From positions 1,178,001 to 1,242,000 of the forward strand of contig NC_087382.1 in the NCBI RefSeq assembly GCF_963675165.1: a stretch of DNA of 64,000 bases, given 5' to 3'. The notes under the pieces were generated by a model. It saw only the letters and a program-made list of their open reading frames with translations, did not search any database and was not told the origin of the DNA. Position 1 is the first letter of the stretch, and every line of letters starts with the position of its first letter. This DNA is from Halichondria panicea (lineage: Eukaryota > Porifera > Demospongiae > Suberitida > Halichondriidae). Position numbers and translations under genes: made by a program. This document shows positions 1 to 64,000 of the stretch, piece by piece.

Positions 1-2
1 CT

Positions 3-212
3 ATACCCTCGTGCAACCTCGCAGCCATACTCCTATACCCTCGTGCAACCTCATGGCCATACTCCTATACACTCGTGCAACCTCGCGGCCATACTCCAAT
101 ACCCTCGTGCAACCTCACGTGCAATCTCATGGCCATACTCCTATACCCTTCTGCAACCTCGTGGCCATACTCCTATACCCTCGTGCAACCTCATGGCCAT
201 ATATACCTTTTT
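3..212. repeat. 32-bp minisatellite
   Basis: About six head-to-tail copies of a 32-bp unit (tataccctcgtgcaacctcg followed by cagccatactcc) with a few substitutions such as cgcagcc/catggcc. Because 32 is not a multiple of three and the unit lacks stops, overlapping long reading frames appear here; they are not genes. The array may extend beyond the left edge of the window. Confidence 0.9.
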
Positions 213-215
213 TTT

Positions 216-380
216 TAAGTGTCCTAATTGAACAGCTCAGCAGAACTTCAAAGGATAATCGCATTCATGATACTATCCAATCTGCCACAGAATCCAATAT
301 CATGCAACATTCACAAGTTGATAGCACGCTCCCTCCCAGATTGTTGTTGTAAAATTTACAACAATTTGACCAGTAAAGGG
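216..380 (+). repeat. Dispersed repeat, inverted partner at 58166-58329
   Basis: About 160 bp, from taagtgtcctaattgaacag to gaccagtaaaggg, is nearly identical to the reverse complement of 58166-58329. Both copies abut an A/T homopolymer, which suggests a mobile element tail. Short open frames in it are shared by both copies but have no recognisable product. Confidence 0.8.
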
Positions 381-518
381 TTAAGAGTGCATGCATGCAT
401 TACTTACTGGTATTAGCTATTCTAGTGACATTTTCTCATTGACAGTGACTCATAACCACTGACTGCAATTGTTCATCACTTCAAGTTGCATGTTAAAGCA
501 TTTTCTCTGGATATCGTC

Positions 519-864
519 ATGAAGATTTCAATGATTGCCAATGTGGCTCTGCTATATCTCTCGTGGCCTTGGCCTCTTCTGCTCAGTCCTCATGACCATG
601 GTTATTATCAGCAGCTGATAGATGCCCTGGAGCTGGAGCAACAAGATGACTCAGGTATATAATAATGTATTATCTTGTTACTAACCACCACTAGAATTAA
701 TGAAAGTGGCACCATTATAATTTGATAGCTTGCACTATTAAGTTGGTTCATGTTAAATTGATAGTTGACATGAGAATAATCATACATTACTTTGACTACA
801 GCTCGTCAGCAACACTATTATCAGCTGAAAAATGGCCCAGCTGCTCATATCAATGAAAAAACGG
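519..864 (+). CDS. 5' part of a putative secreted protein gene (two exons)
   Basis: Exon 1 (519-654) starts with ATG and encodes MKISMIANVALLYLSWPWPL and more, a short basic start and a hydrophobic stretch that looks like a signal peptide, then a His/Tyr/Gln/Glu-rich stretch. It ends at a good donor (tcag|gtatat) in phase 1. Exon 2 (802-864) follows an acceptor gactacag, continues the same frame with ARQQHYYQLKNGPAAHINEK, and ends in phase 1 at acgg|gtatga. The repeated Q/Y/H composition in both exons and the matching phases support one gene. I do not recognise the family and cannot find later exons; a secreted or type II membrane product is inferred. Confidence 0.5.
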
Positions 865-1539
865 GTATGACATTATAAGCAGAATACAAAAAGTTTGTAA
901 TACAGTAGAACCTCGCTAATCCAAATAGAGCCGGACCAGACCCTATCCAATTATAATTTTTTATTTCATTACCGTAATTGATGTAATTACAGCGCCACCA
1001 TAATTTAAGCGCCACGTCATCATCAGCATAATTTTTTAGGTCCTAAAAAAGCACCAACCGTTGTTGGAATTATTTTTTTCTGGCGCTTATAAAAAGGCTT
1101 GTTTGAGACATCAAGACAATCATCCTGCATCTTTGACTTCCTTCACTTCTAACCTAATTACAAGTACACTTCCTAGTAAAATATGCGACATGCATATGTA
1201 GACACATAATTTATTATAGACAAGACAATTCACTGCGGATTTAACGCAAGCTGTGGATATAGTGTATGACCCATTCCTGCGCATGGGCATCTGAAGGCCA
1301 AACGAGACCAAGCAGCAGACCGCAGAGGTCCTTAGTGATGTGAGCTCTCACGCTAATCAGAGCATGCACGTGATGAAGTTAATCAGCCAAAAATTATACT
1401 GAAGAAAATTGGGGAAGTTAATTATGGACCATACTCTATTGAGTTACGCATACGTATCAATTTAAGGCTTTAGCAATCACACTAATACAAAAATGTTGGT
1501 TTGAAGCATATAAAGTCTCTTGTCACTCGTAGCTGCAAG

Positions 1540-1805
1540 TGTGCTCTTTCACTGTCAGAAACGCAAAGTCTCTTAGAGCCAACCCATGCACTGTCCACGT
1601 AAAGTGATCGTGGGTTGATATCTCGCTCCATTCTATCACTCCGTAGTCGGTTCATTGTAACTCCACATCTGCATGGTGCAGATTGTTGCTCTATACAGAA
1701 TTTCATTTTCCGTAGTACTGAGTTCACTTCCATTTCAGGCATAGGCCACTTTAGTTGATGATCGGTCCGTTTTCAATTTTGTATGATGAAATTGCTGTCA
1801 ATTAT
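1540..1805 (-). pseudogene. Relic of a TRAF-like C-terminus
   Basis: Read on the minus strand, this stretch aligns base by base with the C-terminal part of the TRAF-like gene at 51903-53222. Examples are catcaactaaagtggcctat, tgcctgaaatggaa, attctgtatagag, acaatctgcacca, gtgaaccgacta, and a run corresponding to the conserved end of the protein. Small indels shift the frame, and the RING, zinc-finger and coiled-coil parts are absent. It is an isolated, inverted fragment about 45 kb from the intact cluster, so it is either a transposed or duplicated remnant or one end of a formerly larger TRAF array. Confidence 0.75.
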
Positions 1806-2149
1806 TTCGGGCAAGGTATACCAGGCCGCGCCTTTCTCTTCGCGACTGGAATCGAGGCTAAGCTGCTAGCTATTACATCTGCAAGGGTTAATTTTGGAAT
1901 GCATTGCCCTGCTACGTCCACTCATTTTCCCTTCACTTCCACCTTTTCTGATTTCTGGCTTTCTTATGGGGTGCCATTTGTGTCAAAATTAATACAAATT
2001 GCACGTACATTATAAATGAATACATATATATATAAATGCAGATGGTACATTATATGATATGCAGGTGCCCCATATGTAAATGCAGCATGTGCATATAGCA
2101 AATGAAGTGGTTGCATATACAAATGCAGCACGTACATTTGTATATGTAC

Positions 2150-2625
2150 CTGATATATATAAATGCAGCATTCGCATATAATAAATGCAGCAGTTGCATA
2201 TAATAAATGCAGCAGCCTCATATAATAATTATATGCAGCAGCGTCATATAATAAATGCAGCAGCCTCATATAATAAATGCAAGCAGTCCCATATAATATA
2301 TGTAGCAGTCGCATATAATAAATGCAGCAGTCCCATATAATATATGCAGCAGTCGCATATAATAAATGCAGCAGTCCCATATAATATATGTAGCAGTCGC
2401 ATAATTATAATAAATGCAGCAGTCACATATAATAAATGCAGCAGCCTCATATAATATATGCAGCAGTCGCATATAATAAATGCAGCAGTCGCATATAATA
2501 AATGCAGCAGCCTCATATAATATATGCAGCAGTCGCATATAATAAATGCAGCAGCCTCATATAATATATGCAGCAGTCGCATATAATATATGCAGCAGTC
2601 GCATATAATAATTATGTCTTGGTGC
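2150..2625. repeat. 22-bp satellite (atataataaatgcagcagtcgc)
   Basis: Roughly twenty imperfect copies of a 22-bp unit alternating between gcagcagtcgcatataata, gcagcagcctcatataata and gcagcagtcccatataata variants. Since 22 = 1 mod 3 and the minus-strand unit has no stop, every minus frame is open with a 22-residue period. These open frames are repeat artefacts. Confidence 0.9.
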
Positions 2626-2749
2626 GCATGCGCATTCAAGCGAGGTATTACGGGTATACGGTAGTGTTTTTATGTGTCTTGTGTGTAGACTATAGCTGCT
2701 ACAGCTGCTCAAAGATCAATGAAGTGCAAGTAAGGGTTTCTATAGGCCT

Positions 2750-2885
2750 TCTAGTCATGTTTTCTTGGATTTAATTAGTGTATTTGCAATTTGTTCTCGA
2801 GTTATGCTAAGTGTTCCTTTACTTGCAATGACATTGCAGCCTTTTGAGAAGAGTGTAGAAAAACTTGTCCATGGTGACTGAGTGT
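2750..2885 (-). repeat. Fragment of dispersed repeat family REP-A (reverse)
   Basis: Carries ttcttggatttaattagtg, gcaatttgttctcgagttat and tgcagccttttgagaagagt, which match in reverse the interior of REP-A copies at 8323-8815, 33880-34424 and 45725-46195. Only the interior is present. Confidence 0.7.
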
Positions 2886-3018
2886 TGCTATACTCTATAC
2901 TTATAGTAGTTAGCTCTGCGCTATATATGCATAGTTACAGACAACTTAGTCTCCTTATGCATGTAGCTATATCACTTACTTGGCGGATCCGGATCCCTCC
3001 TCGGGGGTTCGCACTCAC

Positions 3019-3527
3019 TGCAAACTGGAATGGCTATGGCCTTGCTATCGATTTCAAAACACGCTCCTGAGAAGGATAAATTTTTAAACGAAATGCATTA
3101 GCTACAAGTTTAATTCCATTTGCAGTAAATAAATCGTAGGTCACCTCTCACTCCAATAGATGTGTAGAAGTTAATAAATTTTGTGGTCGGGTCAGTGATA
3201 TTGAGTCTGTACTTTAAAACAGGAATCGGCAGGATACTCACGGAAGGAGAAGGGAGGCTGCACGGTACTCCGATCCATCACTAATGAAACAGTACTGGTT
3301 CGGTCCTATATAATTATTGTGCATTGGACATAGAAAGTAAACTGACACATAAAATTATATTGAAAACAGGCTGGCTTACCATTCTCACAAATATGGACGT
3401 ATGTCGTGAAATCCCCATTGCTGTATCTGGCAGACTGGCAAATTACTTTGTCGTATACATTTTTCCTGACCGTAGCCGTGGAGAGAGCAAAGACAGAGCT
3501 CAGAAAGAACAGAGTAAATATCTTCAT
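3019..3527 (-). CDS. Small secreted cysteine-containing peptide, exons 1-3
   Basis: Exon 1 (3527-3380) begins MKIFTLFFLSSVFALSTATV, a textbook signal peptide, and continues with a Cys-containing segment (ICQSARY, HICENG) to a donor g|gtaagc in phase 1. Exon 2 (3280-3242) lies between ttcattag and c|gtgagtatcc. Exon 3 (3066-3019), between ccttctcag and a|gtgagtgc, encodes ACFEIDSKAIAIPVC. Exons 2 and 3 are 39 and 48 bp and all three introns are phase 1, so the frame holds throughout. The stop was not located. Function is unknown; an extracellular disulphide-bonded peptide is inferred. The choice of the internal ATG rests on the signal peptide and the TATA box 41 bp upstream. Confidence 0.55.
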
Positions 3528-3567
3528 CGTTGTGATACGTTTTGTTGAAACAAGCTTGCCTACGACC

Positions 3568-3576
3568 TTTTTTATA
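3568..3576 (-). promoter_or_regulatory. TATA box of the secreted-peptide gene
   Basis: TATAAAAAA on the minus strand, 41 bp upstream of the ATG at 3527. This fits a very short 5' UTR of about 15-25 bases. Confidence 0.5.
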
Positions 3577-3754
3577 GCGAGCAAACATGTGCGCGCATGC
3601 GCAAATGCAAACTTAAGTAGTTGGGCGGAGTCCAATACCTGTACCAAGGAGGAATCCAGCGGCCTGGTCTCGAGGCTAATAGGACCGGACACGCAAAATC
3701 AATTCACTTTTTTGGGGCTCTGGAAAAGTGACCTTCTAGTTTGGATAGTGTGAT

Positions 3755-5139
3755 TTTACCAGGGCAAGAGCGAATTAATACTGTTACATAATTATAATTA
3801 TAGGGTACATGCTGCCTGTATGGTATAAGCATTAATTATTAATTCTACCTCCCTCCCTCAGATTGTAGAGGCTGAGGTATGTGTCATGCAGGTATACGAG
3901 TCGATTGCATGGAGAGTGTCGCTATAGTTACAAGTGTACGACCTACATGACTGTACATACAATTATGATTAACCTGCTGGAGAGTTATAAGCAGCCCATA
4001 AAGGACAGGACTGTCTACTGGTCACGCTGGCTAATCTAACAGGTCACCATTGCAATGAGTCTCTACCAATTTGTGGTTGACGAAAAAGTGACAAAACAAA
4101 AGGCACGCATAATATGCATACTGCACATATAATTATTGTGCGACAGTGTGTAAGCTGGCCTCTCAGATTATGCTGTTAATTGATTGCGGATTTCAGTACT
4201 TTTCAGTGTGCGGGTAACTCATATTCACCCCTCTCCCCATTTTATGCCATGTCATGCAAGGACCCCGATTTGTTTACAAACTTAAGGCACCTCCCCACCT
4301 GGTGAGGGTGCATGTATGTGGAAGAAGGTCCTGTGAGTCATTGGGACAAGTCTCTCAGAGTTCTCTGTCAGAAATTATCATGCATGCTTCTTTCTCATAA
4401 CATGGGTACTGAGGTCAATGTGCATGATGCATGTTTCTTTTAATTTCCAATCTGCATTAGCAACCACAGCTGAACAATGATTGCACATGTACACAATGTA
4501 TACATATGTAAATTGTATATACGTATAAGTTAATTATTTATGTCGTGCAGTCTACCTTAATTGGCTCTGCCTCAGAGCTATGAGGTAATGCTAGAATGTG
4601 TTGGTAGTCTAATCGTGCCGGATACCTATCGACACCTTTTCCAGTGAGTCAACTTTGTGTTCCTAGCATTTAGTACCACTCACCGGCATAATTCTAGGCA
4701 GAACCCTGTACCAGCGTTAGCTACCATGCAGTGAGCTTTGTCCGGAAGGGGCAAGCCAATTTGTGGTCTAGGCTACCACCACTCAACGTTACCAGCATTA
4801 TAGTTACCAATTAGCTTTTAGGCTACGTGACATTCCAAAAGCACCGTATAGGCAGCACTGAAAGTTCACCTCTGCATGAGTATACCTATATATACATGCA
4901 GTGTGTACTGTACTTTAAAGGCCATATGCATTCATGCTTTCACAAAATGGTGTCCGAAGCAATTGTTGCGATACCAGCTATAATGATGTGTACCAAATCA
5001 GATCTGTAATCATGTTACAGTCAACTTATTTAATTGAACAATAAGGGTCCAAGTCCACCTCAGGTCTCACATTCTCAGCGTGATCAGACAGTGTGCCCAG
5101 GTAGTTCTTCCAGATAGATCGATATCACCAGCTATAATA
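3755..5139. other. Intergenic stretch, no supported gene
   Basis: No reading frame with recognisable content, no good splice-site pair with matching phase and no large inverted repeat was found. Short AT-rich and gcatgcat-type words are present, as throughout the window. Confidence 0.5.
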
Positions 5140-5813
5140 ATGAAAGCACCGCAGGTGCTGATGCCTCGGTGGAGATGCCAAAGCTACATAACATAAAAGC
5201 AGGGGCGGATCCAGGAAAAATGAAAGGGGGGGGCTAGTAGAAAGGGGCAAAGTCCCGTACGAGGGTGGGTATGGAAGGGGGAGCATCCCCCTCCCGCCTC
5301 GCCGCAGGCGAAATTTTTTGCTTTTTACAATTTGCTCACACTTTTACCTTTAAACTGTCATATTAATAAGTGAATACTGAATATGAAAAAGTTAATACAA
5401 AAAACTCGTTCTGATCAACAAAAGGATGTATATACTGTAGATGTTACATCTACATTCATGCACTTTTGGTACATGAAAGAATCACAATGCCTACCCAGAC
5501 TGCACTGAGAGTGAGAGGAGATAAGGCTGCTTCCTTGCAACTAGCTGAAAAAGTCTGAGATCTGCTCCATGTTGCAGCTCAACAGCATGCACCTTCACAA
5601 GGCCTAGGAAAAGAGGCCTGGGATATGATCGAGGCTACAAAACATTGCACAAGGAGCTGACTCAGCAACAGCAATAGTTGACGTTCTAACTAGCTAGCTA
5701 GCTACTAGCTAGTACAGTATAGTATGCATGTCCAGCTAGCTAGCCTACATCCTTTATACTCTTAGTAGCTAGACTTGGCTATTGTCTAGCATCTCTTAAG
5801 TCAGTGAGTCTAC

Positions 5814-8188
5814 TAGCCTCGATCCCAGGCCGAGTTTTCGCTTTTATAACGGTTAGGCGAACAACTGGGCCTGGTACTAGTTGTCTGCGCATGCGTCAGT
5901 CCATAGATACTGTACACTCCGTGGATGTGAAACACTTCCGCCCACTACCAAAAGTCCTGAAACACTCATTGCAACGGATGACACGGACGGAGTATCCGGA
6001 ATTCCGTATAGTATACGGAATCTACTGCTGGATACATCAATAATAATCTAACTACATGTGAGTGATCAGATAACTGAAGCTCCCAGTCCAAGTTCTTCCA
6101 GTGCTAACTGATTCTCTGCGCAGGGAGAGCCAAGAGAGATGTTCATGAATGAAAGTGGAAATACAGAAATCATATTGGAACCTGACAAATTTAGATCTAG
6201 CTACATGTACACTGCTGACTTAATTTTTGTGATATTGTATATAGCACAGCATGTATGCACACAGAATATTATATAGGCAGGCATCCATGCATGGAGATAG
6301 ACTTAGTAGTAGACAACTAAATGGAAAACTAAAACTGATTTAAAGTTGAAGGAGGATTCTTCTTCGTCTTATCGCTATACTTGTGCTCGTACACTTGTTT
6401 GTTAGTCTTGCATTGCATCAGGGAATAATTATGCTCCTTTCCGCTTCCTTTGGTGATAGAGCATTACCTAAATTAAAAAAGTATGTTAGAATGCACATAA
6501 TAATTTACTCCGGCCGCTGTACGTACGATCATGTATGCATTATCATCATACAGTACATTTGTATGAGTAAACATGTTCACCACAAAAAGACACGCTTTCC
6601 TGAAATAACAAAACATTTACTGAGGGTCAAAATAGATTCTCCTGGTATAAGGACATCTATATTATTGAATGACCACATCATTTAAGTGATGGAGCTTTTT
6701 GTTGGCAAGATCGCCTAACCACAAGATAGGTACTGTTGAACACCTAATTTTGACCTATCATTCAGTTTGCTGCTAGCCTTATACATTTTCTTAAGTGCTA
6801 AACACATTCTCCCAGTACTTCACTTCATTGACTAACAGGAAAGCAAAGCGAAATGTTCCAACCATAAACCCAACCAAAGATCGCCTAACCACAAACTTGT
6901 TACCTAGTAAGTTACAGACAAAAATGAGCTCCAAAAGGCTATCCACTAATAATGCAGGCTCAATATACATGCTCTATGATAGACTTACCTCCCACCTACG
7001 AGTACAGGAGACCTTCTCCTCCACTGAAGCCACAAGTGCGCAGCTGTGCAAGAAAAACAACACTAAAAGTGTCCATTTCTGCAGCTGGGTGCCGTTGCAG
7101 TGAGTGAACACGAATACTCCGTAATCTACCCGTATACTACCTACGTTTCACATCCACGGAGTGTACAGTATCTATGGTCAGTCGTTCGTCAGATTCTGAC
7201 GAATGGATATTCTCGTTCACTTTCGTGACATTTATATTCGTGTACTATCGTGTACTAGAAGTCAGTTCCCGTTTTATCATTATTGGAATCGATTGGAATG
7301 GCTCTTAGCTGAAGCTTCTCTCTTCTCTGAAGCTTATTCTGAAGACTGAACAACAAGGGAAGAGGTATAAAGCTTTGTCAAGCTTGTTAAGGTCAAATAT
7401 TTTTGTGTGGGCCCTATGGCCGGCTAGGCTATGCTATCAAGTCTTGTTCATGTTTGGCAAGAATGTAGGTAGACTATAGTTTCATCATTAATATGGTGGA
7501 TCAAGTGAAGAGTGTGAGCTAGAGAACTTGGTGCTGCCATCATCAGCTCGTCGACAATGACACTATAACCGAGAAATTTAATATGTATAGATCTACACGT
7601 ATTTAAAATGTCTACTTCTCTGTACAGGAGCAATGGCTAATATCCAGCTATCCCAACAGTGCTCCTCTTGGCTATACTAACGGACGAGACTGGACAGTTT
7701 GAGGTAAGGGTTTAACCGTCTTTGGTTTCTTTTAATATTGTCCTATACTCACAGACACAGGACTGGAGTATGACCTGCTCATTCGAGCGTTGCTGGGTAG
7801 CTCAGAGACATCAAGAGAATCTACGTTTTCTCAAGTAATGAGTTACGAGTTGGGGCCTGGAATCAGAGAAGTCCAGCAGCCTGCTAAATCTTTTTGAAAC
7901 GTAATTTGAAGGCATTCAATCATCCTGAAGTTGCCCTGGGTCACTGTAATTGTGCTGCAGCACAACTGGCAACTCCCCAGGCCTTTGTGAAGCAGCTCCC
8001 TATGTGCATCTTTTGTGTACTCACTCTGTGCATTTTCTGTGTACAAATTTCAATTATTGATTTATTAAATATTTTTGCCGACCACAAATATACAATGAAA
8101 ATTTGACGCATGCGCAGACAACTAGTACCAGGCCCAGTTGTTCGCCTAACCGTTATAAAAGCGAAAACTCGGCCTGGGATCGAGGCTA
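5814..8188. mobile_element. Mutator-like element with 85-bp inverted repeats and 9-bp TSD
   Basis: 5814-5898 and 8104-8188 are perfect inverted copies, starting tagcctcgatcccaggccga. The flanks are tgagtctac at 5805-5813 and again at 8189-8197, a perfect 9-bp target duplication. Long terminal repeats plus a 9-bp duplication fit the Mutator superfamily. The 2.4-kb body holds only short open frames with no recognisable transposase, so it looks non-autonomous. The TIR core recurs in part at 25240-25285, 41505-41535 and 59389-59441. Confidence 0.75.
5902..7181. repeat. Inner inverted repeat within the Mutator-like element
   Basis: catagatactgtacactccg continuing to gtgaaac at 5902-5934 is inverted at about 7149-7181. 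The pair encloses about 1.2 kb and starts just inside the left terminal repeat. It may be a nested older element or an internal structural feature. No coding content was recognised between the arms. Confidence 0.6.
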
Positions 8189-8866
8189 TGAGTCTACATG
8201 CAGATGCATAAGTAACAAGGTTGGTGGCAAAATTGTTGTAACCTCAGACTAGCAATACATGGGTAGTTTTTTCAAAAGGGGGGGGCTTCAGCCCCTCAAA
8301 ATCACCCCTGGATCCGCCCCTGTAAAAGCTACTAATAGCTTGAACATTTTTGCAATAATTATTTTGCTGTGCAAACTCAAAGAGTGGGTAATGATCGACC
8401 ATGATTGTTGTTAAAAACTGATTGATGCCAAACGTTCAAGTAATGGCTTCCATCAGCAGAGCCTTGCAGCTCTCTTTCTCACTCTTGCAGCTACCAATAG
8501 CTAGCGTTCTAGTGCAGAGCTAACTACTAAGTAGAGTAGTAACACTCGGTAAACAAGTTTGGCTACGTGCTCTTCTGAAAAGGCTGCAATGGCATTTCAA
8601 AGCAAAACTAGGCATAACTCGAGAACGAAGCATTATTTTGCAAATCCACGAATTAAAATCCAAGTAAACATGACTAGAAGCCTATAGAAACTCTTACTTG
8701 CACTTGATTCATCCTTGAGCAGCTGTAGCAGTCTACACAGACAGACACACAGACACACAGACACACAAACACACTACTGTATACCTCGCTTGCGCATGCA
8801 CACCGAGGCATAATTATACTGAGCTATATACCATGCACTGTACAATATACAAGTTAGCTAGCTCTT

Positions 8867-9178
8867 AGACACTAGTTGATAAGATCTACATGGGAAGTAC
8901 ATGGGAAAAGTGCCTCAGAGCAGGTATACTATGGGACTTAGTATACCTGCAAATTTACTTATATACCTAGTATTTCGTTGTCAAGTAATTGTATTGTAGT
9001 CAAGCAGTTTTCGCATGCGCACTAGTATCTAAATGAGTTAGACACTGTTTTGTCGGTGTCCATGTGATTTAGAAGCCCTCAGCCACTTTAGTACCCTCGC
9101 TACGCTCGGGATACTAAATCAGTGCCTTTGGGCTTCTAAATCCCATAGACACCTCCAAAACAGTGTCTAACTATTATA
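8867..9178 (+). repeat. Dispersed repeat REP-B, copy 1
   Basis: About 310 bp, from gacactagttgataagatct to cctccaaaacagtgt, is nearly identical to 35218-35536. It contains short palindromes (gcaggtatactatgggactt with agtatacctgc, and tagtaccctcgctacgctcg with gggatactaaa). Repeat type is unknown; a foldback-type DNA element is plausible. Confidence 0.75.
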
Positions 9179-9179
9179 T

Positions 9180-10110
9180 AGATAAACGAAATTACGTACC
9201 GAGCTGCTTCAATAATTAAAAAAGCGCTGCAATTCGAGTACAAAAAAGAAAAAGTTGAAAATTTGAAGTTGAACATGTTCTTAAAAATAATGAAGACACA
9301 CTTATAAAATAAAGATACGCCGTTTTAGTAAGCGCTAATAATCCAGTTTCAACGGTATACTGTTTAAGCTATAGGAGATAGTAAGTGCTGGTCGTTTATA
9401 CAGCTTCAGTGGTCGGTGTATACCAGTGCATGTGGGCAGAACCCTGAACGTATGTTATGCCAGTAATACTATACACCGATGCAAACGACTGTTACATGAT
9501 TATTGCGTCATTCGTGTTTCATCCCCTCCCCCAGTACATACACTCGTGAACACTCTCGGCCACCACAGTATTGTCCACTGGCACAACACAGCTAGTTAGA
9601 CTTGAAGGAAGACTTCACCTCCTATACCAATGAACTGGTCGTTCGTTTCCTCCTTGTATTATGATGATACAACTCAGACGCCGGTTGTCATTGGTTTCCT
9701 ACAAGTAGTGTTATAGTTGGGCTGATTATGTGCATGCATGGATATACTCTATATTTATTGCATGGTATGATTGAGTAATATAAGGAGACCAAGGTATTAT
9801 TGAATGGTCTCAGGAGAGTTGCACCATTGTACATGTACATACCTTTTGCTGGAATCCATGATATTATACTGTGCACTATAATATAAATTAAGGGTTGGTC
9901 CCCAGTCGGGATTCCAGGAATCGAAGGATGCTTCCTTATTATACTGCATGAACAAGTTGGCTGAAGTAGTTTGTTGCATATATGAACATCTGTACATATA
10001 TAGTGATATAGAACTAATGGGTCCATGCAAGGGTGAATGTTAGTGGTTTCACTTTGTCAGGACCATTACAATTGAAGCATATATACGATGTACAATGTGA
10101 GAGCAGCATT
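9180..10110. other. Intergenic stretch, no supported gene
   Basis: AT-rich sequence with short overlapping open frames on both strands but no recognisable domain, splice pattern or large repeat. The two minus-strand frames around 9690-10030 overlap each other and have unremarkable composition. Confidence 0.4.
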
Positions 10111-10290
10111 AATCTAGTATAGTGTATGAAGTTTATACCATTAACATGCAGTGGAAGCATACTTTATGTGGTTTTGGCTGCTGGTTTGACCTATATAATA
10201 GCATTATCTATTGGGTGTGAGGTTTTATACCATTAATATGCAGTGCACGTGGAAGCATACTTTAGGGAGGTTTTGGCTAGACTCAGTATG
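10110..10290 (+). repeat. Outlying copies of the ~105-bp satellite
   Basis: Two copies of a unit containing ggttttataccattaatatg, cagtggaagcatacttta and ggttttggctgctggtttga. This is the same unit that is amplified at 13600-14262. Confidence 0.8.
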
Positions 10291-10309
10291 TATATGCTCT
10301 CGGAGTCAT

Positions 10310-10450
10310 TTCTTGCTGCAAATGAATCTTGGGGCTTTGCTAGCTAACTGCTTCTTTATTTTAGCTCATACCAGCATTGAAAAGGCTGTATATATAAATA
10401 ATTATATAGGGACAAGCTATATACAGCTATAAGTTTTCACGATTGTGCAA
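10310..10450 (+). repeat. Dispersed repeat shared with 57900-58015
   Basis: tgcaaatgaatcttggggct, taactgcttctt, agctcatacca and gaaaaggctgta recur in the same order around 57905-58010. It is a diverged interspersed repeat with no coding content. Confidence 0.6.
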
Positions 10451-11590
10451 AATAATGCAATCTCAGCAGTAATCCGGACCTACATATACATGCATCAGCA
10501 CTTGGCCGCGTTACATATATAGCGTGTGCATGGTTGCTCTTTGGAGGTGGTCGTTAATGGAGGTTCCACTGTATATGCATTGTTTACCTAAATTTAGGTA
10601 CAACATATAGTACATGTATATGCATGCAAATTAATCTGTCAATGGTACCTAAATTTAGGTCCAATGTCAATGGCGTAACACATTGTATATTTCATGCATG
10701 CAGGTACTCAGCACTTGCAAGAAGCCAGTTTGCAGAACTGTCCACAATCTAACTATCACAAGTATATGGACTGCATTGTACTGCTGCTGTTAAGCATTCC
10801 TTTAACTATATTATTACTTGACTCGGCTTCATCTTCATCTGATTAAGCAAGTCAATGGGAAAATTTTAATCTTTGAGAAATCAACGGGGATATTAACTTG
10901 AACTAACGAATCCTAAGAGAAAAGGAACTTTTAACAGTGAATGTGTCACATCCAAAAGTGAATATCAATAAAGTGTGAGCCTATATATACAAGTTAAGAG
11001 CATGCACATAGACATAATTATTTGTACTAACAACAAGTGTCAATGCAACCATGGAGATCAACTATATATACGGGGAGGGAGGTTATTATTGTGACATCAC
11101 TTCCTGTAAAACCCCAAAAAACACATAGAGGCAAAGAATGATGCATAATAATTATTTGATCGATCAATGTTAATTTCGTGTCATCTAATGTTGAGTATCT
11201 TGTGTGTGTTGAAAGCAGCATTGATAAGTTGTATGATTGTAAGCTTTATTGATGCGTGTCTTAAATGGTGTATCTATATTTAATGTGCATATCATTATGC
11301 ATATAAATTATACCGGGGTATATATAATTATGTATTATGCCACCATAATTATACTGTATGGCTGTTGCTTATACATATATACGTTATCGCTGATGATATA
11401 CGTACACAGGTTTGCATGTATGCCCATGCAGCTATAGCTGCCATTAATTGATGGTATAGTTTAATATTGAACACGTAATCAACTCATGTATGCATGCTTT
11501 GGTGAACAACTGATTCGAAATTAGATCTACAAAATAATTATAGTCCACTATTTCAAGTCCTTAGCTAAACGGTAGTTTGTGCCCTTTGGC

Positions 11591-11655
11591 TTAGTTGCTC
11601 ATCTTCTCCTTCAGAATCTCTTCAACAGCAGCGAGAGTCTCTTCCTCAAGCTCAT
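11591..11655 (-). CDS. 3'-terminal coding exon of an unidentified gene
   Basis: After an acceptor (cataaattcag) on the minus strand, a 20-codon frame DELEEETLAAVEEILKEKMS ends with N and TAA. The acidic, Ala-rich helical composition and the position of the stop right after the frame suggest a genuine last exon. Upstream exons should lie at higher coordinates; cysteine-containing open stretches at 12040-12240 and 12275-12490 on the same strand are candidates but I cannot connect them by phase. The family is not recognised. Confidence 0.35.
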
Positions 11656-11693
11656 CTGAATTTATGCAGGAAAATAATTACTGTATACAGTTA

Positions 11694-11883
11694 TATACCG
11701 TATATAGTGCGAAATTTTCGATACACTTATAGATTTCGTGACAATCTTACACGAAGATGTCCACAGACAAAACAAGACAAACCACATAATTTTCGTGGAC
11801 TTAATCTTCGTGTATAGGATTGCTAACCTACGAAATCCGCGAAAATTAAGGCCCTCTAAAATTTCGCGCTATATTCTACGGTA
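11694..11883. mobile_element. Palindromic MITE (ACCGTATA / TACGGTAT ends)
   Basis: The left end accgtatatagtgcgaaatt is inverted at the right as aatttcgcgctatattctac plus ggtat. The interior carries further complementary words (ttttcgtggac, cgcgaaaattaa). It is one of a family with members at 39273-39503 and 55279-55488. Confidence 0.75.
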
Positions 11884-12625
11884 TATAAAATGAAAGCACC
11901 ACGGATGTGTCAAAGCTACATAACTGTGCATGCATGTTCTAACTGAGTCACCAAAATACATTGCTGGAAAACCATAGCAACCACTTACCATGCATGCATG
12001 TATATATAAATCTATATATACAGTTATAATGCACTTTTATAGGTATATAAGCCAGTAGGAACTGGAAAATTTAACGGATGAGCCATTTGAATTTGGCGTG
12101 GCTATACTGCTGCAACTGATGACTTTGTGTCCACCGGAAAAGTGGGTTTTAATTCGGCGATCTTCAGCCAAATCAAAACACACACCAAATGTTCCTCCAT
12201 ACATCTGCTGACAACCACATGCTTGCATGAACGTCATCTTTTAGAAATTGATCACAGATTCGGCAATGCATGATTAGATACGTGCAACACCTCCGATTCT
12301 GGTGGGACAAACTCCTGGGTTCTTTTCGAGGGATATATCAAACGGCATGCAGGCTGCGATATATATAGATTGAGGATCCACAGCTATATATATATGTGTC
12401 GAGCATTTCCTTTTGGCTACGGAGGCTAGTGATCCGCATAGGTCTCTTTGCATAGTCTTCTCCACAGAGGACCCCGCTGCCCCTGTACCTCTTAGAGCAC
12501 TTGAATGAATGGCCTCAGAGTTGATTGCATAAAAGTGTGGATCTTCGGGTTCTTCAGCAGCAATACATTCTTTGTGAAGCTTTGGACGTTTGCCGTTTTA
12601 CCAAGCCTGAGTTTATGTGCTGTGG

Positions 12626-13141
12626 TACGGTGACCGAGAAGGGTCACCCGCCTATACCGCCACAATGCATTTTAATTCTAAGCGCGCACGGATTTTCTGT
12701 TGACCGCGCGCGCTTAAATGTAAACGCTCGCGGTAGACACACAAAGCGCGTGCAGTAGGAGACACACAGCACACATGCATGGTTAAACAAAGAGCCGCCA
12801 TCAAATTGTAAGATCAGTCTGCACAAGATCAAAGGTCACTAAATCCTATCTGGATTCTATTTAACGCAAGGTATTCCTTGGCTATCGATGCAGACTGCAG
12901 AACATTTAATTGACCTTTGATCTTGTGCATGCAGACTGATGAGAAAAATTGTTGGTGGTTCTTTGTTTAAACCGCTCGCGCTGTGTGTCTCCTACCGTAC
13001 GCGGACATCAGGAACAACCACGCACGCTTAATGTCTTTACCGCGAGCATTTAGAATTAAGCGTGCGCGGTTAACAAAACATCCGCGCGCGCGGTTCATTG
13101 TGGCGGTAGGCGGAGGCGAGTAACCCTTCTCGGCCACCGTA
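12626..13141. mobile_element. GC-rich foldback element with 6-bp TSD
   Basis: Starts tacggtgaccgagaagggt and ends acccttctcggccaccgta. Further inward, complementary blocks follow in mirrored order: cgcgcgcgct-type runs, gtgtgtctcct, and a pair of ttgatcttgtgcatgcagac-type segments. The flanks are ctgtgg at 12620-12625 and 13142-13147, a perfect 6-bp duplication. It is strikingly GC- and CpG-rich against the AT-rich surroundings. Its TACGGTGGCC terminus is shared with the unrelated-looking element at 47232-48155. Confidence 0.8.
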
Positions 13142-13599
13142 CTGTGGGTTTGAGGTGTAAAAGACTACTGTTCTCTTCTCTGAATTTGATAGAAAGTCAA
13201 GGGCGGCTCTGCATGCATGCATATAGTATACAGTGAATTCCCCAAGTTTTTAATTTTTTGATTCATGCATGCTGTAGGGTGGAACAGTATATGGTTTGTA
13301 TAGGGATCGAGGCAATATTCACAGCATGTTTGTACCCGCAACTGCATGGAATACAGCCCTTTTCACCTAACTTTAAATACAAACCACACCACCACCCGGT
13401 ATCCTCAGACACTTGGAGAGGCATAAAATTATATAGCATGCACCCTTGACCTATACATATATATATATCTGCATCGCATTCACTTTAAAAGCAATTTAGC
13501 CACTACGTATATAGACTTCATTGTAAAACATCAGGTGAATCAGTTCCGTTTCCAATCCCTCTTCTATACTCTATATCTATGGGTTTATAAAGGCACTAT

Positions 13600-14262
13600 T
13601 AATAATTATATGCTTCCACTGTGCTAAACCTCACAAGCACTACTAGATCATAGAGCGGCATTATCTAGTAGGGTGTGAGGTTTATACATGCATGAACATT
13701 GGAAGCATACTTTAGGGAGGTGTTGGCTGCAGCTGTGGTTTTACCATGCAATCAATAACGTGATAGCAGCATTAATTTATCGAGTAGGTTGTGAGATTTT
13801 ATATCATTAACATGCAGTGGAAGCATACTTTAGGGAGGTGTTGGCTGCTGGTTTGACCATACAATCTATATAATAGCAGTATTATCTAGTAGGGTGTTCG
13901 GTTTTATACCATTATCATGCAGTGGAAGCAGGAAAGTGTTGGCTGCTGGTTTGACCATGCAATCTATATAATAGCATTATCTATAGTATAGGGTGTGAGG
14001 TTTTATACCGTTAACATGCAGTGGAAGCATACTTTAAGGAGGTGTTGGCTGCTGGTTTGACCATACAATTAATAACGTGAGAGCAGCATTAGTAGGGTGT
14101 GAGGTTTTATACCGTGAACATGCAGTGGAAGCGCAGTGGAAGCATAATTTAGGGAGGTGTTTGGCTGTTGGTTTGACCATGCAATCTATATAATAGCATT
14201 ATTTATTTATATAGGGTGTGAGGTTTTATACCATTAACATGCAGTGGAAGCATACTTATAGG
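13600..14262 (+). repeat. ~105-bp satellite array
   Basis: Six to seven tandem copies of a unit reading gtgtgaggttttataccatt, aacatgcagtggaagcatac, tttagggaggtgttggctgc, tggtttgaccatgcaatcta, then a variable ataatagcattatctagtag spacer. Indels between copies are common. The ORF-like stretch after 14218 is satellite running into flanking sequence. Confidence 0.85.
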
Positions 14263-14659
14263 GACGTGGGAGGGAGGGAACGTCTGGTCACTATTGCAGC
14301 AATTCCGTGGACCCCTGCTAGAATGTTGGCAGTGCCAATCAGATTTGTCCACGTCATAGTGGGCGGTAACACTTTTCCTATTAAGCATAAAATGAACGTG
14401 AAAGAAGGATTATGACTCCAGCAAAGGCTAATTTTAGTGTTGAAACATACCTGGCTGCGAATGAACTCGGTTACAATTAAGGAGCTCAGACCAAGTAGCT
14501 AGCTGCGAATGAAAATATTTGCTACATGTGAATTTGGTTAATTAACAAATCTCTTGCACGTGACTACATTCCTCAGTGCCATGTACCATAGATAAGGGTG
14601 CCCAAACCTCTGCCCTAACCTTAACCATACTGTGTATCTATAGGCCTGGCCAACACACG

Positions 14660-15020
14660 GCTTATCTGGTGTGAGGGGAAAACCATGGATTTCCCCTACT
14701 CCTACCAGATAAGGGTGCCCAAACCTCTGCCCTAACCATACTGTATCTATAGGCCTTGCCAGTCATGCTGTGGCCCACAGTATGACTGGACAAAGCTTTG
14801 ACAATATCCCTCCAGCTTCCTTCCCCACCTTTCAGCCATTCTAACAGACCCTCACGATATACGATAGCAGTCATCAGGATTGTTACTCCATTCATTGCCG
14901 ATGGTTTCGAGGGTAGATCTATAGCTGCAGAGACTTTAAGATGTTTCGCCACTTGATTCGAGCATCAAACATAACGAGGTACACTTTGTTTAGATCTGCT
15001 ATTGTGAGATAGTCAGACAT
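14660..15020 (-). pseudogene. Death-domain exon remnant (sixth unit of the array)
   Basis: Starts MSDYLTIADLNKVYLVMFDA at 15020, the same opening as the intact Death-domain exons at 23810 and 44972, with a gcag acceptor just upstream. After about 30 residues the core of the domain is damaged. A later part (GLLEWLKGGEGSWRDIVKAL) is recognisable in a shifted frame at about 14850-14790. The middle helices are missing, and part of the tail (gataagggtgcccaaacctc) is locally duplicated at 14592-14640 and 14707-14755. No following kinase or kelch exon was seen. Confidence 0.7.
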
Positions 15021-15099
15021 TTTCTCTGCAGAGTTTGGAAGAGATAAGTAAATTTGTGTTATATTTGGATTTGTATAGTTTTGTACAAATTATCTAGCT

Positions 15100-15840
15100 A
15101 GATCTATTATATAGACTATAATTATATTGTAAATCATGCAAAATGAAAACAGTGTGCATGGTGCACTCACTGCTAGAATAATCCAGAGGCTACAGTATCT
15201 ACATGTATATATCTTTGTTCTGATCAGTCTATAGCTAGCTGAAGCAAATGTAGAGAATAACAAACAATCCATGAATGTGATAGCTAGATCTACCAGACCC
15301 ATGCACCCACTTTCTGGACAAAAACAGTTTATTCACGATTGTTAATTGTATAATTACACATTTCAATTAAGTTTGCACCCTATATAGCAGAACATGATTT
15401 TAATGCCATGATTCATAATGATTATAGAGCATAATACAAAATGCAGAAATAATAATTATACGATATCAGAACGTTATTAATAGTGTTCTGATTGTTTGTA
15501 GTTTGTTAGTGGTGCCCGGGTGGAGGGAGTGGTAGAGGGGGTGGGGCTACTGCCGGGAAGACTGCAGGTAAAAAATATTTTTTATAATTTAGAGATCCTG
15601 GCACTATAGTCCATAGATATTAGTAAAACCAGTAGGTTTTACATAGGATTGGCAGTGGGTTTGCCCGTGTTTAGCAATATTTCAATTATTTTGACTCATG
15701 TTCAAACTGTTCTATCTCTGCAGGGAAAGGCCACATCAAGAAACTGGCTGAACAGATAGTTTATTTAGCCTTTTCTCTCTTTGTATCTCTCATTTCATAA
15801 TCCATAAACATTTTAATGAATGAATATTTTCATTTTAAAA
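15100..15840. other. Intergenic stretch, no supported gene
   Basis: No gene recognised. The word aataatccagaggctacag near 15176 is shared with the foldback at 25339-25542 and appears altered near 32515, in each case downstream of a Death-domain exon start, so it may be an old intronic repeat. Confidence 0.4.
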
Positions 15841-15879
15841 ATTGCACTATTTCGACGTTTCACCGCTCTTTGTCTGACT

Positions 15880-15922
15880 GACTAAGTAAGTAAGTAAGTA
15901 AGTAAGTGAGTAAGTAAGTAAG
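15880..15922 (+). repeat. (TAAG)n microsatellite
   Basis: About ten copies of taag with one gtgag variant. Read on the minus strand it gives a repetitive LTYLLTYL frame, which is an artefact. Confidence 0.9.
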
Positions 15923-16477
15923 TTTCTTGCCCAGCATTTACTCCAAGTACAGCCATCTCCAGGACATTCTGCACAGGGTTTCCAAACGACTACAACCTGG
16001 ATTACAAAGCGCTTCTTCAGATTTGCGATTGCTTCCACGAGGCAGAAGACCTCTCAGTCTCTATTTCTCTTACCTAGACAATTCCGCCATCTTTAATGAC
16101 TCAGCAATTGTGTTGTGGCCAATAATAATAGATAGGCGTGGCTAATAAACCGTGCGCCTAAAATCAGTGCAGCAGTGCTTTTCCAGAGCCTGAGGTGTTC
16201 CTTTTCTTCACACTGTTCAGCTCTAGCTCCCTTTCTCTGACAGGCATGCTATATGCACTGGCTAGATATCATGCTCTTAAAATGGCTGTCATTTAATACT
16301 GATTCGCAAATTCAAAATAATTATCAAGCAATAAATTATTACTCATTATACTATAATTATTAGTCCAGAGATATTCGAGAAGATATCTGATTAGTCCTGT
16401 CTTCTCTTCTTGTACTGCCTCTTGACGTTCCACTTATGTATGTCATGATACGTAAACTGTACTGAAAAAGAAAGGGA

Positions 16478-17032
16478 ATCCGACTAGAAAAACATTTGCA
16501 ATGTGAAAAATTGCTAGGATTGGCCAGGGGAACCACAAAAAAGCGTGGGAACAAGAAATCAGACGAGAGCATAACTCCAATCCGTTACAACGTCATGAAC
16601 GTGTACAATACATAGTATATTAAATAATAGACTGTGTTCCAGATCCACCTATCAGCTTCCATCCACCACATCATTCCATGCAGTCACCAGTACGGTCCGT
16701 GCATGTTACTACGCATGGATGGACTGTGTGTACCTTTGCTCTACACTACATGTATTAGGAACATCAATTCATCACAAATCATCATGATTATGTGCCCCAC
16801 ATTCTAATGTATAATAAATATATATAGGGATTGGTCATCACTCCACCAGTAAAAATTGCGTGGCATATTGGCTGGGAAAACATGGGAAAACTACCAGTAT
16901 ACATGTGATTGACGTTGTAACGGATTGGAGTTATGCTCTCGTCTGATTTCTTGTTCCCACGCTTTTTTGTGGTTCCCCTGGCCAATCCTAGCAATTTTTC
17001 ACATTGCAAATGTTTTTCTAGTCGGATAATTA
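16478..17032. repeat. Inverted duplication of a basic-tail exon-like segment
   Basis: 16478-16600 (+) and about 16908-17032 (-) are near-perfect inverted copies of roughly 120 bp separated by about 310 bp. Each arm begins just after ccgactag and reads KHLQCEKLLGLARGTTKKRG followed by NKKSDESITPIRYN, open and lysine-rich. The plus arm ends in a stop after YNVMNVYNT. A diverged third copy lies at 41110-41235 on the minus strand. The open, basic, exon-like character suggests a C-terminal exon that was duplicated, possibly carried by a foldback element. Confidence 0.65.
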
Positions 17033-17116
17033 TACCATGCACAAGTGCGCTATAATTTTAAGTTATTACATGTACTATAAATTGTACTGACTATAATTAT
17101 AGCTATAGTACCTTAC

Positions 17117-17427
17117 ATGTTTCACACAAGCTGTGTGGATGTTACGAATTGCTGTTCCGTCCTTGAGCTGCTTTGCAATGCCCACCAATCGACAATAAGT
17201 GGCTGTCACATGAAAAGGATTTTCAAAAACGCTTAAGCATTTCCATTTATTTAGAGCAGCATAACATTTCCCTGAAACACTTGAAAATGTCGGATTCTGA
17301 TCGATACCCTCAATCTCAGCATCACTGAGGCCCAGCCTGTACTTGTAATCGTTGTATCCAGCAATCTCGGTAGACAACTGGAGAAGAGCTTCATCCGAGC
17401 ACTCCTGGCTCAACTGAGCTGCAGTCG
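17117..17427 (-). CDS. Gene D: C-terminal Death-domain exon
   Basis: Acceptor ctctatag, donor cat|gtaagg, phase 1 in and phase 0 out. About 100 residues, beginning TAAQLSQECSDEALLQLSTE and containing YNDYKYRLGLSDAEIEGIDQ and IAKQLKDG. This six-helix pattern, with the LGL-x-x-x-EIE-x-I turn typical of Death domains, is different in sequence from the N-terminal Death exons of this array. It is uninterrupted. The following exon is not identified; the basic-tail segment at 17032 is nearby but its phase does not fit. Confidence 0.65.
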
Positions 17428-17532
17428 CTATAGAGTAAAAAAGTACTGAATAATTATCGGACGCAATTGTATATAGTTTATATAGTATAATTATACGCTC
17501 TCAACGATATTACTGGGCACACTGTCTCATAC

Positions 17533-17589
17533 CTGACTCAATGGTTGCCTGGGGAACTCCATCAGTAGATAGTTGAGTTGCTGCACTAC
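17533..17589 (-). CDS. Gene D: 19-residue linker exon
   Basis: Between acceptor cacacatgcag and donor g|gtatga, 57 bp and phase 1 on both sides. It reads SAATQLSTDGVPQATIES, a Ser/Thr/Ala-rich linker between the Ig-like and C-terminal Death parts. The next exon completes its last codon in frame. Confidence 0.55.
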
Positions 17590-17944
17590 CTGCATGTGTG
17601 GATGATAGATCACTAAAGTGAAACAGGCGATATAGTGTAAACACTTATAATCGGTTTGACATGTACTTTCATGTATCGTGCAGTCGTAAGAGTTCTATTG
17701 TGATTTTGCATATAGAGATAAGACATGCATGCTAAGTAAACACTGAAACAAAGAGGCTTCGTAAGCATACATGTGGGAGACAAAGAGTTATAGTAAGAAC
17801 CAGCCTTCAATCTGGTATAAAGGATCGACTTTAGTTTTACCCCATACAGAAAGTACTTATATAACTATACATGTGGCTGCCTTGATACAGCCTCATGCCT
17901 CATGCACAACAGCTATATACATGCAATAAAAGATAAGCTGTTTA

Positions 17945-18205
17945 CCATTCTCCTTTTTGTAGAGAGCTCTGTAGACAGTGAGGAGCACTTTCCCAGCAGC
18001 TGCATCCTTCACCTCACACTGGTAGTGACCAAAATCCTCCTCTCTCACACTCGGGAAGCTCATTGTTGGGCCGATCATCAGTTGTTTTGATATGACGTCT
18101 GGAGCACTCTTTGGTCCAGTGGAAAGAGAACCCATCCTCAGCAAAGTTTAGTACCTCTATAGTTCCGTGCTGCTTCCTAGACACACGTTCTGTATGGGTA
18201 AGCGG
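17945..18205 (-). pseudogene. Gene D: Ig-like domain exon with one frameshift
   Basis: The first half reads RVSRKQHGTIEVLNFAEDGF then FSFHWTK (B/C strands with the invariant Trp). The second half, in another frame, reads SKQLMIGPTMSFPSVREEDF then GHYQCEVKD (the D-x-G-x-Y-x-C motif of an Ig fold) and ends ENG|gtaaac. The shift lies near 18105-18125. An Ig domain inside a cytoplasmic death-fold protein recalls MALT1-type architecture; that comparison is mine, not a homology result. Confidence 0.55.
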
Positions 18206-18382
18206 AACTAACAAACGTGAGCACATATCATTTATGTTATTGTACAGAAATTTGTCTAGTTTATTTATCTTACAGAAATGTTATATACACACTGAAACTA
18301 ATTAGCTATCATACAGCTAAAGACAAACATAATAAAAAAAGTTTGAAATACACATGTACAATAACAGAATCAGTTTACTCAC

Positions 18383-20534
18383 CTTCATCAACCACACTTG
18401 TTGTCCTTCACTGAGGGTGACGGGACTTCTACCACACAAGAAGTGGATCTGTCGGCCTTGAACAAGGGTGCAAAGGTTGTTGAGACTCTTGCTTGTTGCA
18501 TGTTTAGAACAGGAGCATTGGAATGCAACACTGAGGTTCAACTTTGGGAACAGAATCTTAACCATATACAGGATTGCTGACAAAGTGTGGGAGCAAAGAT
18601 CGTGAAGAGAGAAATCAAGTTGTTCTGCATTGCGTTCAACTCGTATCTCGTAGCTTCTGTCGTGAGAGAGCAGTGTCACCTTGTGTACATAGTCAACATA
18701 AAAGGAAACGTGGTTTCGTTTGACACCTTGATCCACCAATTCCCACGTTAATCCGAGAATTCCATGGGGTCCTTGGGAAACTAGTCGAGTGATGAGCCCA
18801 CAGAAGACTCCTGTTGGTACGTAACCAAAGCTGAATGTGATGTGGAGAGGTTCTGGGTTGTTGGCATCTGGTGGAGGTGGGTTGGTCAGCTCGTCTTGTG
18901 GTGCACACTCCAAAATAGCCGGCATGAGGTAGGTGAATCGAGTGACGTTTGGATTGTTGGTATCTTTGTGAACAATTTCAGAGAGAAGGTTGAGATATTG
19001 CAGCAGTACAATGAGCTGCTTGGCTGGGATAATTTCTCCTTCCTTGAGCATCTTTGTAACATCGGGACGTACTTGATGATGGCTTCCAGTGAAAACTGCC
19101 CCATTTTGATCAACTCTTCTCGCTCAAACTCAGTGACGTGGCCTTCGGAATGGAGGATGCGTAAAGCGGCAATGATCAGTTGGCTGATGCTAGTGAAAAT
19201 TACTTCAGGGGTGCAGAACATGTGATTCTTGAGCCAGTCATCCGGCACATTTGTGTAATGCATGAGCGAGCCAATACTGTGAAGATACCTCAAGCAGAAT
19301 TTGGTATCTTCTTCATCCATCTCCAACATTCTCCCAATTTCCAGACAGTCTTCCATCGACATGCACGATTGAGTAATCCATCCGCAGTAGTGTGCCCAGT
19401 AGGAGCCATTTTGGTTTGATGGGCAGAGATGCATCCTTGAAGTGAGAGGCAAAAACCTTGCTCATGAAATCGCGAATTGGGGCGATGTCAGACTGTTCGG
19501 TTCCAGCAAAGTTGTCCACGGCAAAAAATGAAGATTCAGAATCTGACGGAGGTAATACCAGGATCTTGGCAAACTTTTGAGTGGTCGCTTTCAGAGCAAG
19601 ACCTGCTTGATTTTTTCTTTTGGATTTTCCAACTTGTCCACGTGAGTACCGATCAAAGCTGCTATAGGACGAATCTGTTGGAACTTTTCAAACTTTTCAC
19701 CTAATTTGGAGGTTTTGACCAAATCATCCTCTCGAGGGACGTGATGGACACAGGCAATTGAAGAAAGGATTTGAGAGACTGTGGCTTCCACTGTGTGCGC
19801 AGCTTTGTATGGGGTGATAATGGTGTTGTCTCGACTGAAGGGAATATCGTAGGGCTCGTCCAACTCTTTGCTCAAATCCAAAAACACTAGATACAAAGCT
19901 GGACCATTGCTCACGGCTGGTAGCATTTCCAAGAAGCCTGGCTGGCCTCCGACATCCTTGATGTGTAACAAGGTGCTGCCAAGACGACTGGCCATTTGGG
20001 AGTAGTTTCCGGTTTTTATCAGCTTTTGCAGGCGTTCCCTGATTTGGACCAGCTTATTCTGTTTATCGGTGTTTTCTTGCTTTTCAGTGCGTGTTTCTTC
20101 TTCCTGAGGCTTTGGTTGCTGCCTTTCAGTAGAAAGTTGAACTTTTTTTAGAGTTTCGGATGACTTTTTGGTTGGCTTTTCAATCCTTGTCGTTTTTTCT
20201 TTGCTCGGTACATTTTCGATCTTGTTGCCGTACATATAGCTAAAGAGAACTTGTACTTCCTCGTTCACGTCTTCAGAACAAACCCATTCAGTAGCATCCT
20301 TGTTCATATAGGCAACCACTTGATGGCAATTGGCGAGCAGTGTACTGCCGAGCTTTGCTTTTTCTTCATTGGAAGTGATGTTTACGATATTTTTCCGCAA
20401 ACGGTTAAGGGTTGTTGTTTTCCCCACGGATGGTGGTCCAACAAGAAGGAGCCCGAGATTTTGCATAGAGACAGCTTCTTCGTCAGTCATCAGATCGTCC
20501 AATTTCTTCAGATATCGCTTTTGCTCGCCAATCA
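18383..20534 (-). pseudogene. Gene D: ROC GTPase-COR exon, frameshifted
   Basis: After acceptor catgcatgcag the frame reads VIGEQKRYLKKLDDL and then the P-loop LLLVGPPSVGKTTTLNRL. A long Lys/Glu-rich insert follows, then switch II IKDVGGQPGFLEML and the base-recognition motif LIGTHVDK. The COR part follows with SMEDCLEIGRMLEMDEEDTK, FCLRYLHSIGSLMHY, NHMFCTPEVIFTSISQLI. It ends MK|gtgagt. Frame changes occur near 19600-19625 (beside an A6 run), 19355-19375 and 19060-19070 (beside CCC). Roco proteins hydrolyse GTP and dimerise through COR. Two of three shifts lie at short homopolymers, so assembly error is a real alternative. Confidence 0.7.
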
Positions 20535-20599
20535 CTGCATGCATGCATAATTATATTTAAGTACTATGGTTCATATGTAACGATACGTGCAGCCATTTA

Positions 20600-21790
20600 C
20601 TATGTAAGCATACATGGATTCTTGTACCATGATGTGCTCTGACACTAAGGAATACCCATTGAAACTCTCAGGATACTCCAGGGTACAAATCCCATGTACC
20701 CTAGGGTACATTGGCTGTGGTCATCCTAAAGCCCACCCTCCACCCTTAAAGGAGCCACTCTTTTATATCACTACTGTGACACACTAGGATCACATTGTGA
20801 AGATCAATTCTTCAGTATCCAATCAGATTCACTAAAACTACCGGACCACATTGGAACTGGGTTGTGTGAAGTTGTAAATGTGGTTTGTCAAGTGCAAGCA
20901 CACGCACACAAAATGTGCACAGTGCATGCACGGCAGGGATCAAAGAGTGTTCAGTTGTAAATGGGTTGGATAACAGCTTCTAATTGCTTCTAATCATCAT
21001 AGTACAAGCTACCTGTACCATGGATATCAAGGGTGTATTTTTACTGCCCTTGGTAGTACAAATCCAATTAACCCTTGATATCCATGGTACAACTATTACT
21101 TTTAACCTTTTCCTCGCTTTAGCCGCCTATATAATTATGGGTTAATGATAAACTTTTTTTAAATCGCTGTGCATGTTGTAGGTACCTACGGTGGTCCTGA
21201 AGGTCACGCTATGTGCTATATGCGTAATGTACTATGCGAAGGTCTCTTTCATTGTGTCCTGCGCGCATTAGAAGTTTACGGCTGCCCATCAGTCAAGGTT
21301 CTTTTTCAAAAGGCAGTTGGCTATTATAATTATTGTTATAGTTTTAGTAAGACCCTGCATAGGGAGCTCCTTTATCTTCCAATCCTATATAGCTAATGCC
21401 TCTCGCCATGTTTTGCTTTCGCTTTATAATGTTACGTTATTATTGTTGTTTGCCGGCAATAGGTCAGAGTTCACAAGGACTGTGTGTACACATGCATATC
21501 ATGCAGCTTTGCAGCTCTAACAAGCAGCTTACGCTTTAGTGCATGGCTATAACTCATAAACTGAATAGAAAGTTTGTGCGAACAGGTGATGCTACGAAAT
21601 ATTCTGGTATGGGAATTATATACCTATGGTATATATACAATGGGCTTGTAGTCAGATAGCTTGTATTAATACTGTATAGTATTAACTACCGTGAACTAAA
21701 GCTTTGGTGCATGCAACCGTAGTACAAAGTATGGTATTTTGTTGTCAGTAGCAAGCAAATCTTCGCTGATATAATGCAAGCCGCCAAAAT
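20600..21790. other. Gene D intron with hairpin and repeat debris
   Basis: A perfect 20-bp stem (gtaccatggatatcaagggt and its inverse) bounds 21015-21090. At 21520-21620 a fragment matches the repeat at 37850-37975 (aagaatgaatagaaagtttg-type words). No extra coding exon with compatible phase was recognised. Confidence 0.5.
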
Positions 21791-21804
21791 CTATACCCAT
21801 GCAC

Positions 21805-21966
21805 CTTTGTCGAGGTTTATTCTTAGTTTTTCAGCTAGTTCCTCGTGTCCAAGCTCACGAAGGTGGTGTACAACTGTCTCGTAAGTCTTTTCACCAGTCA
21901 AAGAAAATCCTTTGATGTTGTTGTCTAGGAGCAGCTTTTCTAATGCATCAGAGTCTTCCTCAGTCA
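21805..21966 (-). CDS. Gene D: 54-residue helical domain exon
   Basis: 162 bp, phase 1 in and out, between gtgtttgcag and g|gtgcat. It reads TEEDSDALEKLLLDNNIKGF, then SLTGEKTYETVVHHLRELGH and EELAEKLRINLDK. This looks like a partial death-like or four-helix module. The preceding linker and the ROC exon join it without frame change. I do not recognise the family. Confidence 0.55.
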
Positions 21967-22220
21967 CTGCAAACACAGCAACATAATTATACACAGCTGT
22001 CAAGATCAAAACTCAACTGGCAAGCTTACTAATACGTTTAATTTAAATATAATAACCACAAAGTCAATAATACAACATACGAATACATTTAGAGAGCTAA
22101 AGAAGATACCATGCAAGGAAAGATCTGCATGCGATGAGGGGTGTGATCAATATGCAATCTTACTTGGGCTGATCATAAAAACACTTTCCAGAAGCGCATG
22201 TACAATCTTAATTGACTCAC

Positions 22221-22280
22221 AATTGACTGGTGGAGTGTCTTTTGACTCCCTCTTTGTTGCCTCCACTGTCAGTAAATCAT
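22221..22280 (-). CDS. Gene D: basic linker exon
   Basis: 60 bp between ttctcttag and t|gtgagt, phase 1-1, reading DLLTVEATKRESKDTPPVN. The same exon, with ATKRESKDTQPV-type sequence, occurs in gene C (28318-28244), gene B (34816-34683, internally duplicated) and gene A (44254-44178), always following a kinase or Death exon. It is a hallmark of the array. Confidence 0.65.
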
Positions 22281-22331
22281 CTAAGAGAAAATACAGTCAT
22301 AATTATTGTGTATACTGTCTAATTAACTCAC

Positions 22332-23094
22332 AGACTACCCTGGCAGATGGTATCCTCGGCAAGTCTTCTTGCAAACAATGGTCGATAAGCTTCTTCAACT
22401 TATGTGTGTGAGGGATCTGGGCAAAATGGAATGATCGATCCTCCATTGATTTGATTGTCTCCAGCTTGCAAACAATCTGCACCATAATCGCCCCAAGGGA
22501 AAACACATCCAGGCTACTATTGTACATCCCCAATTGAATAGCCTTGAGAGGTAGATACCCCATATGGTTACCAATGGCTGTAAGTTTGGAAGGATTGTAC
22601 AGCCGTGAAATGCCTAAGTCGGAAATCTTTGCAATAGGCATTGGTCGTGTAAGCTTCAGCAAGACGTTATCACCACAGAGGTTACGGTGAATCATCAGCT
22701 CGCTGTGAATGTAGGCCAGACCACAAGCGACGTCTTTGGAGAGGCTAATTTCACATTCGCTAGTGAGGGACTCTATTAAGGCTGAGGATATAGGATCTCA
22801 AATTGCAATCCATCAGCTCAACAACGAGGATTGTATCACCTGATTTAGGGTGCTTAGCAGTTGACAAAAACTGAACAAGGTTTGGGTGTTGGAGTAACTT
22901 GAGAAATTCGCTTTGATCATCCATCGCTTTAGTTTTTTCGGCTGGAATACCAGACTGTATTTCCATAGCATCGTGAGTCAGCACTTTGACTGCACAAATC
23001 TCGCCTCTGTAGCTGCCTTTGAAGACTGGTCCAAAGGCACCTTCACCGAGTTGTTCGTTTAGGAAAATCGTCAAATCGTCATTGATCTGGTCAA
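22332..23094 (-). pseudogene. Gene D: protein kinase exon, HRD changed to HRN, 2-bp deletion
   Basis: Starts VDQINDDLTIFLNEQLGEGA with glycine loop GEGAFGPVFKG, the ATP lysine in ICAVKVL, and LLQHPNLVQFL. The C-lobe, in another frame, has MIHRNLCGDNVLLKL and ISDLGISRLY. The catalytic Asp of HRD is Asn and DFG is DLG. Compared with gene C, two bases are missing near 22770. The exon is 763 bp, whereas the phase-1/phase-1 borders need a multiple of three (765). The fold is of the TKL/RIPK-like type. It is either a pseudogene or, if the indel is an error, a probable pseudokinase. Confidence 0.7.
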
Positions 23095-23173
23095 CTGTAC
23101 AATAATGGGGTTGGGGTGGGTTACGGCTAATAAAACAAGATGTTCATATAGCATTCACCCCGCGTGCGTTACG

Positions 23174-23323
23174 TTTTAGTGGCGTAGGAAGCTGGAGCCC
23201 CCCCATCTTTCCAGGCTATTAAATAAGCTGCACTCTGTAGGTATAGGTGTACTTTTTCCATTCAAAAAACTATAGAGCCCTCACGGGCCCCCATTGAGAA
23301 ATTGCTTCTTAAGCCACTAAAAA
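23174..23323. mobile_element. Short MITE (TTTTAGTGGC / GCCACTAAAA)
   Basis: Ends ttttagtggcgtaggaagct and attgcttcttaagccactaa form a short imperfect terminal inverted repeat around a 150-bp body, in the intron between the Death and kinase exons of gene D. Confidence 0.55.
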
Positions 23324-23527
23324 AATCTTTGCTTATTTTTGTGTCTACACACACACTCACACAAACCGACAAACACACAATTACTCTACCCAATAATTAT
23401 GTTGCAGCTAATAATTATCTGATATTGGATTGCTTACCAGTAAACCAGGTTTACTGCAATAATTAAATGCTGATGTAGTAGACAGTGAGTATGTATAACA
23501 TGTGCCTATAATAATTGGATTGCTTAC

Positions 23528-23810
23528 CAGTAGACTCTTTCTTGATGGTCTTGGCAATGTAACTGAGGCCGACAACAGGATTGGACAAAGCTTTGACAAC
23601 ATCTTCCCAGCTTCTCTCCCCACCTTTCAGCCATTCTTTCAAACCCTCACGAAAGCAGTCATTAGGATCATCTCGCCATTTCGTACCTATGCTGTCGATA
23701 GTATCCGAGGATACGTCAAGAACCAGCAAAATGGTTCGCCACTTGTTTCGAGCTTCAAACGTAGCTATGTAAACTTTCTTTAGATCTGCTAATGTGAGAT
23801 AGTCAGACAT
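23528..23810 (-). CDS. Gene D: N-terminal Death-domain exon
   Basis: Reads MSDYLTLADLKKVYIATFEA, RNKWRTILLVLDVSSDTIDS, IGTKWRDDPNDCFREGLKEW, LKGGERSWEDVVKALSNPVV, ending ES with donor g|gtaagc in phase 1. This is a clear Death domain (the W-x-x-DP-x-x-C and LKEWL motifs). The conserved ATG suggests a start. An acceptor just upstream (ttctacacag|aaacg) is also in phase 1 and in frame, so the exon may be internal and joined to the CARD exon. Intact. Confidence 0.75.
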
Positions 23811-24409
23811 CGTTTCTGTGTAGAATATAGAGGCAAGCATGCGTAAAGTAACTGTTTTTTGCTAGCTGATGTACTCAAAGGAATAAAAAGAGGCCTGCTT
23901 AGTCTCAGCTATACTGACTAATTGCTCTTATACCACACTTACGTCACCACAAATTGATCTCATTGGTCAACAGCTGTAGGATATATAGAATATTAGCATA
24001 CAGCCCCAGGCATGCACAGTTTTTCAAGTTGTTTTTTAGTTTTTTCATTTGTTCAAGAAAGTAAGCAAAGAGAAAAGAGCCATGCTTGACGGTACTAAGA
24101 CTCAAAGCGACGGCAGAAACACGGAAGGTGCTCTCCAACAAGATGGCTAAGCTTCCATGGGTCCATGGGCGCGGTTTAGATACATTTTATCCAAGAAGAG
24201 CTTGCAACTCCAGTAAGGGACGTAGAATGGTCAACGCTTGGACCAAGGAAGCTCTTGAGCATCTGTAGGAGTCAACATGTTGCTCAACTAGCTCTTTGAC
24301 GGCTACAAAATCCGGCATAGTCTTGTTCTTTTTTGCAATCTGCATCGTGATTGAATTGTTGCTAGGGGGAGGTCCTTTTATAGTGCTGCGGTCACGTGGT
24401 ATAAGTCAG

Positions 24410-24545
24410 ATATGCCACACCTACTCGGAGGATATGCACCCTATATATCCTCCGCTACCGTGGTTACATACCCCTTGGCTCCGCCTCGGAGTAACCACGG
24501 TAGCAGAGGATATATAGGTGCATATCCTCCTCTTAGGTGTGGTAT
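24410..24545. mobile_element. Hairpin-forming foldback element
   Basis: ccacacctactcggaggata and the stretch to gctaccgtggttac are mirrored by gtaaccacggtagcagagga to ctcttaggtgtgg, a stem of about 55 bp with a small loop containing ccccttggctccgcctcgga. Confidence 0.75.
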
Positions 24546-24770
24546 ATCCTATACATACGCAAAATTATTGGATAAAATTTATCGTAAACTAACTTTTTGC
24601 CAATTAATAATTATACAGACGAAAAAGAGATAGCTATAGAGACAGAGGTTGCAACAGCTTTCGGATTAAGTCCCATGCAGGCAGTACAGTCATGTAGACT
24701 TTCACCAAGGTTAGTATTAGATGGGCGTGGCCTGTCCATAGAGTGTGAGTCTTACAACAGCATAATTATT

Positions 24771-25070
24771 AGGCCACTCCAAATGAGATTGAAGTTTCCC
24801 GTCAGAGACTCTAGTAAATTATATGCGGGTACGAGCAGTATTATCATTATTCATTACTATGAACTCATTATAAATGTGTTGCGTCATCAATGAATTTAAT
24901 TAATCACCCACAAAAACGTAACCATACACACATACAACCACAACAGTAAACAAAGAACAAGAAAAAAGTAATTTCAATATTAATTTTCATTGGATATTTA
25001 GAAAAATAATGGCAATAATGCGGTAGCTAAAGCAGGAAGCCGAGTTGGACGGTCTCATTTGGAGTGGCCT
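24771..25070. mobile_element. 300-bp MITE with AGGCCACTCCAAATGAGA ends
   Basis: The left end aggccactccaaatgaga is exactly inverted at the right (tctcatttggagtggcct). The flanks are tt on the left and aa on the right, so a TA target duplication with GGCCACTCC ends, as in Tc1/mariner-derived MITEs, is possible. No coding content. Confidence 0.7.
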
Positions 25071-25338
25071 AACAGGATAAAGGTGTAGCTATCAGAATGC
25101 TATTCAATCGAAATACTTTCTTCAATCCACTTCTGTTCATTGTATAACGTTATTATTTTTACTGAGCACAGATATGTTGTTATCCTGTGTTAGCTGGCAT
25201 GGCTACTTGTTAGCAAGCAGTCAATATAGCTACCAGGCCCATCGTTGATAGGAAGTGAGCGTTCACTGACAGGATCGAGGCTAAGCTAGATCTAAATCAT
25301 GTATATGCATGTCGATGCAGTTATAACAGTACTGTTTA

Positions 25339-25542
25339 TAATAATCCAGAGGCTACAGCATCTTGATTCAGATCATATCATGACATAAAAGTCAAGGAAG
25401 TGTGCTAACAATATCATTTACGGGGTAAGGGCTTAACTAAGCTAAGCTTGCAAGACCAGCACACTTTTTTCAGAAACTGATATTTGTTAGGCATCTACAA
25501 TCAGAATCAAGATGCTGTAGCCTCTGGATTATTATAACATAC
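25339..25542. repeat. Foldback around ataatccagaggctacag
   Basis: ataatccagaggctacagca followed by tcttgattc at 25339 is inverted at 25505-25542. It lies immediately 3' of the gene D CARD exon donor, inside the following intron. Confidence 0.7.
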
Positions 25543-25558
25543 ACATAAAAAAACAGAC

Positions 25559-25967
25559 CTGTCACTGGGAGTGGAGCCTCTGGTGGAAGTTGCTGGTGTC
25601 GGGGTGGAGAGAGTTGTGGCTGTTCAACACGGCTGGTCGCAGTCTTGTGACGCTTGTAACTATCGTGTAGTTTCTTGACAACATCGTCAGTAGAAGGGCC
25701 AGCGATGGTCTCGATAAAGCCATGGAATACACTGGGATTGTTCTCAATTCGATGGGTGATGGTTTCTAAAATCTTTCGAGATTTATCAGAGTCCATAACT
25801 CCATTCAGTCTAGAATACTTGAGAACTTTATCTGGTATGTAGCCATTGGAGAAGAGGCTATCAGCGTATGCAGCAGGTTGAGCTTTGAATGTGGACACCA
25901 ATGCTTCAAAGTTCTCTTGGAAGGACAGATACTCTGGAGAACAGTCGGGGGTTGCTTGAGTGGCCAT
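25559..25967 (-). CDS. Gene D: CARD-like first exon
   Basis: Reads MATQATPDCSPEYLSFQENF, then SLFSNGYIPDKVLKYSRLNG, SDKSRKILETITHRIENNPS, VFHGFIETIAGPSTDDVVKK, and a Pro-rich tail before donor g|gtctgt in phase 1. The helix pattern with D-K-S-R-K-I-L and F-x-x-F-I matches death-fold CARDs. It is 90% alike gene B's first exon but keeps the 17 bp that B has lost. The conserved-domain exon that follows in gene B is missing here. Start chosen at the ATG conserved in both copies. Confidence 0.65.
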
Positions 25968-26094
25968 TGACAGTTAGTTAGCCTGTGAGTGGACCTGGGC
26001 ATTATCCATATATTTCATACAATGTCATACGGTGCACGTCGATTTTAGCATGTAGAATCTAGTCTATATAATTATGGCTAAACGGCAACTCTAA

Positions 26095-26290
26095 CTCAGG
26101 CTCATGAAATTGAGCAACTTTAAGATGGGCAGCTATTATTACTGAGATACATGCACTCACCTTGGTGGCTACCCCTATAGTATACAGTATCTAGCTAGTT
26201 CTAAGTCATGTGATTAGATACTAGGAAGTGAAAGACCCACAAACCACTAATCTGTTTTCCCTACAATGTATTAGTAAACTGTCACAACTA
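26095..26290 (-). promoter_or_regulatory. Conserved upstream block of gene D
   Basis: The region just 5' of the CARD-like exon shares ordered blocks with 40880-41090 upstream of gene B: caccttggtggc (giving a caccaag|gtgagtg donor on the minus strand), ggaagtgaaagacccacaaa, ccctacaatgta, tgagcatgccc. This suggests a shared promoter and a non-coding 5' exon that were duplicated with the genes. Confidence 0.5.
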
Positions 26291-26299
26291 GCTTGTGAG

Positions 26300-27050
26300 C
26301 ATGCCCGAATATTGCATGAAACCATTGCAGGTGGAAAAAAAATAATGAAATAGATCTACTAATAATGGATAATTTTGATTTTGAGATCTTGGCACCATAA
26401 AATAGGCATACCCATATTCCATGTAGAGGGAGTCCCGAGCTGTGTGTGTGTGTGTGTGTGTGTGCATGGCGAGTTATTCTGTATAAATGATATAATATAG
26501 ACATACTACATCAATACATCAAGTAATAATAATCTACATCTAATGATACATCCAATAATGTGATTTTACATTTACTGTGCATGTAACATGGTTGTCCTGA
26601 TGCCATGCTGCATGTATATAATGCCCTTACACCGCTCACATTATAATTACGCAACCTTATAGCTATAGTCCCCCCTGTGATGAAAATTAATGCATGCGAG
26701 CACATGCATATGCATATTATTATTGTTACTCTCACCCCCCACAGCTCCAAGGCAACTATATAGAGGCTGTCCATGGTCTCATGCCTGGGACAAGTGCAGT
26801 GGCGTAACTAGCAATGAGGCAGAGGAGGCCCTTGCCTCCTGTACTTTTGAACTTCAAGTGTAATGTGACTCACCTCACTAGCTTTTAATAGCTCTGGCTA
26901 GCTAACTTCTGGATAACTAGCTAACTAGATATATAGAATGAGCAGAAAATGAGCTCTTCACTGTCTTGTTGATGAAGAAGAGCAGGTAAATAGCAGTTTA
27001 CTGCCATAACTGTTTCTATGAGCTCATTATCAACATAAAATCAATTTCAG
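26300..27050. other. Space between genes C and D
   Basis: Contains a (TG)n run at 26443-26464 and a cagtggcgtaactagcaatg transposon-like word at 26797. No gene recognised. Confidence 0.4.
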
Positions 27051-27058
27051 GATAATTA

Positions 27059-27979
27059 TCATGATACAAATAACGAGAGGAAGTCTACAGCGTTAATAAA
27101 TCTATTTTCATCGGTTCCTCCGGCTACAATGACCTCTCCACTAGGAAGTACTGAGCATGTGCAGCGATCTCGTGCAGTAGGCAGGTCTCCCACTTTCACC
27201 CACCTCCTGGTGTCAGGCTGGTAAAGGTGGATCGATGAGCTTGTGATGAGTCCGTCATCTGCTCCACCAACGGCTAATAGTGACCTCCCAATACTGAGAG
27301 GAGCTGAGAAAACGAGTGGTGTGTCTTCAATCGTCTGCCAGAGAGTGGTGGGTGTGTCCAGGTTGGAAACGGCCTTTGCAATGAGTTCATTGAGGTCGAC
27401 GTGGTTGACTGTCTTGGTTGGCCACTCAGTATTGTACCCTCCCATTAGGTAGAGGGTGTTTCCTATGAGAGTTGATTTCAGTCCTGTTCGTGGGTTAGGT
27501 AGTGACTGAGCAATGTACCATTTTCTTGATGCCACGTCCAACACTTCCACAGAAGAGGTAGGTCCTTCATCATCACGCCCACCGGCTACAATGATGTGGT
27601 TGTTAAAGGAGACAGCTGTTGAGGAAGAACGAGCAATGTTCATTGGTGGGTACGGGTGAGTCCATTCCCATGACTCAAACATTGCAAGTTGATTGGTTGA
27701 TTTGGTGTTTCTTGGATTGCATCCTCCCACCAGCACTAGTCGATTAGCGAGTGATGTCATAGCGAAGAACTGGGCGATGTACTCTGGTACTTCGGTCCAT
27801 TGATCTTGCTCGAGCTTCATCACTGTCCTGTCATGATCCCCAACTGTAAACCCTCCAGCAACATACACCGTATCACGGATAACAAGACTCTGTACCAAGG
27901 TGCCCATCTTAATTGGCATGTCTTTTCCATTTCTCCATTTCAGAGTGAGTGGAGGTCTCAACTCTCTGAGAGGGGGACC
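27059..27979 (-). CDS. Gene C: six-bladed kelch-domain exon, intact
   Basis: 921 bp, phase 0 after acceptor cattattcag, ending in a stop: 306 residues. Kelch repeats are visible as successive VYVAGG, LVLVGG, IIVAGG, LYLMGG, LLAVGG and VIVAGG glycine pairs spaced by about 50 residues with downstream W/Y (QWTEVP, RKWYIA, RRWVKV). That gives one six-bladed propeller, a protein-interaction surface. It is about 80% alike the kelch exons of genes A and B. The reading frame is clean. Confidence 0.8.
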   Translation of the reverse strand, partial: GPPLRELRPPLTLKWRNGKDMPIKMGTLVQSLVIRDTVYVAGGFTVGDHDRTVMKLEQDQWTEVPEYIAQFFAMTSLANRLVLVGGCNPRNTKSTNQLAMFESWEWTHPYPPMNIARSSSTAVSFNNHIIVAGGRDDEGPTSSVEVLDVASRKWYIAQSLPNPRTGLKSTLIGNTLYLMGGYNTEWPTKTVNHVDLNELIAKAVSNLDTPTTLWQTIEDTPLVFSAPLSIGRSLLAVGGADDGLITSSSIHLYQPDTRRWVKVGDLPTARDRCTCSVLPSGEVIVAGGTDENRFINAVDFLSLFVS

Positions 27980-28243
27980 CTGAATAATGAATGAGTGTAA
28001 TTAGGATAGTGCATGTCTACTAACAAGTGAGTGTTACTTGTAGCTCAAATAGATCAAACACTTGCTAACGTACGTGACTAGTATACTGCAGTGGACAATT
28101 AAGTACGAAAAAGAAAGAACGGCGTAAACAATCCATAAATTTATACCACGTCCCTCATCATTTATGATTAAGATTCTATATAATTATACACACAATACCT
28201 GTACACGTACCTTAAAATTCACACACTACATGCATGTACGCAC

Positions 28244-28318
28244 CTTTAACTGGTTGAGTGTCCTTTGATTCCCTCTTTGTTGCCTCCGCTGAGTCCGAGT
28301 CTTTTGTCAGTGTAGCAT
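28244..28318 (-). CDS. Gene C: basic linker exon
   Basis: Follows ttttaatttag; reads ATLTKDSDSAEATKRESKDT then QPVK. It is the same module as in genes A, B and D. The donor is aaag|gtgcgt, one G longer than in gene A, which puts it out of phase with the kelch exon. Confidence 0.6.
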
Positions 28319-28403
28319 CTAAATTAAAATCAAAGGAAATACTCTCACATTATGAACATGATCACATAATTATATCCCTTATATATGCATATATAGGACT
28401 CAC

Positions 28404-29199
28404 AGATGTCCCTGGCAGATGGTCTCTTCATCATGTCTTTTTGCAAGCAACTGTCGAAAGCTTCCTCAACCTGTGTGTGTGAGGGATCTGGGCAACACGG
28501 AATGATCGATCCTCCACTGACTTTATCGTCTCCAGCTTGCAAGCAATCTGCACCAAAATCGCCCCAAAGGAAAACACATCCACGCTGTTATCATATTTTT
28601 CCTTGTCCAATCGAATGGCCTCGAGAGGTAGATACCCTCTACAATTACCAATGGCTGTGAGGGTAGAGCTAAGCTTGGAGGGATCGTATAGCCGTGACAT
28701 GCCATAGTCGGAAATCTTTGCGACAGGTAATGGTTGTGTAAGCTTCAGTAAGACATTATCGCCACAGAGGTCACGGTGGATAATCTGCTTGCTGTGAATG
28801 TAGGCCAGACCACAAGACACATCTTTGGAGAGGCTAATTTCTACATTCACTAGTGAGGGGCTCTTCATTAAGGCTGGAGAAATAGGATCTTAAATTGCAA
28901 CCCATCAGCTCAACAACGAGGATTGTACTACCTGATTTAAGGTGCGTAGCGGTTGACAATATTTGGGTGCTGAAGCGACTTGAGAAAATCACTCTCACGC
29001 TCAATTACATTGTTGGCTTTTTCATTTTTGTCAGCTGGGATACCTGCCTGCATCTCTAAAGCAACGTGAAGCAGCACTTTGACTGCACAAATCTCGCCCT
29101 TATAGCTGCCTTTTAGGACTACTCCAAATGCACCACTACCGAGTCGTTGGTCTAGGAAAAGGGTCAACTCATCATTGATCTTCTGGTGATTTTGGTCGA
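28404..29199 (-). pseudogene. Gene C: protein kinase exon with catalytic HRD but three indels
   Basis: Glycine loop GSGAFGVVLKG, lysine in ICAVKVL, IIHRDLCGDNVLLKL and DYG in ISDYGMSRLY are all present, so its catalytic loop is better preserved than gene D's. Relative to gene D, 11 bp are lost after LQHPNIV (near 28955), one base is gained near 28825 and one lost near 28458. Adding these back makes 807 bp, an exact multiple of three as required by the phase-1 borders, which confirms the lesions. The shift after the N-lobe gives an early stop, so as read no kinase is made. Confidence 0.75.
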
Positions 29200-29274
29200 C
29201 TGTAAAATGTTGTGGGTGGGGGGGGGGTATGGGAGAGAGAGGTAATAAACGTGTTGTATATGCATTTCTCTTTA

Positions 29275-29662
29275 TACCGTATATCTTCTAATTTATTGGA
29301 CACTTCTAATTACCCCGGACACTCTTTTGGGTAATTTTCGTTTTTCTAATACAACGGACACGCCAGTACTTTAATATTACATTTGTTCTAAATATCCGGA
29401 CAATATACCTTGAAAAGTTGAGTTACCATTCATAGACGGCAAGTAAGACTTAGAGTGCTGCAGTTAGATTTGAGTAGCTAGTTTTAGATAGCTAGTGCAA
29501 CTATTCAGTCGTACCCTGTTCTATTAAACTTAGCTAGCTCGCATGCAGCTGCTAATTATTCCGGACACTTCGCATGCTCTATAAAAATCTGTTCCAATTA
29601 TACCCGGACAATTTCCAAAATTATTATTTTTTGCTGTCCGATAAATTAGAAGATATACGGTA
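29275..29662. mobile_element. 388-bp MITE (TACCGTATATCTTCTAATTT ends)
   Basis: taccgtatatcttctaattt at the left is inverted as aaattagaagatatacggta at the right. Internal complementary words (ggacactt, ccggaca) recur. It lies in the intron of gene C upstream of the kinase exon. Confidence 0.8.
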
Positions 29663-30070
29663 CATACCGAAATACCATGTATTTCCTTATTATCCTTTAA
29701 TTTTGAGACCACACATGCATAATTTTTATACTCAACCATAATTATATGAGCCATGAATACTGAAGCTTTGATCTTATAAGCAACAAGTCAGATTAATAAG
29801 TGCATCATTGTTGCAACAAATGCATAGTTTGGCCCTTGATCAACAAAATTAATGTTTTTAGAGGAAATTCTACAAAGTTTAATGTGCCTGGAATATGTCA
29901 CGCCAAGGGCGTATGAAGAGAAGAGGGCATGCAACTCACAATGTAAACTGTGTATGCGTCAAAAAACTGATGAGTCAGCAGGATATGCTATATTTAGCCA
30001 ACCGCCCACTAGAGGAGGTTGGTCACGATTAATTAAGATTCACGTGAGCTTATGTTTTCTATGTAAAAAC

Positions 30071-30950
30071 GGGTTGTTATAAAACAGGGAATGAGAAATG
30101 AGGAAATGAGAAATGAGGAAATGAGGAAATAAGAAATAGGAAATGAGGAAATGAAGAAATGAGAACGAGAAATGAGCTGTTAGGCATGCAGAGCATATCT
30201 ATGGGCAGAGCAAGTCTGAAGACGAAGCTAACATCTACTGAGCTACAGGTACGTACCTCCTGGTGACAAGTCTCCTGGTGCTCTGCCACCATACAGAACT
30301 TATGTTCCTCTGGTACACGGTGTGACACTCCTACCTCAATCTACTTGTGTGCCATGTACGACTGGCATGGTTCAGACATCAGATCTACCTACGTAACGGT
30401 ACTTACATGTACTGTCCTACAAACAATTTACCTATGCGTGGCTATACTGGCAATACATTCAATGGTTTCACAATCCGGTGGGCAAGTGATAGTCAATGGA
30501 CTGGACTCAATGTCAACATCTACATGTAAGTAACAGCAAAGAAACCTCCAAAACTGTTTGTCAAACCAAGCAAATTCTAATGAAAGCTCACTGTGCCATC
30601 TGAAGCGATGGTAAAATTTAATTCTTACAATGTGTCCGACAACCTGTACTGTGTGGAGGTGCCACTATAATTATATATTTGATAACTAAATACTTAGTCA
30701 CCTACTAGCTTCTTGGCTGATATCAGTCATTACTTTTGTGCATCTATATAATAATTATAATTATTATTATAACAATGTCATAATTATTGTGATGAAAATT
30801 AATGCCATGGTGATGATCGTAACCATAAATATATTATTATTATTCTATTTCTTATTTCTTCATTTCCTCATTTCCTATTTCTTATTTCCTCATTTCCTCA
30901 TTTCTTATTTCTCATTTCCTCATTTCTCATTCCCTGTTTTATAAGAACCC
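30071..30950. mobile_element. 880-bp element with (aaatgagg)n subterminal arrays, 9-bp TSD
   Basis: Left gggttgttataaaacaggga and right tccctgttttataagaaccc are inverted, each followed inward by about 90 bp of aaatgagg/aaataag repeats in opposite orientation. The flanks are tgtaaaaac at 30062-30070 and 30951-30959, a perfect 9-bp duplication. The unique interior (30180-30530) has an exon-like stretch ending in a gtaag donor. Confidence 0.8.
30340..30533 (+). other. Exon-like segment carried by the 880-bp element
   Basis: An open frame containing CPTNNLPMRGYTGNTFNGFT and IRWASDSQWTGLNVNIYM runs up to tgtaag. The Trp/Gly/Asn-rich content looks like part of an extracellular domain rather than repeat sequence. 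It may be a host exon captured by the transposon, as Pack-MULEs do. The parent gene is not in this window. Confidence 0.35.
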
Positions 30951-31389
30951 TGTAAAAACTCCAAACCCATCCAAACTGCTGAGTCGGCACTTTTTATCTA
31001 CTTTCTTCGATTAGCTCGTTTATCTCTCTTGTATAACATCTCCTGTTAGTTCATGAGTCGTAGTAGTTTAACACTATGATTGCTATACCTGCTACATCAA
31101 GACAGGAGTCAAAGAAAACCAAGGATTTGAGGCAACAACTCAAAGTTTGTGGTTTCTGGCTTGTTGCTTCTAGTACGACTATGCTACGCACTTTCTAGTG
31201 TCACTGAGCATTGTTAGCATCATTTACTACTAGTATAGAGAGCTACAATCATCTGCAGTATGTTAGCTTAGCTAGAATAGCTACTTTCTCTGTAAGTTTC
31301 CGTATATCTTCACCGTGCACGCACGAAAACGGTGCACGTGCAATGCATTCTTTAGATATAAGACCCCGCCCATTTGTTTCTGATAGATG

Positions 31390-31965
31390 TACAGGGATTT
31401 GAGGAGTTCTTGCAACTGTAATGTCGAGAGCGGAAGTACCTGTCACGTGAACAGTTACGTAATTATGGCTCATTTCAAACCAATTTTTCTCCAATAAAGC
31501 CTTTAGGCCTGTTTATTTTTGGGGAAAATCGACCTATACAGGAGGCTTTGCTCTGCATATAATTATCTGCAAGCCTTTGCACCACAGCTAAAGCTATCCT
31601 TGAGCCCAATCGTGAGCTACTACTATTAGTCTGTCATACAAACTGTGTATCTAGCTGGAGCTAGCCTAAGAGAGATTTTACTGAGACTAGTGATACACTT
31701 TCAACAGCTTACGGGCAGGCTGGGGCAAGTAGTAGCTCACAAAACTAATAGAATCTCAAGGATAGCTTCAGCTGACAACCTGCTGTGGTGCAAAGCCTTT
31801 ACCAAAGGCTCTTAGCTTTCTGATGTAAGTCGATGTTTTCCCAGTTTAACAAAAATGAATAGGCTCTATTGGAGAAAAATTGGTTTGGAATGAGCAAAAA
31901 TTCAATCTTGTTACCAAGGTTCACGTGACAGGTACTTCCGCTCTCGACATTACAGTTGCAAAATC
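31390..31965. repeat. Foldback element inside the 2.1-kb transposon
   Basis: About 150 bp starting ctgatagatgtacagggatt and containing gtcgagagcggaagtacctg and ccaatttttctccaataaag is inverted at 31820-31965. The interior has a second pair (caaagcctttgcaccacagc and its inverse). Confidence 0.7.
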
Positions 31966-32042
31966 CCTGTAGTTGCATGCCCTCTTCTCTTCATACGCCC
32001 TTGGTCACGCTATATGCATTCCGGTAATTAATTGATACTTAC

Positions 32043-32371
32043 TCTCTGACTTTACATCAGTAGGATTGCTAGATTGTAGAATCTATGATCTCTCTCGATG
32101 GTCCTGGCTATGTGAACGTGGCCCACAGTATATAGGACTGGAAAATACTTCCACCATAGATTGCCAGCTTCCCTCCCCACCTTTCAGCTATTCCAACAGA
32201 CCCTCACGATAACAGTCATCAGGATTGTCACGGCATTTTGTACTTATGCTGTCGATAGTAGCCCATGACATTTCCAGGGCTAGAAAAATGTTTCGCCACT
32301 TGGTTCGAGCATCAAATTAACGTAGCTCTGTACAGTTTTCCTAGATGAGCATCTGTGAGATAGTCAGACAT
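32043..32371 (-). pseudogene. Gene C: dead Death-domain exon
   Basis: Begins MSDYLTDAHLGKLYRATLI then a stop caused by an inserted base, where intact copies have ATFDAR. Later segments keep the family sequence (WRN-type start, DDCYREGL) but GLLE is followed by TAG. The 3' end (accatcgagagagatcata and the donor a|gtaagt) matches the Death exon of gene A. Confidence 0.75.
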
Positions 32372-32877
32372 CCTCTCTGCATGCATGCATGAGAAGCAAT
32401 AATATTTTGTATGTATTGGTATTATACTTGCAAGCTATAATTACTGTAGACTGATATATAAATCTGCACAAACATCATTGCTGTGTGCACTCACTCACTA
32501 GCTGGTATAGAAGCCAGAGGCAGTATATATATATATATCTTTGTTCTGATGGATTTCTGATGCAAATGTATATACTGTAACTATATAAATATGTATATGA
32601 GATTCACCCACTTTTTCTCTGGAGAACAGAACCAGTCTAGTTATTCATGATTAAGATTCACATTCCCAACACCCTTGGGGGGGCCCCTCACACACATGAC
32701 TTGTGAAGGCCATTCATAGATACACAATAGAGAGCAGAAAATCAACAAATCAACAAATTTAAATCAGAGTGAGTTATGATTAACGAGAGTTCACGTACTG
32801 TATTAATCGTAACTTCTGATTTGTTAATTGCTAATTTCGTGTGTGCATGTACATAAAAAAGTTCCTATCTATGTTAG

Positions 32878-33785
32878 CTACTTACTGAAGAGGAAGTCCA
32901 CAATGTCAATATTTTGATTAGCCATTCCTCCGGCTACAATGACTTCTCCACTAGGAAGTACTGAGCATGTGCAGCAGTATCATGCAGTAGGCAGGTCTCC
33001 CACTTTCACCCACCTCCTGGTGTCAGGCTGGTAGAGGCAGATCGATGAACTTGGGTTGTGTCCGTCGTCCCGTCCACCAACGGCTAATAGTGACCTCCCG
33101 ATACTGAGAGAGCTGGGAACACGAGTGGTGTGTTTTGTATCGTCTGCCAGAGAGTGGGTGTGTCCAGGTTGGAAAAGGCCTTTGCAATGAGTTTATTGAG
33201 GTCAACGTGGTGCACTGCCTTGGTTGGCTTCCCAGTATCGTACCCTCCCATTAGGTAGAGGATGTTTCCTATGAGAGTTGACTTCAGTACTGATCGTGGG
33301 TTAGGTAGTGACTGAGCAATGTACCATCTTCTTGACGCCACATCCAAAACCTCCACAGAAAAGGTACGTCCTTTATCATCCCACCCACCTGCTACAATGA
33401 TGTGGTCGTTGAAGGAGACAGCTGTTGAGGAATCACGAGCAATGTTCATTGGTGGGTACGGGTAAGTCCATTCCACTGACTCAAACACTGCAAGCTGATT
33501 TGTTCGTTCGTAGCTTCTTACATCATGTCCTCCCACCAGCACTAGTCGATTGGCGAGTGATGTCATAGCGAAGTGCATGGCAGTGTACTCTGGTAGTTTA
33601 GTCCATTGATCTTGCTCGAGCTTCATCACTATACACGTGTCATGGTCATTGTCTGCACCACTTCCACTAACATACGCCGTGTCACCGATAACAACACTCT
33701 GTACCGAGGTGCCCATCTTGAATGGCATGTCTTTTCCTCTTCTCCATTTCAGAGTGAGTGGACTCAACTCTCTGGGAGGGGGACC
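32878..33785 (-). pseudogene. Gene B: kelch exon with a 1-bp deletion and a nonsense codon
   Basis: Acceptor attattcag, then GPPPRELSPLTLKWRRGKDM and five recognisable kelch blades up to LVFPAL. There agctctctcag has one C fewer than agctcctctcag in genes A and C. Downstream, in the restored frame, PTA is followed by TGA where the others have CGA, a CpG-type transition. The exon is 908 bp; 909 would fit. The last blade and the stop are otherwise preserved. Confidence 0.8.
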
Positions 33786-33879
33786 CTGAATAATGAATGA
33801 GGATAGTGTCTATCAAACTAACAATTATAATAATTGCCCACCAATCTACTAAAATACAAAATAATCAAAGCACTGCAGG

Positions 33880-34424
33880 TGTTGATGCCTCGGTGGAGAT
33901 GCCAAAGCTACATAACATAAAGCTCGCTTAATTTTATACACATGATTAATTTGCTGCCTGATTAATTTGCTGCCTGCAAACTTAAGGAGTGGGTAATGAT
34001 TGACCATGATTGTTGTTAAAAAAACGATCGATGCCAAGTTCAAGTCTAAACTGAATTAATGGCTGCCATCAGCATGCAGAGCCTTAATTGCAGCTCTCTT
34101 CTCACTCTTGCAGCTACCAATAGCTAGCGTTCTAGTGCAGAGCTAACTACTAAATGGAGTAGGCAAAGTAAACAAGTTTGGCTACGAAAAGGCTGCAATG
34201 GCATTCCAAGTAAGCAAAACTAGGCATAACTCGAGAACGAAGCATTATTTTGCAAATCCACGAATTAAAATCCAAGAAAAAATGACTAGAAGCCTATAGA
34301 AACTCTTATATGCACTTCATTGATCCTTGAGCAGCTGTATAGCAGTCTACACAGACAGACAGACACACACACAAACACACTACCGTATACCTCGCTTGTG
34401 CATGCATGCGCACCGAGGCATAGA
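33880..34424 (+). repeat. REP-A, uninterrupted copy
   Basis: From gaaagcactgcaggtgttga with tgcctcggtggag through gtgggtaatgattgaccatg and the acagacagacacacac run to gcgcaccgaggcata. It serves as the empty-site reference for the insertion at 5200-8322. It sits between gene B exons, inside the intron upstream of its kelch exon. Confidence 0.8.
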
Positions 34425-34682
34425 AATGCCCTGTGTGCCTTGCAGGAGGGTATTGTTGGTGGAAATATTGCTAGAACGCAACCGTGAATATTGCAGTGGA
34501 CAAATAGTATAGTACGTTTAGCAAAGCGAGAACAACCAACGTATTCATATCATGGGACACATTCAATCTTATGCACACGTGTTAGCGGCTTAAATGCCAA
34601 TTATGCAATGACCCCACCAACAATAATGCACCCATCATTAATGGTATTCCATCATTAGGAATCGCATTCAGATGCTACGTAC

Positions 34683-34816
34683 TTTCTTGGCTAGTTGAGT
34701 GTCCTTCGACTCTGTCTTTGTTGCCTTATCTGTACGCACTTTCTTGGCTGGTTGAGTCTCCTTTGACTTTCTTGTTCTTGCATCCATTGGGTCCCAGTGT
34801 GTTTTCAGTAAAGCAT
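34683..34816 (-). CDS. Gene B: internally duplicated linker exon
   Basis: After cattcttag it reads ALLKTHWDPMDARTRKSKET then QPAKKVRTDKATKTESKDTQ and LAKK, two copies of the ESKDTQPAKK module in one exon. It enters in phase 1 and leaves in phase 0 (aaa|gtacgt), fitting the kelch exon. The internal aaagtgcgt resembles the donor used in gene A, so the exon likely grew by tandem duplication that swallowed a donor. Confidence 0.65.
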
Positions 34817-35074
34817 CTAAGAATGATTAATTATGTTCAACAGGCTATCAACATTAGCTAAAAGAATACTTTTGTAGCACATAATTGGTAAACTGCATTG
34901 ATGTAAAATATTGTGCTTTGGGAGAAATACAAAAACTGAGACAAATTGCATGGTGCATGCTTACTATAGGGTTTCTTGCAGCAAAAAACCGTGTAGGAGC
35001 TCTTTCTATGGTCCTGGCTATGTCACTGTGGACCACAATAGGATTGGACAAAGCCCCCATCACATCCTGCTTAC

Positions 35075-35146
35075 CCTCTGTCTTCACATCAGTAGGGTTT
35101 ATTGCCTGTAGAGGATCTGCTATTGTGAGACGGTCAGACATATTCT
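35075..35146 (-). CDS. Gene B: truncated Death-exon derivative
   Basis: 72 bp between tctatacag and g|gtaagc, reading NMSDRLTIADPLQAINPTDV then KTEG. It keeps the first ten and last ten residues of the Death-domain exon (compare MSDCLTLAYL and NRTDVISEG in gene A), with the whole helical core removed. Downstream intronic sequence (gtgatgggggctttgtccaa) still carries a Death-domain tail, so the deletion was accompanied by local rearrangement. Confidence 0.65.
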
Positions 35147-35217
35147 CTGTATAGAATAAAGAGCAGCGATAAATTGTAAGCTTATGCATATAGATGTATA
35201 TATAGGTGTACATTATA

Positions 35218-35536
35218 GACACTAGTTGATAAGATCTACATGGGAAGTACATGGGAAAAGTGCCTCAGAGCAGGTATACTATGGGACTTAGTATACCTGC
35301 AACTTACTTATAGTATACCTAGTATTCTGTTGTCAAGTAATTGTATTGTAGTCAAGCCTCGAGGGCAAGGTTTGCGTATACGCACTAGTATCTAAATGAG
35401 TTAGACACTATTTTGTCGATGTCCATGTGATTTTAAATTAGAAGCCCTCAGCCACTTTAGTACCCTTGCTACGCTTGGGATACTAAATCAGTGCCTTTGG
35501 GCTTCTAAATCCCATAGACACCTCCAAAACAGTGTA
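35218..35536 (+). repeat. Dispersed repeat REP-B, copy 2
   Basis: Nearly identical to 8867-9178. It is followed directly by another hairpin (35560-35640, ttatagtgtcccatatcacg mirrored by gatgagggacactataacc). Confidence 0.75.
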
Positions 35537-36321
35537 AGTTATAGATAGTACATGGGCATGAGGTATCTATGTGTTATAGTGTCCCATATCACGAGGGCTT
35601 GCCCGAGGGATGAGGGACACTATAACCATAGATATCGAATGCACATGTGCTAACTGATTTAGATCCCACTTTTCATTGGCTGCCTCAGGCAAGAAGTGTA
35701 TCTATAAAAGCAGCAAGCATTAGCAACAGCTTTATTTTTGAAAATGTCCTGTTCTGACAAGCTATAGTCTAGATGATTTCTGCTAAAAAAACCTTTGCAT
35801 TGGCCTTGCTTCAACATTGGAATGGACAAACACTAGTGACTCCACCTTGTGCAGGAAGCGCTCCGCTAGAAATGAGCCCAGCCTCCTCTTTCTCTGCACT
35901 CAAGCCCCACCCCAGCTCAAGCTTCTCAGTAAACTGTTCTGATATGTACGGCTAGCTAGCAAGGATCTATAGGAACAGCTTGCAGCAATGCTACAGTGCA
36001 CTATCGTTCCCAAAAAGACAAAGGAGTCTACTGCAATTTGAAACATGGCTGCAGGATAGAAACAGAAGTCAGGAGGACGAAGTTGACAAATCAGCTACAA
36101 GTTGAAGACATGCTTTCATGCTTGTGACAATGGACCCAGAACTGTTAAAATCATTGGCTCTTAGTGTTCCTCGTAGAGACAAGAAAAGATACTGGTGAAC
36201 CCTACCATCAACCCATCAAACGCTATAGAAACTGGTAGTGAAAAAACTGAACAGCCATAGCTAATTATCATGCAGCTACAGGTTTATTATCATTTCTGTA
36301 CATTCAAAAATTATACATGTA

Positions 36322-36707
36322 CAGTGGCGGATCCAGAGGGGGTTCTTTGGATTCAATTGAACCCCCCTTTGAGAAAGAAGTGAGTGGGAGGCTCAAGCAA
36401 CTAGTTAGCAAGTTGTTCCTTTCTTACTAGCTTTCACATGCACTTTTCACTTACCTTTAGTCTTTGTTAGTCCTGCGAAGCTTTATCTGTGCAGTTTCAG
36501 TGACTATGAAGGCTAAAAACTCTCCAGCGTAGTGCATGCAGACTGGTTATGAAAAGTGATGACCTTTTTTTAGGAAAAAATTCGGTGTGTTAATGCGCAT
36601 GCTTACTGTTTCAAAGAAGTGACGACCTTTTTTTAGGTAAATTTAACAGTCCTTGACCCGCTCAGAGCCCTGGAACCCCCCTTTCAAGAATCCTAGATCC
36701 GCCACTG
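36322..36707. mobile_element. hAT-like MITE, 5-bp TSD
   Basis: cagtggcggatccaga and the right end ctagatccgccactg form the terminal repeats, with gaaccccc-type words near each end. The flanks are atgta at 36317-36321 and 36708-36712. It belongs to the same family as 43465-43691 and resembles the ends of 5200-8322. Confidence 0.75.
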
Positions 36708-36839
36708 ATGTACTTTATACCCTCAAGCTTATAATTCCCTGGGAAACTATGAGATTATGGCTCATAATTCCCTGCTAAACACACACAAGTGGGATCTAAC
36801 TATTATATAGACTATAGCTAAGTGCTATTTTTCCCTCAC

Positions 36840-36916
36840 TAAAGATAGAAGTGTCCTCCATTTGAGGGAAGGTGGTCCTACTTGTATCTTTAGACATCTC
36901 TTCTGGTTTGCGTTTG
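36840..36916 (-). CDS. Gene B: linker exon (second copy)
   Basis: 77 bp, phase 2 in and 1 out. It reads KRKPEEMSKDTSRTTFPQME then DTSIF, a diverged copy of the exon at 38598-38519 (KLKLEERSKDTSATTVTQIK). Confidence 0.6.
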
Positions 36917-37779
36917 CTGCACAAGATTTACAAATCATAAGTATAGACGACAATTTGTCCGAGATCAAAGGAAAAACTGTGCCAATATCTGCCATATGGC
37001 ACCGTTCAGATGGTGAACTGTGCCAGTATCCAGATATTGGTATAACGGTGGTACAGTATGGCTGAAGTTACCCAAAGCCTACCCATGCACATACCCAATA
37101 ACTTGAAACGGTTCCTATCACAAGGTTGGAGTTATTTGTGGAACGGTAGGCATAAGTATATTCATGACATCCGGTAATTAAGCGAGACCAGAAAATTATA
37201 ATTTATGCAACAAAATTAATTAGTTGTTACACAGCACTCATGCGCATGTGGGATATAATTATTGGCTCAGTAGTGCCGTTTGCCCTCGAGACCGCAGTGG
37301 CACTCGTGCGTGTTAACTATTATAACGAGTGTTGCAAGGGCTAATGCCTCTCGCCATGTTTTTGCTTTCGCTCAAAAGTATTAGAGTGTTTAATATAGAA
37401 GAGGCAAATAATTTGCAATGTGCTTTGATTGTTTCACAAGAAAGGGGTGTCCACAGTTAATAGTGCATACTGATCATCTTAAATGGCCTGTATAGCCAAA
37501 CAGTGGGAGCAAACCGTTGTCAAAGGCATAGTAAGTAGTCTGTGAGATAAGTATTAAAGACAGAATTCAATCACAGAAAGTAGTATCTATAACAAGCAGT
37601 CTAAAAAGAGTTTAATCACAGAATTCAATCACAGAAAGTATAGTACTTACATACCATGTACCAGGACCTCAACAAAGAAGAAAATTGCATGATTCTGCCA
37701 TGCGCCAGGATCTGAGGTTTAAAATGGATTCTTACACGTGGAATTCTTACTCTTGAGCGCGCATACGCATTACATCCAG

Positions 37780-38216
37780 GAATAAGGGGTGTGTCTGCAA
37801 GTTCACAACAATTAATAATGGCTACTAAAATGGCTAGCTATAGCTTCTTTAGCAGCTCTTTCTGCATGACTCTTGTAGCTAACAAACAGCTAGTGCTTTA
37901 GTGCAAGGCTAACTCATAAGATGAATAGAAAGTTTGTGCGAACAGATGATGCTATGAAACCTTCTGAAGAGACTGCAACAGCCTTCAATGTGAGTCAAAC
38001 TAGCCATAACTCGAGAAAGAAGCTTTAGTTTGCTAATCCACGAATCAAAATCCAAGAGAACGTGGCTAGAAGCCTATAGAAGCTGTTAGTTTTCGTCGCA
38101 TTTCAACCGTTGAGCAGTTACAGCTGGAACAGACACACAGACAGACCCACAGACAGGCACATACACACACACAGTCAGCTTTACCGTATCCCTCGTGCGG
38201 CTACGCCTCGAGGCAT
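37780..38216 (+). repeat. REP-A-related repeat
   Basis: Shares aactcgagaaagaagcttta, ctaatccacgaatcaaaatc and the acacagacagac run with REP-A. It ends cctcgtgcggctacgcctcg then aggcata instead of caccgaggcata, so it is a sister subfamily. Confidence 0.6.
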
Positions 38217-38237
38217 AATTATGCCAACCTAACTTAC

Positions 38238-38403
38238 TGTTCCTGCAGCAATTTCTCCACCTCATTTGTACTCCCACTGGGATTGCTTGGTGGAAACCAA
38301 AGCTTTGCCTTCTTGGTAGGTGGTGCTGATAATGTGGTGGTGTCACCTGTAGACTGTAGAGGATTTCCTAAATCTGCTATGGTGAGAGTGTCAGAAATCT
38401 TCT
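38238..38403 (-). CDS. Gene B: short MSD-type exon with a Pro/Lys-rich tail
   Basis: 166 bp, phase 1 in and 2 out. Starts EKISDTLTIADLGNPLQSTG, a Death-exon start without the domain, and continues TTTLSAPPTKKAKLWFPPSN and EVEKLLQEQ. PPTKKAK could be a nuclear-localisation-like basic patch. The last residues repeat the end of the preceding long exon (EVDTFLREQ), so this exon is a partial duplicate fused to a Death-exon start. Confidence 0.6.
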
Positions 38404-38518
38404 CTGTATAGAATAAAGAGCAGCGATATACAAAAAAACTTGTGCATAATTATAATTATAGTAGATGTATGTGCACAATAGACAAAGTGCTGGTTTGCCC
38501 TCACTGCCAAACATTCAC

Positions 38519-38598
38519 CTTTAGTGTCCTTTATTTGAGTGACGGTGGTCGCACTTGTGTCCTTAGACCTCTCCTCTAGTTTGAGTTTGCTCAGATCC
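38519..38598 (-). CDS. Gene B: linker exon (first copy)
   Basis: 80 bp, phase 2 in (completing the Gln codon split by the previous intron) and phase 1 out. Reads DLSKLKLEERSKDTSATTVT then QIKDTK. Charged, probably unstructured. Confidence 0.6.
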
Positions 38599-39272
38599 CT
38601 AAACAAGATTTACTATACTTACTTTGGCTACATAACAATCATAACAAGGTGTTCAGTGGAGCATCACCCCACCCCGTATGTTGAACTTCGGCAGAACGGA
38701 TACAATAACGTTTACCTTAATATTATGGGGAATGATGATGAATCGGAAATGATTGTGAATCTATGAACGGAAAACAATGTTTTTTGTCGCCTTTGAAAAT
38801 TGCCAACAAGTTTCAACTATGCAGCCTTATAAATTTTCAACCATGCACGGTCTCATTAGCAGTTATAAGTTAAGCAGTCATGAAAGTTTCTAACAGCTCA
38901 ATCTGTGTCCACACACACACACACACAAACACCAATCACTGTAATTATGCGCACACACGGGGTAATAATTATACACATACTTCATTGAATTCATGCACCT
39001 CATTCATTTATGTAGTGCATAGGAGACAGGAGTAATGGACATCATAATTATAATAGCTAAATACAATCTAAAATATACGTACTACCAGTTTCTATTATAA
39101 ACGGGAAGTAATTTTAACGTTTTCAGATTTTTCTCCGTTTTATTAGGGTACTAATTTTGGCGGATTTGTATAGCAAATTCATTAGCACAATAATTGTCAA
39201 AAGATGCATGTTTTGTGGAAAAGTTTGTAGTCAGAAATTACACAGATGAAAAAAGGGCTAGCTTGCTTAGCA

Positions 39273-39503
39273 TACCGTATAGCGCGAAATTTTCGAGGCA
39301 CTTATATTTTGTGGATTGGCCTCTAAAAGCATTAAGCATTTTCGTTGCACAATGTTCACGGAATGACTGCTTACCGGAAGCCACGCCTTTAAATCTTTGC
39401 ACGTTTTAGCAGGTAATTCAATTTTCGTGGACTTAATTTTCGTGATTGCTACCCACGAAATCCGCGAAAATTAAGCCCCTCGAAAATTTCGTGCTATACG
39501 GTA
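39273..39503. mobile_element. MITE (TACCGTATAGCGCGAAATTT ends)
   Basis: taccgtatagcgcgaaattt is inverted as aaatttcgtgctatacggta. Internal pairs such as ttttcgtggac and cgcgaaaattaa are as in 11694-11883. It lies in the intron after the long gene B exon. Confidence 0.8.
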
Positions 39504-39656
39504 CTCAAAAGTAAATGTTCAATAGAAAAAAGAAGTATTTTTTCAAAATGCGTTTTATTGTTAGCGCGGACTTTATTTAGCGTTAATCACTAAAATTCGC
39601 TAAAATTAGTACCTAATAGTAACATTAAGGTATATAGGGCCCTTTCAAGAACTTAC

Positions 39657-40778
39657 TGTTCTCGCAGAAATGTATCCACCTCATCCGTACTTTCACAGGT
39701 GAGAACCCCTATCGCACTGAGAGCTGCCTCTACAGTAGGGGACACTGGATAGATACGCTTGGCAACAGCTACAGTGATGAGAAAGTGGAGCTCCAAGCAG
39801 CCTTGTTTGACTGAATGAAGTTGTAGCGCTGCTTTTTGTAGACCAAGTGCTTCAGCGATTCTTCGTGTCAGCCTTTTTACACACTCGAGTGTGGCTACTC
39901 GCTCAGTGCATTTGAGAACAAATACTTTGGCCGTTTTGATACGAGATTTTGAAGAGAAAGCTTCGGCCGGAACTTCAAACACATTTCGCTGGCAGAACTG
40001 ATCAAGTGCAGAACAATACTCACGCAGTTGTGTTTGGTCGTCTGGTGATCCCAGCAGCTCGATGAGGTACTGCACTATCTCATAATTGAAGAAGGAGATG
40101 TAGTCACGTAGAGTCATGAAGACTTCGGGCAAATTTTTGGCATTTTTGATTTCTTGCTTATCTTGTGGATCTGGTACTTTGACTCCAATCCCGTCGTTGA
40201 AAGCATCGAGGCTGAGAACGGAATCTTTAATCCTTTCCAAAGGGATCCGTTGGTTTTCAAATGACTCTTGTATAATTAGAGTAAAAGCAGTGAAACTAAT
40301 TATCATTTTCCTTGTATCACGTATGAGCCGATCCTCCAATTCAATTCTATCATCCTCATCAAGGCTAGAAGTGTCGAGGTGTGGGAAGCTGAAGGATGTC
40401 GGAGCCTCTGGTGGAGGTTGCTGGTGTGGGGGTGGAGAGAGTTGTAGCTGTTCAACACGGCTGGTCGCAGTCTTGTGACGCTCGTAACTATTGTGTAGTT
40501 TCTTGACAACATCGTCAGTAGAAGGGCCAGCGATGGCCTCGATAAAGCCATGGAATACACTGGGATTTACCTCAATCCGATGGATGACGGCATCTAAAAT
40601 CTTTCGAGATTTATCAGAGTCTAGAGAATTCAAGAACTTCATCTGGTATGTAGCCATTGGAGAAAAGGCTATCAGCGTATGCAGCAGGTTGAGCTTTGAA
40701 TGTGGACACCAATGCTTCAAAGTTATCTTGAAAGGACAGATACTCCGGAGAATGGTCGGGGGTTGCTTGAGTGGCCAT
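39657..40778 (-). pseudogene. Gene B: CARD-like plus conserved sponge-type domain exon, 17-bp deletion
   Basis: Begins MATQATPDHSPEYLSFQDNF. After FSRL the frame is lost because 17 bp present in the gene D copy are missing. In the other frame it continues SDKSRKILDAVIHRIEVNPS and a Pro-rich tail, then about 230 residues including LRDYISFFNYEIVQYLIELL, KVFVLKCTERVATLECVKRL and LQLHSVKQGCLELHFLITVA. From memory, this last domain accompanies death-fold and NACHT-type proteins in sponges and cnidarians. Function unknown. A shorter protein starting downstream of the deletion remains possible, since that frame is open for over 340 codons. Confidence 0.7.
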
Positions 40779-40879
40779 TGACAGATAACCTGTGAGTGAA
40801 CATGGGTATTTCATTGGCACATTCATAGCATGTATATAGAATCCTGTGTTTCTATATTAAAAAGGTTTATTGTTGAAAG

Positions 40880-41090
40880 CTTTAACTGAGGCTCTTGAAT
40901 TGAGATTTATTCAGTGCAACTTTGAGATGGCCATTCACTCACCTTGGTGGCCCTAGCTCTAAGTAGATAGAGGAAGTGAAGGACCCACAAAACCACTGAT
41001 AATTTGCCCTCAATATACAATGTACATTTATTATCTTCCCTACATCTACACACACTGTAGGTTTGTGAGCATGCCCAATAATTTACATTA
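40880..41090 (-). promoter_or_regulatory. Conserved upstream block of gene B
   Basis: Shares caccttggtggc, gaagtgaaggacccacaaaa and gtgagcatgccc with the gene D upstream block at 26095-26290, in the same order and spacing relative to the CARD ATG. A minus-strand donor (caag|gtgagtg) suggests a non-coding first exon. Confidence 0.5.
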
Positions 41091-41109
41091 AACCTTAAAA
41101 CCGTATACA

Positions 41110-41235
41110 TGCCGTTGTAACGGATTGGAGTTATGCTCTCGATCGATTGTCTGCTTTCTTGTTTCTATGCTTTTTGGTGCTTCCCCCCCAGCCAATCCTA
41201 CACATTGCAAATGTTTTTGTGAGGTGAGTCTTGTT
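41110..41235 (-). pseudogene. Diverged copy of the basic-tail exon-like segment
   Basis: Matches the arms at 16478/17032: taacggattggagttatgct, ctgctttcttg and cacattgcaaatgttttt. On the minus strand it reads QKHLQCVGLAGGEAPKSIET with indels relative to those copies, so its frame is not conserved. Confidence 0.6.
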
Positions 41236-42411
41236 TCCATGCTTTTTTTGGTAAGATTGTCGAATACCGTATAGCAGGTATATTTCGAGGGTATAAATGT
41301 TCGCGGTTTTCGCGGATTGAGCCTGTACCGCGAAAATTTATGAATAGTAGGCGTGTTCAGTATTATTGACCACACCTATCGACAGTAAGAGGAAAGAAAA
41401 AAGGAATCAAGAGACAAGAACGCCGGTATAGCCCAGTGGCCTGCACAGCAAACGTTTTGCTAGAGGTGGAGGACATAGTGCCTCACCGATCCTATTATTT
41501 TTTATACAGGCTAGGCCTGGATTCGAGGCTAACGATGTGGAGGTACAGCTGCATGTTGACGTGCGCATGCGGCAAAAGGCTGGAACTCATTTCTTTAATG
41601 CAAAAATGTTCATCACGATAAGTATAAAGTTTGTAAAGTGTGTACTATATTGTAGCTTTATGCAGCTTTGATACCTCCACCGAGGCATCAACATCCGTGG
41701 TGCTTTCATTCTATTACCAAACATATCTCTATAATTATAGCACATGTACGTGACGCATAATATATACTCACAGACTACACAAATCAAACGAAACCCTCCA
41801 GTGTAAGTCTTAGCCATTACACAAGTACAAATAAAATACTATGTGAGCCTACAAATTAAAGGCATGTATACTGACAACAAGAGCAAAAGCAGCACTGCAC
41901 CTCCAATATATAATAATCTATGGCCTGGCCGCCATGCACATGAACCTCGACTACTATAAAAAAGCTCTGGTATGCTATATATCAACAACAACACATGCAT
42001 GAAAATCAGTAATCCGATTCGGCGTGGATTAAAGGCTAGCAGCATGGATACATTCAGGACCAGTGGGCTTAGGCTCATGTAAAGTGTATCTAGAAAGTGA
42101 GAGAAAGCAGTGATGTCATTGTAATGATGTCATGACTTTTGGGGGGGGGGCGTGAAAGCTCTCCATCTCGGGGCTAAGAAAAATTACAATGTACAAAAGA
42201 AGGAAGTGGTTAAGTGATGATAATTATGTTTTAATACTGTAGCAGTCAAAAGTTGGGGATGGGGAAATATCATTTTGTTGATTCCTTTAACTTTTCCATG
42301 AGTTATAGCTATAACAAACAATTTGTTTCTATCTAAATAATCACAGTGTCAATGATTGTTCATGCAGTCTGTCCAACCATAGATACTAGTTCTCTAGTAT
42401 CTATGGTCCAA

Positions 42412-44972
42412 CTAAGCACTTAGAGAAAAAAAATCAATAGTTTGGATATTAGTATATGAATTTATCTGTCCTCCAGCTACAATGATCTCTCCACTAGGAA
42501 GTACTGAGCATGTGCAGCAGTATCGTGGAGTAGGCAGATCTCCCACTTTCACCCACCTCCTGGTGTCAGGCTGGTAGAGGTGGATTGATGAACTTGAGTT
42601 GTGTTTGTCGTCCCATCCACCAACGGCTAATAGTGACCTCCCAATACTGAGAGGAGCTGAATACTCGAGTGGTGTGTCTTCTATTGTCTGCCAGAGAGTG
42701 GGTGTGTCCACGTTGGAAAGGGCCTTTGCAATGAGTTCATTGAGGTCGACGTGGTGCACTGTCTTGGTTGGCTTCCCAATGTTACCCATTAGGTATAGGG
42801 TGTTTCCTATAAGAGTTGACTTCAGTCCTAATCGTGAGTTAGGTAACGACTGAGCAATTATGTACCATCTTCCTGATGCCACGTCCAACACCTCCACAGA
42901 ATAGGTAAGCCAGTTTTTATTATCACGCCCACCAGCTACAATGATGTGGTTGTTGAAGGAGACAGCTGTTGAAGATCGACGAGCAATGTTCATTGGTGGG
43001 TACGGGTGAGTCCATTCCTCTGATTCGAACACTGCAAGTTGATTGGTTACTTCACTGTTTCTTGTATTATGTCCTCCCACCAGCACTAGTCGATTAGCGA
43101 GTGATATCATAGCGAACCACCTGGCAGTGTACTCTGGTAGGTCAGTCCATTGATCTTGCTCGAGCTTCATCACTGTACACACGTCACGATCATTGTATGC
43201 ACCACCTCCACCAACATACGCCGTGTCACCGATAACAACAATCTGTACCGAGCCGCCTGTTTTGATTGGCATGTATTTTCCTCTTCTCCATTTCAGAGTG
43301 AGTGGAGGTCTGGGAGGGGGACCCTGAATGAAAAACAACCAATGATACAATCATAATCATTAGAGGCTTGTACATGACTTAACAACTGACAACTAGAGCA
43401 CTATATAAAGTACTGAATTCTCTCAGTGTTAATATAATCGGGGTTCTATAAGTGGTGGATCTAGCAGTGGCGAATCCAGACAGGTTCCGTGGGTTCCATG
43501 GAACCCCACTTTAACACAAGAACACACTGGAGATCAACTTACTATAGCTAGCAACTCAGCTTAAATGATGTGATCTGTAGTTACTAGGCTGATTTCATGC
43601 AATTGATATGTGGGCAGGGCTCTCTAACATTTTTTTATGTAAAATTTACTGTTTTGGAACCTCCCTCTCAACATTCCTGGATCCGCCACTGTCTAGGATC
43701 AATGTTTAAAAGACTGTGAGCGCGTGAACAGTCACAGCCTGTAAAAAAATGTGAGACCATGCCCATGCAATTCAACGTGTAATTTTACCTATAGCTATAT
43801 TAATGTAAACATGATAACACCCCATGTGGTCAAATAAGTAGCATCAAAGTATAAAAATAATGGCCACATAACTCTACCTAATAATATATATAGAGTGCCA
43901 AAAACCACAAGTATATACTTCCATCATGTCAGGCCAGCTGCATATATGACTTCCAAAACCTGCCTATTATTCTCAAAAGGTACCTCACCTAAAACGGGTG
44001 CTATCAAACTTATAATGAGTGCATGCTATAATATTATTGGCTCAGTAGTGACATAGCCCCGAGGGCAAACGGCACTACTGAGCCAATATATCCGATGTTC
44101 CATGAGTGAAGCTATGTAACAACTGATTTGTTACTGTGCATGTAGCTACACATCACACACTACATGTATATACGCACTTTATTGACTGGTTGAGTGTCCT
44201 TTGGCTCTCTCTTTGTTGCCACCACTGAGTCCGAGCCTTTTGTCAATGAAGCATCTAAATAAAATGTTCAACAGGAAATATTCCATTGTACAACAAATTC
44301 CAAAATTAACTTTTAATATGTGATAGCTAGCTATCCTGCCGCATGAATGTTTAGTTTTTGCTGTAGGACGCATGCATGCATGTACTGAAAATCAATTGCA
44401 ACTCTTTTCCTTAACATACAGTGCATGAGCATATTTTGAGGGTATAAAATTAATGTTAGCAGTTTTTGCTTGTACCGTGAACATGAATTATCGCATGGAT
44501 GCATGCTGCAATAAGGCTGCTATTCCGCGAAAATTAATCCGGAAAAACTTTACTAACAATCTTTCCACGAAAGTTTATACCCTTGAAATAATTAAACCCA
44601 CCGTCCGTATATATGCCTTTCAATCTATAGTGCTTAATTGGTATGATTATACTTACCCTCTGAAATCACATCAGTACGATTGCTAGACTGTACATGATCT
44701 CTCTCGATGGTCTTGGCTAGGTCACTGTAACCCACAGTGGGACTGGACAATGCTTTGACAACATCTTTCCAGCTTCTCTCCCCACCTTTCAGCCACTCTT
44801 TAAGACCCTCACGATAGCAATCATCAGGATCACCTCGCCATTTCGTACCAATGCTGTCGATAGTACCCGGGAATACTTCGAGCATCAACAAGATGTTTCG
44901 CCATTTGGCTCGAGCATCAAACGTAGCGAGGTACACTTTGTTTAAATAGGCTAGTGTGAGACAGTCAGACAT
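42412..44972 (-). CDS. Gene A: intact Death domain-kelch protein (about 434 aa)
   Basis: Three exons: 44972-44657, 44254-44178, 43323-42412. Junction phases are 1 and 0, and the three coding lengths sum to 435 codons including the stop. Residues 1-105 form a Death domain (MSDCLTLAYLNKVYLATFDA, TIDSIGTKWRGDPDDCYREG, LKEWLKGGERSWKDVVKALS). About 26 residues of basic linker follow (ATKREPKDTQPVN), then a six-bladed kelch propeller with VYVGGG, LVLVGG, IIVAGG, LLAVGG and IIVAGG blades. Family knowledge: Death domains oligomerise signalling proteins; kelch propellers bind partners. A cytoplasmic adaptor is inferred. The start is at the ATG conserved in all Death exons; an acceptor-like tctatacag just upstream leaves a further 5' exon possible. 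Confidence 0.75.
43465..43691. mobile_element. 227-bp hAT-like MITE, 5-bp TSD
   Basis: cagtggcgaatccaga and tggatccgccactg ends. The flanks are tctag at 43460-43464 and 43692-43696. It sits in the intron of gene A before the kelch exon. Confidence 0.75.
44030..44095. repeat. Short hairpin (attggctcagtagtg)
   Basis: ttggctcagtagtgacatag and gcaaacggcactactgagcc form a stem across cccgag. A related half is at 37262-37300. It is in the gene A intron. Confidence 0.6.
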
Positions 44973-45659
44973 CTTCTCGATCTGTATAGAGTGTGAAAGA
45001 GAGTGTTTTTGTTTTCATGCATATAATTGCTGTAGCTAGATGTAATAATGCTGTCTGCACTCACTCTCTCTGATACTAATCCGGAGTCTGATAGTAGAGA
45101 AAAACAAACAATCCAACTATTATCAAAATTAAGACCCACCCACTTTTTTCTGGAAATTCAAACCAAGTTCTCCACTATGGAAACCCAATTCATAGAATTA
45201 AAACTATTCATAGAATCATTGATAGATCTACACACAATAAAGAGCATGCATGCAGAATACTGTCCAGCTAGTTGCTATGTAAAAAGTTGCTAGGTGGCGG
45301 GGTAGTCCTGTGCCAAATATTCTGAGGGGGAAATATATTGTTACAAGTATCTATCAAATAAATGTACCTAGGACTCATGCACTTAAAACATACAAAACCA
45401 TAACAAAAATGGTTTTGCAATGACATAGCAAGGTCTAGATAATGATTTATAATTACGCAAAATAATTACAAGTATAATGAGTTTAAATAATAAGCAGTAT
45501 TTTTTTTACATATTATAGGTATACTCTATGAAATAGTTAATTCAGTGAGTTGCACATGCGCAGTAGAGCTCAGACCACATAAGTGGCAAATTATTCATTA
45601 ATTTGATTAAACACTAAATATATAACACTTCAGAATAATTATTATTGGTTAGTTTACTG

Positions 45660-45725
45660 CCTTCTTTGATTACGTCCTCCCACCAGCACTACGGTATAGT
45701 CGATTCCAGGAGTTATGTCCGTTTA
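45660..45725 (-). pseudogene. Tiny kelch-exon relic
   Basis: gattacgtcctcccaccagc then actacggtatagtcgatt matches the kelch exons (tgtcctcccaccagcactag then tcgatt), with seven extra bases. Only about 50 bp of one blade remain, next to a REP-A copy. Confidence 0.55.
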
Positions 45726-46195
45726 TTTATTTGGATTTTAATTCGTGGATTTACAAAATAATGCTTGGTTCTCGAGTTATTTTTGCTTATTTGGAATGCC
45801 ATTGCAGCCTTTTCAGAAGAAGTGCGTAGAAAAACTTGTCCATATAGAGTGTTGCTACTCTATACTTAGTATAGTTAGGTCTGCACTAGCTATAGAACGC
45901 TATACTAGTAAGTAGGTGGTATTGGTACCGTATAGCTAAGAGAGCTGCAATTCAAGGCTCTGCTGATGCAGCAGTCTTTCGGCATCGATCTTTTTTAACA
46001 CAATCATGTCGATTATTACCATGCACTCTTTGAGCTTCCTTGTGATTCTAGATTCTGCCTGCATGAAGCAAAATTATAATTAATGCATTCATAAAGTGTG
46101 TATATCAGTAGTGTGTATATACAATATTTTATGTTCGCATGCAGCTTTGACACCTCCACTGAGGCATCAGCACCCGCGGTGCTTTCATTCTATTA
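45725..46195 (-). repeat. REP-A copy, reverse orientation
   Basis: Reverse-complement REP-A interior (ttggattttaattcgtggat, tgcagccttttcagaagaag) ending with cctccactgaggcatcagca and gcggtgctttcattctatta. A shorter reverse piece with the same end is at 41640-41715. Confidence 0.7.
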
Positions 46196-46556
46196 CCAAG
46201 ATTGACCAAACACACCTCTATAATTATAGCACATGCATGTACGTGACATACTCAACAGACTACACTAATCACCTCTAAACGAAAACCTCCAGTCTAAGTC
46301 ATATAGCCATTACTCAAGTAAAAATAAAGTACTATATATATAATTATGTGAGCCTACGTTAATTAAAGGCATGTGTACTGACAACAACTACTTACACAGG
46401 CGAAAGCTCTGGTATGCTATATTAACAACACATGCATGCATGAATTTCAGTAGAGAGACAGTCCCAGACGTGCCCACATTCATACACCTACTTCTGAGCA
46501 ATAAGGGGTGTGCCTGCATGCATGAGCACAACAAACAAACAAACGTTGTTAGAGCA

Positions 46557-48330
46557 ATGGCTAGTCCAGTTAATTACGAGTTTGTAGACAAGGTACCAGA
46601 AGATCATCACTGCACTATTTGCACTAACATTCTAACAGACCCAGTACTGACCGAATGTTGTGGACAAGATTTTTGCGATGGCTATCTAAAAATATGGCTA
46701 AAAAGGCAAAAAACATGTTCTTGAAGCTCATAGTCTAAGACAACTCTGGAGCTAGTCCAGTGTCCCTTCTCTGAGGCTGGGTGTGGTGATGTACCACGTA
46801 AAGATCTGGACACACACATTGCCTCAAGCACGCAACAACATCTGGCATTGGTCATGACAACCATGACAAACACGAAAAAGCAGCTAACGGAAAAAATGCA
46901 AGTAATGTATCGACACTTCAACCATGGCTTCTCGTGTGACCAGAGAGTTTGGTTCCAGTTCAGAAAACACACATAGTCTAGAAATTGACAGCATCAGTAC
47001 AACACTGGCGCTAGTGACCACAATGCTTGAGACAGGTACGAAGTACTGTCTGCGTATGACAAATGCTATCTCTTCTTTAATCAGAATCTTTCCTTGTCAA
47101 ACCTGGCTACAAGATGCAGATTCACTACACACATTTCGATATATTCGGTAATTCTGATGTATCAGTGAGTATATACTTGGAAAGGGGAGAAAGCGATGAT
47201 CAACTGAGATGGCCGATGCTGGGAATAACTGTACGGTGGCCCTGAGGTACACACCTACTCCATTTTTCATTTGCGGTTCATTTCGCAGTTCAACTACGCT
47301 TCTGCAGTTCACTTTGCAGTTCGCTTTTGCAGTTCGCTCTGCTTTTGCAGTTGTCTGGCTTCTGCTCAATCACATGTGCTTTAATAAGAAACAAGTAAGA
47401 GAATGTTATTATGTAGCACTAATAGCTAGCTAGCTAGCTATGTCTCTGCTGTGTCTGTCTGTGTTTAACGTTTATCATGGCACATTAATCTACACAACAA
47501 CTCAACGGTATAGCCTATAGGGTAGGATGTATGCAGATATTAAATACCCCAGATCTGTTGATAAAATACTTTTACTCGTGGAGACCCTACAAACTAATCG
47601 TTCAAACACAGACTGCAGAGATATTAGACACACAGCTATAGCTAGCCAGCATAATATTCTCTTGCCTGTTTCTTATTAAAGAATTAAGTTGCAACAAACT
47701 AATTATTATTGTTGTTTAAGGTAACCTGTTTCTATACAGGCTTACCACATGATCAGCATTTCTAGGTCAGTGAGTACTATATACAGTATATACACATGTA
47801 CTTCTTCATTTATTTTGTCTTTAATGCTGTAAAATCATATTTAATTTGAAAGCACAAGTCATGTGATGTCATGTGATTATTGTGATTGAGCAACTGCAAA
47901 AGTCAACTGCAAAAGCGAATTGCAAAAGTGAACTGCAGAAGAGAACTGCAAAAGTGAACTGCAGAAGCGAACTGCAAAAGTGAACTGCAAAGTGAACTGC
48001 AGAAGAGAACTGCAAAAGTGAACTGCAGAAGCGAACTGCAAAAGTGAACTGCAAAGTGAACTGCAGAAGCGTAGTTGAACTGCAGAAGGGCAGTTGAACT
48101 GCGAAATGAACCGCAAATGAAAAATGGAGTAGGTGTGTACCTCAGGGCCACCGTATAACTGTCACAATAGAAGATCCTGACAAGAAAAAGATCGGAGATA
48201 TTATAATCTGTACAAGTTCAAGGGTTAAAATATCAATCGAGTAGAGAGGAGTGAGTATCCACGAGAAATTGTTAGTACTATCGTACCTCTTCGTACATGT
48301 ACTTCTCATATATAATGTTTGAGGACCACG
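46557..48330 (+). pseudogene. TRAF-like copy 1: internally deleted and split by a transposon
   Basis: ATG at 46557 opens the same N-terminus as copy 4 (MASPVNYEFVDKVPEDHHCT), with a RING truncated after KRQKTCS. The next bases (gaagctcatagtctaagaca) jump to the last TRAF zinc finger (LELVQCPFSEAGCGDVPRKD in another frame), so about 380 bp of zinc-finger sequence are gone. Coiled-coil and MATH-like sequence follow, with LRMTN and a shifted LVKPGYKMQ-like stretch. The sequence is then interrupted at taactg by the element at 47232-48155 and resumes with tcacaatagaagatcctgac. Its RING has CGQDFC, lacking the histidine. Confidence 0.85.
47232..48155. mobile_element. 924-bp transposon with 13-bp subterminal repeat arrays
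   Basis: Ends tacggtggccctgaggtaca (left) and tgtacctcagggccaccgta (right). The inverted repeat is perfect for about 65 bp (through the catttgcggttcatttcgca region), then continues as arrays of a 13-bp unit (gcagttcactttt) in opposite orientation, short on the left and about 200 bp on the right. The flanks are taactg at 47226-47231 and 48156-48161; an 8-bp reading, ataactgt with ends ACGG..CCGT, fits equally. The intact paralog shows the uninterrupted site (gggaaagattttcacaatag at 57186). The body (47350-47880) has no recognisable transposase. Confidence 0.85.
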
Positions 48331-48571
48331 TTTGCATACAGCGGCAGACTGAAGTTTGGCGTTTAGAGCGTATAAGTATTTTGTAGATATGATAATTGGG
48401 GCGAGCGTAGCGAGCCTTAACTTAGTGACGACGGTAGGAAATTTCTCTGTATGTATGTATGTATGTAATGGTACGTCCGTACGGCCTGATAGCTGGTTTT
48501 TACACACGCGGTCCTTACCAATTTCGTGTATTCCTCGTGTATTTTGCACAACTGGAGGCATAAGGCATAAA

Positions 48572-48754
48572 ATGAATCCTGACAACGAACACAAACAAGA
48601 AAGACTTCGAATAAGGAGGGATCGAGAGAGACAAGCAAGAGCCCAAGAAACAGCTGAAGAGAAAGAAGTCAGGCTAGCCAAACGTAAACAACAAAGGCTT
48701 CGAAGACAGAGTGACCAAGAAAGACAAGCAAGTGCTAACACGCTCGCCCCATGA
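48572..48754 (+). other. Basic Arg/Glu-rich frame, possibly transposon-derived
   Basis: 60 codons beginning MNPDNEHKQERLRIRRDRER and containing ETAEEKEVRLAKRKQQRLRR. From memory, such ERRRERQAR-type repeats precede Helitron or helicase-type proteins in invertebrate genomes. Here the frame stops after NTLAP with nothing further, so it is at best a fragment. Confidence is low. Confidence 0.3.
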
Positions 48755-49143
48755 CACCTTGTGTTAGAATTTAGTGAACACTAACATTGTATACATGACT
48801 TGTGTGTAGTACAGCACAACTATAGACATGCATCTCTAAGAATTATGATTGAGTCTTTGTTAAGCAACCTGACTGAACACAGTGTGTCACACTTTTGTGA
48901 CAGTCATGGAATGTGTATACACGTATACACAAAGTAACGGATGCCTTTTTTAGACACTACTCGCTTTTAGTATAGGCATAAACATTATCCTCACATAGAA
49001 CAAGAGAACAATGTACACCACTATATTAACCATCACATGACTCCCGGGTTACACCAATTGAGGTTACGTATAAGCTTTTCAACCACATGCAGCTAACATC
49101 CTAGAGGTGATAATGACATTCAAAACATGTAGAGAGATTTAGA

Positions 49144-49359
49144 ATGGCCAGTCAGAATGAAGCAGAGTTCGTGGATGAGCTAACAGAAGACAATATTTGC
49201 AGTATCTGCACTAACTTACTCCACAACCCAATGCTGACCGATTGTTGTGGACAGCACTTCTGTGAGGAGTGTCTACAAAACTGGCTACAGACACAAGGAC
49301 AGAGGACGTGTCCTCACTGTCGAGACAAGGCTTCAACTACATTAAGAGTCTTCTTATGA
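49144..49359 (+). pseudogene. TRAF-like copy 2: RING-only duplicate of copy 3
   Basis: The first 59 codons match copy 3 almost exactly (MASQNEAEFVDELTEDNICS, ICTNLLHNPMLTDCCGQHFC, TCPHC). One base is then missing (cgagacaagg versus cgagcacaagg), shifting the frame to a stop at 49359. Homology stops near cttatgaaacga. The upstream 130 bp also match those of copy 3 (acatgcagctaacatcctag). It is a partial tandem duplication of promoter plus first 220 bp. A stand-alone 71-residue RING peptide could be made, but I see no sign it is selected. Confidence 0.8.
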
Positions 49360-49599
49360 AACGACCATTATTATTGGCTATATAATGACTACGTATACTA
49401 CATGTGTACTTCTACATGTTTAAAGTGATGATAGCATTGTTTCCAGTGATGCCAGTCATATAGCAGTGTTATAATAATTGCAGTGTTTCCATGATCGTAG
49501 TGTATTTGCATATAGAAGTTCCTAAGAGAATACTTAACAGTCAGTAGAGATGCATGATAAACAATTCTGTCGTACTGTGTACAATAACAAACTACGAAA

Positions 49600-49785
49600 A
49601 CGATATCCTCACATAGAACAAGAGAACAATGTACACAACTACTAACCATCACATGACTCTCGGGTCACACCAATTGAGGCTATATACGTATAAGGTTTTC
49701 AACCACATGCAGCTAACATCCTAGAGGTGATGAAAACATTCAGCACATGTATGTATTATAGCACCATAGAATAGAGAGATTTAGA
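49600..49785 (+). promoter_or_regulatory. Duplicated upstream region of TRAF-like genes
   Basis: tcacatagaacaagagaaca, ccatcacatgactc, cacaccaattgaggc, ttttcaaccacatgcagcta and acatcctagaggtgat recur in order at 48990-49115 before copy 2. The motif ccaaccacatgcagatataa then gcctagaggtgaac is present 90-120 bp before copy 4 (51785-51816). A shared promoter with a conserved ACATGCAG-N-CTAGAGGTGA core is inferred. Confidence 0.5.
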
Positions 49786-51063
49786 ATGGCTAGTCAGAAT
49801 GAAGCAGAGTTCGTGGATGAGCTAACAGAAGACAACGTTTGCAGTATCTGCACTAACTTACTGAAGAACCCAATGCTGACCGATTGTTGTGGACAGCACT
49901 TCTGTGAGCAGTGTCTACAAAACTGGCTACAGACACAAGGACAGAGGACGTGCCCTCACTGTCGAGCACAAGGTTTCAACTACATCAAGAGTCTGCCTAT
50001 GAAACGAGCCATCGACAGTTCGAAGATCTACTGTCTTAATCGCTCCAAGGGATGTGACAAAATCATTACACTGAGTACATGCAATCAACATCTCGAGAAA
50101 TGCTTGTTTGTGGAGGTATCATGTACTAAGAAATGTGGAGAAAGAATGCTACAAAAAGAGCTTCAAGATCACGAGGACAACAAGTGCCCAAACCGTCTGG
50201 TACTATGTCAGTATTGCAAAACAGAGGTGATGCACAAAGAAATAATAGCAAACAGTCATTTAGACGAATGTGAAGATTTTCCAATTTCCTGCCCCAATAA
50301 TTGTGGGCATGAGAAAATACAGCGCTGGATCTTAGCAGATCACCAAGAGGTGTGCCCTCTTGAACTAGTAAAGTGTCCCTTCTTTGAAGCCGGGTGTAGC
50401 GAAACGATTTTCCGAAAAGATTTGGCAGCACATAAAGCATCAAACACAGAGCACCACCTGGAGCTAGTGATGACAGAGACTTTTACGCTTAAACAGAAGG
50501 CTGACAAGTTTGAGCAGAATGCTGTAAAGTTAGAGCAACTTTCACTCAAGTTTGATGGCTTAGCATCTTGTGTAACTAAGCAACTAAGCACCATTGATTC
50601 TAACCCTCAGACACAAGCAGCTATTGATGACATCAAAAGCTCTCTAGAGACAATGACCACAATGCTAGCACCAGGTGACACACGATACTACCTACCACTA
50701 GTTAAACAGTCAAGGTATAACGCTCGGTCAGCTTCGTTCTACATTAAGCCTGGCTACAAAATGTATGTGGACCTTGATAGTCACGATAATTGTAATGTAT
50801 ACTTGGAGCAAGGCGAACACGATCACCAACTAAAGTGGCCCATGACTGAAATGGAAATTCAACTCAGTATTACGGAGAATAGTATTGTTATCCTATATGG
50901 AGAAACAATCTGCACCAGATGTGGCTACACAGTGAACCGACTAGAGGACGACAGAACACAGCAACCTATCAACTATCCACGGGCACGTTGCTGGCATACT
51001 AGGCTAGGGGTTCTGAGAGACTTAGTATTCCTAACAGTGAGAAACCACAAGTGTGGTGTGTAA
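49786..51063 (+). CDS. TRAF-like copy 3: RING / TRAF zinc fingers / coiled coil / MATH-like, intact
   Basis: 425 residues in one exon. RING at 19-59 (C19, C22, C35, H38, C40, C43, C56, C59), with CGQHFC, the His one place later than the usual CGHxFC. Cys/His-rich TRAF-type zinc fingers at 83-216 (CLNRSKGCDKIITLSTCNQH, CTKKCGERM, CPNNCGHEKIQRW, CPFFEAGC). A short heptad region at 228-262. A reduced MATH/TRAF-C-like segment at 300-362 (SASFYIKPGYKMYVDLD, DHQLKWPM), then a Cys pair and an unassigned tail. TRAFs are E3 ligases and adaptors downstream of TNF/IL-1/Toll-type receptors. The start is the ATG shared with copy 2. Confidence 0.85.
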   Translation: MASQNEAEFVDELTEDNVCSICTNLLKNPMLTDCCGQHFCEQCLQNWLQTQGQRTCPHCRAQGFNYIKSLPMKRAIDSSKIYCLNRSKGCDKIITLSTCNQHLEKCLFVEVSCTKKCGERMLQKELQDHEDNKCPNRLVLCQYCKTEVMHKEIIANSHLDECEDFPISCPNNCGHEKIQRWILADHQEVCPLELVKCPFFEAGCSETIFRKDLAAHKASNTEHHLELVMTETFTLKQKADKFEQNAVKLEQLSLKFDGLASCVTKQLSTIDSNPQTQAAIDDIKSSLETMTTMLAPGDTRYYLPLVKQSRYNARSASFYIKPGYKMYVDLDSHDNCNVYLEQGEHDHQLKWPMTEMEIQLSITENSIVILYGETICTRCGYTVNRLEDDRTQQPINYPRARCWHTRLGVLRDLVFLTVRNHKCGV

Positions 51064-51339
51064 TGGATAGTAATGAATATACGAGCGACTACAAGTCAAA
51101 AGGGCGATTGGACGTTAAAATAATTAGTCCGAGTAGCTAATACTCTTCTTAGTGTACCAGAATCATGAGTTTAATTACCGGCATGTTAATGGTAGGTTCT
51201 GCATGGCACATTTGGGGCAAGCCATTGCTGTGTTCCTTGTATCTTCTCTCTGCTTAGTCCCTCTCCGCTGACACTAGCTCACACGGATGTCCTGTGAGGA
51301 AAGATTACCAAGATTGAGACCATGCAGAAACATAATTGT

Positions 51340-51750
51340 ATAATTATATTGTTAACCCCTCTTACGAGCTATATAGTTATAGGCAGGGAGACAATTATTA
51401 TTTACAGGGAACACTTTACACAAGGTTATGCATGTATGTTTCATGCATGTAAAGTGGATCTATATTTGCTACGGACTTTGCTTCCTTCAATGAATTCACT
51501 CACTGCATGGCAATTATTCACTGCATTCTCTATAGAGCTCAACAAGAGCGCATGTATAGTAAATGTCTTGTTTAAAAGTGGACCTAATAATTATTATTAC
51601 AGCAGTTCTGTAATGAATGTGAATGCTTTCAACTGAACACAACTGTTAATTTGACATTGCCTGGAAATACATCAAACACATGCACTAGCTTATCTATGCC
51701 ACGCACCCACTTTATAATAAACAACAGGCTGCACATGCTATAATTCCAAT
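51340..51750 (+). repeat. Duplicated 3' flank of TRAF-like units
   Basis: gggagacaattattatttac, actcactgcatggcaattat, tgacattgcctggaaataca and tgccacgcacccactttata recur in order at 53690-54155 and 55113-55145 after copy 4. Together with the upstream match, this shows that copies 3 and 4 arose by tandem duplication of a unit of about 2.1 kb. Confidence 0.7.
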
Positions 51751-51902
51751 AAAATAGAAACATTGAAAGTGAATACTTCGAGCTTTGCCAACCACATGCA
51801 GATATAAGCCTAGAGGTGAACAACCATCAGTGTACATGCATGCAGCTATATAGTAGCATAGTCTAGAAGAAAGAATTGCTGTTCGATATACTATTTAGAG
51901 CA

Positions 51903-53222
51903 ATGGCTAGTCCAGTTAATTACGATTTTGTAGACGAAGTACCCGAAGATCATCACTGCACTATTTGCACTAGCATTCTAACGGACCCAGTACTGACCGA
52001 ATGTTGTGGACAACTTTTTTGCAAAGGCTGTGTAAAAAATTGGCTACTGGAAAAGAAGACATGCCCACATTGTCGAGGGGCCAACTTTGTTTTTATTAAA
52101 AATCTACGAATGAAACGAGCCGTCGATAGCTTGAAGGTCTACTGTCCTAATCGCTCCAAGGGATGTGACAAAGTAACTACACTAAGTGCATGCAATCAAC
52201 ATCTTGAAAAATGCTTGTTTGTGGAGGCATCATGCACTAATGAATGTGAAGAAAAAATTTTACGAAAAGAGCTTCAAGATCACGAGGACAACAAGTGCCC
52301 AAATCGTCGGGTACGATGTCAGTATTGCAACATAAAGGGGATGCACAAAGAAATAACAACCAAAACCCATTTAGACAAATGTCCACTTTTTCCTATTTCT
52401 TGCTTCAACAATTGTGGGCATGAGAAAGTACAACGCTGGAGGTTAGCAGGTCACCAGAAGGTGTGCCCTCTTGAACCAGTAAAGTGTCCTTTATTTGAAG
52501 CTGGGTGTAGAGAAATGATTCCAAGAAAAGATCTGGCAGCACATAAAGCATCAAACACAGAGCACCACCTGGAGCTAGTGATGACAGAGACTGTTACACT
52601 TAAGCAGGAGGTTAACAAATTAAAGCAGAAAGCGAAAACATTTGAGCAGGAGGCAGAAGCTGAAAGAGAAGCAACGAAACTCGAGGCCAAGTCCACCAAA
52701 GATCAACTACAGCAAATCTCACTCAAGTTTGATGGCCTAGCATTTTGCATTGATTCTAACCCTCAAACACAAGCAGCTATCAAGAACATCAAAAGCTCTC
52801 TAGAGACAATGACCACAATGCTAGCACCAGGTGACACACGATACTACCTACTGCTAGTCAAAGAGTCAGAGTATAGAGCTCGATCAGCTTCGTTCTATAT
52901 CAAACCTGGCTATAAAATGTATGTAAGTATCGATAATGCAGATAACTGTGTAGCATACTTGGAGAAAGGTGAACACGATAACATATTAAAGTGGCCTATG
53001 CCTGAAATGGAAATCAAACTCCGTACTAGGGAGAATCAAATTCTGTATAGAGTAACAATCTGCACCAAATGTGGCCTCACAGTGAACCGACTAGAGGGGG
53101 ACAGAACACAGCAAGATATCGAACCACGGCCAAGTAGTTATACTCGACTAGGAGGGGTTCTAAGAAACTTTGTCTTCCTAACCGTGAGAGAGCACTACTA
53201 CTGTCCCTATGACGATGTCTGA
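51903..53222 (+). CDS. TRAF-like copy 4: RING (His lost) / TRAF zinc fingers / coiled coil / MATH-like
   Basis: 439 residues from the ATG matching copies 1 and 5 (MASPVNYDFVDEVPEDHHCT). The RING at 19-57 reads CCGQLFC, so the zinc-ligand histidine is replaced by Leu. TRAF zinc fingers at 81-214 are intact. The coiled coil at 228-272 is longer than in copy 3 (KLKQKAKTFEQEAEAEREAT). MATH-like part at 314-376 (SASFYIKPGYKMYVSID, NILKWPM). Tail LRNFVFLTVREHYYCPYDDV. About 75% alike copy 3. E3 activity is doubtful because of the missing His; an adaptor role is possible (inference). Single exon, frame clean. Confidence 0.85.
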   Translation: MASPVNYDFVDEVPEDHHCTICTSILTDPVLTECCGQLFCKGCVKNWLLEKKTCPHCRGANFVFIKNLRMKRAVDSLKVYCPNRSKGCDKVTTLSACNQHLEKCLFVEASCTNECEEKILRKELQDHEDNKCPNRRVRCQYCNIKGMHKEITTKTHLDKCPLFPISCFNNCGHEKVQRWRLAGHQKVCPLEPVKCPLFEAGCREMIPRKDLAAHKASNTEHHLELVMTETVTLKQEVNKLKQKAKTFEQEAEAEREATKLEAKSTKDQLQQISLKFDGLAFCIDSNPQTQAAIKNIKSSLETMTTMLAPGDTRYYLLLVKESEYRARSASFYIKPGYKMYVSIDNADNCVAYLEKGEHDNILKWPMPEMEIKLRTRENQILYRVTICTKCGLTVNRLEGDRTQQDIEPRPSSYTRLGGVLRNFVFLTVREHYYCPYDDV

Positions 53223-53959
53223 AATGTACTTGTCAGATGACGAGGACTGACACAATTACATAGTATTTTTGTCTAGATACATGTATAATTATAATACTAC
53301 AACCCTAGCTGATTTAACGATAATATACGAGTGATTACCAGAAAAACTATCATGCACATGCACTTTAATTTAAATAGTGCATGTCCAGTTCGTTTCTGCA
53401 CTAAATTCCTGATTCTTTTTGTCAAAGTCTATTATTATATTGTGTGAAAGGATGTACACACACACGTATAGAGGTCACCCTTTGGGTAGAACAGTGGTAA
53501 AAACGTTACAAAATTAATACCGTATATATAGCGGGAGTATATAATTATGTGACATTTTACGGAAAGACTGTTTTTACTAGGATAAAAATCGCCCTGAAAT
53601 TCGTAGGTATAAATGTTCGCAGTACATGCTTAATCCAAAATTATGTCCATAAATTAAGCTCGTGAACCAATACAGATCGTCGATATTTTCTATCATATCC
53701 CTCGTTATAGGTAGGGAGACAGTTTACAGGAAACACTCTGCACGAGGGTACATCTCATGTAAAAATAATGGTAATGACATTCCTTTAATGATGTAGCGTG
53801 GACATTGCTGCATTCAATGGAACCATGCACTCACTGCATGGCGGTTATTCACTGCATGCTCAACGCTCACAAGATGTAAACTAATTCAGTTGAACTATAA
53901 TTATAACGTAATGACATAATTTGTATAAATTTATAGAAATGCATGCATGATGACATAAT

Positions 53960-54100
53960 TATCAGTGTTTTCAGTGAATGGGGTGATAGCATTATTTCCA
54001 GTGTTGCCAGTGATAGCAGTGTTTTCAGTTGAGGATGATATACAAAGTGTTTCCAGTGATATGAGTGATTATCATGCAGTGTTCCAGTGAATGTATACAC
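53960..54100 (+). repeat. Imperfect short tandem repeats (cagtgatagcagtgtttc)
   Basis: Degenerate copies of agtgtttccagtgat and gtgatagcagtgtttt. A similar short array is at 49425-49500, again between TRAF-like copies. Confidence 0.55.
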
Positions 54101-54157
54101 CATCTCTGCTCGCAACTGAACACAACATTTAATATGACATTGCCTAGAAATACATTT

Positions 54158-55112
54158 TATTGCTTTTTAATAAGTGCTGACATCAGCGTTTTACATTCAA
54201 ATTGCACAGGAAGCGACTCATCACCGACTGTGCAGATATTTTTCCATATCGCACACCCGGAAGTATTATTGCACACTTGTTATTGCACACTAGGAAGTGA
54301 TTCTTATTTGGAATAAAACGTTTTCAGCAGTGAGAGAACAAGAAAAACATAGTTTACACACTTATAATCATGCATTGCAATGTTTATCAGTCTCTTTTCT
54401 TGTTTTCTGATGCTCTGTATCACTTCTGTGCTCTTTTTGCAGTGAAGCTGAGGGTCAGGAGGTTGTCAGTGTTCTTATTTAACGCATCAAACAGGCATCA
54501 GTGTTGGAAGTGGGTGCTTTGAGCGTAGTATTGCACATGTAGAAGTGTACTGCACCACCATATAAGCCTGTTCAGGCTTGTATAAAGTCGTTTTGGCTTC
54601 AAAAACGGTTGTCACACTTTTCTTCAGTTATAGCGGTGCATGTTTCCTCTTCTGATACACTGGAGCATGATAGAAAGCAAGCACATGCTGTTTATCCTTC
54701 AGAACTATCCATTTTCAAAACGGGTTGCTGGTTGTCAACGTTTTTCTTGTCTTTTTTTCTTGTCTGTTCTCTACAAAATCTTTAAGCAGCCTTCTGCAAG
54801 CTCTCTTGGTGTTCTAGAGTCTTATTTCTTTGTCTTTCTAGCTGTTTTCTTTCTCTTAAACTCGTCTTCAACTGGGAGAACTCAATTTTGTTGCTACGCA
54901 TTCTTCTGGTTGATAAAGCAACTGCATGTTGCGCATGCGCAGATTCAACCTGCATTTTGGTTGCCAAGCAATAAATGCATTATCCCATGGATACTGATGA
55001 TTATCACTCGTCCGTGCCTAGTAACTGTCACTCGTGCCTTGCAGGCACTCGTGCAGTTACTGGCACAGACTCGTGATAATCCTCAGTATCCATAGGATAA
55101 TATCATAATATA
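54158..55112. other. ~950-bp insertion in the 3' flank of TRAF copy 4
   Basis: Compared with the flank of copy 3 (51636-51700), homology breaks after tgcctagaaatacat (54156) and resumes at acttatctctgccacgcacc (55113). The extra DNA holds a hairpin (54983-55094, atggatactgatgattatca mirrored by gataatcctcagtatccata). It also holds a minus-strand basic frame near 54960-54785 (RERKQLERQRNKTLEHQESL), which resembles in style the one at 48572. Target duplications were not resolved. Confidence 0.55.
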
Positions 55113-55278
55113 ACACACTTATCTCTGCCACGCACCCACTTTATAAAATAAACATGTTAGTATCTTTTGAAATTTCATGTAGAAATGACATAAATTTCTG
55201 TCATTTTAACATTAAAATACAATGATGCATCTCATATAACATAAGTGTTTTTGCTATGTGTGAACAGCCTTCAGTATA

Positions 55279-55488
55279 TACCGTATAGCGGGTAATTTTC
55301 GGGGGACAAAATATTCGTGGTTCAGCAATATTGAGACATTTCGTGGATAATATTTTCGTGGTTGCTGCTTGGATTGTAGGTAAAGGTAGGCAAGGTCGCT
55401 TCATTCGGGGGTAAAATGTTCGTGGTCAGACCTCCAACCACGAAAACCACAAATATTTTGCCCCACGAAAATTACCAGCTATACGGTA
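55279..55488. mobile_element. 210-bp MITE (TACCGTATAGC ends)
   Basis: taccgtatagcgggtaattt and aaattaccagctatacggta are inverted. Inner words acaaaatattcgtgg and ccccacgaaaa are complementary. Confidence 0.8.
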
Positions 55489-56046
55489 CATGCATGTACC
55501 CATAGTAACATAGAGCAGATAAATTGTATATAGAATTGCTGTTTGGAGCGATGCATGGCTATAGTCCAGACAATTAAAGTACCAGAGATCATCAGCTTGG
55601 CCACTGTTTTTTATAAAAATGTCAAGAGTATCCAACTGTAGCAGTTGTAGTGTAACCACGTTATAGTAGGAGTATGTCATACCACGTCACTCTCAGACCA
55701 CATCTTAAGTGGGTGCGTATAGGTTTAGTGGTTAATATGGTATCAGCATACACACACAATGGTTGCTGTGGTTTGTACCTCCAGCCCACATTCATGGCTC
55801 GGTAACAGTTACACAACTACAAGTGTTAGTGACGTATTCAGTTCTATATGTAGAATGGAATGCATGTGCGTGAGAGTTGTATACTCCTCTTAATGTACTC
55901 CTGACAATGTACACAATGCTATTGTATACATGCAGGTGAGCACAATCAACAGTGAAACAAAAACCTATAGAAGTGAAAATAAAGTATGCATGGGTATAAC
56001 AGTATAGAATAGAGAGAAGTGCTGCTTGATACATTAGAGGCTGGCA

Positions 56047-57363
56047 ATGGCTAGTCCATTTAACGAGTTTGTAGACAAAGTACTGGAAGATCACAAGTGC
56101 ACTATTTGCACTAGCATTCTAACGAACCCAGTACTAACTGGTTGCTGTGGGCAACACTTCTGTGAGGCATGTATGGATATTTGGCTGGATACCGAGCTTC
56201 GAGCATACTGCCCACATTTCCGAAATGAAGACATGGAGTATATACAGAGTCTCCACATGAAAAGAAATGTGAATAAGCTGAAGATTTATTGCCCTAATCA
56301 ATCTAAGGGATGTGAACACATAACCACCCTAGGTGAATGCGAAAAACATATTGAGACAAAGTGTGTCTTTGAGGATGTATCATGCACTCTGAAGTGTGGT
56401 GAACGAATGCCACGACAAGAGCTTCGAAATCACGAAAGCAACCAGTGCTCTCATCGTTACGTGACATGTTCGTATTGTGAAACAATAAATTATTATATTG
56501 TTCTGCACAAGGACATTAATACGAAGATTTACTTTGAAATATGTCCAGGTTACCCTCTGCCCTGTCCTAACGACTGTGGACAGAAGGGCATGCATACAAC
56601 ACTCTCTTATTGAAGCTCACAGACAAGTCTGTCCTCTGGAGCTAGTCCAGTGTCCCTTCTCTGAGGCTGGGTGTGGTGATACACTACGTAAGGATCTAGA
56701 CGCATACATTGCTTCAGATACACAACAACATTTGGTCTTGGTCATGCTAACAATGACAGCTACGAAAAAGCATCTAGCAGAAACATTGACAAGTACCCAG
56801 CAGGATCTTGTACAAAATAAGAAACTTTTAGCAGCCACCCAGCAAGATCTTACTAAAGCAACAGAGACTGCGACAAAAATGCAACAGAACTTCAAAACCA
56901 CGGTTTCTCGTGTGACTAGAGAACTTGAATCCATCAGCTGCATTTCCGAAAATATAGAAATTGACAGCATAAAGACAACAATGGTGCTAACGACTACGAT
57001 GCTTGAGACAGATACGAAGTACTGTCTGCGTATGACATGTGACCAATCAGATTCCTTCTTTGTCAAACCTGGATACAAGATGAACATTCGGTACAAGAAT
57101 TCACCGTACGTTAGTTATATGCTATCAGTGCATGCATGTTCTTGGAAAGTGAAGAAAACGACGACCAACCGAGATGGCCGATGCTGGGAAAGATTTTCAC
57201 AATAGAAGCTCCTGACAAGAAAAAGATTGCGGATATTATGATCTGCACGAGTTGCAAGGGTCAAAATCTCAATCCAGTACTGGGAGGTGCTTATACCACC
57301 AACGAGAAATTTCTTTCACTGATATCGTATCTCTTTGTACAAATCCAATTCATTTATACGTAA
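56047..57363 (+). pseudogene. TRAF-like copy 5: two frameshifts and a lost RING cysteine
   Basis: Frame 1 (56047-56613) reads MASPFNEFVDKVLEDHKCTI, a RING with CCGQHFC but CPHF in place of the final CPHC, and TRAF zinc fingers up to CPNDCGQKG. The frame then changes near 56590 (next segment SLIEAHRQVCPLELVQCPFS). It runs through a long coiled coil (ETLTSTQQDLVQNKKLLAAT) and the MATH-like FVKPGYKMNI, then changes again near 57125 beside a gcatgcatg duplication and resumes FLESEENDDQPRWPM to the stop. It is closest to copy 1. Probably a pseudogene; assembly error at both sites cannot be excluded, but the Cys-to-Phe change is independent evidence. Confidence 0.8.
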
Positions 57364-57369
57364 CGTTTG

Positions 57370-58160
57370 AATACCATTTATGTACGTATGTATAGATGGA
57401 CTAAATCATGACGTTCTAGACATGCAAAAGACTATGTATACACTGACAGTGTATCTGTTTATCATCATCAGTTTCAAGTTCTATAATTAAACACTTAGAT
57501 TGTACACATTGTATATATACGGCACAGCATCTTTAGTCTGTCGGCATGGTCTTGTTTCCAACTTAGTTTCTAGACTGCCATCCAAGGGCTGTTAAACCTT
57601 AATTTGTAATAATGATAATCTGTAACTGACACATGGACTCGCTAACTACAACCGTGTGAAAATATCACCATGCATGCTTATAATAATATTATTATAGGTC
57701 ACAGGACAAGTTAAATGTTATTCATCATCTCATTGAAGTTATTCACTCTCAATTTTAACTACAGTGGAATCTCCATAAAACGATAACCATATGCATGCAT
57801 TGGGGAACAGTCTTTTGGTCATTTATAGATCTAGAGAGGAGATCTTCGCCGGTTTGAGAGGTTTCAATTGTCACCACATAATTATATGCTCATTATGCGT
57901 CAATTCTGACTGCAAATGAATCTTGGAGTCTTTACTAACTGCTTCTCTAGCTCATACAAGCTTTGAAGAGGCTGTAGGGACGAGCTACAGCTAGGCTTTC
58001 ACAGTTATGCAAATTAATTATAAGAAGAAAAAACTTTCATGTTACTATTGACATTAACAAACCACAACAACCAATGCTCGTCACTATTATTGAAACACCT
58101 ATGTACAAGATGCCGGGCTCAAAATCTCAATCGAGTAACTTCGAAGTGCTTATAATTGTA
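57370..58160. other. Intergenic stretch after the TRAF cluster
   Basis: No gene. Contains the dispersed repeat shared with 10310-10450 (57905-58015) and, near 58110, a short fragment (caagatgccgggctcaaaat then ctcaatcgagta) that resembles the 3' end of TRAF copies 1 and 5. Confidence 0.5.
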
Positions 58161-58165
58161 TGTAT

Positions 58166-58329
58166 CCCTTTACTGGTCAAATTGTTGTAAATTTTACAAC
58201 AAGAATCTGGGAGGGAGCGTGCTATCAACTTGTGAATGTTGCATGATATTGGATTCTGTGGCAGATTGGATAGTATCATGAATGCGATTATCCTTTGAAG
58301 TTCTGCTGAGCTGTTCAATTAGGACACTT
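58166..58329 (-). repeat. Inverted copy of the repeat at 216-380
   Basis: Reverse complement of the left-edge repeat, ending at ggacacttaaaaacaaaaaa. The poly-A-like run adjoins it as in the other copy. Confidence 0.8.
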
Positions 58330-59830
58330 AAAAACAAAAAAAAACAAAAAAAAAAGAGCTATACAGCATGTAGGACTGAGTAGTATCCATTGGTAGACCC
58401 TCTGGACTATCTTGGTAGCCATAGAATATTTTCGAAGAGGAAGCAGCAAGCCATTCGTGTACACAGGCACTTCACAAACTCTACAATAGTCTACATGCTT
58501 GCTAAGCAGCTTAGTTGACCAGAGTGTAGCTTTTAAAGGCCACACATACTTCCATCGAGGCAGCAGCAAGGCATAAAATCGATGGTTAGTTTGTGCACAG
58601 CCATTGACCCACGCCCATCTCTACAAGCCATAGCCACTTCATTGGGGGCGGCGATAACATCAAGCTAATTTGGCGGGTTGGGCTCAGATGCAAACTAAAG
58701 TGATGGAACTGTTCCAGGTTCCAGATTGTGTGCAGTTGACCTGGAAAGGGATAAACGAGAAATTGCTTGCACTGACATCTGACTTCTTCATATTCCTTAT
58801 CACAGTCATTGCACTAAATAATAATTCACCTTAGGACAGTGAACATAATTATTACTTGCAATGTGAAAGGATTGACCAGGAAAAGTACCAAAACAATAAG
58901 TATAATTTTAATGACCTTTTGTTCTAGTGTAGTGCTATCAGTATTATAATTATGAATCCAAGCACTGTTCTGTGTATTATGTAACTACACTGATGAACCC
59001 CCCTAAATACCACCATGTGCAATAGGACTTTAGTTAATGACAATTAAGTGATCCTCTCAAACTAAATATGCTGACTGTCACTGACTAACAATATCCCCGG
59101 GCCAGTTTTAATACAGTTGTAGGTAATATAATAATACACATGGTCAAACAACCGCAACGACCATCACAATGTACACAATATATATAATGGACTTGCCTTG
59201 TTGTAGTGTATACATCTCGTACTGTATTACATGATTCATTCTCTTGTTGGTTTTCCATTATTCATAATTCTTGTTGTGGATGCAGTGACAAATCTTTAAC
59301 TTTTTGTTAGATGCATCCAAGGTAAGTTTTCTTGAGCTCACAGCTATAGTCTAAAGAGCTATGCGCGCACATGCATGTAACTAGCCTCGATCCCAGGCCG
59401 CACTTCCCTCAGGGAAATGAAGGCCGGTGAAGGAGGCTAGTATGTAACCTGAGCCCCTCCCTCTTTTCAATACGTGTGAAACGGATATGATCGTTAGCTA
59501 TAACCATGCAATTTAGACTAGTCAAATTTGTGTTGGATATGATCGTATAGCTATGCAATATAGGTATTCTGGTGAGCAGCCCCTCGGCCTCCCCCCTAGA
59601 TTATTGTGCAACGGTCAAGCAACGTGGTCTTCTGTATGTTGCTCACTCAATAGGCTGCCATTGCATTCCCCTTGTCACTTAACGTACTTTAGGTGAGTAC
59701 ACTTGTGCACACATAATAAATACACATTTTTAGAGTTCATATTTTAAGCAACACAAAAGGTATTGTGGCTCAAATCTATCGCTATTTCGTATTACATATT
59801 ACAGCCGTAGCTAAGAACTGAAGCGCAAGC

Positions 59831-60950
59831 ATGGACACAGATGCTCCAGAGGTTGAGTCAGGACAGCGGCAAGATGTAGACACGGCGGTCGTCTCCAAGA
59901 AGAGCCGAAAGCCTCGAACTAGAGGACTGTCAAAGAAGCTGCAAAACCAGGTCCGTGTAATATCAGTGCTCGTTTGAATTAAAGCATCACTGGACACTGG
60001 CAATAATATGTTTTGCTGTACATAACCTGTAATATCTATCACAACTGTAACTTATTTTCGCTTTAATTCAGACGGTGTTACTGCTACTGTGTGTGTGTAT
60101 GTGTGTGTGTAAAGCTACCTGCATGTGTTATACGTGTTATCAGAATAAAGTACAGGTTGTAGTATTACCGAAGTTGCTTTTACTGGTATTGTAGTCTGTA
60201 CGGTATTGTAGTCTGTACGTGAAGTTGGTGTTTGCCTTAAATGTAATTCATGAGGGGAAATTCCCTCGGGGTTCCCCAGAATGTGATAACTAAACAGAAC
60301 TGACGCTAACTACAAGTGGGCCATTTGATGCATGACTCAGACTGTACACTCCCCCACGCATCCATTAAGGGGAATGTATCATATAAGTGTATTATTACTG
60401 TTTGTTTATTGATCCATCATTGTTTATCGGCGTGCTGTGGGGGAAACCCAGGGGAATTCCCTCCCACCTGTACACAGCTGGTGCAACTCGTATACAACAC
60501 CTGTCACTTATAATGTTCGATACAAGATAACGAGTTGTTCCCATGATCATTGTTATTGATATGATACAGTAGAACCTCGGCCCTCGATTATCTGTAATCT
60601 GGCTTGGCAATTTGTTCTATGATAGGGTCAAAGTAAATGGACGTGTCTCTTTAAGCATAACAGCTGTTACCATGGAGACACATGCATGCTTAGTTTATTC
60701 AATTATCACTTATCCGGCCTGCCTCTGGAACCATAGGTGTCCGGATAACCGAGGTTCTACTTGACGTGTATAATTATGAGAAGTTTGCACAAAACCCTAG
60801 CTCGATCTATACAACACATGTGCACTGTACTTTTAACTAATTTATAATACTGTCCTCGTTGTTTTCTTTAGGTTGAGTTCTATTTTGGTGACGCCAACCT
60901 GCCCAAAGATAAATTCCTGCAACAGAAAATGTCTGAAGATGCTAACGGAT
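59831..60950 (+). CDS. La-family RNA-binding protein, first two coding exons
   Basis: Exon 1 (59831-59950) has 40 codons, MDTDAPEVESGQRQDVDTAV to LSKKLQNQ, ending at donor cag|gtccgt in phase 0. Exon 2 (60872-60950), after ttttctttag, reads VEFYFGDANLPKDKFLQQKM then SEDANG and ends at t|gtaagt in phase 1. The run QVEFYFGDANLPKDKFL is the core of the La motif (helix 1 and the RNA 3'-end pocket). La and LARP7-type proteins bind 3' oligo(U) RNA. A candidate 5' non-coding exon ends at aaggtaag near 59332. The rest of the motif is not found before the sulfotransferase, so the gene may continue past it or past the window. Confidence 0.7.
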
Positions 60951-60999
60951 GTAAGTATAGAAGAAGTACTGTACTATAAATCAGGGATCTGCCCACACT

Positions 61000-62060
61000 G
61001 GTCGGTGGTTGGTCGATACTATAACCACCTCTGAGGCATGTTAATTGTAGCAGATAATTTTCGAGGTTATAAATTGGCTATTTTGTGGGTAAAGTTTGTT
61101 TGTGAGTGACAGCCCAAAATGTTTACACTCATAATATTTCATGATTGAAATATTCGTAGCTAGTTCGAACACGTTGGCCCTCCCATTATTTTAGTCATGT
61201 GCACCTACTATGCATGTACAACAATTATATAAGCAGGCCACCCCCTATGTTTAATGGGGCCCAACGTTTCCATAGCATGTGTTTAGACCAGCAGGCCACC
61301 CTCTATAATACAGCTACTGTATGTACTGTTGGTCTGTCCATTGTCTAGGGTTGCTTATAATTATTGTTTGTTAGTTAGTCTACTTTCAAAGCAATTTCAG
61401 GCAGGTATTGTCTTTGTGCCAAGTTTTTGTATTGTAATCGATTATCGTTGTCTAAACATTGTGGTTACGTGAATATCAAGTTGTGGTCATAATTATAGTC
61501 TTTGCGTACAAACTATACCAAGTGTCTGTGGCTTGTGTTTCTTAAAGTGTTTTGCTGCATGGTTGAGTTATGTTGTGTGCAAAACTGCATGCATGCATGG
61601 GGGTGGTTTCACACTTCCTAATAGAGTCGGATGTTGCAACTATGCATGCAAACTATAATTATTATACTAGCTGCTTTGCTGGCTCGTTTTGTTGCTCTAG
61701 CATCTATGAATAGCAATGCCAATGGTAATCATAATTATGGTTTTGCCCCAAAACATAACGTGCAAATTAAGCTGATTCAGCAAATATTGCATGCACATCA
61801 CACTATTTAAGCAGTTGCATTACATTTATCTGTTCATGTTTGTACTAATTGAAACGAAGTACTAATAGCTTGTTTTTCACAAGGCTCTAGTGTCGAAACA
61901 TTTTGTCAGCTTGTATTTACATTATTGACTGTGTATAGATTACAAGAGAATTGCAGTCAGTACAGTTGTCTGTCATTATTGCTATAGCATATACGCTACA
62001 TAAGTTGTCATTCTGGCTTTAGATAATTGTACAAAATCAGTTAAATACTGCAGAGTAGCT
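61000..62060. other. Non-coding stretch between La exons and the sulfotransferase
   Basis: No coding exon with matching phase for the La gene was recognised. It contains a repeated phrase (agcaggccacccctatgttt and agcaggccaccctctataat, 61233-61310) and general AT-rich sequence. Confidence 0.4.
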
Positions 62061-63617
62061 ATGGCTATTACTAAGAGAAATTTAGCTCTAGTAAGTACAG
62101 TTTGTCTAGGCTTACTGGCCATACTGCTTGTCCTTAGTAGCCATTCACAAGAAACTTCTGTGCATGAAAATTATAGAACTGAGTATAGTTACAGTGACAA
62201 CGATGTGAAGTCAGAGCTGTTGGCTGTTGGACATAATGTAAGAAAGTGCTTCAATTCATCAGGACTTGGCAGCTCAGATTCTAACCTGCTCCAGTTGGGT
62301 ATTGACAATGCTCAGTTGTTCATGAAAGAGTACAGGAAAGTCATACCAAGGAAGTCTCTGGAGCACCACGCCAGCCATTGCTGGCAGACTGACTACAGTG
62401 CATCAACTACTGCACTCAGTTGGTACACTGGGAGAGTCACTGGACGTATAGCTGGACAAAAGTTTGATCGGCCCACAGATTCTACATTTTATGGAAAAAG
62501 TGAATACCGTGAACTGAGCAGCCGTTTTAATGGTAAATTTTCTTCAAACACTGTCTGTTTACCGAAAGCCTATTTGCTTGGTTTTGAAAAATGTGGTTCT
62601 ACGTATCTATGGTGCTTTATATCTAAAGTCATAAACGCCTTCAGTGAAAACTCTGGGAAAAGCTCTGATAAATACCATGCCGACAAAGAGCCTTATTTCT
62701 GGACACCATTCCTATACACAAAGTCACTACCACACTCTGACACTATTGGGAATCCATACTTGCTCAACTTCTTGCAAGCTTCAGATCCGAAAATCACCAC
62801 TGAAGAAAGAAAACAAATCCTGCTCATTGATGGAACTCCAAGCACTGTCATAGAATGGCCTAAATTTCGAAAGTCTGATCCGGATCTTGCCAACTATTGC
62901 CTACTACCGAGCGCCCTTCCTCAACTATTCCCAAACTCTAAATATGTCGTGATTATGAGAGATCCTGTCGACATGCTTTACTCTAATTTCTGGTGGACTT
63001 ACTACGTCGATGCATTGATATCATATAGTTTAATAAAGGATGTCCTCAATGCTGTCGAAGGTCCCAAGATTTTCCACGATCACTCTGTTTCAAAAATCAA
63101 TTTCTTTTTGCAGTGTCTTCGAGAAGAATCGCAAGAACCGTGTCCGTTTGTCAACGCTACACCTGAAAATTATAGTAGTTGTATTTCCTCTCGTACCCAC
63201 CTACTAAGCAAGTGTGTCAATGAAATTACTACCAATAGAAAAAGAAAAGAATCGGCCATTCATCGAGGCATCTATTACGTTCATGTACGCAAATGGCTCA
63301 GTGTTTTGCCCCGTGATAGAATCTTGTTCGTAAGTTTAGAAACATTGAAGAAGGAGCCAGCGAAAATAGCATCGCAAGTTTTAGACTTGTTTGAAATTAA
63401 TGGTGAGCGTAACAAGCTACCATTAACTGACAAAGTTGTCAAGAATATAACCTCTGACTGTTCGACAAATTCGAAGGGTTTAATAGATTACAAACACTCG
63501 CCAGATATCAAGAATATGCTTAAAGAAACAGAAGTTTTGCTAAAGAAATTTTTTGTGCCGTTCAATAAACTTTTGGCTGAGCTACTCGAAAGTGATCAAT
63601 TCTTGTGGAACTCTTAA
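62061..63617 (+). CDS. CHST15-like Golgi carbohydrate sulfotransferase
   Basis: 518 residues, single exon, complete. Residues 8-27 (LALVSTVCLGLLAILLVLSS) form an N-terminal signal anchor, giving a type II Golgi protein. The PAPS 5'-phosphosulfate loop is PKAYLLGFEKCGSTYLW (about 169-185). The 3'-phosphate motif is YVVIMRDPVDMLYSNFWW (about 298-315). LLIDGTPSTVIEW, GIYYVHVRKWLSVLPRDRIL and the C-terminal FVPFNKLLAELLESDQFLW follow the order seen in GalNAc4S-6-O-sulfotransferases (CHST15). It transfers sulfate from PAPS to a glycan, probably a chondroitin-like sponge polysaccharide (inference). Several N-glycosylation sites are present (NATPENYSS). Confidence 0.85.
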   Translation: MAITKRNLALVSTVCLGLLAILLVLSSHSQETSVHENYRTEYSYSDNDVKSELLAVGHNVRKCFNSSGLGSSDSNLLQLGIDNAQLFMKEYRKVIPRKSLEHHASHCWQTDYSASTTALSWYTGRVTGRIAGQKFDRPTDSTFYGKSEYRELSSRFNGKFSSNTVCLPKAYLLGFEKCGSTYLWCFISKVINAFSENSGKSSDKYHADKEPYFWTPFLYTKSLPHSDTIGNPYLLNFLQASDPKITTEERKQILLIDGTPSTVIEWPKFRKSDPDLANYCLLPSALPQLFPNSKYVVIMRDPVDMLYSNFWWTYYVDALISYSLIKDVLNAVEGPKIFHDHSVSKINFFLQCLREESQEPCPFVNATPENYSSCISSRTHLLSKCVNEITTNRKRKESAIHRGIYYVHVRKWLSVLPRDRILFVSLETLKKEPAKIASQVLDLFEINGERNKLPLTDKVVKNITSDCSTNSKGLIDYKHSPDIKNMLKETEVLLKKFFVPFNKLLAELLESDQFLWNS

Positions 63618-64000
63618 TTCTTTTGTTATATATATAGAGCCTTTGTACTATTGATAATGCGTGTGTTTTGGCACGCACTCTTACAGAACGTGAAGTACAT
63701 ATCCCATGCACCTTGTTGTCATTTTTGTGTCTTAAAAAACATTTAAAGTAGCCTAGCTTGTTTTTGTGTGCTTGATTGATACGTGTATGATCCTATTATG
63801 GTCTGAAGTATGTGAACATCTTCTAAGATTACACATTGCTCGTATCAGCTGTATTGGATATACAGAGAAGATTGATACACAGATACCTTTAAAGTAGATT
63901 GGTTATTAGTTATTACCAAGTGTTAGAGAGCCCGGCGTTTATGAGCATGCTATTACAATGTATGTTACATGGATTAGCTACTTCACTGATAATTATGGTT
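63618..64000. other. 3' flank of the sulfotransferase
   Basis: Presumed 3' UTR and intergenic DNA. No canonical AATAAA was seen close to the stop; nothing else recognised. Confidence 0.4.

Follow-up and report, generated by a model that had tools for sequence, protein, structure and literature searches.

A sponge gene family with interchangeable signalling heads on a fast-evolving kelch domain: possible recognition receptors of a type not described before

The genome of Halichondria panicea contains more than 100 loci in which signalling heads of different kinds are all joined to one common type of kelch domain. The binding face of this domain evolves very rapidly, and the family may represent recognition receptors of a type that has not been described before. 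Its modules reassort at the family level. The array in the window, the stretch of 64,000 nucleotides analysed here (NC_087382.1, positions 1,178,001 to 1,242,000), is probably a degraded satellite of this large family and not its generator. None of the papers searched described sponge families that combine Death or kinase heads with kelch.

Self-BLAST of the window revealed exons recurring on the minus strand between 17.1 and 45.0 kb. The kelch exons at 27.1, 32.9 and 42.4 kb shared 84-87% DNA identity, the kinase exons at 22.3 and 28.4 kb 80% and the CARD-like exons at 25.6 and 40.4 kb 88%, and Death-like exons recurred at 23.5, 32.0 and 44.7 kb. The earlier note, in which minus-strand genes reusing Death, CARD-like, kinase, linker and kelch exons had been described, was largely confirmed. 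The exons lie within the extent given there, but a further decayed Death exon was located outside it. The exon joins were predicted from splice dinucleotides and homology (Table 1). The kinase exons measured 763 and 796 nt as read, and adding 2 and 11 nt gives the 765 and 807 nt reported before; the length of the helical exon was also confirmed. Gene A (44972-42412) reads in its entirety as a 434-aa Death-linker-kelch protein. RING-TRAF-type genes adjoin, which is not a functional link.

Table 1. Exons and remnants identified in the window
Feature	Position	Strand	Remarks
Gene A exon 1, Death-like (MSD...)	44657-44972	-	ATG start, exit phase 1, intact
Gene A linker	44178-44254	-	77 nt, phase 1 in, phase 0 out, KREPKDTQP
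Gene A kelch	42412-43323	-	phase 0 entry to stop, intact
Gene 2 CARD-like and helical mid exon	39657-40778	-	17-nt deletion breaks frame
Gene 2 adaptor exon	38519-38598	-	phase 2 in, 1 out; absent from earlier note
Hybrid exon	38238-38403	-	start Death-like, end CARD-mid-like; single copy in genome
Death exon remnant	35075-35146	-	internally deleted, 72 nt
Linker adjoining Death remnant	34740-34816	-	second partial copy at 34684-34726
Gene 2 kelch	32878-33785	-	one 1-nt frameshift
Gene 3 Death	32043-32376	-	3 frameshifts and a stop
Gene 3 kinase	28404-29199	-	3 frame-breaking indels
Gene 3 linker	28244-28318	-	75 nt; junction to kelch out of frame
Gene 3 kelch	27059-27979	-	open frame
Gene 4 CARD-like exon without mid part	25559-25967	-	same 3' end found at C3:1367425
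Gene 4 Death	23528-23815	-	
Gene 4 kinase	22332-23094	-	1 frame-breaking deletion; HRD to HRN
Gene 4 linker	22221-22280	-	60 nt, phase 1-1
Gene 4 short helical exon	21805-21966	-	162 nt, no family match
Gene 4 ROC-COR exon	18383-20534	-	split among overlapping ORFs in different frames
Gene 4 Ig-like exon	17946-18207	-	C4 relative, 88% DNA, downstream of ROC-COR
Small exon	17533-17589	-	57 nt; inferred from splice dinucleotides only
C-terminal Death-like exon	17117-17427	-	Pfam E 0.13
Extra decayed Death exon	14741-15020	-	4 frameshifts, 3 stops; beyond range of earlier note

The kelch and kinase names proposed earlier were borne out by Pfam. The kelch exon matched propeller models (PF24681, E 1e-37; PF01344, E 1e-31), and the window kinase exons matched at E 1e-16 to 1e-19. 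The closest PDB chains to the kinase by sequence were EGFR, TAO and B-Raf, and the kinase of the Death-kinase genes is tyrosine-kinase-like. In gene 4, Roc (E 1e-4) preceded COR-A (E 4e-6), which is the order of a ROCO protein, but neither match reached its curated cut-off and the exon is frameshifted. The CARD, Ig and Death names fared less well. The CARD-like exon had no CARD match in Pfam or PDB, and the Ig-like exon of gene 4 reached E 0.03. The Death-like exons matched PF00531 weakly (14 of 20 copies had a match with E no greater than 1, the best being 0.0011, and those of the window gave 0.037 or no match), and the match to PDB FADD chains was also weak (E 0.003). AlphaFold2 models of the Death exon (pLDDT 42) and of the CARD-mid exon (pLDDT 39, all helical) were too poor for use.

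Four architectures were distinguished genome-wide: Death-kinase-kelch (DPK, 66 loci), a third front-end class consisting of a second kinase, a long coiled coil and kelch (TK, 41 loci), CARD-mid-kelch (CMK, 12 loci) and Death-kelch (DK, 4 loci). Loci considered as kelch without any front end proved to belong to the third class. A CARD-Death fusion was likewise rejected for genes at C6:2.6 Mb and C1:10.98 Mb, where a kelch exon lies in between, so that these are neighbouring genes. The majority of family loci are on contig C1 at 15.48-17.39 Mb, where the front-end classes are interleaved in random order (60 label changes, compared to 61.6 in shuffled order). Intact copies of the window's combinations were found at many other loci, and the Death-kinase-ROC-COR-Ig combination has a further copy on contig C4, with 89% amino acid identity over part of the ROC-COR exon. 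The CARD head on gene 4 is the sole window combination with no counterpart elsewhere in the genome. When a C6 Death-kelch gene was compared with a Death-kinase gene, the introns aligned only in patches, leaving a possible precise loss of the kinase exon undecided. Silicatein-type Ser active sites were also observed on contig C2 of the same genome.

Phase 1 is confined to the swap junctions. The near-universal phase-1 borders of the earlier note were found at the front-end junctions (kinase 1-1, Death exit 1, adaptor exit 1 and linker entry 1), while the linker exit, the coiled-coil exon and the kelch entry, all in the 3' half, are in phase 0. The linker had been given as 60 nt, which is true for the 22 kb gene only; gene A and the intact genes at other loci have a linker of 77 nt, which is entered in phase 1 and left in phase 0 and is therefore not symmetric. 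Intact relatives also have a 75-nt 0-0 coiled-coil exon before the kelch exon, which is missing in the window, and a 2-1 adaptor exon after CARD-mid, whose window counterpart is listed in Table 1.

Module-by-module trees were discordant, as the earlier note had predicted for shuffling or gene conversion: Death, kinase and kelch trees of 18 matched genes rejected one another (AU p <= 3e-4). Kelch sequences were not grouped by their front ends: a single kelch clade was rejected for the DPK genes (p 1e-4) and the TK genes (p 0.033), while the CMK kelch exons were compatible with one clade (p 0.10). Recombination complicates the family trees, however. Distance correlations were 0.29 for non-adjacent blocks within exons, 0.16 between exons and 0.31 across the Death-kinase intron. 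Since discordance is present inside exons too, gene conversion or crossing-over must be involved and not exon shuffling alone; ectopic events of this type explain the discordance at least as well as exon shuffling. The shuffling proposed earlier stands as family-wide reassortment of parts, not as exon shuffling alone. It is quite possible that gene conversion is the whole explanation, with old and stable front-end classes, conversion between neighbouring copies that evens out kelch as well as patches in other exons, and no new architectures arising now. Such a reading would account for the decorrelation inside exons and for the low dS of kelch (0.058, compared to 0.21 for Death and 0.17 for kinase in the same genes). 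However, CMK-DPK homology starts at a single place, the linker exon, and continues through introns at up to 93%, and the random interleaving of classes is as expected from repeated unequal crossing-over.

Kelch domains usually select substrates (PMC4668279), and their substrate face is formed by the BC and DA loops (PMC4668279, PMC6720452). All the hypervariable kelch sites (21/21) were located in these loops (Fisher p 3e-12), the borders of which follow kelch geometry but were set when column variability had already been inspected. By NG86, which counts pairwise and is not a site model, the same 15 genes gave dN/dS values of 0.38 for Death, 0.35 for kinase and 1.33 for kelch; CARD-mid gave 0.36. 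Within kelch, dN/dS was 1.5-1.9 in the loops and 0.42 in the scaffold, and 19 independent pairs gave 1.73 (p 4.5e-7) and 0.48, respectively. The best reading is that the kelch ligand face is under diversifying selection, whereas purifying selection acts on its scaffold and on the signalling heads. That this diversification serves something other than microbes, namely self/non-self recognition between one sponge and another or the selection of substrates to be ubiquitinated or phosphorylated, appears rather unlikely, as death-fold heads are typical of innate signalling. In its favour are the attached kinases, the RING-TRAF-type genes next door, though lacking a functional link, and substrate choice as the usual job of kelch (PMC4668279).

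The earlier note had regarded the window as a locus where symmetric phase-1 exons are gained and lost, generating new signalling architectures. The phase-1 junctions of the front ends, the single-copy hybrid Death/CARD-mid exon at 38.2-38.4 kb and the rejection of one clade for the four window Deaths (p 0.001) are compatible with this idea. However, a single Death clade was no longer rejected once the 14.7 kb remnant was removed (p 0.07), and linker, coiled coil and kelch are without phase-1 symmetry. The hybrid exon was also rejected as a general module, the genome holding one copy. Only gene A is intact in the window and the other genes carry frameshifts; the window genes had several frame-breaking indels apiece on this count, the control copies on C1 and C6 almost none (indels lying very close to the end of an alignment, only a few bases away, were left out, and stops were counted for Death and CARD exons). 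Since most window copies are decaying and, except for the CARD head of gene 4, their combinations exist elsewhere, intact or on C4, local generation of new architectures is not supported and we consider it improbable. C6 shares some identical copies with C28, as do the two halves of the C1 cluster with each other, and such copies could be uncollapsed haplotypes, but an assembly artefact, with frameshifts as sequencing errors and near-identical copies as haplotype duplicates, is very improbable given the indel contrast with the controls, the divergence of most copies by several percent or more and the confinement of hypervariable sites to one loop set, which random errors would not produce.

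The family resembles several known systems without coinciding with any of them. NLR repertoires have expanded in sponges, for example in Dysidea avara (PMC12909245), and in other invertebrates; similar here are the Death-like or CARD-like head, the large species-specific expansion and presumed intracellular recognition. NLRs are defined by NACHT/NB-ARC plus LRR, whereas no NACHT or LRR match was found among the scanned exons, the variable part is the kelch propeller and kinase heads are common. IRAK/Pelle-type proteins likewise begin with a Death-like domain followed by a tyrosine-kinase-like kinase; they consist of Death and an IRAK-type kinase with no further domain, while here a C-terminal kelch follows, the kinase is nearest the EGFR, TAO and B-Raf chains and copy number is very high. 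BTB-kelch (KLHL/KEAP1) adaptors share the propeller, and the variable sites correspond to the BC/DA loops, with which KEAP1 and KLHL20 bind their substrates. The sponge family is without BACK, and no BTB match was found among the scanned exons; Death-like, kinase, CARD-mid or kinase II exons stand upstream of kelch instead. The LRR-ROCO genes of brown algae, a candidate immune family that shows exon shuffling (PMC11378527), share modular exons with the sponge genes, as well as diversifying selection on the part devoted to recognition, but the variable part consists of LRR exons in the algae and of a one-exon kelch in the sponge, and the ROC-COR gene of the window is a decayed side branch.

The array is probably a decaying satellite of a diversifying receptor-like family, in which swappable heads are placed on a kelch domain with a variable ligand face and are re-paired by recombination. 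At least three front ends of cytoplasmic type are used: Death-like with a tyrosine-kinase-like kinase, CARD-like with a helical mid part, and the second kinase with a long coiled coil. Each is coupled by a phase-fixed linker or coiled-coil segment to the common kelch propeller. We infer expression, a recognition function and the direction of signalling: kelch would bind variable partners (non-self cues, microbial products among them), and the signal would be relayed by the death fold or the kinase. Ectopic recombination between clustered copies, by crossing-over or gene conversion and including the introns around the linker, would re-pair heads with kelch variants and at the same time homogenise the kelch scaffold.

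By what means animals lacking adaptive immunity recognise many partners is an old question. The domains of the known variable recognition families are LRR, Ig, SRCR, lectin or fibrinogen. We tentatively suggest that sponges may have a kelch-based variable receptor repertoire, in which recombination in clusters pairs any of at least three heads with any of a large pool of hypervariable kelch faces, so that individuals differ and symbionts, pathogens and other sponges are told apart. The loop result pinpoints the exact kelch residues for testing. If this is true, a kelch propeller as the diversifying surface, carried on interchangeable death-fold or kinase heads, would add another molecular solution to the recognition problem in one of the earliest lineages of animals.

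Self-comparison and Pfam searches of the window, which was taken from a 131-Mb assembly (C6:1178001-1242000), showed that Death-like, CARD-like, kinase and kelch exons recur at 17.1-45.0 kb, all of them minus-strand. The modular structure described in the earlier note is real. Gene 2 carried one frameshift in its CARD-mid part (CARD-like plus helical mid exon) and one in kelch, gene 3 carried three in Death and three in the kinase, and in gene 4 both the kinase and ROC-COR were frameshifted. Such frame-breaking indels were nearly absent in control copies of the same exons on contigs C1 and C6. A hybrid exon in gene 2, with a Death-exon-like start and a CARD-mid-exon-like end, occurred once in the genome and is possibly a recombination product. 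The linker exon was tandemly duplicated in several genes (loci L013, L017 and L019, and window 34684-34816).

Features of the window and examples of related loci
Feature	Position	Strand	Description
Inverted repeat	arms 16478-16595, 16910-17027		arms 100% identical; diverged third copy 41108-41218
Tandem repeat arrays	2153-2611, 13783-14257		22-bp and about 98-bp units
Extra decayed Death exon	14.74-15.02 kb		
Gene 4	25967-17117	minus	CARD, Death, kinase, linker, helical exon, ROC-COR, Ig-like, Death-like exon
Gene 3	32376-27059	minus	Death-kinase-linker-kelch
Gene 2	40778-32878	minus	CARD-mid, adaptor exon, hybrid exon, Death remnant, linker, kelch
Hybrid exon	38238-38403	minus	in gene 2
Gene A	44972-42412	minus	Death, linker, kelch; in frame, 434 residues, defect-free
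RING + TRAF-type zinc finger cluster	46549-57341	plus	MATH match weak
RING/TRAF-type ORFs	49762-51060, 51867-53219, 56038-56610	plus	plus fragment at 46.5 kb
Sulfotransferase-type ORF	62004-63617		PF00685 E 2e-12
L120, third front end	C1:15934940-15939400		
L121, third front end	C1:16836000-16840420		

The putative Death identity was weak but consistent, while the CARD identity was unsupported. The kinase motifs K, HRD and DFG were present in the intact copies read; gene 4 has HRN. Elsewhere, a canonical Death domain was fused with the Death-like exon in one exon (L001, C28:38134-41361; PF00531 E 8e-16), and another stood alone ahead of a kinase (L116, C6:731080-732420; PF00531 E 1e-12). The neighbouring RING/TRAF-type tandem copies were 66-91% identical, and the short inverted repeat is probably a small mobile element. 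Silicatein-type sequences in the genome had Ser in place of the catalytic Cys (GDCGASYAF), which was taken as a mark of a siliceous sponge.

In intact relatives the Death exon exits in phase 1, the kinase exon has phase 1 at both borders, CARD-mid leaves in phase 2 and is followed by a 2-1 adaptor exon, the linker (77 nt) is 1-0, the coiled-coil exon (75 nt) is 0-0 and kelch is entered in phase 0. According to these phases, phase 1 is the site where front ends are exchangeable. The phase-1 borders claimed earlier thus hold at this exchange point but not in the 3' half, which is in phase 0, and the linker, once read as a symmetric cassette, is an adaptor instead.

The genome was searched module by module and the modules were then joined by position, giving as lower bounds at least 66 Death-kinase-kelch (DPK), 41 kinase II-coiled coil-kelch (TK), 12 CARD-mid-kelch (CMK) and 4 Death-kelch loci. 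Since these lie mostly on C1 (15.48-17.39 Mb) and C6 (below 0.81 Mb), and a relative of the ROC-COR gene, also broken, lies on C4 (Death-Death-kinase, ROC-COR and Ig exons), the window is a satellite of the family and not its source; calling it a local generator of new architectures was an overreading. In the kelch tree, the three window exons and one at C6:2.6 Mb grouped apart from the big clusters (support 99/97). Class order along the C1 cluster was random (60 label changes observed vs 61.6 expected). Family genes in the left half of this cluster were minus-strand and those in the right half plus-strand, with identical copies across the halves, reflecting either a segmental duplication in inverted orientation or an effect of the assembly. 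A third front end combined a long KDxxL coiled coil with a distinct kinase, also tyrosine-kinase-like, and preceded the coiled-coil and kelch exons that the classes share; most of the nearly 50 copies of this kinase exon were 95-100% identical.

Among 18 genes with all three modules, the Death, kinase and kelch alignments each rejected both trees built from the remaining modules (AU p <= 3e-4), a discordance that the earlier note had named as a sign of shuffling or gene conversion. Kelch exons were not grouped by front end: a single clade was rejected at p 1e-4 for DPK and at p 0.033 for TK, and was not rejected for CMK (p 0.10). Alignments of CMK with DPK genes began at the linker exon and continued through the following introns at up to 93% identity, sometimes exceeding that between two CMK genes; in TK genes the shared homology joined upstream of the coiled-coil exon. 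As a control, exons were cut into blocks and block distances were correlated, giving 0.29 for non-adjacent blocks within exons, 0.31 for blocks on either side of the Death-kinase intron and 0.16 between exons. Because distances decorrelate inside exons too, the discordance is due to ectopic recombination with breakpoints at many places, exons included, and exon shuffling is not its sole cause.

When all three modules were compared over one set of 15 genes, dN/dS was 0.38 for Death, 0.35 for the kinase and 1.33 for kelch, and dS was lowest in kelch (0.058 vs 0.21 for Death and 0.17 for the kinase); CARD-mid dN/dS was 0.36. Kelch geometry was used to define two sets of loops, the BC loops, which follow the GG of each blade, and the DA loops, which precede strand A. 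With loop borders drawn after a first inspection of column variability, all 21 sites with entropy >1.5 bits fell in these loops and none among the 193 other sites (p 3e-12). Loop dN/dS was 1.5-1.9 and that of the scaffold 0.42; in 19 independent nearest pairs the values were 1.73 (p 4.5e-7) and 0.48. BC-loop dS in kelch exons L066-L105 was about 2-fold that of the scaffold (0.16 vs 0.07), as would be expected where selection retains variants and the scaffold undergoes homogenisation. In KEAP1 and KLHL20 the substrate face is made up of the BC and DA loops (PMC4668279, PMC6720452). A homogenised scaffold with diversified, putatively ligand-binding loops is the pattern of a recognition domain, as judged from substitutions.

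No description of a sponge Death/kinase-kelch family was found in the accessible literature searched, and a family combining a fast-evolving kelch ligand face with exchangeable signalling heads appears to be undescribed. The evidence covers the evolutionary part of a proposed mechanism in which kelch would bind variable partners, the coiled coil may serve to assemble copies, and the Death-like, CARD-like or kinase heads would pass the signal on.
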